From NCBI GenBank assembly GCA_947650365.1, contig CANTAL010000100.1, forward strand, positions 372,001 through 436,000: a stretch of 64,000 nt of DNA, in the 5' to 3' direction. The first letter of the stretch is position 1, and each line of letters starts with the position of its first letter. A model generated the notes under the pieces. It had not been told where the DNA came from. It saw only the letters and a program-made list of their open reading frames with translations, and made no database searches. This stretch comes from Chamaelirium japonicum. Its lineage: Eukaryota; Streptophyta; Magnoliopsida; Liliales; Melanthiaceae. Position numbers and translations under genes: made by a program. Positions 1 through 64,000 of the stretch are shown in pieces.

Positions 1-700
1 AATTCATTCGTACAAATGTATCCATTCTAATTCATTCGTATAATCCATTCTAATTCATTCATACGATCCATTCTAATTCATTCGCACAAATGTATCCATT
101 CTAATTCATTCGTACGATCCATTCTAATTCATTCGCACGATCCAGTCTAATTCATTCGTACGACCTATTCTAATCCATTCATACGATCCATTCTAACACA
201 TTCTCACAAATGTATCCATTCTAATTCATTCGTACGATCCATTCTAATTCATTCGCACGATCCATTCTAATTCATTCGTACGATCCATTCTAATCCATTC
301 ATACGATCCATTCTAACACATTCTCACAAATGTATCCATTCTAATCCATTCGTACGATCCATTCTAATCCATTCGTACGATCCATTCTAATTCATTCGCA
401 CGAATGTAACCATTCTAATTCATTCGTACGATCCATTCTAATTCATTCCTATGATCCATTCTAATTCATTCACACGAATGTATCCATTCTAATTCATTTG
501 CACGATCCATTCTAATTCATTCCTATGATCCATTCTAATTCATTCGTACGATCCATTCTAATTTATTCGCTCGAATATATCCATTCTAATTCATTCGTAC
601 GATCCATTCTAATCCATTCGTACGATCCATTCTAATCCATTCGTACGATCCATTCTAATTCATTCGTATGATCCTTTCTAATTTATTTGCACGAATATAC
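1..700 (+). repeat. Satellite block, plus orientation
   Basis: Opens in mid-unit. Holds two copies of a 120-bp pentamer (91-330), each containing the unusual half CACATTCTCAC. CCTATG, GCACGAATGTAAC and GCTCG variant units follow. At about 700 a CACGAATATAC sequence runs straight into GAATGAATCG, the first switch. Confidence 0.85.
91..330 (+). repeat. 120-bp pentamer, two tandem copies
   Basis: Copies 91-210 and 211-330 differ at three positions by direct comparison. 120 bp equals four 23-bp units plus one 28-bp unit. The distinctive CTAACACATTCTCAC half marks each copy. A third related copy lies at about 17070-17190. Confidence 0.93.
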
Positions 701-1724
701 GAATGAATCGTACAAATGAATTAGAAAGGTTACATTTGTGAGAATGAATTTGAATGGATCGTACGAATGAATTAGAATGGTTACATTCGTGCGAATGAAT
801 TAGAATGAATCGTACGAATGGATTAGAATGGATCGTACGAGTGAATTAGAATGGATCGTACGAATGAATTAGAATGGATACATTCGAGCGAATGAATTAG
901 AATGGATCGTACGAATGAATTAGAATGGATCCATTCAAATGAATTAGAATAGATCGTAGGAATGAATTAGAATGGATTGTACGAATAAATTAGAATGGTT
1001 ACATTCATGCGAATGAATTAGAATGGATCGTACGAATGGATTAGAATGGATCGTACGAATGGATTAAAATGGATCGTACGAATAAATTAGAATGGATCGT
1101 ACAAATGAATTAGAAAGGTTACATTTGTGAGAATGAATTAGAATGGATTGTACGAATGATTTAGAATGGATAGTACGAATGGACTAGAATGGATCGTACG
1201 AATGGATTAGAATGGATCGTACGAATGGATTAGAAAGGTTACATTTATGAGAATGAATTAGAATGGATCATACGAATGAATTAGAATGGATCATGCGAAT
1301 TAATTTGAATGGATCGTACGAATGAATTAGAATGGATCGTAGGAATGAATTAGAATGGATCGTACGAATGAATTAGAATGGTTATGTTTGTGAGATAGAA
1401 TTAGAATGGATCGTACGAATGAATTAGAATGGATCATACGAATGGATTAGAATAGATCATACGAATGAATTAGAATGGATTGTGCGAATGAATTAGAATG
1501 GATAGTGCGAATGAATTAGAATGGATCGTACGAATGAATTAGAATGGATCCACCGAATGAGTTAGAATGGATCATACGAATGGATTAGAATGGATCGTGC
1601 GAAGGAATTAAAATGGATTGTACGAATGAATTAGAATGGATACATTCGTGTGAATGAATCAGAATGGATACATTCGTGCGAATGAATTAGAATGGATCGG
1701 ACAAATGAATTAGAATGGATCGTA
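701..1724 (-). repeat. Satellite block, minus orientation
   Basis: Contains long units of the TTACATTTGTGAG type near 730, 1125 and 1245, a GAGCG unit near 886 and the marker GGATCCACC at 1546. A 14-bp perfect palindrome, GAATGGATCCATTC, lies at 923-936 and looks like a sub-unit-length orientation flip. The block ends on CGTACG at about 1722. Confidence 0.85.
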
Positions 1725-2604
1725 CGATTCATTCTTATTCATTCGTACGATCCATTCTAATGCATTCGTACGATTCATTCTAATTCATTCGCATGATCCA
1801 TTCTAATTCATTCATACGATCCATTCAAATTCATTCGTATAATCCATTCTAATTCATTCGTACGATCCATTCTTATTCATTCATACGACCCATTCTAATG
1901 CATTCATACGATCCATTCTAATTCATTCGTACGATCCATTCTAATTCAATCCTATGATCCATTCTAATTCATTCGTACGATCCATTCTAATTCATTCGCT
2001 CGAATGTATCTATTTTAATTCATTCATACGATCCATTCTAATTCGTTCATACGATCCATTCTAATTCGTTCGTACGATCCATTCTAATTCATTCGCACGA
2101 TCCATTCTAATTCATTCGCACGATCCATTCTAATTCATTCATTTGATCCATTCTAATTCATTCCTATGATCTATTCTAATTCATTCGCTCGAATGTATCC
2201 ATTCTAATTCATTCGTACGATCCATTCTAATTCATTCTCACAAATGTAACCTTTCTAATTCATTTGTACGATCCATTCTAATTCATTCGCACGATCCATT
2301 CTAATCCATTCGTACGATCCATTCTAATCCATTCGTACGATCCATTCTAATTCATTCGCACGAATGTAACCATTCTAATTCGTTCGTACGATCGATTCTA
2401 ATTTATTCGTACAATGCGTTCTAATCCATTCGTACGATCCATTATAATTCATTCGTACGATCTATTCTAATTCATTCGCATGAATGTATCCATTCTAATT
2501 TATTCGTACGATCCATTCTAATTCGTTCGTACGATCCATTCTAATTCGTTCGTACGATCCATTCTAATTCATTCGTACGATCCATTCTAATTCATTCGTA
2601 TGAT
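1725..2604 (+). repeat. Satellite block, plus orientation
   Basis: Starts CGTACGATTCATTC and carries a GCATTCGTACGATTC unit, a combination seen again near 6700, 13480, 19370, 22550, 33300 and 39960. Units with CGTTC in place of CATTC occur near 2040-2070 and 2520-2550. The block leaves through the recurrent GTATGATACATTC junction. Confidence 0.85.
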
Positions 2605-3111
2605 ACATTCGTGAGAATGAATTAGAATGGATCGTAGGAATAAATTAGAATCGATACATTCATGCGAATGAATTAGAATGGATCGTACAAATTTATAAGA
2701 ATGGATCGTACAAATGAATTAGAATGGATCATGCGAATGAATTAGAATGTATTGTACGAATGAATTAGAACGGATACATTTGTGCGAATGAATTAGAATG
2801 GATCGTGCGACTGTATTAGAATGGATCGTACGAATGGATTAGAATGGATCATACGAATGAATTAGAATGGATCGTACGAACAAATTAAAATGGTTACATT
2901 CGTGCGAATGAATTAGAATGGATCGTATGAATGGATTAGAATGGATCGTACGAATGGATTAGAATGAATCGTACGAATGAAATAGAATGGATCGTATAGA
3001 TGAATTAGAAAGGTTATATTTGTGAGAATGAATTCGAATGGATCGTACGAATGAATTAGAATGGATCGTACGAATGGATTAGAATGGATCGTACGAATGA
3101 ATTTGAATGGA
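2605..3111 (-). repeat. Satellite block, minus orientation
   Basis: Entered at GATACATTCGTGAG, where a plus 23-bp unit ending in GAT meets a minus 28-bp unit beginning GATACATTC. Left at 3109-3114 through the palindrome GGATCC, a rarer type of exit than CGTACG. Confidence 0.85.
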
Positions 3112-3813
3112 TCCTTTCAAATTCATTTGTATGATCCATTCTAATCCATTCGTACGATCCATTCTAATCCATTCGTACGATCCATTCTAATTCATTCTCA
3201 CAAATGTAACATTTCTAATTCATTTGTACGATCCATTCTAATTCATTCGTACGATCCATTCTAATCCATTCGTACGATCCATTCTAATTCATTCGCACGT
3301 ATGATCCATTCTAATCCATTCGTACGATCCATTCTAATTTATTCGTACAAATGTATCCATTCTAATTCATTCGCTCGAATGTATCCATTCTAATTCATTC
3401 TCACGAATGTACCCTTTCTAATTCATTTGTATGATCCATTCTAATTCATTCATATGATCCATTCTAATCCATTCGTACGATCCATTCTAATCCATTCGTA
3501 CGATCCATTCTAATCCATTCGTATGATCCATTCTTATTCATTCTCACAAATGTATCCTTTCTAATTCATTCGTACGATCCATTCTAATTCATTCGCACGA
3601 TCCATTCTAATTCATTTGTACGAATGTATGCATTCTAATTCATTCGCACGATCCATTCTAATTCATTCGTACGATCCATTCTAATTTATTCGCACGAATG
3701 TAACCATTCTAATTCATTCGTATGATCCATTCTAATTCATTCGTACGATCCATTCTAATTTATTCGAGCGATCCATTCTAATTCATTTGTACGATCCATT
3801 CTAATTCATTCGT
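3112..3813 (+). repeat. Satellite block, plus orientation
   Basis: Has a CTCACAAATGTAAC long unit near 3195 followed by CATTTGTACG and CTAATCC units, the usual order of the higher-order core, but the rest of the core is scrambled. Exit is CATTCGTACGAATAAATTAG. Confidence 0.85.
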
Positions 3814-4655
3814 ACGAATAAATTAGAATGGATACATTCATGCAAATGAATTAGAATGGATTGTACGAATGAATTAGAATGGATCGTACGAATGAATTAG
3901 AATGGATCATGCGAATGAATTAGAATAGATCGTACGAATGAATTTGAATGGATCGTACGAATGAATTAGAATGGATCGTACAAATGAATTAGAAAGGTTA
4001 CATTTGTGAGAATGAATTAGAATGGATCGTACGAATGAATTAGAATGGATCGTACGAATGGATTAGAATGGATCATACGAATGAATTAGAATGGATCGTA
4101 CAAATGAATTAGAATAGCTCATACGAAGGAATTAGAATGAATCGTACAAATGAATTAGAATGGTTACATTCGTGAGAATGAATTAGAATAGATCATACGA
4201 ATGAATTAGAATGGATCGTACGAATGAATTAGAATGGATACATTTGTGCGAATGAATTAAAATGGATCATGCAAATGAATTAGAATGGATACATTCGTGC
4301 AAATGAAATAGAATGTATCATACGAATGAATTAGAATAGATCGTATGAATGAATTAGAATGGATACATTCATGCAAATGAATTAGAATGGGTCGTACGAA
4401 TGAATTAGAATGGATCATACGAATGAAGTAGAATGGATCGTGCGAATGAATTAGAATGGATTGTACGAATGAATTGCAATGGATACATTCGTGCGAATGA
4501 ATTAGAATGGATCGTACGAATAAATTAGAATGGATCATACGAATGAATTAGAATAGATCATACGAATGAATTAGACTGGATTGTAAGAATGAATTAGAAT
4601 AGATCGTGCGAATGAATTAGAATGGATCGTACGTTTGAATTAGATTGGATTGTGC
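3814..4655 (-). repeat. Satellite block, minus orientation
   Basis: Long and short units are closely mixed between about 4220 and 4540. Because a 23-bp unit shifts the reading frame by two and a 28-bp unit by one, this mix leaves a 93-codon frame open on the minus strand (4257-4538). It encodes only the satellite, in runs such as IHSNSFVRS, and is not a gene. The block exits at TGTGCGATTC. Confidence 0.85.
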
Positions 4656-5533
4656 GATTCTTTCTAATTTATTCGTATGAGTTATTCTAATTCATTCGTA
4701 CGATCCATTCTAATTCATTCGTACGCTCCATTCTAATTCATTCATACGATCCATTCTAATCCATTCGTACGATCCATTCTAATTTATTCGCACGAATATA
4801 ACCATTCTAATTCATTCGTATGATCCATTTTAATTCATTCGCACGATTCATTCTAATTCATTCGCACGATCCATTCTAATACATTCGCACGATCCATTCT
4901 AATTCATTCGTACGATCCATTCTAATTCATTCGCACGAATGTATCCATTCTAATTCATTCGTACGATCAATTCTAATTCATTCGCACGATCCTTTCTAAT
5001 TCATTTGTACGATCCATTCTAATTCATTCGTATGATCCATTCTAATTCATTCTCACAAATGTAACCTTTCTAATTCATTTGTACGATCCATTCTAATTCA
5101 TTCGTACGATCCATTCTAATCCATTCGTACGATCCATTCAAATTCATTCGTACGATCCATTCTAATTCATTCTCACAAATGTAACCTTTCTAATTCATTT
5201 GTACGATCCATTCTAATTCATTCCTACGATCTATTCTAATTCATTCGTATGATCCATTCTAATTCATTCGCACGATCCATTCTAATTTATTCGTATGATC
5301 CATTATAATTCATTCGTACGATCTATTCCAATTCATTCGTACGATCTGTTCTAATTCATTCGCACGAATGTATCCATTCTAATTCATTCGTACAATCCAT
5401 TCTAATTTATTCGCACGATCCATTCTAATTCATTCGTTTGATCAATTCTAATTTATTCCTACGATCTATTCTAATTCATTCGTACAATCCATTCAAATTC
5501 ATTCGTACGATACAATCTAATTCATTCACACGT
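4656..5533 (+). repeat. Satellite block, plus orientation
   Basis: Contains two CTCACAAATGTAACC long units near 5053 and 5172, each followed by CTTTCTAATT and CATTTGTACG, about 119 bp apart. This is one more example of pentamer spacing. Exits at ACACGTACGAATG near 5532. Confidence 0.85.
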
Positions 5534-6330
5534 ACGAATGAATTAGAATGGATCGTACGAATGAATTAGAATGGATCATACGAATGGATTAGAATGGATC
5601 GTACGAATGAATTAGAATGAATCGTACGAATGAATTAGAATAGCTCGTACGAATGAATTAGAATGAATCGTACGAATGAATTAGAATGGTTACATTCGTG
5701 CGAATGAATAAGAATAGATCGTACGAATGAATTAGAATGGATCATAGGAATGAATTAGAATGGATCGTGCAAATGAATTAGAATGGATCGTACGAATGAA
5801 TTATAATACATCATGTGAATGAATTAGAATGGATCGTACAAATGAATTAGATTAGATCATACAAATTAATTAGAAAGGTTACATTTGTGAGAATAAATTA
5901 GAATGGATCGTACGAATGAATTAGAATTGATCATGCGAATGAAATTGAATGGATTGTACGAATGAATTAGAATGGATCGAACGAATGAATTAGAATGGAT
6001 CATACGAATGAATTAGAATAGATCGTAGGAATGAATTAGAATGGATCATATGAATGAATTAGAATGGATCATGCGTATGAATTAGAATGGATTGTACGAA
6101 TGAATTAGAATGGATACATTCGTGCGAATGAATTAGAATGGATCGGACGAATGAATTAGAATAGATTGTGCGAATGAATTAGAATGGATCGTACGAATGA
6201 ATTAGAATGGATCATATGAATGAATAAGAATGGATCGTACGAATGAATTAGAATAGATCGTGCGAATGAATTAGAATGAATCGAACGAATGCATTAGAAT
6301 GGATTGTACGAATGAATTAGAATGAATCGT
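5534..6330 (-). repeat. Satellite block, minus orientation
   Basis: Ordinary minus units with one TTACATTTGTGAG long unit near 5880. The right end has the variant GCATTAG followed by AATCGTACGATCC, a junction that recurs at about 11572, 35233 and 62283. Confidence 0.85.
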
Positions 6331-7130
6331 ACGATCCATTCTAATTCATTCCTATGACCCATTCTAATTCATTCGTACGATCCATTCTAATTCATTCCTA
6401 TGACCCATTCTAATTCATTCGTACGATCCATTCTAATTCATTCGCTCGAATGTATCCATTCTAATTCATTCGTACGATCTATTCGAATTCATTCGTACGA
6501 TCCATTCTAATTCATTCTCACGAATGTAACCTTTCTAATTCATTTGTATGTATCCATTCTAATTCATTCGTACGATCCATTCTAATTCATTCGCACGATC
6601 CATTCTAATTCATTCGTATGATCAATTCTAATTCATTCGCACGATCCATTCTAATTCATTCGTACGATCCATTCTAATTCGTTCGGACGAATGTATCCAT
6701 TCTACTTTATTCGTACGATTCATTCTAATTCATTCGCACGATCCATTCTAATTCATTCGTACGATCCATTCTTATTCATTCGTACGATCCATTCTAATTC
6801 ATTCGTACGATCCATTCTAATTCATTCGGTGGATCCATTCTAATTCATTCGTACGATCTTTTCTAATTCATTCGCACGATCCATTCTAATTTATTCGTAA
6901 AATCCATTCTAATTCATTCGTACGATCTATTCTAATTCATTCGCATGATCCATTCTAATTCATTCGTACGATCTATTCTAATTCATTCGTACAATCCATT
7001 CAAATTCGTTCGTACGATGCAATCTAATTCATTCGCACACTTGTATCTATTCTAATACATTCGTACAATGCGTTCTAATCCATTCGTACGATCCATTCTA
7101 ATTCATTCGTACAATCCATTCTAATTCATT
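6331..7130 (+). repeat. Satellite block, plus orientation
   Basis: Begins with a two-copy 46-bp dimer marked by CCTATGACCC at 6351 and 6397. Further right come the marker GGTGGATCC at 6828 and the GATGCAATC / GCGTTCTAATCC module at about 7015-7085. Exit is CATTCGAATG, a 10-bp palindrome lacking the GTAC core. Confidence 0.85.
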
Positions 7131-7319
7131 CGAATGAATTAGGATGGATCGTACGAATGGATTAGAATGGATCGTACGAATGGATTAGAATGGATCGTAC
7201 GAATGAATTAGAATGGATAGTACAAATGAATTAAAAAGGTTACATTTGTGAGAATGAATTAGAATGGATCGTGCGAATGAATAAGAATGGATCAGACGAA
7301 TGAATTAGAATGGATCGTA
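7131..7319 (-). repeat. Short satellite block, minus orientation
   Basis: About eight units, including one AAGGTTACATTTGTGAG long unit near 7245. The exit at GGATCGTACGATTC closely resembles the exit at 12660, and both are preceded by ATCAGACGAATG. Confidence 0.85.
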
Positions 7320-8086
7320 CGATTCATTCTAATTCATTCGTATGATCCATTCTAATGCATTCGTTCGATCTATTCTAATTTATTCGCACGAATGTAACCA
7401 TTCTAATTCATTCGTACGATTCATTCATTCGTATGAGCTATTCTAAATCATTCGTATGATCCATTCTAATTCATTCGTACGATCCATTCTAATCCATTCG
7501 TACGATCCATTCTAATTCATTCGTACGATCCATTCTAATTCATTCTCACAGATGTAACATTTCTAATTCATTTGTACGATCCATTCTAATTCATTAGTAC
7601 GATCCATTCTAATCCATTCATACGATCTATTCTAATTCATTCTAATTCATTCGTACGATCCATTCGTATGATCCATTCTAATTCATTCGTACGATTCATT
7701 CTAATTCATTCTAATTCATTCGTACGATTCATTCGTACGATCCATTCTAATTCATTCGTACGATCTATTCTAATTCATTCTAATTCATTCGTACAATCCA
7801 TTCTAATTTATTCATACGATCCATTCTAATTCATTTGCACGATCCATTCTAATTCATTCGTACGATCCATTCTAATTCATTCGCATGAATATATCTATTC
7901 TAATTCATTCGTATGATCCATTCTAATTTATTCGCACGATCAATTCTAATTCATTCGTACGATCCATTCTAATTCATTCGCACGATCCATTCTAATTTAT
8001 TCGTACGATCCATTCTAATTCATTCGTACGATCTATTCTAATTCATTCGCACGATCCATTCTAATTCATTCGTACGATCCATTCGT
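7320..8086 (+). repeat. Plus block with expansions of single half-units
   Basis: Between about 7620 and 7800 the 10-bp half is doubled (CATTCTAATT twice) three times, and the 13-bp half is doubled in CGATCCATTCGTATGATCC and a similar run. The two halves of the unit can therefore be copied independently. The stretch 7541-7690 has a near-identical copy at 42905-43050. Confidence 0.85.
7541..7690 (+). repeat. Distant duplicate with half-unit expansion, copy 1
   Basis: Matches 42905-43054 at an offset of 35364, sharing CATTAGTACG, CATTCATACGATCT, a doubled 10-bp half and a doubled 13-bp half in the same order. The combination is too specific to be chance within the array. Confidence 0.88.
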
Positions 8087-8230
8087 ACGAATGAATTAGA
8101 ATGGATCATACAAATGAATTAGAAAGGTTACATTCGTGAGAATAAATGAGAATGGATCGTGCGAATGAATTAGAATTGATCATGCAAATGAATTAGAATG
8201 GATCGTACGAATGAATTAGATTGCATCGTA
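8087..8230 (-). repeat. Short satellite block, minus orientation
   Basis: About six units between two CGTACG switches: entry CATTCGTACGAATG (a 14-bp palindrome) and exit GCATCGTACGATCC. It contains one AAGGTTACATTCGTGAG long unit. Confidence 0.85.
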
Positions 8231-9075
8231 CGATCCATTCTAATTCATTCGCACGATCCATTCTAATTCATTCGTATAATCAATTCTAATTCATTCGCAT
8301 TATCCATTCTAATTTATTCGTACGATCCATTCTAATTCATTCGCACGAATGTAACCATTCTAATTCATTCGTACGATCCATTCTAATTCATTCATATGAA
8401 TGTAACCTTTCTAATTCGTTCGTACGATCCATTCTAATTCATTCATACGATCCATTCTAATTCATTCCTACGATCCATTCTAATTCATTCGCTCGAATGT
8501 ATCCATTCTAATTCATTCGTATGATCCATTCTAATCCATTCGTACGATCCATTCTAATTCATTCGTACGATCTATTCAAATTCATTCGCATGATCCATTC
8601 TAATTCGTTCGTACGATCCATTCTAATTCGTTCGCACGATCCATTCTAATTCATTCGCACGATCCATTCTAATTCTTTCATATGATCCATTCTAATTCTT
8701 TCGCACGAATGTATCCATTCTAGTTCATTCGTACGCACCATTCTTATTCATCACACAAATGTATCCATTCTAATTCATTTGCACGATCCATTCTAATTCA
8801 TTCCTATGATCCTTTCTAATTCATTCGTACGATCCATTCTAATTTATTCGCACGAATATATCCATTCTAATTCATTCGTATGATCCATTCTCATTCATTC
8901 GCACGATCCGTTCTAATTCATTTGCACAATCCATTCGTACGATCCATCCTACGATCCATTCAAATTCATTCACATAATCCATTCTAATTCATTCGTACGA
9001 TCCATTCTAATTCATTCTCACGAATGTAACCTTTCTAATTCATTTGTATGATCCATTCTAATTCATTCGTACGAT
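8231..9075 (+). repeat. Satellite block, plus orientation
   Basis: Contains the rare-variant module CTTTCATATG, CTAGTTC, CGCACC, CTTATTCATCACAC at about 8670-8760. The same module with CGCTCC recurs near 14.88, 18.41, 36.18, 43.69 and 63.01 kb, and inverted near 9.16, 10.25, 16.33, 25.2 and 37.46 kb. A deletion-like patch (CATTCGTACGATCCATCCTACG) lies near 8935-8955. Exits at the GATACATT junction. Confidence 0.85.
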
Positions 9076-9404
9076 ACATTTGTGCGAATGAATTAGAATG
9101 GATCATACGATTGAATTTGATGGATCGTACGAATAAATTAGAACGGATACATTTGTGCGATGAATAAGAATGGAGCGTACGAATGAATTAGAATGGAGCG
9201 TACGAATGAACTGGAATGGATACATTCGTGCGAATGAATTAGAATGGATCATATGAAAGAATTAGAATGGATCGTGCGAATGAATTAGAAAGGATCGTAC
9301 GAATGAATTAGAATGGATCGTACGAACGAATTAGAATGGATCGTACGAACGAATTAGAATGGATCGTATGAACGAATTAGAATGGATCGTACTAATATAT
9401 TAGA

Positions 9405-9715
9405 ATGGATACATTCAAGCGAATGAATTAGAATGGATAGTACGAATGAATTAGAATGGATCATAGGAATGAATTAGAATCGATAGTGCAAATGAATTAG
9501 AATGGATACATTCGTGCGAATGAATTAGAATGGATCGTAGGATTGAATTAGAATGGATCGTACGAATGAATTACAATGGTTACATTCGTGCGAATGAATT
9601 AGAATGGATTGTACGAATGGATTAGAATGGTTCATACGAATGGATTAGAATGGATCGTACGAATGAATTAGAATGGATCGTACAAATGAATTAGAAAGGT
9701 TACATTTGTGAGAAT
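9405..9715 (-). repeat. Higher-order core, minus orientation, diverged
   Basis: Complete mirrored order with several private changes (ACTAATATATTAG, GATAGTGCAAATG, GGTTCATACG). Preceded by three GAACGAATT units. Confidence 0.85.
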
Positions 9716-10562
9716 GAATTAGAATGGATCGCACGAATGAATTAGAATGGATCGTACGAATGGATTAGAATGGATCGTACGAATGAATTAGAATGGATCA
9801 TGCGAATGAATTAGAATGGATTATACCAATGAATTATAATGGATACATTTGTGCGAATGAATTAGAATGGATCGTACGAATGAATTAGAATGGATATATT
9901 TATGCGAATGAATTAGAATGGATCGAACGAATGAATTAGAATGGATACATTTGTGCGAATGAATTAGAATAGATCATACAAATGAATTAGAATGGATCAT
10001 AGGAATGAATTAGAATGGATCGTGCAAATGAATTAGAATGGATACATTCATGCGAATGAATTAGAATGGATCGTAGGAATGAATTAGAATGGATCGTACG
10101 AATGAATTACAATGGATCGTACGGATGAATTAGAATGGATCATAGGAACGAATTAGTATGGATCGTACGAATGAATTAGAATGGATCGTACGAATAAATT
10201 AGAATGGATCATTCGAATGAATTAGAATGGATCGTACGAATGTATTAGAATGGAGCGTACGAATGAATTAGAATGGAGCGTACGGATGAACTAGAATGGA
10301 TACATTCGTGCGAATGAATTAGAATGGATCATATGAAAGAATTAGAATGGATCGTGCGAATGAATTAGAATGGATCGTACGAATGAATTAGAATGGATCG
10401 TGCGAATGAATTCGAATGGATCGTACGAATGGATTAGAATGGATCGTACGAATGGATTAGAATGGATCGTACGAATGAATTAGAATGGATACATTCAAGC
10501 GAATGAATTAGAATGGATCGTACGAATAAATTAGAATGGATCGTACGAATAAATTAGAATGG

Positions 10563-10588
10563 ATCCATTCGTACGATCCATTCTAATC
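10563..10588 (+). repeat. Single-unit inversion inside a minus block
   Basis: One plus-orientation unit sits inside minus units. It is entered through GGATCC and left where CTAATC meets ATTAGAATGG. The flanks form a short hairpin-capable inverted repeat. It is the smallest whole-unit flip I found. Confidence 0.75.
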
Positions 10589-11571
10589 ATTAGAATGGAT
10601 ACATTCGTGCGAATGAATTAGAATCGATCGTACGAATGAATTAGAATGGATCATACGAATGAACTAGATCGTACGAATGAATTAGAATGGATCGTATGAA
10701 TGAATTAAAATGGATACATTCATACGACTGAATTAGAATGGATCATGCGAATTAATTAGAATTGATCGTACGAATGAATTAAAATGGATCATGCGAATGA
10801 ATTTGAATGGATCGTACGAATGAATTAGAATGGATCGTACGAATGAATTAGAATGGATCATACGAATGAATTAGAATGGATCGTGCGAATGAATTAGAAT
10901 GGATTGTACGAATGAATTAGAATGGATACATTCAAACGAATGAATTAGAATGGATCGTACAAATGAATTAGAATGGATCATAGGAATGAATTAGAATGGA
11001 TCGTGCAAATGAATTAGAATGGATACATTTGTGCGAATGAATTAGAATGGATCGTAGGAATGAATTAGAATGGATCATACGAATGAATTAGAATGCATCG
11101 TGCAAATGAATTAGAATGGATCGTACGAATGAATTAGAATGGATCATAGGAATGAATTAGAATGGATCGTGCAAATGAATTAGAATGGATACATACGTGC
11201 GAATGAATTAGAATGGATTGTAGGAATGAATAAGAATAGATCGTATTAATGAATTAGAATGGATCGTGCGAATCAATTAGAATGGATCGTACAAATGAAT
11301 TAGAATGGATCATAGGAATGAATTAGAATAGATCGTGCAAATGAATTAGAATGGATACATTCGTGTGAATGAATTAGAATGGATCGTAGGAATGAATAAG
11401 AATGGATCGTACGAATGAATTAGAATGGATCGTACGAATGAATCAGAATGGATCGTGCGAATGAATTTGAATGGATCGTATGAATGAATTAGAATGGATC
11501 GTGCGAATGAATTAGAATGAATCGTACGAATGCATTAGAATGGATCATATGAATGAATTAGAATGAATCGT

Positions 11572-12495
11572 ACGATCCATTTTAATTCATTCGTCCGATC
11601 CATTCTAATTCATTCGCATGAATGTATCCATTCTAATTCATTCATACGATCCACTCTAATTCATTCCTACGATCCATTCTAATTCATTCGCACGAATGTA
11701 TCCATTCTAATTCATTTGCACGATCCATTCTAATTCATTCCTATGATTTATTCTAATTCATTCGTACGCAAGAATGTATCCATTCTAATTCATTCGCACG
11801 AACAATTCTAATTCATTCGTACGATCCATTCTAATTTATTCGCACAAATGTATCCATTCTAATTCATTCGTACAATCCATTCTAATTCATTCGCACGATC
11901 CATTCTAATTCATTCGGATGATCCATTCTAATTCATTCCTACGATCTATTCTAATTCATTCGCTCGAATGTATCCATTCTAATTCATTCGTACAATCCAT
12001 TCTAATTCATTCGCACGATCCATTCTAATTCATTCGTATGATCCATTCTAATTCATTCCTACGATCTATTCTAATTCATTCGCTTAAATGTATCCATTCT
12101 AATCCATTCGTACGATCCATTCTAATTCATTCGTACGATCCATTCTAATTCATTATCCATTCTAATTCATTTGTACGATCCATTGTAATTCATTCGTACA
12201 ATCCATTCTAATTCATTCGTACGATCCATTCTAATTCATTCTGTCGAATGTATCCATTCTAATTCATTCGTACGATCCATTCTAATTCGTTCATACGATC
12301 CATTCTAATTCGTACGTACGATCCATTTTAATTCGTTCGTACGATTCATTTAATTCATTCGTACGATCCATTCTAATGCATTCGTACGATTCATTCTAAT
12401 TCATTCGCACGATCCATTCTAATTCATTCGTATGATCCATTCTAATTCATTCCTACGATCTATTCTAATTCATTCGCTCGAATGTAACCTTTCTA
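11572..12495 (+). repeat. Plus block with tandem 120-bp pentamers
   Basis: Two pentamers end in GCTCGAATG (11962) and GCTTAAATG (12082), exactly 120 bp apart. Each runs through units marked TACAATCC, GCACGATCC, TATGATCC (first copy GGATGATCC), CCTACGATCT and the long GCTCG unit. The block exits at the 12-bp palindrome TTCTAATTAGAA, inside the 10-bp half rather than at CGTACG. Confidence 0.85.
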
Positions 12496-13427
12496 ATTAG
12501 AATGGATCGTACAAATGAATTAGAAAGGTTACATTCATGAGAATGAATTAGAATGGATTCTACGAAAGAATAAGAAAGGATCGTACGAATGAATTAGAAT
12601 GGATACATTCGTGCGAATGAATTAGAATGGATCAGACGAATGAATTAGAATGGATCGTACGATTCATTCTCGCATGAATGTATCCATTCTAATTCATTCG
12701 CACGATCCATTCTAATTCATTCGTATGATCCATTCTAATTCATTCCTACGATCTATTCTAATTCATTTGCTCGAATGTATCCATTCTAATTCATTCGTTC
12801 GATCCATTCTAATTCATTCGTACGATCCATTCAAATTCAGTCACATGATCCATTCTAATTCATTCGTACAATCCATTCTAATTCATTGTCACGAATGTAA
12901 CCTTTCTATTTCATTTGTATGATCCATTCTAATTCATTCGTACGATCCATTCTAATCCATTCGTACAATCCATTCTAATCCATTCGTACGATCCATTCTA
13001 ATCCATTCGTACGATCCATTCTAATACATTCGCACGAATGTAACCATTCTAATTCATTCATATGATCCATTATAATTCATTCGTACGATCCATTATAATT
13101 CATTCGTATGATCCATTCTAATTCATTCATACGATCCATTCTAATACATTCGCACGAATGTAACCATTCTAATTCATTCGTACGATCCATTCTAATTCAT
13201 TCCTACGATCCATTCTAATTCATTCGCACGAATGTATCCATTCTAATTAATGGATCGTGCGAATGAATTAGAATGGATCATACGAATGAATTAGAATGGA
13301 TCGTGGGAATGAATTAGAATGGATCATACAAATGAATTAGAAAGGTTATATTCGTGAGAATGAATTAGAATGGATCATACGAATGAATTAGAATGGATCG
13401 TACGAATGAATTAGAATGGAATTAGAA
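12496..13427. repeat. Three short alternating blocks (-, +, -)
   Basis: Minus 12496-12660, plus 12661-13247, minus 13248-13427. The plus block carries another GCTCG pentamer near 12690-12780 and a 65-codon frame (12725-12922) that translates only satellite. The right edge has the unusual sequence GGAATTAGAATTCATTC, which recurs at about 22495. The plus block opens with a truncated unit (ATTCTCGCATG). Confidence 0.85.
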
Positions 13428-16000
13428 TTCATTCATACGATCCATTCTAATCCATTCATACGATCCATTCTAATGCATTCGTACGATTCATTCTAATTCA
13501 TTCGCACGATCCATTCTAATTCATTCGTATGATCCATTCTAATTTATTTGCACGAATATACGATCCATTCTAATTTATTCGCAAGAATGTATCCATTCTA
13601 ATTCATTCACACGATCCATTCTAATTCAGTCGTATGAATGTATCCATTTTAATTCATTCGTACGATCCATTCTAATTCATTCGTACGATCTAATTCATTC
13701 GTACGATCCATTCTAATTCATTCGTACGATCGATTCTAATTCATTCACACGATCCATTCTAATTCATTCGTACGATCCATTCTAACTCATTCGTATGATC
13801 CATTCTAATTTATTCGTTTCCGCACAAATGTATCCATTCTAATTCATTCGTACAATCCATTCTAATTCATTCGCACGATCCATTCTAATTCATTCGTATG
13901 ATCCATTCTAATTCATTCGCACGATCCATTCTAATTCATTCGTACGATCCATTCTAATTCATTCCCACAAATGTATCCATTCTAATGCATTCGTACGATC
14001 CATTCTAATTCATTCGTATGATCCATTCTAATACATTCGTACGATCCATTCTAATTGATTCGTACGATCCATTCTAATTCATTCTCACAAATGTAACCTT
14101 TCTAATTCATTGGTACGATCCATTCTAATTCATTCGTACGATCCATTCTAATCCATTCGTACGATCCATTATAATTCATTCTCACAAATGTAACCTTTCT
14201 AATTCATTTGTACGATCCATTCTAATTCATTCGTACGATCCATTCAAATCCATTCATACGATCCATTCTAATCCATTCGTACGATCCATTCTAAGTCATT
14301 CGCACGAATGTAACGATTCTAATTCATTCGTACGATCCATTCTAATTCATTCCTACGATACATTCTAATTCATTCGCACGAATGTATCCATTCTAATTCA
14401 TTCGTACGATCCATTCTAATTCATTCGTACAATCCATTCAAATTCATTTGTACGATGCAATCTAATTCATTCGCACAAATGTATCTATTCTAATTCATTC
14501 GTCCAATGCGTTCTAATCCATTCGTACGATCCATTCTAATCCATTCATACAATCCATTCTAATATATTCACACGAATGTAACCATTCTAATTCATTCATA
14601 TGATCCATTCTAATTCATTCGTACGATCCATTCTAATTCATTCGTATGATCCATTCTAATTCATTCGTACGATCCATTCTAATTCATGTGCAAGAATGTA
14701 TCCATTCTAATTTATTCGTAGGATCCAGTCTAATTTATTCGTACGATCCATTCTAATTCATTCGCATGAATATATCCATTCTAATCCATTTGTACGATCC
14801 TTTCTAATTCATTCACACGGTCCATTCTAATTCTTCCATATGATCCATTCTAATTCATTCGCACGAATGTATCCATTCTAGTTCATTCGTACGCTCCATT
14901 CTAATTCATTCGTACGCTCCATTCTTATTCATCGCACAAATGTATCCATTCTAATTCATTTGTACGATCCATTCTAATTCATTCGTACGATCCATTCTAA
15001 TTCATTCGTACGATCCATTCTAATTCATTCACACAAATGTATCCATTCTAATTCATTCGTATGATCCATTCTAATTCATTCGCACGATCCATTCTAATTC
15101 ATTCGTACGATCCATTCTAATTCATTCGCACGAATGTATCCATTCTAATGCATTCGTACGATCCATTCTAATTCATTCGTACGATCCATTCTAATCCATT
15201 CGTACGATCCATTCTAATTCATTCGTACGATCCATTCTAATTCATTCTCACAAATGTAACCTTTCTAATTTATTTGTACGATCCATTCTAATTCAATCGT
15301 ACGATCCATTCTAATCCATTCGTACGATCCATTCTCATCCATTCGTACGATCCATTCTAATTCATTCGCACGAATGTAACCATTCTAATTCATTCGTACG
15401 ATCCATTCTAATTCATTCCTACGATCCATTCTAACTCATTCGCACGAATGTATCCATTCTAATTCATTTGCACGATCCATTCTAATTTATTCCTATGATC
15501 CATTCTAATTCATTCGTACAATCCATTCTAATTCATTCGCTCGAATGTATCCATTCTAATTCATTCGTACGATCCATTCTAATCCATTCGTACGATCCAT
15601 TCTAATTCATTCGTACAATGCGTTCTAATTCATTCGCACGAATGTATCCATTCAAATTCATTTGCACGATCCATTCTAATTGATTCCTATGATCCATTCT
15701 AATTCATTCGTACGATCCATTCTAATTCATTCGCTCGAATGTATCCATTCTAATTCATTCGTACGATCCATTCTAATTCGTTCATACGATCCATTCTAAT
15801 TCGTTCGTACGATCTATTCTAATTCGTTCGTACGATCCATTCTAATTCGTTCATACGATCCATTCTAATTCGTTCGTACGATCTATTCTAATTCGTTCGT
15901 ACGATCCATTCTAATTCATTCGCACGATCCATTCTAATTCATTTGTACTTTCCATTTTAATTCATTCGCATGATCCATTCTAATTCATTCGTATGATACA
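13428..16000 (+). repeat. Satellite block, plus orientation (first copy of a long duplicated segment)
   Basis: Shares its entry junction, a CGTTTCCGCAC insertion at about 13815 and unit-by-unit variants with the block beginning at 22503. Contains the GATGCAATC / GCGTTC module (14450-14520), the CTAGTTC / CGCTCC module (14876-14940), one full 309-bp core (15243-15551), and a 69-bp trimer repeated twice (15779-15916) with CGTTCATACG, CGTTCGTACGATCT and CGTTCGTACGATCC. Exits at GATACATTCGTTCG. Confidence 0.87.
15243..15551 (+). repeat. 309-bp higher-order core, plus orientation
   Basis: Order of variant units: long CTCACAAATGTAAC; CTTTCTAATT with TTTGTACG; plain; two CTAATCC units; long GCACGAATGTAAC; plain; CCTACG; long GCACGAATGTATC; TTTGCACG; CCTATG; plain; long GCTCGAATGTATC. 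Units with CGTTC follow. The same order recurs in the other core copies. Confidence 0.88.
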
Positions 16001-16536
16001 TTCGTTCGAATGAATTAGAATGGATCGTACGAATGAATTAGAATGGAACGTACGAATGAATTAGAATAGATCGTGCGAATAAATTAGAATAGATCATACG
16101 AATGAATTAGAATAGATATATTCATGCGAATGAATTAGAATGGATCGTACGAATGAATTAGAATGGATCGTGCGAATGAATTAGAATGGATCGTATGAAT
16201 AAATTAGAATGGATCATACGAATGAATTAAAATGGATACATTTGTGCGAATGAATTAAAATGGATCATACGATTGAATTTGAATGGATCGTACGAATAAA
16301 TTAGAATGGATATATTTGTGCGATGAATAAGAATGGAGCGTACGAATGAATTAGAATGGAGCGTACGAATGAACTAGAATGGATACATTCGTGCGAATGA
16401 ATTAGAATGGATCATATGAAAGAATTAGAATGGATCGTGCGAATGAATTAGAAAGAATCGTACGAATGAATTAGAATGGATATATTCGTGCGAATGATAT
16501 AGAATGGATCGTACGAATGAATTAGAATGGATCATA
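16001..16536 (-). repeat. Satellite block, minus orientation
   Basis: Carries an inverted counterpart of the segment at about 14.76-14.96 kb: read backward from about 16500 it gives ATATATCC, CTTTCTAATT, CTTTCATATG, CTAGTTC, CGCTCC twice and CTTATTCATCGCAC in the same order. The two arms are about 1.3 kb apart. Exits at CATACGATCC. Confidence 0.85.
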
Positions 16537-17773
16537 CGATCCATTCTAATTCATTCGCACTATCCATTCTAATTCATTCGCACGATCCATTCAAATTCAT
16601 TCATACGATCCATTCTAATTCATTCGCACAAATGTATCCATTCTAATTCATTTGTACGATCCATTCTAATTCATTCGTATGATCAATTCTAATTCATTCG
16701 CATGATCCATTCTAATTCTTTCATTTGATCCATTCTAATTCAATTCGTGCAATCCATTCAAATTAATTCGCACAAATGTATCCATTCTAATTCATTTGTA
16801 TGATCCATTCTAATTCATTCGCTCGAATGTATCCATTCTAATTCATTCGTACGATCCATTCTAATTCATTCGCACGATCCATTCTATTTCATTCGTACGA
16901 TCCATTCTAATCCATTCATATGATCCATTTTAATCCATTCGTACGATCCATTCTAATTCATTCGCACGATCCATTCTAATTCATTCGTACAAATGTATCC
17001 ATTCTAATTCATTCGTATGATCCATTCTAATTCATTCGTACGATCCATTCTAATTCATTCGCGCAAATGTATCCATTCTAGTTCATTCGTACGATCCATT
17101 CTAATTCATTCGCACGATCCATTCTAATTCATTCGTACGATCCATTCTAATCCATTCATACGATCCATTCTAACACATTCTCACAAATGTATCCATTCTA
17201 ATTCATTCGTACGATCCATTCTAATTCATTCTCATGAATGTAACTTTTATAATTCATTTGTACGATCCATTCTAATTCATTCGTACGATCCATTCTAATT
17301 CATTCTCACAAATGTTGCCTTTCTAATTCATTTGTACGATCCATTCTAATTCATTCGTACGATCCATTCTAATCCATTCGTACGATCCATTCTAATCCAT
17401 TCGTACGATCCATTCTAATTCATTCGCACGAATGTAACCATTCTAATTCATTCGTACGATCCATTCTAATTCATTCTTACGATCCATTCTAATTCATTCG
17501 CACGAATGTATCCATTCTAATTCATTTGCACGATTCATTCTAATTCATTCGTATGATCCATTCTAATTCATTCGTACGATCCATTCTAATTCATTTGCAT
17601 GAATGTATCCATTCTAATTTATTCGTACGATGCAATCCAATTCATTCGTATGATCCATTCTAATTCATTCATGCAATCCATTCTAATTCATTCATACGAT
17701 CCATTCTAACTCATTCATACGATCCATTCTAATTCATTCGAATGAATGTATCCATTCTAATTCATTCGTATGA
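16537..17773 (+). repeat. Satellite block, plus orientation
   Basis: Contains at about 17070-17190 a third copy of the pentamer found at 91-330, including its CACATTCTCAC half, 17 kb away. It is followed by most of a higher-order core (17302-17580) in which the long unit reads GTTGCC instead of GTAACC. Confidence 0.85.
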
Positions 17774-18405
17774 TCGTGAGAATGAATTACAATGGATCGT
17801 ACGAATGGATTAGAATGGATCATACGAATGAATAAGAATGGATCGTACAAATGAATTAGAAAGGTTACATTCATGAGAATGAATTAGAATGGATCGTACG
17901 AACGAATTAGAATGGATCATGCGAATGGATTAGAATGGATCGTACGAATGGATTAGAATGGATCGAACGAATGAATTAGAATGGATCGTACGAATGAATT
18001 AGAATGGATCATACAAATGAATTAGAATGGATCGTGCGAATGAATTAGAATGAATCGTACGAATAAATTAGAATGGATCATGCGATTGTGCGAATGAATT
18101 AGAATGGATCGTATGAATGAATAAGAATGGATCGTACGAATGAATTAGAATGAATCGTGCGAATGAATTAGAATTCATCATACGAATGAATTAGAATGGA
18201 TTGTACGAATGAATTAGAATTGATCGTACGAATGAATTAGAATGGTTACATTCGTGCGAATGAATTAGAATAGATCGTACGAATGAATTAGAATGGATCG
18301 TGCGAATGAATTAGAAATGATCATACGAATGAATTAGAATGGATCGTATGAATGGATTAGAACGCATTGTACGAATGAATTAGAATAGATACATTTATAC
18401 GACTG
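17774..18405 (-). repeat. Satellite block, minus orientation
   Basis: Entered at GTATGATCGTGAG. Near 18358-18400 it has the GAACGCATTG unit followed by a long unit reading ATAGATACATTTATACG. The exit GACTGAATCCATTC leads directly into the CTAGTTC / CGCTCC module. Confidence 0.85.
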
Positions 18406-19695
18406 AATCCATTCTAGTTCATTCGTACGCTCCATTCTGATTCATTCGTACGCTCCATTCTTATTGATCGCATAAATGTATCCATTCTAATTCATTCGTA
18501 CGATCCATTCTATTCATTCGCACGATCGATTCTAATTCATTCGTATGATCCATTCTAATTCATTCGTACGATCCATTCTAATTCTTTCGTACGATCCATT
18601 CTAATTCATTCGCACGATCTATTCTAATTCATTCGTACAATCCAGTCTAATTCATTCGTATGATCTATTCGCTCGAATGTATCCATTCTAATTCATTCGT
18701 ACGATCCATTCTAATTCATTCTCACGAATGTAACCTTTCTAATTCATTTGTATGATCCATTCTAATTCATTCGTACGATCCATTCTAATCCATTCGTACG
18801 ATCCATTCTAATCCATTCGTACGATCCATTCTAATTCATTCGCACGAATGTAACCATTCTAATTCATTCGTACGAATGAATGGATATTACGAATGAATTA
18901 GAATGGATCATTCCTACGATCCACTCTAATTCATTCGCACGAATGTGTCCATTCTAATTCATTTGTATGATCCATCCTAATTCATTCGTACGATCCATTC
19001 TAATCCATTCGTACGATCCATTCTAATTCATTCGCACGAATGTAACCATTCTAATTCATTCTTACGATCCATTCTAATTCATTCCTACGATCCATTCTAA
19101 TTCATTCGCATGAATGTATCCATTCTAATTCATTCGCACGATCCATTCTAATTCATTCCTATGATCCATTCTAATTCATTCGTATGATCCATTCTAATTC
19201 ACTCGCTCGAATGTATCCATTCTAATTCATTCGTACGATCCATTCTAATTCGTTCATACGATCTATTCTAAATCATTCGTACGATCCATTCTAACTCGTT
19301 CGTACGATCCATTCTAATTCATTCGTACGATCCATTCTAATTCATTCGCATGAATGTATCCATTCTAATGCATTCGTACGATTCATTCTAATTCATTCGC
19401 ACGATCCACTCTAATTCATTCGTACGATCCATTCTTATTCATTCATACGATCCATTCTAATTCATTTGTACGAATAAATTAGAATGGATCGTACGAATGG
19501 ATTAGAATGGATCGTGCGAATGAATTAGAATGGATCGTACGAATGAATTATAATGGATCGTACGAATAAATTAGAATGGATCGTGCGAATGAATAAGAAT
19601 GGATCGTACGAATGAATTAGGATCGTACGAACGAATTAGAATGGATCGTACGAACGAATTAGAATGGATCGTATGAACGAATAAGAATGGATCAT
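18406..19695. repeat. Four alternating blocks (+, -, +, -)
   Basis: Plus 18406-18872, minus 18873-18909, plus 18910-19470, minus 19471-19695. The 37-bp minus piece is one and a half units and is entered through CATTCGTACGAATG. The plus blocks carry pieces of the higher-order core (CTCACGAATGTAACC near 18720, GCTCG near 19207). The junction near 19470 with its CTTATTCATTCATACG flank recurs at 33403. Confidence 0.83.
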
Positions 19696-21274
19696 ATCAT
19701 TCGTACGATCCATTCTAATTCATTCGCACTATCCATTCTAATTCATTCGTACGATCCATTCTAATTCATTCGCACTATCCATTCTAATTCATTTGTACGA
19801 TCCATTCAAATTCATTCGCATGATCCATTCTAATTCATTCGTACGATCCATTCTAATTCATTCTCACGAATGTAACCTTTCTAATTCATTCGTTCAATCC
19901 ATTCTAATCCATTCGTACGATCCATTCTAATCCAATCGTACGATCCATTCTAATTCATTCTTACGATCCATTCTAATTCATTCTCACAAATGTAACCTTT
20001 CTAATTCATTTGTGCGATCCATTCAAATTCATTCGTACGATGCAATCTAATTCATTCGCACGAATATATCCATTCTAATTCATTCGTACGATCCTTTCTA
20101 ATTCATTCGCACGATCCATTCTAATCCATTCGTACGATCCATTCTAATTCATTCGTACGATCCATTCTAATTCATTCTCACAAATGTAACCTTTCTAATT
20201 CATTTGTACGATCCTTCCAAATTCATTTGTACGATGCAATCTAATTCAGTCGCACGAATATATCCATTCTAATTTATTCGTACGATCCATTCTAATTCGT
20301 TCGTACGATCCATTCTAATTCGTTCGTACGATCAATTCTAATTCGTTCGCACGATCCATTCTAATTCATTCGTATGATCCATTCTAATTCATTCCTACGA
20401 TCTATTCTAATTCATTCGTATGATTCATTCTAATTCATTTGTTCGATCCATTCTAATTTATTCGTACAATCCATTCAAATTCATTCGTATGATCCATTCT
20501 AATTCATTCGTACGATCCATTTTAATTCATTCTCACGAATGTAACCATTCTTATTCATTTGTTCATACGTACAATCAATTCTAATTCATTCGCACGAATG
20601 TATCCATTCTAATTCATTTGTACGATCCATTCTAATTCATTCGTACAATGCGCTCTAATCCATTCGTACGATCCATTCTAATCCATTCGTACGATCCATT
20701 CTAATTCATTCACACGAATGTAACCTTTCTAATTCATTTGTACGAACCATTCTAATTCATTCGTACGATCCATTCTAATCCATTCGTACGATCCATTCGT
20801 ACGATCCATTCTAATTCATTCGTACAATCCATTCTAATTCATTCGTATGATCCATTCTAATTCATTCGCACGAATGTGTCTATTCTAGTTCATTCGTACG
20901 ATCCATTCTAATTCATTCGCACTATCCATTCTAATTCATTCGCACGATCCATTCTAATTCATTCGTACGATCCATTCTAATTCATTCGCACGAATGTATC
21001 CATTCTAATTCATTTGTACGATCCATTCTAATTCATTCGTACAATACGTTCTAATCCATTCGTACGATCCATTCTAATTCACTCCTATGATCCATTCTAA
21101 TTCATTCGTACGATCCATTCTAATTCATTCACTCGAATGTATCCATTCTAATTCATTCGTACGATCCATTCTAGTTCGTTCGTACGATCCATTCTAATTC
21201 GTTCGTACGATCCATTCTAATTCATTCGCACGATCCATCTAATCCATTCGTACGATCCATGCTAATTCATTCGT
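19696..21274 (+). repeat. Satellite block, plus orientation
   Basis: Entered through ATCATATCATTCGTACG, a junction repeated at 32587 with the same neighbours. The GATGCAATC unit appears near 20039 and 20225, each just after a CTCACAAATGTAACC or CTCACGAATGTAACC run. The exit is CATTCGTACAAATG. Confidence 0.85.
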
Positions 21275-22502
21275 ACAAATGAATTAGAATGGATCGTACG
21301 AATGAATAAGAATGGATTGTACGAATGAATTAGAATGGATCATGCGAATGAATTAGAATGAATCGTACGAATGCATTAGAATGTATACATTCGTGTGAAT
21401 GAATTAGAATGGATCGTACGAATGAATTAGAATGGATCGTACGAACGAATTAGAATGGATCGTACGAACGAATTAGAATGGATCGTATGAATGAATTAGA
21501 ATGGATCGTACGAATGAATTAGAATGGATACATTCGAGCGAATGAATTAGAATGGATCGTACAAATGAATTAGAATGGATCATAGGAATGAATTAGAATG
21601 GATCATGCAAATGAATTAGAATGGATACATTCGTGCGAATGAATTAGAATGGATCGTAAAAATGATTTAGAATGGATCGTACGAATGAATTAGAATGGTT
21701 ACATTCGTGCGAATGAATTGGAATGGATTGTACGAATGGATTAGAATGGATCATACGAATGGATTAGAATGGATCGTATGAATGAATTAGAATGGATCGT
21801 ACAAATGAATTAGAAAGGTTACATTTGTGAGAATGAATTAGAATGGATCGTACGAATGAATTAGAATGGATCGTATGAATGGATTAGAATGGATCGTACG
21901 AATGAATTAGAATGGATCATACGAATGAATTAGAATAGCTCATACGAATGAATTAGAATGAATCGTACGAATGAATTAGAATGGTTACATTCGTGCGAAT
22001 GAATTAGAATAGATCATACGAATGAATTAGAATGGATCGTACGAATGAATTAGAATGGATACATTTGTGCGAATGAATTAAAATGGATCGTGCAAATGAA
22101 TTAGAATGGATACATTCGTGCAAATGAATTAGAATGTATCATACGACTGAATTAGAATAGATCGTACGAATGAATTAGAATGGATACATTCATGCAAATG
22201 AATTAGAATGGATCGTACGAATGAATTAGAATGGATCATACGAATGAAGTAGAATGGATCGTACGAATGAATTAGAATGGTATATGAATGAATTAGAATG
22301 GTTACATTCGTGCGAATGAATTAGAATGAATCGCACGAATGGATTAGAATGGATCGTACGAATGGATTAGAACGCATTGTACGAATGAATTAGAATAGAT
22401 ACATTTGTGCGAATGAATTAGATTGCATTGTACGAATGAAATTGAATGGATTGTACGAATGAATTAGAATGGATCGTACGAATGAATTACAATGGAATTA
22501 GA
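21275..22502 (-). repeat. Satellite block, minus orientation
   Basis: Holds a complete minus-strand higher-order core (21528-21831) preceded by three GAACGAATT-type units, mirroring the plus core followed by CGTTC units. The GAACGCATTG / AGATTGCATTG module is at about 22365-22430. The end GGAATTAGAATTCATTC matches that at 13427. Confidence 0.85.
21528..21831 (-). repeat. Higher-order core, minus orientation
   Basis: Exact mirror of the plus order: GAGCG long unit, plain, CATAGG, GCAAATG, long ATACATTCGTGCG, the counterpart of CCTACG, plain, long GTTACATTCGTGCG, two GGATTAG units, plain, CAAATG unit, long GTTACATTTGTGAG. GAACGAATT units precede it, as expected. Confidence 0.88.
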
Positions 22503-24863
22503 ATTCATTCATACGATCCATTCTAATCCATTCGTACGATCCATTCTAATGCATTCGTACGATTCATTCTAATTCATTCGCACTATCCATTCTAATTCAT
22601 TCGTATGATCCATTCTAATTTATTTGCATGAATATACGATCCATTCTAATTTATTCGCAAGAATGTATCCATTCTAATTCATTCACACGATCCATTCGAA
22701 TTCAGTCGTATGAATGTATCTATTTTATTTCATTCGTACGATCCATTCTAATTCATTCGTACGATCTAATTCATTCGTACAATCCATTCTAATTCAATCG
22801 TACGATCGATTCTAATTCATTCGCACGATCCATTCTAATTCATTCGTACGATCCATTCTAACTCATTCGTATGATCCATTCTAATTTATTCGTTTTCGCA
22901 CAAATGTATCCATTCTAATTCATTCGCACGATCCATTCTAATTCATTCATACGATCCATTCTAATTCATTCGTACGATCCATTCTAATTCATTCCCACAA
23001 ATGTATCCATTCTAATGCATTCGTACGATCCATTCTAATTCATTCGTACGATCCATTCTAATACATTCGTACGATCCATTCTAATTCATTCGTACGATCC
23101 ATTCTAATTCATTATCACAAATGTAACCATTCTAGTTCATTGGTACGATCCATTCTAATTCATTTGTACGATCCATTCTAATCCATTCGTACGATCCATT
23201 CTAATTCATTCTCACAAATGTAACCTTTCTGATTCATTTGTACGATCCATTCTAATTCATTCGTACGATCCATTCAAATCCATTCATACGATCCATTCTA
23301 ATCCATTCGTATGATCCATTCTAAGTCATTCGCACGAATGTAACCATTCTAATTCATTCGTACGATCCATTCTAATTCATTCCTACGATCCATTCTAATT
23401 CATTCGCACGAATGTATCCATTTTAATTCATTCGTACGATCCATTCTAATTCATTCGTACAATCCATTCAAATTCATTTGTACGATGCAATCTAATTCAT
23501 TCGCACAAATGTATCTATTCTAATTCATTCGTATAATGCGTTCTAATCCATTCGTACGATCCATTCTAATCCATTCATACGATCCATTCTAATTCATTCG
23601 CACGATTGTAACCATTCTAATTCATTCATATGATCCATTCTAATTCATTCGTACGATCCATTCTAATTCATTCATATGATCCATTCTAATTCATTCGTAC
23701 GATCCATTCTAATTCATTTGCATGAATGTATCCATTCTAATTTATTCGTAGGATCCATTCTAATTCATTCGTACGATCCATTCTAATTCATTCGCATGAA
23801 TATATCCATTCTAATTCATTTGTACGATCCTTTCTAATTCATTCGCACGGTCCATTCTAATTCTTTCATATGATCCATTCTAATTCATTCGCACGAATGT
23901 ATCCATTCAAGTTCATTTGTACGATCCATTCTAATTCATTCGTACGATCCATTCTAATTCATTCGCACAAATGTATCCATTCTAATTCATTCGTACGATC
24001 CATTCTAATTCATTCGTACGATCCATTCAAATTCATTCGCACGATCCATTCTAATTCATTCGTACGATCCATTCTAATTCATTCGCACGAATGTATCCAT
24101 TCTAATGCATTCGTACGATCCATTTTAATTCATTCGTACAATCCAATCAAATCCATTCGTACGATCCATTCTAATTCATTCGTACGATCCATTCTAATTC
24201 ATTCTCACAAATGTAACCTTTCTAATTTATTTGTATGATCCATTCTAATTCATTCGTACGATCCATTCTAATCCATTCGTACGATCCATTCTAATCCATT
24301 CGTACAATCCATTCTAATTCATTCGCACGAATGTAACCATTCTAATTCATTCGTACGATCCATTCTAATTCATTCCTATGATCCATTCTAATTCATTCGC
24401 ACGAATGTATCCATTCTAATTCATTTGCACGATCCATTCTAATTCATTCCTATGATCCATTCTAATTCATTCGTACGATCCATTATAATTCATTCGCTCG
24501 AATGTATCCTTTCTAATTCATTCGTACGATCCATTCTAATCCATTCGTACGATCCATCTAATTTATTCGTACAATGCGTTCTAATTCATTCGCACGAATG
24601 TATCCATTCAAATTCAATTGCACGATCCATTCTAATTGATTCCTATGATCTATTCTAATTCATTCGTACGATCCATTCTAATTCATTCGCTCGAATGTAT
24701 CCATTCTAATTCGTTCGTACGATCCATTCTAATTCGTTCGTACGATCCATTCTAATTCGTTCGTACGATCCATTCTAATTCATTCGCACGATCCATTCTA
24801 ATTCATTTGTACGATCCATTTTAATTCATTCGCATGATCCATTCTAATTCATTCGTATGATAC
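22503..24863 (+). repeat. Satellite block, plus orientation (second copy of a long duplicated segment)
   Basis: Aligns with 13428 onward at an offset of 9075-9076, falling to 9030 by 23751, as expected from loss of two 23-bp units. Has CGTTTTCGCAC at about 22891, the counterpart of CGTTTCCGCAC. A 122-codon frame (23870-24238) and a 68-codon frame (24452-24658) are open because several TCTAA sites read TCAA here and long units reset the phase; they are not genes. A full core is at 24201-24509. Exits at GATACATTCATGCG. Confidence 0.87.
24201..24509 (+). repeat. 309-bp higher-order core, plus orientation
   Basis: Same order and length as 15243-15551. Differences: CCTATG in place of CCTACG at the first such unit and TACAATCC at one CpG. 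CGTTC units follow after about 200 bp. Confidence 0.88.
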
Positions 24864-26239
24864 ATTCATGCGAATGAATTAGAATGGATCGTACGAATGA
24901 ATTAGAATGGATCATACGAATGAATTAGAATAGATCGTGCGAATAAATTAGAATAGATCATACGAATGAATTAGAATAGATATATTCATGCGAATGAATT
25001 AGAATGGATCGTACGAATGAATTAGAATGGATCGTGCGAATGAATTAGAATGGATCGTATGAATAAATTAGAATGGATCGTACGAATGAATTAAAATGGA
25101 TACATTTGTGCGAATGAATTAAAATGGATCATACGATTGAATTTGAATGGATCATACGAATAAATTAGAATGGATACATTTGTGCGTTGAATAAGAATGG
25201 AGCGTACAAATGAATTAGAATGGAGCGTACGAATGAACTAGAATGGATACATTCGTGCGAATGAATTAGAATGGATCATATGAAAGAATTAGAATGGATC
25301 GTGCGAATGAATTAGGAAGAATCGTACGAATGAATTAGAATGGATATATTCGTGCGAATGATATAGAATGGATCGTACGAATGAATTAGACTGGATCGTA
25401 CGAATAAATTAGAATGGATACATTCATGCAAATGAATTAGAATGGATCGTACGAATGGATTAGAATGGATCATACGAATGAATTAGAATGGATCGTACGA
25501 ATGGATTAGAATGGAACGTACGAATGGATTAGAACGCATTGTACGAATGAATTAGAATAGATACATTTGTGCGAATGAATTAAATAGCATTGTACGAATG
25601 AATTTGAATGGATCGGACGAATGAATTAGAATGGATCGTACGAATGAATTAGAATGGATCATAGGAATGAATTAGAATGGATCGTGCAAATAAATTAGAA
25701 TGGATACATTCGTGCGAATGAATTAGAATGGATCGTGCGAATGAATTAGAATAGATCGTACGAATGAATTAGAATGGATATATTTGAACGAATAAATTAG
25801 AATGGATCATGCGAATGAATTAGAATGGATCGTACGAATGAATTAGAATGGATCGTGTGAATGAATTAGAATCGATCGTACGAATGAATTAGAATGGACC
25901 GTATGAATGAATTAGATCGTACGAATGAATTAGAATGGATCGTATGAATGAATTAAAATGGATACATTCATACGACTGAATTAGAATGGATCGTGCGAAT
26001 TAATTAGAATGGATCGTACGAATGAATTTGAATGGATACATTTTTGTGAATGAATCTGAATGGATTGTATGAATGAATTACAATGTATCGTACGAATGAA
26101 TTAGAATAGATCGTATGAATGAATTAGAATAGCTTATACGAATGAATTAGAATGAATCATACGAATGAATTAGAATGGTTACATTCGTGCGAATGAATTA
26201 GAACAGATCGTACGAATGAATTAGAATGGATCGTACAAA

Positions 26240-28415
26240 TAAATTAGAATGGATCGTGCGAATGAATTAGAATGGATCGTACGAATGAATTAGAATGGAT
26301 CCACCGAATGGGTTAGAATGGATCATACGAATGAATTAGAATGGATCGTACGAATGAATTAGAAAGGATTGTGCGAATAAGTTAGTATGGATCGTATGAA
26401 TGAAAAAGAATGGATCATACGAATGAATTAGAATGGATCGTGCGAATGAATTAGAATGAATCGTACGAATGAATTAGAATGGATCGTACGAATGAATTAG
26501 AATGAATCGTACGAACGAATTAGAATGGATCGTACGAATGAATTAGAATGAATCGTACGAACGAATTAGAATGGATCGTACGAACGAATTAGAATGGATC
26601 GTATGAACGAATTAGAATGGATCGTACGAATGAATTAGAATGGATCATAGGAATGAATTAGATTGGATCGTGCAAATGAATTAGAATGGATACATTCGTG
26701 CGAATGAATTAGAATGGATCATAGGAATGAATTAGAATGGATCGTACAAATGGATTAGAATGGATCGTACGAATGAATTAGGATGGATCGAACGAATGAA
26801 TTAGAATGGATCATATGAAAGAATTAGAATGGATCGTGCGAGTGAATTAGAAAGGATCGTACGAATGAATTAGAATGGATATATTCGTGCGAATGAATTA
26901 GAATGGATCGTATGAATGAATTAGACTGGATCGTACGAATAAATTAGAATGGATACATTCATGCGAATGAATTAGAATGGATCGGAATGGATTAGAATGA
27001 ATCGTACAAATGAATTAGATTGGATCGGACGAATTAGAATGGATCGTGCGAATGAATTAAAATGGATCGTACGAATGAATTAGAATGGATACATTCGTGC
27101 TATCCATTTTAATTCATTCGTACGATCCATTCTAATTCATTCGTACGATCCATTCTAATTCATTCCTACGATCCATTCTAATCCATTCTTATTCATTCGT
27201 ACGATCCATTCTAATTCATTCATACGAATGAATTAGAATGGATCATGGGAATGAATTAGAATGGATCGTACAAATGAATTAGAATGGATACATTCGTGCG
27301 AATGAATTAGAATGGATCGTAGGAATGAATTAGAATGGATCGTACGAATGAATTAGAATAGTTACATTCGTGCGAATGAATTAGAATGGATCATATGAAT
27401 GAATTAGAATGCATACATTTGTGCGAATTAATTAGAATGGATCGTACGAATGAATTAGAATGGATCGTACGAATGAATTAGAATGGATAGTGCGAATGAA
27501 TTAGAATGGATCGTACGAATGAATTAGAATGGATACATTCGTGCGAATAAATTAGAATGGATCGTACGAATGAATTAGAATAGATCGTACAATTGAATTA
27601 GAATGGATCGTGCGAATGAATTAGAATTGATCATACGAATGAATTAGAATGGATCGTACGAATAAATTAGAATGGATCGTGCGAATGAATTAGAATGGAT
27701 CGGACGAATGAATTAGAATAGATATATTTGAACGAATAAATTAGAATGGATCATACGAATGAATTAGAATGGATCGTACGAATGAATTAGAATGGATCGT
27801 GCGAATGAATTAGAATGGATCGTACGAATGAATTAGAATGGATCGTACGAATGAATTAGAATGGATCGTACGAATGAATTAGAATGGATACCTTTGTGCA
27901 TATGAATTAGAATGGATCTTACGAATGAATTAGAATGGATCATATTAATGAATTAGAATGGATCGTACGAATGAATTAGAATGGATACATTCGTGCGAAT
28001 GAATTAGAATGGATTGTGCGAATCAATTAGACTGGATTGTGCGAATGAATAAGAATGGATCATACGAATGAATTAGAATGGATCGTACGAATTAATTAGA
28101 ATGGATACATTTGTGCGAATGAATTAGAATGGATTGTATGAATGAATTAGAATGGATCGTGCGAATGAATTAGAATGGTTACATTCGTCCGAATGAATTA
28201 GAATGGATCGTACAAATGGATTAGAATGGATCGTACGAATGAAGTAGAATGGATCGTACAAATGAATTAGAAAGGTTACATTTGTGAGAATGAATTAGAA
28301 TATATCGTACAAATGAATTAGAATGGATCGTACGAAAGGATTAGAATGGATCGTACGAATGGATCCGAATGAGTTAGAATGGATCATACGAATGAATTAG
28401 AATGGATCGTACGAA
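26240..28415. repeat. 2176-bp tandem duplication, copy 1
   Basis: Landmarks repeat at exactly +2176: CCACCGAATGGG (26301), ATCGGAATGG (26981), the plus-block entry (27101), CATTCGTCCG (28181 region) and GGATCCGAATGAG (28361). Limits are set from where matching begins and are approximate. Confidence 0.92.
27101..27226 (+). repeat. Small inverted block, first copy
   Basis: About 5.5 plus units inside minus DNA. Entered after CATTCGTGC and left at CATACGAATG. It includes a doubled partial unit (CTAATCCATTCTTATTC). Its twin lies 2176 bp to the right with the same edges apart from one base at entry. Confidence 0.87.
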
Positions 28416-30591
28416 TGAATTAGAATGGATTGTGCGAATGAATTAGAATGGATCGTACGAATGAATTAGAATGGATCCACCGAATGGGTTAGAATGGATC
28501 ATACGAATGAATTAGAATGGATCGTACGAATGAATTAGAAAGGATTGTGCGAATAAGTTAGAATGGATCGTATGAATGAATAAGAATGGATCGTACGAAT
28601 GAATTAGAATGGATCGTGCGAATGAATTAGAATGAATCGTACGAATGAATTAGAATGGATCGTACGAATGAATTAGAATGAATCGTACGAACGAATTAGA
28701 ATGGATCGTACGAATGAATTAGAATGAATAGTACGAACGAATTAGAATGGATCGTACGAACGAATTAGAATGGATCGTATGAACGAATTAGAATCGATCG
28801 TACGAATGAATTAGATTGGATCATAGGAATGAATTAGATTGGATCGTGCAAATGAATTAGAATGGATACATTCGTGCGAATGAATTAGAATAGATCATAG
28901 GAATGAATTAGAATGGATCGTACAAATGGATTAGAATGGATCGTACGAATGAATTAGGATGGATCGAACGAATGAATTAGAATGGATCATATGATAGAAT
29001 TAGAATGGATCGTGCGAGTGAATTAGAAAGGATCGTACGAATGAATTAGAATGGATATATTCGTGCGAATGAATTAGAATGGATCGTATGAATGAATTAG
29101 ACTGGATCGTACGAATAAATTAGATTGGATACATTCATGCGAATGAATTAGAATGGATCGGAATGGATTAGAATGAATCGTACAAATGAATTAGATTGGA
29201 TCGGACGAATTAGAATGGATCGTGCGAATGAATTAAAATGGATCGTACGAATGAATTAGAATGGATACATTCGTGCGATCCATTTTAATTCATTCGTACG
29301 ATCCATTCTAATTCATTCGTACGATCCATTCTAATTCATTCCTACGATCCATTCTAATCCATTCTTATTCATTCGTACGATCCATTCTAATTCATTCATA
29401 CGAATGAATTAGAATGGATCATGGGAATGAATTAGAATGGATCGTACAAATGAATTAGAATGGATACATTCGTGCGAATGAATTAGAATGGATCGTAGGA
29501 ATGAATTAGAATGGATCGTACGAATGAATTAGAATAGTTAAATTCGTGCGAATGAATTAGAATGGATCATATGAATGAATTAGAATGCATACATTTGTGC
29601 GAATTAATTAGAATGGATCGTACGAATGAATTAGAATGGATCGTACGAATGAATTAGAATGGATAGTGCGAATGAATTAGAATGGATCGTACGAATGAAT
29701 TAGAATGGATACATTCGTGCGAATAAATTAGAATGGATCGTACGAATGAATTAGAATAGATCGTACAATTGAATTAGAATGGATCGTGCGAATGAATTAG
29801 AATTGATCATACGAATGAATTAGAATGGATCGTACGAATAAATTAGAATGGATCGTGCGAATGAATTAGAATGGATCGGACGAATGAATTAGAATAGATA
29901 TATTTGAACGAATAAATTAGAATGGATCATACGAATGAATTAGAATGGATCGTACGAATGAATTAGAATGGATTGTGCGAATGAATTAGAATGGATCGTA
30001 CGAATGAATTAGAATGGATCGTACGAATGAATTAGAATGGATCGTACGAATGAATTAGAATGGATCGTACGAATGAATTAGAATGGATACCTTTGTGCAT
30101 ATGAATTAGAATGGATCTTACGAATGAATTAGAATGGATCATATTAATGAATTAGAATGGATCGTACGAATGAATTAGAATGGATACATTCGTGCGAATG
30201 AATTAGAATGGATTGTGCGAATCAATTAGACTGGATCGTGCGAATGAATAAGAATGGATCATACGAATGAATTAGAATGGATCGTACGAATTAATTAGAA
30301 TGGATACATTTGTGCGAATGAATTAGAATGGATTGTATGAATGAATTAGAATGGTTACATTCGTCCGAATGAATTAGAATGGATCGTACGAATGGATTAG
30401 AATGGATCGTACGAATGAAGTAGAATGGATCGTACAAATGAATTAGAAAGGTTACATTTGTGAGAATGAATTAGAATATATCGTACAAATGAATTAGAAT
30501 GGATCGTACGAAAGGATTAGAATGGATCGTACGAATGGATCCGAATGAGTTAGAATGGATCATACGAATGAATTAGAATGGATCGTACGAA
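28416..30591. repeat. 2176-bp tandem duplication, copy 2
   Basis: Nearly identical to copy 1. Between about 30000 and 30350 the offset rises to 2199 and returns to 2176, which is gain and then loss of one 23-bp unit. After GGATCCGAATGAG the sequence departs into GAATAAG and GAACGAATT units. Confidence 0.92.
29277..29402 (+). repeat. Small inverted block, second copy
   Basis: Twin of 27101-27226. The shared CTAATCCATTCTTATTC irregularity and identical exit show that one inversion was duplicated, not that two arose independently. Confidence 0.87.
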
Positions 30592-32587
30592 TGAATTAGA
30601 ATGGATTGTGCGAATGAATTAGAATGGATCGTATGAATGAATAAGAATGGATCGTACGAATGAATAAGAATGGATCGTACGAACGAATTAGAATGGATCG
30701 TACGAACGAATTAGAATGGATCGTACGAACGAATTAGAATGGATCGTACGAATGAATTAGAATGGATACATTCGAGCGAATGAATTAGAATAGATCGCAC
30801 GAATGAATTAGAATGGATCATAGGAATGAATTAGAATGGATCGTGCAAATGAATTAGAATGGATACATTCGTGCGAATGAATTAGAATGGATCATAGGAA
30901 TGAATTAGAATGGATCGTACGAATGAATTAGAATGGTTACATTCGTGCGAATGAATTAGAATAGATCGTACGAATGGATTAGAATGGATCGTACGAATGG
31001 ATTAGAATGGATCGTACGAATGAATTAGAATGGATGATAGGAATAAATTAGAATGGATCGAGCAAATGAATTAGAATGGTAAATTCGTGCGAATGAATTA
31101 GAATGGATCGTTGGAATGAATTAGAATGGATCGTACGAATGAATTAGAATGGTTACATTCATGCGAATGAATTAGAATGGATCGTACGAATGGATTAGAA
31201 TGGATCGTACGAATGGATTTGAATGGATCGTACGAATGAATTAGAATGGATCGTACAAATGAATTAGAAAGGTTACATTTGTGAGAATTAATTAGAATGG
31301 ATTGTACGAATGAATTAGAATGGTTACATTCGTGCGAATGAATTAGAATGGATCGTACGAATTAATTAGAATGGATCGTGCGAATGAATTAGAATGGATC
31401 GTACGATTGAATTAGAATGGATACATTTGTACGAATGAATTAGAATGGATCGTACGAATAAATTAGAATGGATCGTACGAATAAATTAAAATGGATCATA
31501 GGAATGAATTAGAATGGATCGTTCAAATGAATTAGAATGGATACATTCGTGCGAAGGAATTAGAATGGATCGTAGGAAAGAATTAGAATGGATCGTACGA
31601 ATGAATTAGAATGGTTACATTCGTGCGAATGAATTGGAATAGATCGTACGAATGGATTAGAATGGATCGTAGGAATGGATTAGAATGGATTGTACGAATG
31701 AATTAGAATGGATCGTACGAATGATTTAGAATGGATCGTACGAATGAATTAAGATGGATACATTTGTGCGAATTAGAATGGATCGTACGAATGGATTAGA
31801 ACTAGATCGTACGAATGAATTAGAATGGATCGTAGAAATGAATTAGAATGAATTATACGAATGAATTAGAATGGATCATACAACTGAATTATAAAGGTTA
31901 CATTCATGAGAATGAATTAGAATGGATCTTACGAATGAATTAGAATGGATCGTACGAATTAATTAGAATGGATTGTACGAATGAATTAGAATGGATACAT
32001 TCGTCCGAATGAATTAGAAAGGATCATACGAATGAATTAGAATGGATCATACGAATGGATTAGAATGGATTGTACGAATGGATTAGAATGGATCGTACGA
32101 ATGAATTAGAATGGATCGTACGAAAGGATTAGAATGGATCGTACGAATGAATTAGAATGGATTATGCGAATGAATTTGAATGGATCGTACGAATAAATTA
32201 GAATGGATCGAACGAATGAATTAGAATGGATACATTTGAGCGAATGAATTAGAATAGATCGTAGGAATGAATTAGAATGGATCATACGAATGAATTAGAA
32301 TGAATCGTGCAAATGAATTAGAATGGATTGTACGAATGAATTAGAATGGTTACATTCGTGAGAATGAATTAGAATAGATCGTACGAATAAATTATAATGG
32401 ATCATGCGAATGAATTAGAATAGATCGTACGAATGAATTAGAATGGATCGTACGAATAAATTAGAATGGATCGTGCGAATGAATTAGAATAGATCGTACG
32501 AATGAATTAGGATCGTACGAACGAATTAGAATGGATCGTACGAACGAATTAGAATGGATCGTATGAACGAATTAGAATGGATCTTAT

Positions 32588-33402
32588 CATTCGTATGATC
32601 CATTCTAATTCATTCGCACTATCCATTCTAATTCATTCGTACGATCCATTCTAATTCATTCGCACTATCCATTCTAATTCATTTGTACAATCCATTCAAA
32701 TTCATTCGCATGATCCATTCTAATTCATTCGTACGATCCATTCTAATTCATTCTCACGAATGTAACCTTTCTAATTCATTCGTTCGATCCATTCTAATCC
32801 ATTCGTACGATCCATTCTAATCCATTCATACGATCCATTCTAATTCATTCGCACAAATGTATCCATTCTAATTCAATCGTACGATCCATTCTAATTCATT
32901 CGCACGATCCATTCTAATTAATTTGTACGATCCATTCTAATTCATTCGCACGAATGTAACCATTCTAATTCATTCGTACGATTCATTCTAATTCATTCGT
33001 ATGAGCTATTCTAATTCATTCGTACGATCCATTCTAATTCATTCGTACGATCCATTCTAATCCATTCGTACGATCCATTCGAATTCCTTCGTACGATCCA
33101 TTCTAATTCATTCTCACAAATGTAACCTTTCTAATTCATTTGTACGATCCATTCTAATTCATTCATACGATCCATTCTAATTCGTTAATACGATCCATTC
33201 TAATTCGTTCGTACGATCCATTCTAATTCGTTCGTACGATCCATTCTAATTCATTCGTACGATCAATTCTAATTCATTCGCACGAATGTATCCATTCTAA
33301 TGCATTCGTACGATTCATTCTAATTCATTCGCACGATCCATTCTAATTCATTCGTACGATCCATTCTTATTCATTCATACGATCCATTCTAATTCATTTA
33401 TA
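32588..33402 (+). repeat. Satellite block, plus orientation
   Basis: Its left 200 bp match 19696 onward and its right end matches the region near 19.35-19.47 kb, so it joins pieces that lie in a different order earlier. The exit carries the oddly A-rich CATTTATAAAAATAAATTAG where the 19470 copy has CATTTGTACGAATAAATTAG. Confidence 0.85.
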
Positions 33403-35233
33403 AAAATAAATTAGAATGGATCGTACGAATGGATTAGCATGGATCGTGCGAATGAATTAGAATGGATCGTACGAACAAATTAGAATGGCTCGTATGAACG
33501 AATTAGAATGGATCGTACGAATGAATTAGAATGAATACATTCGAGCGAATGAATTAGAATGGATCGTACGAATGAATTAGAATGGATCATAGGAATGAAT
33601 TAGAATGGATCGTACGAATGGATTAGAATGCATTGTACGAATGAATTAGAATAGATCGTAAAAATGAATTAGAATGGATACATTCATGTGAATGAATTAG
33701 ATTGGATCGTACGAATGAATTAGAATGGATCGTGCGAATGAATTAGAATGGATAGTGTGAATGAATACGAATGAATTAGAATGGATACATTCGTGCGAAT
33801 GAATTAGAATGGATCGTACGAATGAAATAGAATGGATCGTACGAATAAATTAGAATGGATCGTACGAATGAATTAGAATGGATCCACCGAATGAGTTAGA
33901 AGGGATCATACGAATGAATTAGAATGGATCGTACGAATGAATTAGAATGGATACATTCGAGCGAATGAATTAGAATAGATCGTAGGAATGAATTAGAATG
34001 GATCATATGAATGAATTAGAATGGATCGTACGAAAGAATTAGAATAGATTGTACGAATGAATTAGAATGGATACATTCAAGCGAATGAATTAGAATAGAT
34101 CGTAGGAATGAATTAGAATGGATCATACGAATGAATTAGAATGGATCGTGCGAATGAATTAGAATGGATTGTACGAATGAATTAGAATGGACACATACGT
34201 ACGAATGAATTAGAATGGATCGTACGAATGAATTAGAATGGATCATGCAAATGAATTTGAATGGATTGTACGAATGAATTATAATGGATCGAACGAATGA
34301 ATTAGAATGGATCATGCGAATGAATTAGAATAGATCATAGGAATAAATTAGAATGGATCATACGAATGAATTAGAATGGATCGTGCGAATGAGTTAGAAT
34401 GGATCGTACGAATGAATTAGAATGGATTGTACGAACGAATTAGACTGGATCGTACGAACGAATTAGAATGGATCATAGGAACGAATTAGAATGGATCGTA
34501 CGAATGAATTAGAATGGATACATTCGAGCGAATGAATTAGAATGGATCGTACGAATGAATTAGAATGGATCATAGGAATGAATTAGAATGGATCGTGCAA
34601 ATGAATTAGAATGGATACATTCGTGCGGATGAATTAGAATGGATCGTAGGAATGAATTAGAATGGATCGTATGAATGGATTAGAATGGATCATATGAATG
34701 AATTAGAATGGTTACATTCGTGCGAATGAATTAGAATGGATCGTACGAATGGATTAGAATGGATCGTACGAATGGATTAGAACGCATTGTACGAATGAAT
34801 TTGAATAGATACATTTGTGCGAATGAATTAGATTGCATCGTACGAATGAATTTGAATGGATTGTACGAATGAATTAGAATGGATCGTACGATTGAATTAG
34901 AATGGATCATGCGAATGAATTAGAATAGATCGTACGAATGAATTAGAATGGATCGTACGAATGAATTAGAATGGATCGTGCGAATGAATTAGAATGGATC
35001 GTACGAATGAATTAGAATGGATCCACCGAATGAGTTAGAATGGATCATACGAATCAATTAGAATGGACCGTACGAATGAATTAGAATGGATTGTGCGAAT
35101 GAATTAGAATGGATCGTATGAATGAATAAGAATGGATCGTACGAATGAATTAGAATGGATCGTGCGAATGAATTAGAATGAATCGTACGAAAGCATTAGA
35201 GTGGATCGTACGAATGAATTAGAATGAATCGTA
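33403..35233 (-). repeat. Satellite block, minus orientation
   Basis: GGATCCACC markers at 33880 and 35019, GAGCG units near 33540, 33960 and 34530, and the GAACGCATTG / GATTGCATCG module at 34775-34850. A pair of related runs (about 33955-34060 and 34075-34180) share GAGCG or AAGCG, GTAGG and CATATG or CATACG units about 120 bp apart. Ends at the AATCGTACGATCC junction. Confidence 0.85.
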
Positions 35234-37135
35234 CGATCCATTCTAATTCATTCGTCCGATCCATTCTAATTCATTCACACGAATGTATCCATTCTAATTC
35301 ATTCGTACAATCCATTCTAATTCATACGCACGATCCATTCTAATTCATTCGTATGATCCATTCTAATTCATTCCTACGATCTATTCTAATTCATTCGCTC
35401 GAATGTATCCATTCTAATTCATTCCTACAATCCATTCTAATTCATTCGCACGATCCATTCTAATTCATTCGTATGATCCATTCTAATTCATTCCTACGAT
35501 CTATTCTAATTCATTCGCTCGAATGTATCCATTCTAATTTATTCGTACGATCCATTCTATTTCATTCGTATGATCCATTCTAACTCATTCGGTGGATCCA
35601 TTCTAATTCATTCATATGATGCATTCTAATTCATTCGTATGATCCATTCTAATTCATTCGCACAATCCATTCTAATTCATTCGTACGATCCATTATAATT
35701 CATTCGTATGATCCATTCTAACTCATTCGGTGGATCCATTCTAATTCATTCGTACGATCCATTCTAATTCATTCGCACGAATGTATCCATTCTAATTCAT
35801 TCGTACGATCTATTCTAATTCATTCGTACGATTCATTCTAATTCATTCGCACGATCCATTCTAATTCATTCCTACGATCTGTTCTAATTCATTCGCTCGA
35901 ATGTATCCATTCTAATTCACTCATTCGATCCATTCTAATTCATTCGTATGATCCATTCTAATTCATTCGTACGATCCATTCTAATTCATTTGCAAGAATG
36001 TATCCATTCTAATTTATTCGTAGGATCCAGTCTAATTCATTCGTACGATCCATTCTAATTCATTCGCATGAATATATCCATTCTAATCCATTTGTACGAT
36101 CCTTTCTAATTCATTCGCACGGTCCATTCTAATTCTTCCATATGATCCATTCTAATTCATTTGCACGAATGTATCCATTCTAGTTCATTCGTACGCTCCA
36201 TTCTAATTCATTCGTACGCTCCATTCTAATTCATTCGCACAAATGTATCCATTCTAATTCATTCGTACGATCCATTCTAATTCATTCGCACGATCCATTC
36301 TAATTTATTCGTACGATCCATTCTAATTCATTCGCACGAATGTATCCATTCTAATGCATTCGTACGATCCATTCTAATTCATTCGTACGATCCATTCTAA
36401 TCCATTCGTACGATCCATTCTAATTTATTCGTACGATCCATTCTAACTCATTCTCACAAATGTAACCTTTCTAATTTATTTGTACGATCCATTCTAATTC
36501 ATTCGTACGATCCATTCTAATCCATTCGTACGATCCATTCTAATCCATTCGTACGATCTATTCTAATTCATTCGCACGAATGTAACCATTCTAATTCATT
36601 CGTACGATCCATTCTAATTCATTCCTACGATCCATTCTAATTCATTCGCACGAATGTATCCATTCTAATTCATTTGCACGATCCATTCTAATTCATTCCT
36701 ATGATCCATTCTAATCCATTCGTACGATCCATTCTAATTCATTCGCTCGATTGTATCCATTCTAATTCATTCGTACGATCCATTCTAATCCATTCGTACG
36801 ATCCATTCTAATTCATTCGTACAATGCGTTCTAATTCATTCGCACGAATGTATCCATTCAAATTCATTTGCACGATCCATTCTAATTGATTCCTATGATC
36901 CATTCTAATTCATTCGTACGATCCATTCTAATTCATTCGCTCGAATGTATCCATTCTAATTCATTCGTACGATCCATTCTAATTCGTTCATACGATCCAT
37001 TCTAATTCGTTCGTACGATCCATTCTAATTCGTTCGTACGATCCATTCTAATTCATTCGCACGATCCAATCTAATTCATTTGTACGATCCATTTTAATTC
37101 ATTCGCATGATCCATTCTAATTCATTCGTATGATA
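35234..37135 (+). repeat. Satellite block, plus orientation (third copy of a long duplicated segment)
   Basis: Begins with 120-bp pentamers (GCTCG at 35397 and 35517), then a 138-bp hexamer marked by CTCATTCGGTGGATCC (GGTGG at 35591 and 35729). From about 35990 it follows the 14.7-kb copy, sharing the diagnostic CTTCCATATG and CTAGTTC / CGCTCC units. A full core is at 36450-36758. Exits at GATACATTCGTGCG. Confidence 0.87.
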
Positions 37136-38660
37136 CATTCGTGCGAATGAATTAGAATGGATCGTACGAATGAATTAGAATGGATCGTACGAATGAATTA
37201 GAATAGATCGTGTGAATAAATTAGAATGGATCATACGAATGAATTAGAATAGATATATTCATGCGAATGAATTAGAATGGATCGTACGAATGAATTAGAA
37301 TGGATCGTGCGAATGAATTAGAATGGATCGTATGAATAAATTAGAATGGATCATACGAATGAATTAAAATGGATACATTTGTGTGAATGAATTAAAATGG
37401 ATCATACGATTGAATTTGAATGGATCGTACGAATAAATTAGAATGGATACATTTGTGCGATGAATAAGAATGGAGCATACGAATGAATTAGAATGGAGCG
37501 TACGAATGAACTAGAATGGATACATTCATGCGAATGAATTAGAATGGATCATATGAAAGAATTAGAATGGATCGTGCGAATGAATTAGAAAGAATCGTAC
37601 GAATGAATTAGAATGGATATATTCGTGCGAATGATATAGAATGGATCGTACGAATGAATTAGACTGGATCGCACGAATAAATTAGAATGGATACATTCAT
37701 GCAAATGAATTAGAATGGATCGTACGAATGGATTAGAATGGATCATACGAATGAATTAGAATGGATCGTACGAATGGATTAGAACGCATTGTACGAATGA
37801 ATTAGAATAGATACATTTGTGCGAATGAATTAGATTGCATCGTACGAATGAATTTGAATGGATCGGACCAATGAATTAGAATGGATCGTACGAATGAATT
37901 AGAATGGATCATAGGAATGAATTAGAATAGATCGTGCAAATAAATTAGAATGGATACATTCGTGCGAATGAATTAGAATGGATCGTGTGAATGAATTAGA
38001 ATGGATCGTACGAATGAATTAGAATGGATATATTTGAACGAATAAATTAGAATGGATCACGCGAATGAATTAGAATGGATCGTACGAATGAATTAGAATG
38101 GATCGTGCGAATAAATTAGAATCGATCGTACGAATGAATTAGAATGGACCGTACGAATAAATTAGAACGTACGAATGAATTAGAATGGATCATACGAATG
38201 AATTAAAATGGATACATTCATACGACTGAATTAGAATGGATCGTGCGAATTAATTAGGATGGATCGTACGAATGAATTTGAATGGATACATTTTTGTGAA
38301 TGAATCTGAATAGATTGTATGAATGAATTACAATGGATCGTACGAATGAATTAGAATAGATCGTATGAATGAATTAGAATAGCTTATACGATTGAATTAG
38401 AATGAATCGTACGAATGAATTAGAATGGTTACATTCGTGTGAATGAATTAGAATAGATCGTACGAATGAATTAGAATGGATCGTACGAATAAATTAGAAT
38501 GGATCGTGCGAATGAATTAGAATGGATCGTACGAATGAATTAGAATGGATCCACCGAATGGGTTAGAATGGATCATACGAATGAATTAGAATGGATCGTA
38601 CGAATGAATTAGAATGGATTGTGCGAATAAGTTAGAATGGATCGTATGAAAGAATAAGAA
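35990..38660. repeat. Long duplicated segment, copy 3
   Basis: Shares CTTCCATATG with copy 1 (copy 2 has CTTTCATATG), and with copy 2 the ATACATTTTTGTG and GGATCCACCGAATGGG variants on the minus side. The switch at 37135 is in the matching place. Confidence 0.82.
36450..36758 (+). repeat. 309-bp higher-order core, plus orientation
   Basis: Same order and length as the 24201 copy. The last long unit reads GCTCGATTGTATC. It lies inside the third copy of the long duplicated segment. Confidence 0.88.
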
Positions 38661-39204
38661 TGGATCGTACGAATGAATTAGAATGGATCGTGCGAATGAG
38701 TTAGAATGAATCGTACAAATGAGTTAGAATGGATCATACGAATGAATTAGAAAGAATCATACGAATGCATTAGAATGTATCATACGAATGAATTAGAATG
38801 AATTAGAATGGATACATTCGAGCGAATGAATTAGAATGGATCGTACAAATGAATTAGAATGGATCGTGCGAATGAATTAGAATGGATCGTACGAATGAAT
38901 TAGAATGGATCGTACGAATGGATTAGAATGGATCGTACGAATGGATTAGAATGGATCATGCGAATGAATTTGAATGGATCGTACGAATGAATTAGAATGG
39001 ATCGAACGAATGAATTAGAATGGGTACATTCGAGCAAATGAATTAGAATAGATCGTAGGAATGAATTAGAATGGATCGTGCGAATGAATTAGAATAAATC
39101 GTACGAATGAATTAGAATGGATCGTACGAATGAATTAGAATTGATACATTTGTGCGAATGAATTAGAATGGATCGTATAATCGTGCAAATGAATTAGAAT
39201 GGAT
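37136..39204 (-). repeat. Satellite block, minus orientation
   Basis: Runs parallel to 24864-26400 at an offset of about 12250: GGAGCG module (37458-37520), GAACGCATTG / GATTGCATCG module (37780-37855), ATACATTTTTGTG long unit and GGATCCACC at 38547. After about 38700 the similarity stops and GAGCG units appear. Ends near ATTCATCCATTC. Confidence 0.85.
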
Positions 39205-39518
39205 TCATCCATTCTAATTCATTGGCATGAATGTATCCATTCTAATTTATTCGTACGAATGAATTAGAATTGATCGTATGAACGAATTAGAATGGATCGT
39301 ACGAATGAATTAGAATGGATACATTCGTGCGAATGAATTAGATTAGATCGTACGAATGAATTAGAATAGATTGTACGAATGAATTAGTACATACGAATGC
39401 ATTAGAATGGATCATACGAATGAATTAAAATGGATACATTCGAGCGAATGAATTAGAATGGATACATTTGTGCGAATGAATTAGAATGGATCGTACGAAT
39501 GAATTTGAATGGATGGTA
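39205..39518. repeat. Short plus block then short minus block
   Basis: Plus 39205-39254 (two units), minus 39255-39518. The minus block and both of its edges are repeated at 44090-44353, offset 4834, including the exit through GTACGATGCAATC. Within it, one unit has lost several bases around ATTAGTACATACG. Confidence 0.83.
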
Positions 39519-39545
39519 CGATGCAATCGTATTCATTCGTACAAT
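39251..39545. repeat. Duplicated double-switch segment, copy 1
   Basis: Matches 44085-44380 at an offset of 4834. Both switches, the GAACGAATT unit, the CGAGCG and CATTTGTGCG long units in tandem and the GATGCAATC exit are shared. Confidence 0.85.
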
Positions 39546-41160
39546 GCGTTTTAATCCATTCGTACGATCCATTATAATTCATTCGTACGATCTATTCTAA
39601 TTCATTTGCACGAATGTATCCATTCTAATTCATTCGTACATTCTAATTCATTTTCACGATCCATGCTAATTCATTCCTATGATCCATTCTAATTCATTCG
39701 TACGATCCATTCTAATTCGTTCATATGATCCATTCTAATTCGGTCGTACGATCCATTCTAATTCATTTGTACGATCTATTCTAATTCATTCGTACGATTC
39801 ATTCTAATTCATTCTCACAAATGTAACCTTTCTAATTCATTTGTACGATCCATTCTATTTCATTCGTACGATCCATTCTAATCCATTCGTACGATCCATT
39901 CTAATTCATTTGTACGATCCATTCTTATTCATTCGTACGAATGTATCCATTCTAATGCATTCGTACGATTCATTCTAATTCATTCTCACGAATGTAACCT
40001 TTCTAATTCATTTGTATGATCCATTCTAATTCATTCGTACGATCCATTCTAATCCATTCGTACGATCCATTCTAATCCATTCGTTTGATCCATTCTAATC
40101 CATTCGTACGATCCATTCTAATCCATTCGTACGATCCATTCTAATTCATTCTCACAAATGTAACCTATCTAATTCATTTGTACGATCCATTCTAATTCAT
40201 TCGTACGATCCATTCTAATCCATTCGTACGATCCATTCTAATCCATTCGTACGATCCATTCTAATTCATTCGTACGATCCATTCTAATTCATTCTCACAA
40301 ATGTAACCTTTCTAATTCATTTGTACGATCCATTCTAATTCATTCGTACGATCCATTCTAATCCATTCGTATGATCCATTCTAATTCATTCGTACGATCT
40401 ATTCTAATTCATTCGTGCAAATGTATCCATTCTAATTCATTCGTACGATCCATTCAAATTCATTCATACGATCTATTCTAATTCATTCGCACGAATGTAT
40501 CCATTCTAATTCATTCGCACAATCCAATCTAATTCAAACGTACGATCCATTCTAATTCATTCACATGATGTATTCTAATTCATTCGTACAATCCATTCCA
40601 ATTCATTTATACGATCCATTTTAATTCATTTGTATGATCCATTCTAATACATTCGTACTATTAATTCTAATTCATTCGCACGATCTATTCTAATTCATTC
40701 GTCCGATCCATTCTAATTCATTCGCACGATCCATTCTAATTTATTCGTACGATCCATTCTAATCCATTCGTACGATCCATTCTAATCCATTTGTACGATC
40801 CATTCTAATTCATTCGTACGATCCATTCTAATTCATTCGAACTATCCATTCTAATTCATTCATACGATCCATTCTAATTCATTCCTACGATCCATTCTAA
40901 TTCATTCGCACGAATGTATGCATTCTAATTCATTCGTACGATCCATTCCAATTCATTCGTACGATCCATTCTAATTCATTCGTACGATCCATTTTAATTC
41001 ATTCGTACGATCCATTCTAATTCATTCGCACAAATGTATCCATTCTAATTCATTCGTATGATCCATTCTAATTGATTCGCACGATCCATTCTAATTCATT
41101 CGTATGATCCATTCTAATTCATTCCTACGATCTATTCTAATTCATTCGTACGATTCATTC
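39519..41160 (+). repeat. Satellite block, plus orientation
   Basis: Three CTCAC long units (near 39808, 40150 and 40290), each followed by CATTTGTACG and CTAATCC units; the latter two are about 140 bp apart. Several units are C-to-T or G-to-A altered at CpG. Exits at ATTCATTCGAATGG. Confidence 0.85.
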
Positions 41161-41625
41161 GAATGGATTAGAATGGATCGTACGAATGGATTAAAATGGA
41201 TCATAGGAATGAATTACAATGGATCGTGCAAATGAATTAGAATGGATACATTCGTGCGAATGAATTAGAATGGATCGTAGGAATGAATTAGAATGGATCG
41301 TACGAATGAATTAGAATGGTTACATTCGTGCGAATGAATTAGAATGGATCGTACGAATGGATTAGAATGGATCGTACGAATGAATTAGAATGGATCGTAC
41401 AAATGAATTAGAAAGGTTACATTTGTGAGAATGAATTAGAATGGATCGCACAAATGTATCCATTCTAATTCATTCGTACGATCCATTCTATTCATTCGTA
41501 CGAATGAATTTGAAAGGATCGTACGAATGAATTAGAATGGATCGTGCGAATAAATTAGAACGGATCGTACGAATGAATTAGAATGGATTAGAATGGATCG
41601 TATGAATGAATTAGAATGGATCGTT
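41161..41625. repeat. Three short alternating blocks (-, +, -)
   Basis: Minus 41161-41447, plus 41448-41500, minus 41501-41625. The first contains most of the minus core (CATAGG to TTACATTTGTGAG). The 53-bp plus piece has one unit missing a few bases (CATTCTATTCATTCG) and exits through CATTCGTACGAATG. Confidence 0.83.
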
Positions 41626-43782
41626 CAAATATATCCATTCTAATTCATTCGCACAAATGTATCCATTCTAATTCATTCGTACGATCTATTCTAATTCATT
41701 CGTATGATCCATTCTAATTTATTCACATGATCTATTCTAATTCATTCATACGATTCATTCTAATTCATTCGCACGATCCATTCTAATTCATTCGTATGAT
41801 CCATTCTAATTTATTCGCACGATCGATTCGAATTCATTCATATGATCCATTATTCATTCGTACGATCCATTCTAATTCTTTCGTACGATCCATTATAATT
41901 CATTTGCACGATCTATTCTAATTCATTCGTACAATCCATTCTAATTTATTCGTACGATCCATTCTAATTCATTCGCACTATCCATCCAAATTCATTCGTA
42001 TGATCCATTCTAATTCATTCGTACGATCCATTCTAATTAGATCGTATGATCCATTCTAATTCATTCGCACAAATGTATCCATTTTAATTCATTCATACGA
42101 TCCATTCTAATTTATTCATATGATCCATTCTAATTCATTCGCACGATCCATTCGAATTTATTCGTACGATCCATTCTAATTCATTCGTATGATCAATTCT
42201 AATTCATTCGTATGATCTATTCTAATTCATTCATCTGATCCATTCTAATTCATTCGTACGATCCATTCTAATTCATTTGTATGATCCATTCTAATTCATT
42301 CTAATGCATTCGTACGATTCATTCTAATTCATTCGCACGATCCATTCAAATTCATTCGTACGATTCATTCTAATTCATTCGCACGAATGTAACCTTTCTA
42401 ATTCATTTGTATGTATCCATTCTAATTCATTCGTACGATCCATTCTAATCCATTCGTATGATCCATTCTAATCCATTCGTACGATCCATTCTAATCCATT
42501 CGTACGATCCATTCTAATTCATTCGCTCGAATGTATCCATTCTAATTCATTCGCACGATCCATTCTAATTCATTTGTACAATCCATTCAAACTCATTCAT
42601 ACAATCCATTCTAATTCATTCGTATGATCCATTCTAATTCATTTGTACGATCCATTCTAATTCATTCGCACAAATGTATCCATTTTAATTCATTCGTACG
42701 ATCCATTCTAATTTATTCAAACGATCCATTCTAATTCATTCGCACGATCCATTCGAATTCATTCGTACGATCCATTCTAATTCATTCGCACAGAAATGTA
42801 ACCTTTCTAATTCATTTGTACGATCCATTCTAATTCATTTGTACGATCCATTCTAATCCATTCGTACGATCCATTCTAATTCATTCGTACGATCCATTCT
42901 AATTCATTCTCACAAATGTAACATTTCTAATTCATTTGTACGATCCATTCTAATTCATTAGTACGATCCATTCTAATCCATTCATACGATCTATTCTAAT
43001 TCATTCTAATTCATTCGTACGATCCATTCGTATGATCCATTCTAATTCATTCGAGAAATGTATCTATTTTAATTCATTCGTACGATCCATTCTAATTTAT
43101 TCATACGATCCATTCTAATTCATTCGCACAATCCATTCTAATTCATTCGTACGATCCATTCTAATTTATTCATACGATCCATTCTAATCCATTCGTACTA
43201 TCCATTCTAATTCATTCGCTCGAATGTATCCATTCTAATTCATTCGCACGATCCATTCTAATTCATTTGTACGATCCATTCAAACTCATTCATACAATCC
43301 ATTCTAATTCATTCGTATGATCCATTCTAATTCATTCGCATGATCCATTCTAATTCATTCGCACGATCCATTCTAATTCATTCGTATGTTCCATTCTAAT
43401 TCATTCGTACGATCCATTCTAATTCATTCATACGATCCATTCTAATTCGTTCATTCGCTTGAATGTATCCATTCTAATTCATTCGTATGATCCATTCTAA
43501 TTCATTCGCATGAATGTATCCATTCTAATTCATTCGTACAATCCATTCTAATTCATTTGCACGATCCATTCTAATTCATTCCTATGATCCATTCTAATTC
43601 ATTCGTACGATCCATTCTAATTCATTCGCTCGAATGTATCCATTCTAATTCTTTCATATGATCCATTCTAATTCATTCGCACGAATGTATCCATTCTAGT
43701 TCATTCGTACGCTCCATTCTAATTCATTCGTACGCTCCATTCTTATTCATCGCACAAATGTATCCATTCTAATTAATTCGTA
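41626..43782 (+). repeat. Satellite block, plus orientation
   Basis: Contains a duplicated 10-bp half near 42290-42310, a CACAGAAATGTAACC long unit with a 2-bp insertion at 42791 that recurs at 44685, and the copy (42905-43050) of the 7541-7690 half-unit expansion. Ends with the CTTTCATATG, CTAGTTC, CGCTCC, CTTATTCATCGCAC module (about 43650-43760), directly before the switch. Confidence 0.85.
42905..43054 (+). repeat. Distant duplicate with half-unit expansion, copy 2
   Basis: Partner of 7541-7690. It is the most distant clear pairwise duplicate I identified. The match ends near the CATTCGAGAAATG unit. Confidence 0.88.
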
Positions 43783-44782
43783 CGAATGAATTAGAATGGA
43801 TACATTCGAGCGAATGAATTAGAATGGATCGTTCGAATGAATTAGAATGGATCATAGGAATGAATTAGAATGGATCGTGCAAATGAATTAGAATGGATAC
43901 ATTCATGCGAATGAATTAGAATGGATCGTGCGAATGAATTAGAATATGATTCATTCTAATTCATTCGTACGATCCATTCTAATTCATTCGTACGATCTAA
44001 TTCTAGTCAACTCGTACGATCCATTCTAATTCATTCGTACGATCCATTCTAATTCATTTGCTTGAATATATCTATTTTAATTTATTCGTACGAATGAATT
44101 AGAATGGATCGTACGAACGAATTAGAATGGATCGTACGAATGAATTAGAATGGATACATTCGTTCGAATGAATTAGAATAGATCGTACGATGAATTAGAA
44201 TGGATTGTACGAATGAATTAGATTGTACAAATGAATTAGAATGGATCGTACGAATGAATTAAAATGGATACATTCGAGCGAATGAATTAGAATGGATACA
44301 TTTGTGCGAATGAATTAGAATGGATCGTACGAATGAATTAGAATGGATCGTACGATGCAATCTAATTCATTCGTCCAATGCGTTCTAATCCATTCGTATG
44401 ATCCATTATAATTCATTCGTACGATCTATTCTAATTCATTCGCACGAATGTATCCATTCTAATTCATTTGTACGATCCATTCTAATTCATTCGTACGATC
44501 CATTCTAATTCATTCGTTCGATCCATTCTAATTCATTTGTACGATCCATTCTAATTCATTCGCACAAATGTATCCATTTTAATTCATTCGTATGATCCAT
44601 TCTAATTTATTCAAACGATCCATTCTAATTCATTCGCACGATCCATTCGAATTCATTCGTACGATCCATTCTAATTCATTCGCACAGAAATGTAACCTTT
44701 CTAATTCATTTGTACGATCCATTCTAATCCATTCGTACGATCCATTCTAATCCATTCGTACGATCCATTCTAATTCATTCGT
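43783..44782. repeat. Four alternating blocks (-, +, -, +)
   Basis: Minus 43783-43948, plus 43949-44089, minus 44090-44353, plus 44354-44782. The third block duplicates 39255-39518. The fourth repeats 42640-42860 at an offset of 1894, including TTCAAACG and CACAGAAATG irregularities. This kilobase is a patchwork of pieces seen elsewhere. Confidence 0.85.
44085..44380. repeat. Duplicated double-switch segment, copy 2
   Basis: Partner of 39251-39545. Internal indels differ between the copies around the ATTAGATTGTACAAATG unit. Confidence 0.85.
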
Positions 44783-44879
44783 AGGAATGAATTAGAATAG
44801 ATACATTCGTGCGAATGAATTAGAATGGATACATTCGTGCGAATGAATTAGAATGGATCGTACGAACGAATTAGAATGG

Positions 44880-46610
44880 ATCGTATGAACAAATTAGAAT
44901 GGATCGTACGAATGAATTAGAATGGATACATTCGAGCGAATGAATTAATATGGATCGTACGAATGAATTAGAATGGATCATAGGAATAAATTAGAATGGA
45001 TCTTGCAAATGAATTAGAATGGATACATTCGTTCGAATGAATTAGAAGGGATCGTAGGAATGAATTAGAATGAATCGTACGAATGGATTAGAATGGATCG
45101 TACGAATGAATTCGAAAGGATCGTACAAATGAATTAGAAATGTTACATTTGTGAGAATGAATTAGAATAGATCGTATGAATGAATTAGAATGGATCGTAC
45201 GAATGGATTAGAATGGATCGTACGAATGGATTAGAATGGATACATTCGTGCGAATGAATTAGAATCGATTGTATGAATGAATTAGAATGGATCATAGGAA
45301 TGAATTAGAATGGTTACATTCGTGCGAATGAATTAGAATGGATCGTACGAATGAATTAGAATGGATATATTCGAGCGAATGAATTAGAATAGATCGTACG
45401 AATGAATTAGAGTGGATCGTACAAATGAATTAGAAAGGTTACATTTGTGAGAATGAGTTAGAATGGATCGTATGAATGAATTAGAATGGATCATACGAAT
45501 GAATTAGAATGGTTACATTCGTGCGAATGAATTAGAATGGATCGTACGAATGGATTAGAATGGATCGTACGAATGGATTAGAATGGATCGTACGAATGAA
45601 TTAGAATGAATCGTACAAATAAATTAGAAAGGTTACATTTGTGAGAATGAATTAGAATGGATCGTACGAATGAATTATAATGGATCGTACGAATGGATTA
45701 GAATGGATCGTACGAATGAATTAGAATGGATCGTACGAATGAATTAGAATGGATACATTCGAGCGAATGAATTAGAATGGATCGTACGAATGAATTAGAA
45801 TGGATCGTAGGAATGAATTAGAATGGATACATTCGTGCGAATGAATTAGTATGGATTGTACGAATGAATTAGAATAGATCGTACAAATGAATTAGAATGG
45901 ATCGTGCGAATGAATTAGAATTGATCATAAGAATGAATTAGAATGGATCGTACGAATGAATTAGAATGGATCGTACGAATGAATTAGAATGGATCGTGCG
46001 AATGAATTAGAATGGATACATTCGAGCGAATGAATTAGAATGGATTGTGCGAATGAATTAGAATGGATCGTGCGAATGAATTTGAATGGATCGTGCGAAT
46101 GCATTAGAATGGATCATACGAATAAATTAGAATGGATCGTACGAAAGAATTAGAATGGATACATTCGTGCGAATGAATTAGAATGGATCATACGAATGAA
46201 TTAGGCTGGAACGTACGAATAAATTAGAATGGATACATTCATGCAAATAAATTAGAATGGATCGTACGAATGAATTAGAATGGATCATATGAATGAATTA
46301 GAATGGATCGAACGAATGAATTAGAATAGATCATATGAATGGATTAGAATGGTTACATTCGTGCGAATGAATTAGAATGGATCGTACGAATGGATTAGAA
46401 TAGATCGTACGAATGGATTAGAACGCATTGTACGATTGAATTAGAATGGATCGTACGAATGAATTAGAATGGATACATTCGTGCGAATGAATTAGAATGG
46501 ATTGTACGTATGAATTAGAATAGATTGTACGTATGAATTAGAATGGATCGTGCGAATGAACTAAAATGGATACATACATTCATGCGAATGAATTAGAATG
46601 GATCGTATGA
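44880..46610 (-). repeat. Interspersed duplication of about 1.8 kb, copy 1
   Basis: Shares rare variants with 48370-50205: AACAAATTAG, GAATTAATATG, CTTGCAAATG, GGCTGGAACG, GTACGTATG twice and TACATACATTCATGCG. The offset grows from 3493 to 3595 along its length through unit gains in the second copy. Confidence 0.87.
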
Positions 46611-47058
46611 ATGAGTTAGAATGGATCGTATGAATGAATTAGAATGGATACATTCGAGCGAATGAATTAAAATGGATCATATGAAAGAATTAGAATGGAT
46701 CATACGAATGAATTAGAATGGATCGTACGAATGAATTAGAATGGATCATAGGAATGAATTAGAATGGATCGTATGAATGAATTAGAATGGATTAGAATGG
46801 ATCGTACGAATGAATTAGAATGGATCGTATGAATGGATTAGAATGGATCATACGAATGGATGAGAATGGATCGTACGAATGGATTAGAATGGATCGTACG
46901 AATGAATTAGAATGGATCATAGAAATGAATTAGAAAGGTTACATTCGTGAGAATGAATTAGAATGGATCGTGCGAATGAATTAGAATGGATCGTACGAAC
47001 GAATTAAAATGGATCGTACGAACAAATTAGAATGGATCATACGAATGACTTAGAATGG

Positions 47059-47362
47059 ATACATTCGAGCGAATGAATTAGAATGGATCGTACGAATGAA
47101 TTAGAATGGATCATAGGAATGAATTAGAATGGATCGTTCAAATGAATTAGAATGGATACATTCGTGCGAAGGAATTAGAATGGATCGTAGGAAAGAATTA
47201 GAATGGATCGTACGAATGAATTAGAATGGTTACATTCGTGCGAATGAATTAGAATGGATCGTACGAATGGATTAGAATGGATCGAAGGAATGGATTAGAA
47301 TGGATCGTACGAATGAATTAGAATGGATCGTACAAATGAATTAGAAAGGTTACATTTGTGAG
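47059..47362 (-). repeat. Higher-order core, minus orientation
   Basis: Same mirrored order as 21528-21831, with GTTCAAATG for GTGCAAATG and GCGAAGG in the following long unit. These two private variants also occur near 31521-31560 (offset 15615), linking the two loci. Confidence 0.87.
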
Positions 47363-47645
47363 AATGAATTAGAATGGATCATACGAATGAATTAGAATGG
47401 ATCGTACGAATGGATTAGAATGCATCGTACGAATGAATTTGAATGGATCGCAAGAATGAATTAGACATAGGAATGAATTAGAATGGATCATAAGAATGAA
47501 TTAGAATGGATCGTACGAATGAATTAGAATGGATCGTACGAATGAATTAGAATGGATCGTATGAATGGATTAGAATGCATTGTACAAATGAATTAGAATG
47601 GATCGTACGAATGGATTAAAATGGATCGTACGAATGAATTTTTAT

Positions 47646-47952
47646 GGATACATTCAAGCGAATGAATTAGAATGGATCGTACGAATGAATTAGAATGGAT
47701 CATAGGAATGAATTAGAATGGATCGTGCAAATGAATTAGAATGGATACATTCGTGCGAATGAATTAGAATGGATCGTAGGAATGAATTAGAATGGATCAT
47801 ACGAATGAATTAGAATGGTTACATTCGTGCGAATGAATTAGAATGGATCGTACGAATGGATTAGAATGGATCGTACGAATGGATTAGAATGGATCGTGCG
47901 AATGATTTAGAATGGATCGTACAAAAGAATTAGAAAGGTTACATTTGTGAAA
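47646..47952 (-). repeat. Higher-order core, minus orientation
   Basis: Starts 587 bp after the previous core and keeps the same order, with CAAGCG at the first long unit. The two cores plus spacer are the closest thing in the window to consecutive full-length higher-order repeats. Confidence 0.87.
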
Positions 47953-48369
47953 ATGAATTAGAATGGATCGTACGAATGGATTAGACTGGATCGTACGAAT
48001 TAATTAGAATGGATCGTACGAATGAATTAGAATGGATACATTTGTACGAATAAATTAGAATGGATTGTATGAATGAATTAGAATGGATTGTATGAATAAA
48101 TTAGAACGGATCGTACGAATGAATTAGAATTGATCGTGCGAATGAATTAGAATGGATCATAGGAATGAATTAGAATGGATCGTGCAAATGAATTAGAATG
48201 GATACATTCGTGCGAATGAATTAGAATGGATCGTAGGAATGAATTAGAATGGATCGAACGAATGAATTAGAATGGTTACATTCGTGCGAATGAATTAGAA
48301 TGGATCGTACGAATGGATTAGAATGGATCGTACGAATGGATTAGAATGGATCGTACGAATGAATTAGAA

Positions 48370-50205
48370 TGGATCGTATGAACAAATTAGAATGGATCGT
48401 ACGAATGAATTAGAATGGATACATTCGAGCGAATGAATTAATATGTATCGGACGAATGAATTAGAATGGATCATAGGAATAAATTAGAATGGATCTTGCA
48501 AATGAATTAGAATGGATACATTCGTTCGAATGAATTAGAATGGATCGTAGGAATGAATTAGAATGAATCATACGAATGGATTAGAATGGATCGTACGAAT
48601 GTATTAGAAATGATCGTACAAATGAATTAGAAAGGTTACATTTGTGAGAATGAATTAGAATAGATCGTATGAATGAATTAGAATGGATCGTACGAATGGA
48701 TTAGAATGGATCGTACGAATGGATTAGAATGGATCGTACGAATGAATTAGAATGGATACATTCGTGCGAATGAATTAGAATGGATACATTCGTGCGAATG
48801 AATTAGAATGGATTGTATGAATGAATTAGAATGGATCGTAGGAATGAATTAGAATGGTTACATTCGTGCGAATGAATTAGAATGGATCGTACGAATGAAT
48901 TAGAATGGAAACATTCGAGCGAATGAATTAGAATAGATCGTACGAATGAATTAGAATGGATCGTACAAATGAATTAGAAAGGTTACATTTGTGAGAATGA
49001 GTTAGAATGGATCGTATGAATGAATTAGAATGGATCATACGAATGAATTAGAATGGTTACATTCGTGCGAATGAATTAGAATGGATCGTACGAATGGATT
49101 AGAATGGATCATACGAATGAATTAGAATGGTTACATTCGTGCGAATGAATTAGAATGGATTGTACGAATGGATTAGAATGGATCGTACGAATGGATTAGA
49201 ATGGATCGTACGAATGAATTAGAATGAATCGTACAAATAAATTAGAAAGGTTACATTTGTGAGATTGAATTAGAATGGATCGTACGAATGAATTATAATT
49301 GATCGTACGAATGGATTAGAATGGATCGTATGAATGAATTAGAATGGATACATTCGAGCGAATGAATTAGAATGGATCGTACGAATGAATTAGAATGGAT
49401 CGTAGGAATGAATTAGAATGGATACATTCGTGCGAATGAATTAGTATGGATCGTACTAATGAATTAGAATAGATCGTACAAATGAATTAGAATGGATTGT
49501 GCGAATGAATTAGAATTGATCATAAGAATGAATTAGAATGGATCGTACGAATGAATTAGAATGGATCGTACGAATGAATTAGAATGGATCGTGCGAATGA
49601 ATTAGAATGGATACATTCGAGCGAATGAATTAGAATGGATTGTGCGAATGAATTAGAATGGATCGTGCGAATGAATTTGAATGGATCGTGCGAATGCATT
49701 AGAATGGATCATACGAATAAATTAGAATGGATCGTACGAAAGAATTAGAATGGATACATTCATGCGAATGAATTAGAATGGATCGTACGAATGAATTAGG
49801 CTGGAACGTATGAATAAATTAGAATGGATACATTCATGCAAATGAATTAGAATGGATCGTACGAATGAATTAGAATGGATCATATGAATGAATTAGAATG
49901 GATCGAACGAATGAATTAGAATAGATCATATGAATGGATTAGAATGGTTACATTCGTGCGAATGAATTAGAATGGATCGTACGAATGGATTAGAATAGAT
50001 CGTACGAATGGATTAGAACGCATTGTACGATTTAATTAGAATGGATCGTACGAATGAATTAGAATGGATACATTCATGCGAATGAATTAGAATGGATTGT
50101 ACGTATGAATTAGATTAGATTGTACGTATGAATTAGAATGGATCGTGCGAATGAACTAAAATGGATACATACATTCATGCGAATGAATTAGAATGGATCG
50201 TGCGA
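48370..50205 (-). repeat. Interspersed duplication of about 1.8 kb, copy 2
   Basis: Partner of 44880-46610, separated from it by about 1.76 kb that contains the two regular cores. Same orientation. Confidence 0.87.
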
Positions 50206-51338
50206 ATGAATTAAAATGGATTAGAATGGATCGTACGAATGGATTAGAATAGATCGTACGAATGAATTAGAATGGATCGTACAAATAAATTGGAAAGGTT
50301 ACATTTGTGAGAATGAATTAGAATGGATCGTACGAATGAATTAGAATGGATCGTACGAATGGATTAGAATGGATCGTACGAATGGATTAGAATGGATTGA
50401 ACGAATGAATTAGAACGGATACATTCATGAGAATGAATTTGAATGGATCGTACGAATGAATTAGAATGGATCATGCGAATGAATTTGAATGGATCGTACG
50501 AATGAATTAGAATTGATCATACAAATGAATTAGAAAGGTTACATTCGTGAGAATGAATTAGAATGGATCGTACGAATGAATTAGAATGGATCATGCGAAT
50601 GAATTTGAATGGATCGTATGAATTAGAATGGATCATACAAATGAATTAGAAAGGTTACATTCGTGAGAATGAATTAGAATGGATCGTACGAATGAATTAG
50701 ATTGGATCGTACGAATGAATTAGAATGGATACATTCGAGCGAATTAATTAGAATGGATCATACGAATGGATTAGAATGGATCATAGGAATGAATTAGAAT
50801 GGATCGTGCAAATGAATTAGAATGGATCATATGAATGAATAAGAATGGATCGTACGAATGAATTAGAATGGATACATTTGTGCGAATGAATTAGAATGGA
50901 TACATTCGTGCGAATGAATTAGAATGGATCATACGAATAAATTAGAATGGATCATAGCAATGAATTAGAATGGATCGTGCAAATGAATTAGAATGGATCA
51001 TACAAACAAATTAGAATGGATCGTATGAACGAATTAGAATGGATCGTACGAATGAATTAGTATGGATACATTCGAGCGAATGAATTAGAATGGATCGTAT
51101 GAATGAATTAGAATGGATCATAGGAATGAATTAGAATTGATCGTGCAAATGAATTAGAATGGATACATTCGTGTGAATGAATTAGAATGGATCGCAGGAA
51201 TGAATTAGAATGGATCGTATGAATGAATTAGAATGGTTACATTTGTGCGAATGAATTAGAATGGATCGTACGAATGAATTAGAATGGATCGTGCGAATGA
51301 ATTAGAATTGATCATATGAATGAATTAGAATGGATCGT

Positions 51339-53432
51339 ACGATCCATTCTAATTCATTCGCACGATCCATTCTAATTCATTCGTACGAACCATTCTAATT
51401 CATTCGCACGAATGTAACCATTCTAATTTATTCGTACGATCCATTCTAATTTGCGAATGAATTAGAATGGATCGTAGGAATGAATTATAATGGATCGTAC
51501 GAATGAATTAGAATGGTTACATTCGTGCGAATGAATTAGAATGGATCGTACGAATGGATTAGAATGGATCGTACGAATGGATTAGAATGGATCGTACGAA
51601 TGAATTAGAATGGATCGTACAAATGAATTAGAAAGGTTACATTTGTGAGAATGAATTAGAATGGATCGTACGAATGAATTAGAATGGATCCTATGAATGA
51701 ATTAGAATGGATCATACGAATGAATTAGAAAGGTTACATTCGTCAGAATGAATTAGAATAGATCGTACGAATGAATTAGAATGGATCGTACGAATGAATT
51801 AGAATGGATACATTCGTGTGAATGAATTAGAATGGATACATTCATGCAAATGAATTAGAATGGATCGTACGAATGAATTAGAATGGATCATACGAATGAA
51901 TTAGAATGGATCGTACGAATGAATTAGAATGGATCGTACTAATTCATTCGCACGATCCATTCTAATTCATTCGTACGATGCTATCTAATTCATTCGTACG
52001 ATCCATTCTAATTCATTCGTATGATCAATTCTTATTCATTCGTACGATCCATTCAAATTCATTTGCATGAATGTAACCATTCTAATTCATTCGCACGAAT
52101 GTAACCATTCTAATTCATTCGTACGATCCATTCTAATTCATTCGTACGATCCATTCTAATTCATTCGCAAATTAGAATGGATCGTACGAATGAATTAGAA
52201 TGGATCGTGCGAATGAATTATAATGGATCGTACGATCCATTCTAATTCATTGGTATGATCAATTCTAATTCATTCGCACGATCCATTCTAATTCATTCGT
52301 ACGATCCATTCTAATTCATTCACACGAATGTAACCATTCTAATTCATTCTCATATGAAAGAATTAGAATGGATCGTCCGAATGAATTAGAATGGATCGTA
52401 TATTCGTGCAAATAAATTAGAATGGATCGTACAAATGGATTAGAATGGATCATGCGAATGAATTTGAATGGAACGTACGAATGAATTAGAATGGATCGAA
52501 TGAATGAATTAGAATGGATCGTGCGAATGAATTAGAAAGGTTACATTCGTGCGAATGAATTAGAATGGATCGTGCAAATGATTTAGAATGGATCATACGA
52601 ATGAATTAGAATGGATCGTGCGAATGAATTTGAATGGATTGTGTGAATGAATTAGAATGGATCATACGAATGAATTAGAATGTATCCTGCGAATGAATTA
52701 GAATGGATCGTACGAATGGATTAGAATGGATCGTACGAATGGATTAGAATGGATCGTACGAATAAATTAGAATGGATCGTACGAATGAATTAAAATGGAT
52801 CATGCGAATGAATTAGAATGAATCGTACGAATGAATTAGAATGGATACATTCGAGCGAATGAATTAGAATGGATCGTACGAATGAATTAGAATGGATACA
52901 TTCGAGCGAATGAATTAGAATGGATCGTACGAATGAATTAGAATGGATCATAGGAATGAATTAGAATGGATCGTGCGAATGGATCGTACGAATGGATCGT
53001 ACGAATGGATCGTACGAATGAATTAGAATGGATCATACGTTTTAATTAGATTGGATTGTGCGAATGAATTAGAATGGATACATTCTTGCGAATAAATTAG
53101 AATGGATCGTATATTCGTGCAATTGGATTAGACTGGATCGTACGAATGGATTAGAATGGATCGTACGAATGGATTAGAATGGATCGTACGAATGAATTAG
53201 AATGGATCATACAAATGAATTAGAATGGATCATACGATCCATTCTAATTCATTCGTCCGATCCATTCTAATTCATTCACACGAATGTATCCATTCTAATT
53301 CATTCGTACAATCCATTCTAATTCATTCGCACGATCCATTCTAATTCATTCGTATGATCCATTCTAATTCATTCCTATAATCTATTCTAATTCATTCGTT
53401 GGAATTTATCCATTCTAATTCATTCGTTCGAT
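51339..53432. repeat. Rapidly alternating region, seven blocks
   Basis: Plus 51339-51451, minus 51452-51938, plus 51939-52169, minus 52170-52231, plus 52232-52352, minus 52353-53234, plus 53235-53432. Two exits are the perfect 12-bp palindrome GATCGTACGATC. The 52353-53234 block contains a run of 13-bp half-units (52967-53019). The last plus block resembles 35240-35400 at an offset of 18001. Confidence 0.83.
52967..53019 (-). repeat. Run of 13-bp half-units
   Basis: GGATCGTACGAAT occurs three times head to tail (52981-53019), preceded by one GGATCGTGCGAAT copy. The 10-bp AATTAG-type half is absent throughout. This is direct evidence that the 13-bp half can amplify by itself. Confidence 0.92.
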
Positions 53433-54704
53433 CGTACGAATGAATTATAATGGATCGTATGAATGAATTAAAATCGATACATTCGAGCGAATGAATTAGA
53501 TTGGATAAATTCGAGCGAATGAATTAGAATGGATTGTACGAATGAATTAGAATGGATCGTACGAATGGATTAGAATGGATCGTGCGAATGAATTAGAATG
53601 GATCGTACAAATGAATTAGAATGGATCGTATGAACGAATTAGAATGGATCGTACAAATGAATTAGAAAGGATACATTCACACGAATGAATTAGAATGGAT
53701 CGTACAAATGGTTTCATTCGTGCGAATAAATTAGAATCGATCGTACGAATGAATTAGAATGGATCGTGCAAATGAATTAGAAATGATCATACGAATGAAT
53801 TATAATAGATCGTACGAATGAATTAGAATGGATACATATATTCATGCGAATGAATTAGAATGGATCGTGCAAATGAATTAGAATGGATACAATCGTGCGA
53901 ATGAATTAGAATCGATCGTAGGAATGAATTAGAATGGATCGTGCAAATGAATTAGAATGGATACATTCGTGCGAATGAATTAGAATGGATCGTAGGAATG
54001 AATTAGAATGAATCGTACGAATGAATTAGAATGGTTACATTCGTGCGAATGAATTAGAATGGATCGTACGAATGAATTAGAATGGATCGTGCGAATGAAT
54101 TAGAATGGATCGTACGAATGAATTAGAATGGATCGTGCGAATGAATTAGAATGGATCGTACGAATGAATTAGAAAGGTTACATTTGTGAGAATGAATTAG
54201 AATGGTTACATTCGTGCGAATGAATTAGAATGGATCGTACGAATGAATTAGAATGGATCGTGCGAATGAATTAGAATGGATCGTACGAATGAATTAGAAT
54301 GGATCGTACAAATGAATTAGAAAGGTTACATTTGTGAGAATGAATTAGAATGGATCGTACGAATGAATTAGAATGGATCGTATGAATGAATTAGAATGGA
54401 TCATACGAATGAATTAGAATGGATCGTGCGAATGAATTAGAATGAATATATTTGTACGAATAAATTAGAATGGATTGTATAAATGAATTAGAATGGATAC
54501 ATTCTTGCGAATAAATTAGAATGGATCGTATATTTGTGCAAATAAATTAGAATGGATCGTACGTTTGAATTAGATTGGATTGTGCGAATGAATTAGAATG
54601 GATACATTCGTGCGAATGAATTAGAATAGATCGTATGAATGAATTAGAATGGATCATTCGAATGAATTAGAATGGATCGTGCGAATGAATTAGAATGGAT
54701 CGCG
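53433..54704 (-). repeat. Satellite block, minus orientation
   Basis: Entered through CGATCGTACGAATG. A dimer of alternating GTACG and GTGCG units is repeated several times between about 54060 and 54300, with long TTACATTCGTGCG and TTACATTTGTGAG units between. The unit ACGTTTGAATTAGATTGG near 54551 recurs from 4632 and, less exactly, near 53038. Exit is the aberrant CGCGTGTATGAATG. Confidence 0.85.
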
Positions 54705-54884
54705 TGTATGAATGTATCCATTCTAATTTATTCATACGATCCATTCTAATCCATTCGTACGATCCATTCTAATTCATTCGCACGATCCATTCTAATTCAT
54801 TCCTATGTTCCATTCTAATCCATTCTAATTCATTCCTATGATCGATTCTAATTCCTTCATACGATCCTTTCTAATTCATTCGTA
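54705..54884 (+). repeat. Short satellite block, plus orientation
   Basis: About eight units, including two halves without their partners near 54810 (CTAATCCATTCTAATTC). Exits through the palindrome CATTCGTACGAATG. Confidence 0.85.
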
Positions 54885-56335
54885 CGAATGAATTAGAATG
54901 GATCATGCGAATGAATTAGAATGGATCGTATGAATGAATTAGAATGGATCGTACGAATGGATTAGAATGGATCGTACGAATGGATTAGAATGGATACATT
55001 CATGCAAATGAATTAGAATGGATCGTACGAATGAATTAGAATGGATCGTACGAATGGATTAGAATGGATCGTACGAATGGATTAGAACGCATTGTACGAA
55101 TGAATTAGAATGGATCGTACGAATGAATCGTGCAAATAAATTAGAATGGATCATACGAATGAATTAGAATGGATCGTACGAATGAATTACAATGGATCAT
55201 AGGAATAGATCGTATGAATGAATTAGAATGGATCGTATGAATGAATTAGAATGGATCATGCGAATGAATTAGAATGGATTGTACGAATGAATTAGAATGG
55301 ATACATACAAATGAATTAGAAAGGTTACATTCGTGAGAATGAATTAGAATGGATCGTAGGAATGAATTAGAATGGATCGTACGAATGAATTAGAATGGTT
55401 ACATTTGAGCGAATAAATTAGAATGGATCGTACGAATGAATTAGAATGGATCGTACAAATAAATTAGAATGGATCATGCGAATGAATTAGAATGGATCTT
55501 ACGAATGAATTAGAATGGATCCACCAAATAAATTAGAATGGATCATACGAATAAATTAGAATGGATCGTACGACAGAATTAGAATGGATCGTGCGAATGG
55601 ATTAGAATGGATCGTACGAATGAATTAGAATGGATCGGACGAATTAGAATGGATCATGCGAATGAATTAGAATGGATCGTACGAATGAATTAGAATGGAT
55701 CGTGCGAATGAATTAGAATGGATCGTACGAATGAATTAGAATGGATTCGTACGAATGAATTAGAATGGATCGTACGAATGGATTAGAATGGATCGTACGA
55801 ATTAGAATGGATCATACGAATGAATTAGAATGGTTACATTCCACCGTATGAGTAAGAATGGATCATACGAATGAATTAGAATGGATCGTACGAATGCATT
55901 AGAATGGATCGTACGAATGAATTAGAATGAATCGTACAAATGAATTAGAAATGGATCGTACGAATGAATTAGAATGGTAACATTAGTGCGAATGAATTAG
56001 AATGGATCGTACGAATGGATTAGAATGGATCGTACGTATGAATTAGAATGGATCGTACGAATGGATTAGAATGGATCGTACGAATGGATTAGAATGGATC
56101 ATATGAATGGATTAGAATGGATCATACGAATGAATTAGAAAGGATCATATGAAAGAATTAGAATGGATCGTGCGAATGAGTTAGAATGGATCGTGCGAAT
56201 GAATTAGAGTGGATCGTACGAACGAATTAGAATGGATCATACGAACGAATTAGAATGGATCGTACGAACGAATTAGAATGGATCATATGAACGAATTAGA
56301 ATGGATCGTACGAATGAATTAGATTGGATACATTC
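54885..56335 (-). repeat. Satellite block, minus orientation
   Basis: Less regular than other minus blocks. Several units are shortened, for example GGACGAATTAGAATGG near 55640 and TACGAATTAGAATGG near 55796, and one carries an inserted T (GGATTCGTACG near 55745). A GGATCCACC marker is at 55517 and a related TTCCACCGTATGAG unit is near 55840. Ends with four GAACGAATT units before CATTCGTACGATCC. Confidence 0.85.
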
Positions 56336-58814
56336 GTACGATCCATTCTAATTCATTCGTACGATCCATTCTAATCCATTCGTATGATCCATTCTAATCC
56401 ATTCGTACGATTCATTCTAATTCATTCGTATGATCAATTCTAATTCATTCGCACGATCTATTCTAATTCATTCGCACGATCTATTCTAATTCATTTGTAC
56501 GATCCATTCTAATTCATTCGTACTCTAATTCATTCGCACGATCCAGTCTAATTCATTCGTACGATCCATTCTAATTCATTCGTATGATCCATTCTAATTT
56601 CTTCGTTCAAATATATCCATTGTAATTCATTCGTATGATCCATTCTAATTCATTCGCACGATCCATTCGAATTCATTCATACGATCCATTCTAATTCATT
56701 CGCACGAATATATCCATTCTAATTCATTCGTACGATCCATTCTAATTCATTCGTACGATCTATTCTAATCCATTTGTACGATCCATTCTAATCCATTCGT
56801 ACGATCCATTCTAATCCATTCGTACGATCCATTCTAATTCATTCACACAAATGTAACCATTCTAATTCATTCATACGATCCATTCTAATTCATTCATACA
56901 ATCCATTCTAATTCATTCGCACAAATGTATCCATTCTAATTAATTTGTACGATCCATTCTAATTCATTCATATGATCCATTCTTATTCATTCGCACGATC
57001 CAGTCTAATTGATTCGCACGATCCATTCTAATTCATTCGCGCGAATGTATCCATTCTAATTCATTCTTATAATCCATTCTAATTCATTAATATGATCCTT
57101 TCTAATTCATTAGTACGATCCATTCTAATTCATATGAACAAAGGTATCCATTCTAATTCATTTGCACGATCCATTCTAATTCATTCCTATGATCCATTCT
57201 AATTCATTCATACGATCCATTCTAATTCATTCACTCGAATGTATCCATTCTAATTCATTCGTACGATCTATTCTAATTCGTTCATACGATCCATTCTAAT
57301 TCGTTCGTACAATCCATTCTGATTTATTCGCACGATCCATTCTAATTCATTCGTACTATCCATTCTAATTCTTTCATATGATCAATTCTAATTCATTCGT
57401 ACGATCCATTCTAATTCGTTCGTACGATCCAGTCTAATTCGTTCGTACGATCCACTCTAATTCATTCGTGTGATCCATTCTAATTCATTCGTACAATCCA
57501 TTCTAATTTATTCTCACAATGTAACCTTTCTAATTCATTTGTATGATCCATTCTAATTCATTCGTACGATCCATTCTAATCCATTCGTACGATCCATTCT
57601 AATCCAATCGTACGATCCATTCTAATTCATTCTCACAAATGTAACCTTTCTAATTCATTTGTACGATCCATTCTAATTCATTCGTACGATCCATTCTAAT
57701 CCATTCGTATGATCCATTCTAAACCTTTCGTACGATCCATTCAAATTCATTCGCACGAATGTAACCATTCTAATTCATTCGTACGATCCATTCTAATTCA
57801 TTCCTACGATCCATTTAATTCATTCGCACGAATGTATCCATTCTAATTCATTTGCACGATCCATTCTAATTCATTCCTATGATCCATTCTAAGTCATTCA
57901 TACGATCTATTCTAATTCATTCGCTCGAATGTATCCATTCTTATTCATTCGTACGATCCATTCTAATTCGTTCGTACGATCTAATTCATTCGTACGATCC
58001 ATTCTAATTCATTCGCACAAATGTATCCATTCTAATTCATTCATACGATCCATTCTAATTCATTCGTATGATCCATTCTAATTCATTCACACAAATGTAT
58101 CCATTCTAATTCATTCGTTCGATCCATTCTAATTCATTCACATAAATATATCCATTCTAAATTATTCGTACGATCCATTCTAATACATTCGAAGATCCAT
58201 TCTAATTCATTCGCACAAAGGTATCCATTCTAATTCATTCGTACAATCCATTCTAATTCATTCTCATGATCCATTCTAATTCATTCGTACGATCCATTCT
58301 AATTCATTCGTACGATCCATTCTAATCCATTCGTACGATCCATTTTAATCCATTCGTACGATCCATTCTAATTCATTCTCACAAATGTAACCTTTCTAAT
58401 TCATTTGTACGATCCATTATAATTCATTCGTAAGATCCATTCTAATCCATTCGTACGATCCATTCTTATCCATTCGTACGATCCATTCTAATTCATTCGC
58501 ACGAATGTAACCATTCTAATTCATTCGTACGATCTATTCTAATTCATTCCTATGATCCATTCTAATTCATTCGCACGAATGTATCCATTCTAATTCATTT
58601 GCACGATCCATTCTAATTCATTCCTATGATCCATTCGAATTCATTCGTACGATCCATTCTAAATCATTCGCACGAATGCATCCGTTCTAATTCATTCGTA
58701 CGATCCATTCTAATTCATTCGTATGATCCATTCAAATTCATTCGTACGATCCATTTTAATCCATTCGTACGATCTATTCTAATTCATTCGTACAATGCGT
58801 TCTAATCCATTCGT
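56336..58814 (+). repeat. Satellite block, plus orientation
   Basis: Contains two core copies (57628-57936 and about 58376-58684) plus CGTTC runs. The left part has a unit truncated to TACTCTAATTC near 56521 and the right part a deleted CATTCGAAGATCC near 58187. Exits at CATTCGTACGAATG. Confidence 0.85.
57628..57936 (+). repeat. 309-bp higher-order core, plus orientation
   Basis: Same order, more diverged: one CTAATCC unit reads CTAAACCTTTCG and one half has lost a base (CATTTAATTC). A second, similar copy starts near 58376 in the same block. Confidence 0.85.
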
Positions 58815-59514
58815 ACGAATGAATTAGAATGGATCGTGCGAATGAATTAGAATGGATCGTACGAATGAATTAGAATGGATCGTACGAATGAATTAGATCA
58901 TTCGAATGAATTAGAATGGATCGTACGAATGAATTAAAATGGATTGTACGAATGAATTAGAATGGATACATTCATACGAATGAATTAGAATGGATAGTAC
59001 GAATGAATTAGAATGGATCGTATGAATGGATTAGAATGGATCGTACGAATGGATTAGAATGGATTGTACGAATGAATTAGAATGGATCATACAAACGAAT
59101 TAGAAAGGTTACATTCGTGAGAATGAATTAGAATGGATCGTACGAATGAATTAGAATGGATCATGCAAATGAATTAGAATGGATCGAACGAATGAATTAG
59201 AATGGATCATACGAGTGAATTAGAATAGATCGTAGGAATTAATTAGAATGGATCATACGAATGAATTAGAATGGATCGGGCGAATGAATTAGAATGGATC
59301 GTACGAATGAATTAGAATGGATCGTATGAACGAATTAGAATGGATCGTACGAACGAATTAGAATGGATCGTACGAACGAATTAAAATTGATCGTACGAAT
59401 GAATTAGAATGGATACATTCATGCGAATGAATTAGAATAGATCGTACGAATGAATTATAATGGATCGTACGAATGGATTAGAACGCATTGTACGAATGAA
59501 TTAGATTGCATCGT
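58815..59514 (-). repeat. Satellite block, minus orientation
   Basis: One unit is cut short at ATTAGATCATTCG near 58895. GAACGAATT units lie near 59330-59390 and the GAACGCATTG / GATTGCATCG pair at 59478-59510 lacks the usual long unit between. Exits at GCATCGTACGATCC. Confidence 0.85.
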
Positions 59515-59824
59515 ACGATCCATTCTAATTCATTCGTACGATCCATTCTAATTCATTCGCACAAATGTATCCATTCTAATTCATTCGCTCGAATGTATCC
59601 ATTTTAATTCATTCGTACGATCCATTCTAATTTATTCGTACAATCTAATTCATTCGTATGATCCATTATAATTCATTCGTATGATCCATTCTAATTCATT
59701 TGCATGAATGTATCCATTCTAATCCATTCGTACGATCCATTCTAATCCATTCGTACGATCCATTCTAATTCATTCGTACGATCCATTCTAATTCATTCAC
59801 ACGATCCATTCTAATTCATTCGTA
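59515..59824 (+). repeat. Short satellite block, plus orientation
   Basis: About 13 units with one truncated at CAATCTAATTC near 59642. Exits through CATTCGTACGAATG at about 59818-59830. Confidence 0.85.
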
Positions 59825-60459
59825 CGAATGAATTAGAATGGATCGTACGAATGAATTAGAATGGATCATAGGAATGAATTAGAATGGATCGTGCAAATGA
59901 ATTAGAATGGATACATTCGTGCGAATGAACTAGAATGGACCGTAGGAATGAATTAGAATGGATCGTACGAATAAATTAGAATGGTTACATTCGTGCGAAC
60001 GAATTAGAATGGATCGTACGAACGAATTAGAATGGATCGTATGAATGAATTAGAATGGATCGTACGAATGGATTAGAATGGATCGTATGAATGGATCAGG
60101 CGAATGAATTAGAATAGATCGTACGAAAGAATTAGAATGGATCGTACGAATGAATTAGAATGGATACATTCGTGCGAATGAATTAAAATGGATTGTGCGA
60201 ATGAATTAGAATGGATTGTGCGAATGAATTAGAATGGATCGTGCGAATGAATTAGAATGGATCGTATGAATGAATAAGAATGGATCGTACGAATGAATTA
60301 GAATGGATCGTGCGAATGAATTAGAATGAATCGTACGAATGCATTAGAATGGATACATTCGTGCGAACGAATTAGAATGGATCGTACGAACGAATTAGAA
60401 GGGATCGTACGAACGAATTAGAATGGATCGTACGAACGAAATAGAATGGATCGTACGAA

Positions 60460-61315
60460 TGAATTAGAATGGATACATTCGAGCGAATGAATTAGAATGG
60501 ATCGTACGAATGAATTAGAATGGATCATAGGAATGAATTAGAATGGATCGTGCAAATGAATTAGAATGGATACATTCGTGAAAATGAATTAGAATGGATC
60601 GTAGGAATGAATTAGAATGGATCGTACGAATGAATTAGAATGGTTACATTCGTACGAATGAATTAGAATGTGATCCATTCTATTTCATTCGTACGATCCA
60701 TTCTAATTCATTCGCTCGATTGTATCCATTCTAATTCATTCGTACGATTCATTCTAATTCTTTCGAGCGAATGGATCGTACGAATGGATTAGAATGGATC
60801 ATACAAATGAATTAGAAAGGTTACATTCGTGCGAATGAATTAGAATGGATCGTACGAATGAATTAGAATGGATCATATGAATGAATTAGAATGGTTACAT
60901 TCATGCGAATGAATTAGAATGGATCGTACGAATGGATTAGAATGGATTGTACGAATGGATTAGAACGGATTGTACTAATGAATTAGAATAGATACTTTTG
61001 TGCGAATGAATTAGATTGCATCATACTAATGAATTTGAATGGATTGTACGAATTAATTAGAATGGATCGTACGAATGAATTAGAATGGATCGAACGAATG
61101 AATTAGAATGGATCGTACGAATGAATTAGAATGGATACATTTGTGCGAATGAATTAGAATGGATCGTAGGAATGAATTAGAATGAATCGTACGAATGAAT
61201 TAGAACGGTTACATTTGTGCGAATGAATTAGAATAGATCGTACGAATGAATTATAATGGATCATACGAATAAATTAGAATGGATCGTGCGAATGAATTAG
61301 AATGGATCGTACGAA
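60460..61315. repeat. 856-bp tandem duplication, copy 1
   Basis: Landmarks repeat at exactly +856: GAATGTGATCC (60669), GATTGCATC (61011), AACGGTTAC (61203). Contains the small plus block 60671-60766. Confidence 0.93.
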
Positions 61316-62171
61316 TGAATTAGAATGGATACATTCGAGCGAATGAATTAGAATGGATCGTACGAATGAATTAGAATGGATCATAGGAATGAATTAGAAT
61401 GGATCGTGCAAATGAATTAGAACGGATACATTCGTGCAAATAAATTAGAATGGATCGTAGGAATAAATTAGAATGGATCGTACGAATGAATTAGAATGGT
61501 TACATTCGTACGAATGAATTAGAATGTGATCCATTCTAATTCATTCGTACGATCCATTCTAATTCATTCGCTCGATTGTATCCATTCTAATTCATTCGTA
61601 CGATTCATTCTAATTCTTTCGAGCGAATGGATCGTACGAATGGATTAGAATGGATCATACAAATGAATTAGAAAGGTTACATTCGTGCGAATGAATTAGA
61701 ATGGATCGTACGAATGAATTAGAATGGATCATATGAATGAATTAGAATGGTTACATTCATGCGAATGAATTAGAATGGATCGTACGAATGGATTAGAATG
61801 GATTGTACGAATGGATTAGAACGCATTGTACTAATGAATTAGAATAGATACTTTTGTGTGAATGAATTAGATTGCATCATACGAATGAATTTGAATGGAT
61901 CGTACGAATTAATTAGAATGGATCGTACGAATGAATTAGAATGGATCGAACGAATGAATTAGAATGGATCCTACGAATGAATTAGAATGGATACATTTGT
62001 GCGAATGAATTAGAATGGATCGTAGGAATGAATTAGAATGAATCGTACGAATGAATTAGAACGGTTACATTCGTGCGAATGAATTAGAATAGATCGTATG
62101 AATGAATTAGAATGGATCATACGAATAAATTAGAATGGATCGTGCGAATGAATTAGAATGGATCGTACAAA
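61316..62171. repeat. 856-bp tandem duplication, copy 2
   Basis: Few scattered differences from copy 1, for example AACGCATTG where copy 1 has AACGGATTG. It diverges at GGATCCACC (62183), where copy 1 continues into the GAGCG unit. Confidence 0.93.
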
Positions 62172-62282
62172 TGAATTAGAATGGATCCACCGAATGAGTT
62201 ACAATGGATCATACGAATGAATTAGAATGGATTGTACGAATGCATTAGATTGGATCGTACGAATGAATTAGAATGAATCGTA

Positions 62283-62998
62283 TGATCCATTCTAATTCAT
62301 TCGCATGATCCATTCTAATTTATTCGCATGATCCATTCTAATTCATTCGTACGATCTATTCTAATTCATTTGTACGATCCATTCTAATTCATTCGCACAA
62401 ATGTATCCATTCTAATTTATTCGTACGATCCATTCTAATTCATTCTCACGAATGTATCATACGAATGAATTAGAATGGATTGTGCGAATGAATTAGAATG
62501 GATCGTACAAATGAATAAGAATAGATCGTAGGAATGAATTAGAATGGATACATTTGAGCGAATAAATTAGAATGGATCATACGAATGAATTAGAATGTAT
62601 CATAGGAATGAATTAGAATGGATCGTGCAAATGAATTAGAATGGATACATTCGTGCGAATGAATTAGAATGGATCGTAGGAATGAATTAGAATGGATCGT
62701 ACGAAAGAATTATAAAGGTTACATTCGTGAGAATGAATTAGAATGGATCATACGAATGAATTAGAATGGATCGTACGAATGAATTAGAATGGATACATTC
62801 GAGCGAATGAATTAGAATGGATCGTACGAATGAATTAGAATGAAACGTGCAAAGAAATAAGAATGGATACATTCGTGCGAATGAATTAGAATGGATCGTA
62901 CGAATGAATTAGAATAGATCGTACGAATGAATTAGAATGGATCGTACGAATGAATTAGAATGGATCGTGCGAATGAATTAGAATAGATCGTATGAACG
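62283..62998. repeat. Plus block (62283-62458) then minus block (62459-62998)
   Basis: The plus part is eight ordinary units ending in CACGAATGTATCATACG. The minus part holds a partial core (CATAGG, GTGCAAATG, ATACATTC, GTAGG near 62600-62690) and one short unit, GTGCAAAGAAATAAG, near 62847. Confidence 0.83.
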
Positions 62999-64000
62999 AA
63001 TGTATCCATTCTAGTTCATTCGTACGCTCCATTCTAATTCATTCCTACGCTCCATTCTTATTCATCGCACAAATGTATCCATTCTAATTCATTCGTACGA
63101 TCCATTCTAATGCATTCGCACGATCGATTCAAATTCATTCGCACGATCTATTCTAATTCATTCGTACGATCCATTCTAATTCATTCCTATGATCCATTCT
63201 AATTCATTCGCACGAATGTATCCATTCTAATTCATTTGCACGATCCATTCTAATTCATTCCTATGATCCATTCTAATTCATTCATACGAACCATTCTAAT
63301 TCATTCGCTCGAATGTATCCATTCTAATTCATTCGTACGATCCATTCTAATTCATTCTCACGAATGTAACCTTTCTAATTCATTTGTCTGATCCATTCTA
63401 ATTTATTCATACGATCCATTCGCTCGAATGAATTAGAATGAATCGTACGAATGAATTAGAATGAATACATTCGAGCAAATGAATTAGAAAATGGATACAT
63501 TTGTGAGAATGAATTAGAATGGATCGTACGATCCATTCTAATTCATTCGTACGATCCATTCAAATTCATTTGCATGATCCATTCTAATTCATTAGTTCGA
63601 TCCATTCTAATTCATTCTCACGAATGTAACCTTTCTAATTCATTTGTATGATCCATTCTAATCCATTCGTACGATCCATTCTAATCCATTCGTACGATCC
63701 ATTCTAATTCATTCGAACAATCCATTCAAATTCTTTCGTACGATACATCCTAATTCATTCGTATGATCCATTCTAACTCATTCGGTGGATCCATTCTAAT
63801 TCATTCGTACGATCCATTCTAATTCATTCGCACGATCCATTCTAATTCATTCGCACGATCCATTCTAATTCATTCGCACAAATGTATCCATTCTAATTCA
63901 ATCGTACAATCCATTCTAATTCATTCGCATGATCCATTCTAATTCATTCGTACGATCCATTCTAATTCATTTGTACGATCCATTCTAAATCATTCGCACG
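62999..64000. repeat. Final blocks (+, -, +), array continues off the edge
   Basis: Plus 62999-63425, minus 63426-63528, plus 63529-64000. The first begins at once with the CTAGTTC / CGCTCC / CTTATTCATCGCAC module (63010-63070), as at 18406. The minus piece is only about four units. GGTGGATCC is at 63785. The window stops in mid-unit at CATTCGCACG. Confidence 0.85.

Follow-up and report, generated by a model that had tools for sequence, protein, structure and literature searches.

The window, a stretch of 64,000 nucleotides, is a holocentromeric Chio1/Chio2 satellite array of Chionographis japonica with units of 23 and 28 bp. In the assembly from which it was taken, C1-C12 add up to 1090.67 Mb, C13 measures 3.9 Mb and the N50 is 81,106,678, matching the 12 chromosomes, 1090.73 Mb and N50 of 81.11 Mb given for this species in the main text of the genome paper, which also reports CENH3 occupancy of Chio1 and Chio2 (PMC10264360). 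Genome and repeat are the same as in that text, which describes 23- and 28-bp monomers, an 8-bp dyad and arrays of mixed forward and reverse orientation (PMC10264360). Here, too, a 23-bp monomer is accompanied by a 28-bp variant, the two being 5 bp and one substitution apart. The 28-bp units make up about a fifth of the units in the window and carry AATGT inserted 3' of the hexamer, whose third base is C in 89% of 28-bp units and T in 83% of 23-bp units. The statement in a preliminary description that every consensus unit carries CGTACG thus applies to the 23-bp consensus but not to the 28-bp units, most of which have C in third place, and the exact hexamer is present in 37% of 9719 scored units. 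The 8-bp dyad TCGTACGA is the longest consensus word common to both strands, because a self-complementary word is identical on both; it is followed by CATTCGT/ACGAATG (7), CATTCG/CGAATG (6), and GATC and AATT (4 each). The array reads CATTCGTACGATCC, which contains the 9-mer TTCGTACGA.

Orientation switches were called with a two-strand HMM containing a 28-bp branch, which was added when a 23-bp-only model misplaced switches adjoining 28-bp units and was dropped. The window contains 74 switches, and in 34 of them the two strands are joined in register (Table 1), compared with 4.3% of random breakpoints, confirming the earlier claim that switches concentrate on the CGTACG core.

Table 1. The satellite array and the in-register orientation switches in the window.
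Feature	Position	Strand	Remark
Chio1/Chio2 satellite array	1..64000	.	plus unit CGTACGATCCATTCTAATTCATT, 23 bp
Plus-to-minus, in register at dyad (CATTCGTACGAATA)	3807..3820	.	HMM posterior 0.99
Plus-to-minus, in register at dyad	19463..19476	.	HMM posterior 0.97
Plus-to-minus, in register at dyad	21268..21281	.	HMM posterior 0.98
Plus-to-minus, in register at dyad; copy at 29393	27217..27230	.	HMM posterior 0.98
Plus-to-minus, in register at dyad; sequence as at 27217	29393..29406	.	HMM posterior 0.98
Plus-to-minus, in register, decayed dyad	33395..33408	.	HMM posterior 0.84
Plus-to-minus, in register at dyad (TATTCGTACGAATG)	39248..39261	.	HMM posterior 0.98
Plus-to-minus, exact CATTCGTACGAATG	41493..41506	.	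HMM posterior 0.92
Plus-to-minus, in register at dyad	43775..43788	.	HMM posterior 0.86
Plus-to-minus, in register at dyad (TATTCGTACGAATG)	44083..44096	.	HMM posterior 0.98
Plus-to-minus, in register at dyad	44776..44789	.	HMM posterior 0.97
Plus-to-minus, exact CATTCGTACGAATG	54877..54890	.	HMM posterior 0.99
Plus-to-minus, exact CATTCGTACGAATG	58808..58821	.	HMM posterior 0.98
Plus-to-minus, exact CATTCGTACGAATG, predicted 21-bp hairpin	59817..59830	.	HMM posterior 0.99
Minus-to-plus, in register, hexamer CGTACG	1721..1726	.	HMM posterior 0.98
Minus-to-plus, in register, hexamer TGTGCG	4651..4656	.	HMM posterior 0.93
Minus-to-plus, in register, hexamer CGTACG	6328..6333	.	HMM posterior 0.98
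Minus-to-plus, in register, hexamer CGTACG	7316..7321	.	HMM posterior 0.98
Minus-to-plus, in register, hexamer CGTACG	8227..8232	.	HMM posterior 0.91
Minus-to-plus, in register, hexamer CGTACG	11569..11574	.	HMM posterior 0.98
Minus-to-plus, in register, hexamer CATACG	16533..16538	.	HMM posterior 0.98
Minus-to-plus, in register, 28-bp to 23-bp unit	29272..29277	.	HMM posterior 0.98
Minus-to-plus, in register, hexamer CGTACG	35230..35235	.	HMM posterior 0.98
Minus-to-plus, possibly in register (weak)	39515..39520	.	HMM posterior 0.53
Minus-to-plus, in register, 23-bp to 28-bp unit	41447..41452	.	HMM posterior 0.98
Minus-to-plus, in register, 23-bp to 28-bp unit	41622..41627	.	HMM posterior 0.87
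Minus-to-plus, in register, hexamer CGTACG	44349..44354	.	HMM posterior 0.90
Minus-to-plus, in register, hexamer CGTACG	51336..51341	.	HMM posterior 0.99
Minus-to-plus, in register, hexamer CGTACG	52229..52234	.	HMM posterior 0.99
Minus-to-plus, in register, hexamer CATACG	53231..53236	.	HMM posterior 0.98
Minus-to-plus, in register, 28-bp to 23-bp unit	56335..56340	.	HMM posterior 0.96
Minus-to-plus, in register, hexamer CGTACG	59512..59517	.	HMM posterior 0.91
Minus-to-plus, in register, hexamer CGTATG	62279..62284	.	HMM posterior 0.96
Minus-to-plus, in register, hexamer CGTACG	63525..63530	.	HMM posterior 0.99

The HMM calls an orientation switch at each of the 18 places singled out in the preliminary description, no more than about 7 bases away. 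Ten plus-to-minus places had been read as a perfect 14-bp palindrome, and six of them are exactly CATTCGTACGAATG (8080, 18865, 41493, 54877, 58808 and 59817). The other four are imperfect: those at 3807, 39248 and 44083 are one base off, and the one near 5534, reading CACACGTACGAATG, is two bases off. Seven of the ten are in register at the dyad, and at the remaining three (near 5534, 8087 and 18873) the strands meet in other registers; since the last two carry the exact 14-mer, a perfect palindrome is not always an in-register switch. Three of the nine exact 14-mers in the window (39930, 60647 and 61503) lie inside 28-bp units, away from switches. The eight minus-to-plus places all read exactly ATCGTACGATCC and are all in register, with a posterior of at least 0.91.

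We extended the analysis to 232 kb of array with 266 switches, which collapse to 133 independent switches when duplicated copies are merged by flank clustering (average linkage at 0.15; 113-151 depending on the rule). Single linkage at loose thresholds merged nearly all switches and was replaced. Loci L020-L023 and L025, which are not satellite, were left out, and L036 has no junctions; in L009-L019, L024 and L026-L028, 148 of the 157 switches first called were kept after an array-quality and edge filter. The default and three altered HMM settings agreed within 0.012 over 16 loci and 246 switches, with L009, L016 and L018 left out.

In-register joins make up 49 of the 133 independent switches (plus-to-minus 21/66, minus-to-plus 28/67), compared with 4.3% in 10,000 chimeras assembled at random from pieces of the real arrays. 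The excess amounts to 7.5-fold and 9.8-fold, respectively (binomial p 2e-13 and 5e-21). Of these in-register switches, 48 sit on the TCGTACGA dyad, defined as in register with an overlap of at least 3 bases (20/66 and 28/67; 1.8% in the null). In simulated arrays, where detection is included, 12 of 329 switches are in register. Breakpoints are not spread evenly over the unit when ambiguity of placement is taken into account, and without two loci chosen in knowledge of their dyad sites the in-register counts are 20/59 and 26/61. The dyad does not account for most switches; its share is roughly one third to one half. The in-register share varies among arrays (3/20 and 6/23 at C1 loci, 10/20 and 11/19 at C112/C20 loci), a difference we list against the microhomology reading given below. 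Across the whole genome, exact 22-mer palindromes number 4823 and 5655 on the dyad axis, 2333 and 73 on the AATT axis, 2056 on the GATC axis (one direction searched) and 0 on one further axis. Corrected for base conservation, the values are about 38.8k and 28.2k (dyad), 5.9k and 1.0k (AATT), 5.3k (GATC) and 0 (further axis). The strong asymmetry on the AATT axis is likewise listed against that reading.

Short shared words are also favored away from the dyad: 26 of the 84 non-dyad switches overlap by at least 4 bases, compared with 4.8% of random breakpoints, shared words being measured on the consensus and not on the parent units of each event. Since 48 of 133 switches fall on the dyad and the rest favor shared words too, this looks like one general process in which the palindrome is the best site. 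It is probable that switches arise by microhomology-primed switching, through template switching or end joining, to the opposite strand. A broken or stalled DNA end would find a short word in common with the opposite strand of a different unit, pair there and be extended or joined. Because the dyad is self-complementary, an end halting in it can base-pair perfectly with another unit's opposite strand. This would yield an in-register switch that reads CATTCGTACGAATG when going one way and GGATCGTACGATCC when going the opposite way. Many remaining switches may stem from shorter words (GATC and AATT and, where 28-bp units are involved, CATTC and CATTCG), and later array expansion would duplicate junctions inside longer repeats. 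We infer that the event itself is template switching or end joining in the course of repair or replication, and likewise which enzymes act. Microhomology-mediated break-induced replication and template switching have reportedly been proposed for human copy-number change. There, too, short shared words are found at rearrangement junctions; in the present case, the mechanism is read off a satellite with a self-complementary word in its consensus unit.

A microhomology rule fitted only to the other switches (overlap capped at 8, directions pooled) has a slope of 0.485 per base (0.37-0.59) and predicts an in-register share of 0.28 (0.17-0.41), with 0.37 observed. An uncapped fit per direction is rough, predicting 0.68 and 0.29 where 0.32 and 0.42 are observed, and counts against the rule. 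Pairing of the full hexamer, if it were a requirement, should leave almost no imperfect hexamers at junctions. Perfect ones are present in 10/21 and 17/27 clusters, where 37-46% would be expected (binomial p of 0.21-0.43 and 0.03-0.06, respectively), which counts against such a requirement and gives weak support to pairing. Genome-wide, 1237 junctions carry one CpG-type change, compared with 5655 perfect ones (0.22), and such changes occur in units at 0.24 (CATACG) and 0.15 (CGTATG). By our own reckoning, the ratio should be 0.30-0.39 without a pairing rule and about 0.07 under a strict one, so the data fall between the two. CpG decay after the event could account for the gap.

It is also conceivable, though unlikely, that the dyad breaks as a hairpin or cruciform and that breakage, not pairing, sets the switch site. 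The authors of a study on Chionographideae suggest in its main text that forks collapse and breaks arise where TTCGTACGA folds into hairpins (PMC12722358). For a 34-nt stretch with two neighboring dyads we predict a 6-bp DNA stem at -3.4 kcal/mol (z -2.15; 7 of 200 shuffles equal), which is weak. Against this reading, non-dyad switches favor shared words. A break hotspot should moreover mark same-strand rearrangements. These were scored by cut position in 138 distinct contexts, omitting jumps of less than 3 bases and 17 contexts in which one end falls within the AATGT insert. Hexamer cuts number 32.5 at exit and 26.3 at entry, compared with 30.0 if even, revealing no dyad excess in same-strand jumps. 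Their commonest overlap word is CATTC (42/138 contexts). In a classing by jump length alone, in which some contexts are not satellite, the 13-, 3- and 10-base classes are foremost, with 36, 24 and 20 distinct contexts. As strand switches favor the self-complementary word and same-strand changes do not, pairing more than breakage appears to fix the site, a distinction that the comparison of the two kinds of junction helps to draw.

Recombination between two dyads of one chromatid, which any two same-strand units hold as an inverted repeat, would flip the intervening segment and create both junctions at once. The similar frequency of both dyad junction types (20 and 28 independent clusters) would fit such paired inversion, but neighboring dyad-dyad switch pairs number 35, against 34.4 +/- 2.9 in within-locus shuffles, and we consider it quite improbable, even if old pairs could be hidden by later events. 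The preliminary description had suggested template switching or pairing between inverted units. Pairing at the self-complementary core is indeed best supported, but fold-back of neighboring inverted units has left no visible trace. In a local fold-back, an end would turn onto its own neighboring unit and copy back, generating mirror-image arms. The dyad junction is a nearly loop-free palindrome, with a 21-bp stem predicted at 59817, and a few non-dyad junctions have mirror-like arms (4/128 at z>3 with 138-bp arms, 0/143 with 69-bp arms). However, comparing arms that start at the junction, we found no mirror-image likeness beyond the shared consensus at dyad junctions, where the likeness of the arms does not exceed that of randomly drawn pieces (69-bp arms, n=72: mean z -0.02; 138-bp arms, n=58: mean z -0.17). 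For 46 window junctions, searching the left 3 kb for the origin of the right arm gave a mean rank of 0.46, which says nothing about origin, since near bins are always of matching orientation. Old fold-backs could have decayed, but we regard this route as very unlikely. A site-specific recombinase or transposase acting on TCGTACGA would explain the sharp site preference and is more unlikely still: two 4-bp dyads and non-palindromic words are also used, imperfect hexamers are present at dyad junctions, and dyad use falls inside the microhomology prediction.

The genome authors state the mixed orientation and a predicted hairpin in their main text and mention inversions only as a possible route of array spreading (PMC10264360). 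In the passages on Chio arrays consulted in PMC10264360 and PMC12722358 we found no report on where switches are placed, and those of the genome paper name no driver; mixed orientation is already published, and switch placement is apparently unreported. The macro-dyad satellites of Tribolium madens resemble Chio in occupying putative centromere regions with many orientation changes, and their main inversion types have been amplified into thousands of copies (2044 sequences at 98.9% and 3486 at 98.2% similarity), according to the main text (PMC13081366). In the 232 kb of Chio array, in contrast, flank clustering leaves about 133 distinct switches (113-151 depending on the rule) rather than a small set of conserved, amplified inversion types, although some switch families have been amplified. 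The 60-bp Chama satellite of Chamaelirium luteum is described as sharing TTCGTACGA with Chio, and hence has the same dyad, but its arrays are reported to be consistently oriented whereas Chio arrays are mixed (PMC12722358). The dyad alone is thus insufficient to scramble orientation. Our findings lend sequence-level support to the suggestion by the authors of the Chionographideae study that rearrangement is promoted by the TTCGTACGA motif, and they touch on how arrays come to switch orientation and why dyads are so common in centromere repeats. One may speculate, and we think it a long shot, that the conserved centromere dyad of the tribe is the engine of array rearrangement. Broken unit ends would restart on any opposite strand, whether of their own array or of another, by pairing at TCGTACGA. 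Scrambled orientation and newly seeded centromere units along the chromosome would then both result from a single microhomology process, let loose in Chionographis and restrained in Chamaelirium, where the dyad is kept without scrambling. With one switch per 873 bases in the sampled arrays and total arrays estimated at 297 Mb, this one genome holds very many natural junctions that allow the use of breakpoints to be compared with the length of the shared word.

The repeat consists of a 23-bp unit and a 28-bp variant (AATGT added, C at the third hexamer base), and we regard its identity as the holocentromere satellites Chio1 and Chio2 of Chionographis japonica as settled. Mixed orientation, an 8-bp dyad and a predicted hairpin are already published: the excerpts of PMC10264360 describe them, together with monomers of 23 and 28 bp that are 5 bp and one substitution apart. 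An extract of PMC12722358 (2025) proposes TTCGTACGA as a possible hairpin former, with breaks and ectopic repair. On the position of switches within the unit, we found no statement in the portions of the literature searched.

The window is C112:372001-436000 of the assembly (1.519 Gb, 3253 contigs). We called orientation switches with a two-orientation HMM containing a 28-bp branch. For each switch, we gave every combination of exit and entry phase equal prior weight and added up the posteriors, which integrates out placement ambiguity. The register of the dyad grids on the two strands was recorded, and in-register switches with an overlap of at least 3 bases were classed as on dyad. The window contains 74 switches, and the in-register class is likeliest at 34 of them (14/37 plus-to-minus and 20/37 minus-to-plus; paired values follow this order). 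In contrast, 10,000 chimeras of real array pieces gave 4.3% in register and 1.8% on dyad at random breakpoints, and simulated arrays passed through detection and classification returned 329/329 junctions, 12 of them in register. Switches are therefore enriched at the palindrome, as the preliminary description had claimed for its core CGTACG. Across 20 loci we found 266 switches in 232,309 array bases (one per 873 bases), 37/134 and 57/132 being in register with copies uncollapsed. Collapsing duplicated junction copies by flank similarity in either orientation left 66 and 67 clusters, with 21/66 and 28/67 in register and 20/66 and 28/67 on dyad. Other collapsing rules gave 28-32% and 39-41% in register. 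Leaving out two knowingly picked loci gave 20/59 and 26/61, and leaving out the window as well gave 13/36 and 15/38. The default and three altered HMM settings agreed within 0.012 (16 loci). The in-register share is 10/20 and 11/19 in other non-window contigs and 3/20 and 6/23 in the loci of contig C1, and thus the enrichment is weak in the plus-to-minus set of C1.

Rearrangements that keep the strand served as an internal control. Among 138 distinct contexts of same-strand jumps, 42 overlap by the word CATTC and 27 have no overlap word. An even spread would place 30.0 cuts within the hexamer, and we counted 32.5 at exits and 26.3 at entries. The hexamer is thus no general rearrangement hotspot but is preferred upon strand change. 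Shifts of 10 and 13 bases (irregular same-strand units) are common in all array loci and are consistent with slippage at the directly repeated word CATTC.

The longest consensus word shared between the strands is TCGTACGA (8 bases), followed by CATTCGT/ACGAATG (7, with 28-bp units), CATTCG/CGAATG (6), and GATC and AATT (4). Shared words are favored at off-dyad switches too, 26/84 overlapping by at least 4 bases versus 4.8% of random breakpoints. A log-linear overlap rule fitted on off-dyad switches alone (overlap capped at 8, directions pooled) has a slope of 0.485 per base (0.37-0.59). It puts the expected in-register share at 0.28 (0.17-0.41), and the observed share is 49/133 = 0.37. An uncapped, by-direction fit is rougher (predicted 0.68 and 0.29, observed 0.32 and 0.42). 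A special enzyme is not needed.

Perfect hexamers occur at 10/21 and 17/27 dyad-junction clusters versus 37-46% expected; the cluster rule used here yields 27 minus-to-plus clusters, the main rule 28. Genome-wide, 1237 junctions (637 + 600) carry CATACG or its complement versus 5655 perfect ones (0.22). Unit-level ratios are 0.24 for CATACG and 0.15 for CGTATG, and by our own reckoning 0.30-0.39 would be expected without a pairing rule. Perfect dyads are hence in mild excess over that reckoning and far below strict pairing. Hexamer decay after junction formation is plausible, because Chio arrays are highly CpG-methylated according to the excerpts of PMC10264360, and both variants are CpG transitions.

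A recent fold-back would leave similar arms. Mirror-like 138-bp arms do exist at 4/128 junctions off the dyad, but dyad-junction arms are no more similar than random pieces. A simple inversion between two dyads would create both junctions at once, yet neighboring dyad-junction pairs number 35 versus 34.4 +/- 2.9 expected. Decay and later events weaken both tests; with arms unlike and junctions unpaired, neither explanation is supported. Opposite-strand segments of about one unit lie between two switches at 10566-10589 and 18878-18909 of the window, as serial template switching could give. In C1 arrays (L009-L016, L019, L033, L034), the minus-to-plus junction of gaatga with ATTCGTACGATCCATTCG, counted with its reverse complement, recurs >20 times in both orientations, and switch-bearing higher-order repeats have therefore themselves been copied and inverted. 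Inversion sites in Tribolium madens are conserved and amplified, according to the portion of PMC13081366 consulted, whereas Chio has many separate switches. Chama arrays share the 9-mer with Chio yet keep a single orientation, as stated in the PMC12722358 extract.

We searched the genome for exact 22-bp palindromes made from consensus half-units, corrected for base conservation within the window; tallies represent copies, not events.

Genome-wide exact 22-bp palindromes by axis and switch direction (copies)
Axis	Direction	Exact	Conservation-corrected
Dyad	plus-to-minus	4823	~38.8k
Dyad	minus-to-plus	5655	~28.2k
AATT	plus-to-minus	2333	~5.9k
AATT	minus-to-plus	73	~1.0k
GATC	single direction searched	2056	~5.3k

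One further axis gave 0 exact palindromes genome-wide (corrected 0). Exact 20-mer units number 1,296,547 forward and 1,283,050 reverse, and orientation is thus balanced. The AATT axis favors plus-to-minus 32 times uncorrected and ~6 times corrected, which may come from amplification of a few junctions. The 28-bp units are near-palindromic (CATTCGCACGAATG) in the window and all array loci; they resemble 23-bp units in which a very short stretch has changed strand, and may have originated by the same switching process. Elsewhere in the assembly, COX1 stays open for 532 codons under the standard code, which indicates a plant mitochondrion. It is found at full length and with equal score on dozens of small contigs (C514 onward), apparently unmerged mitochondrial sequence.
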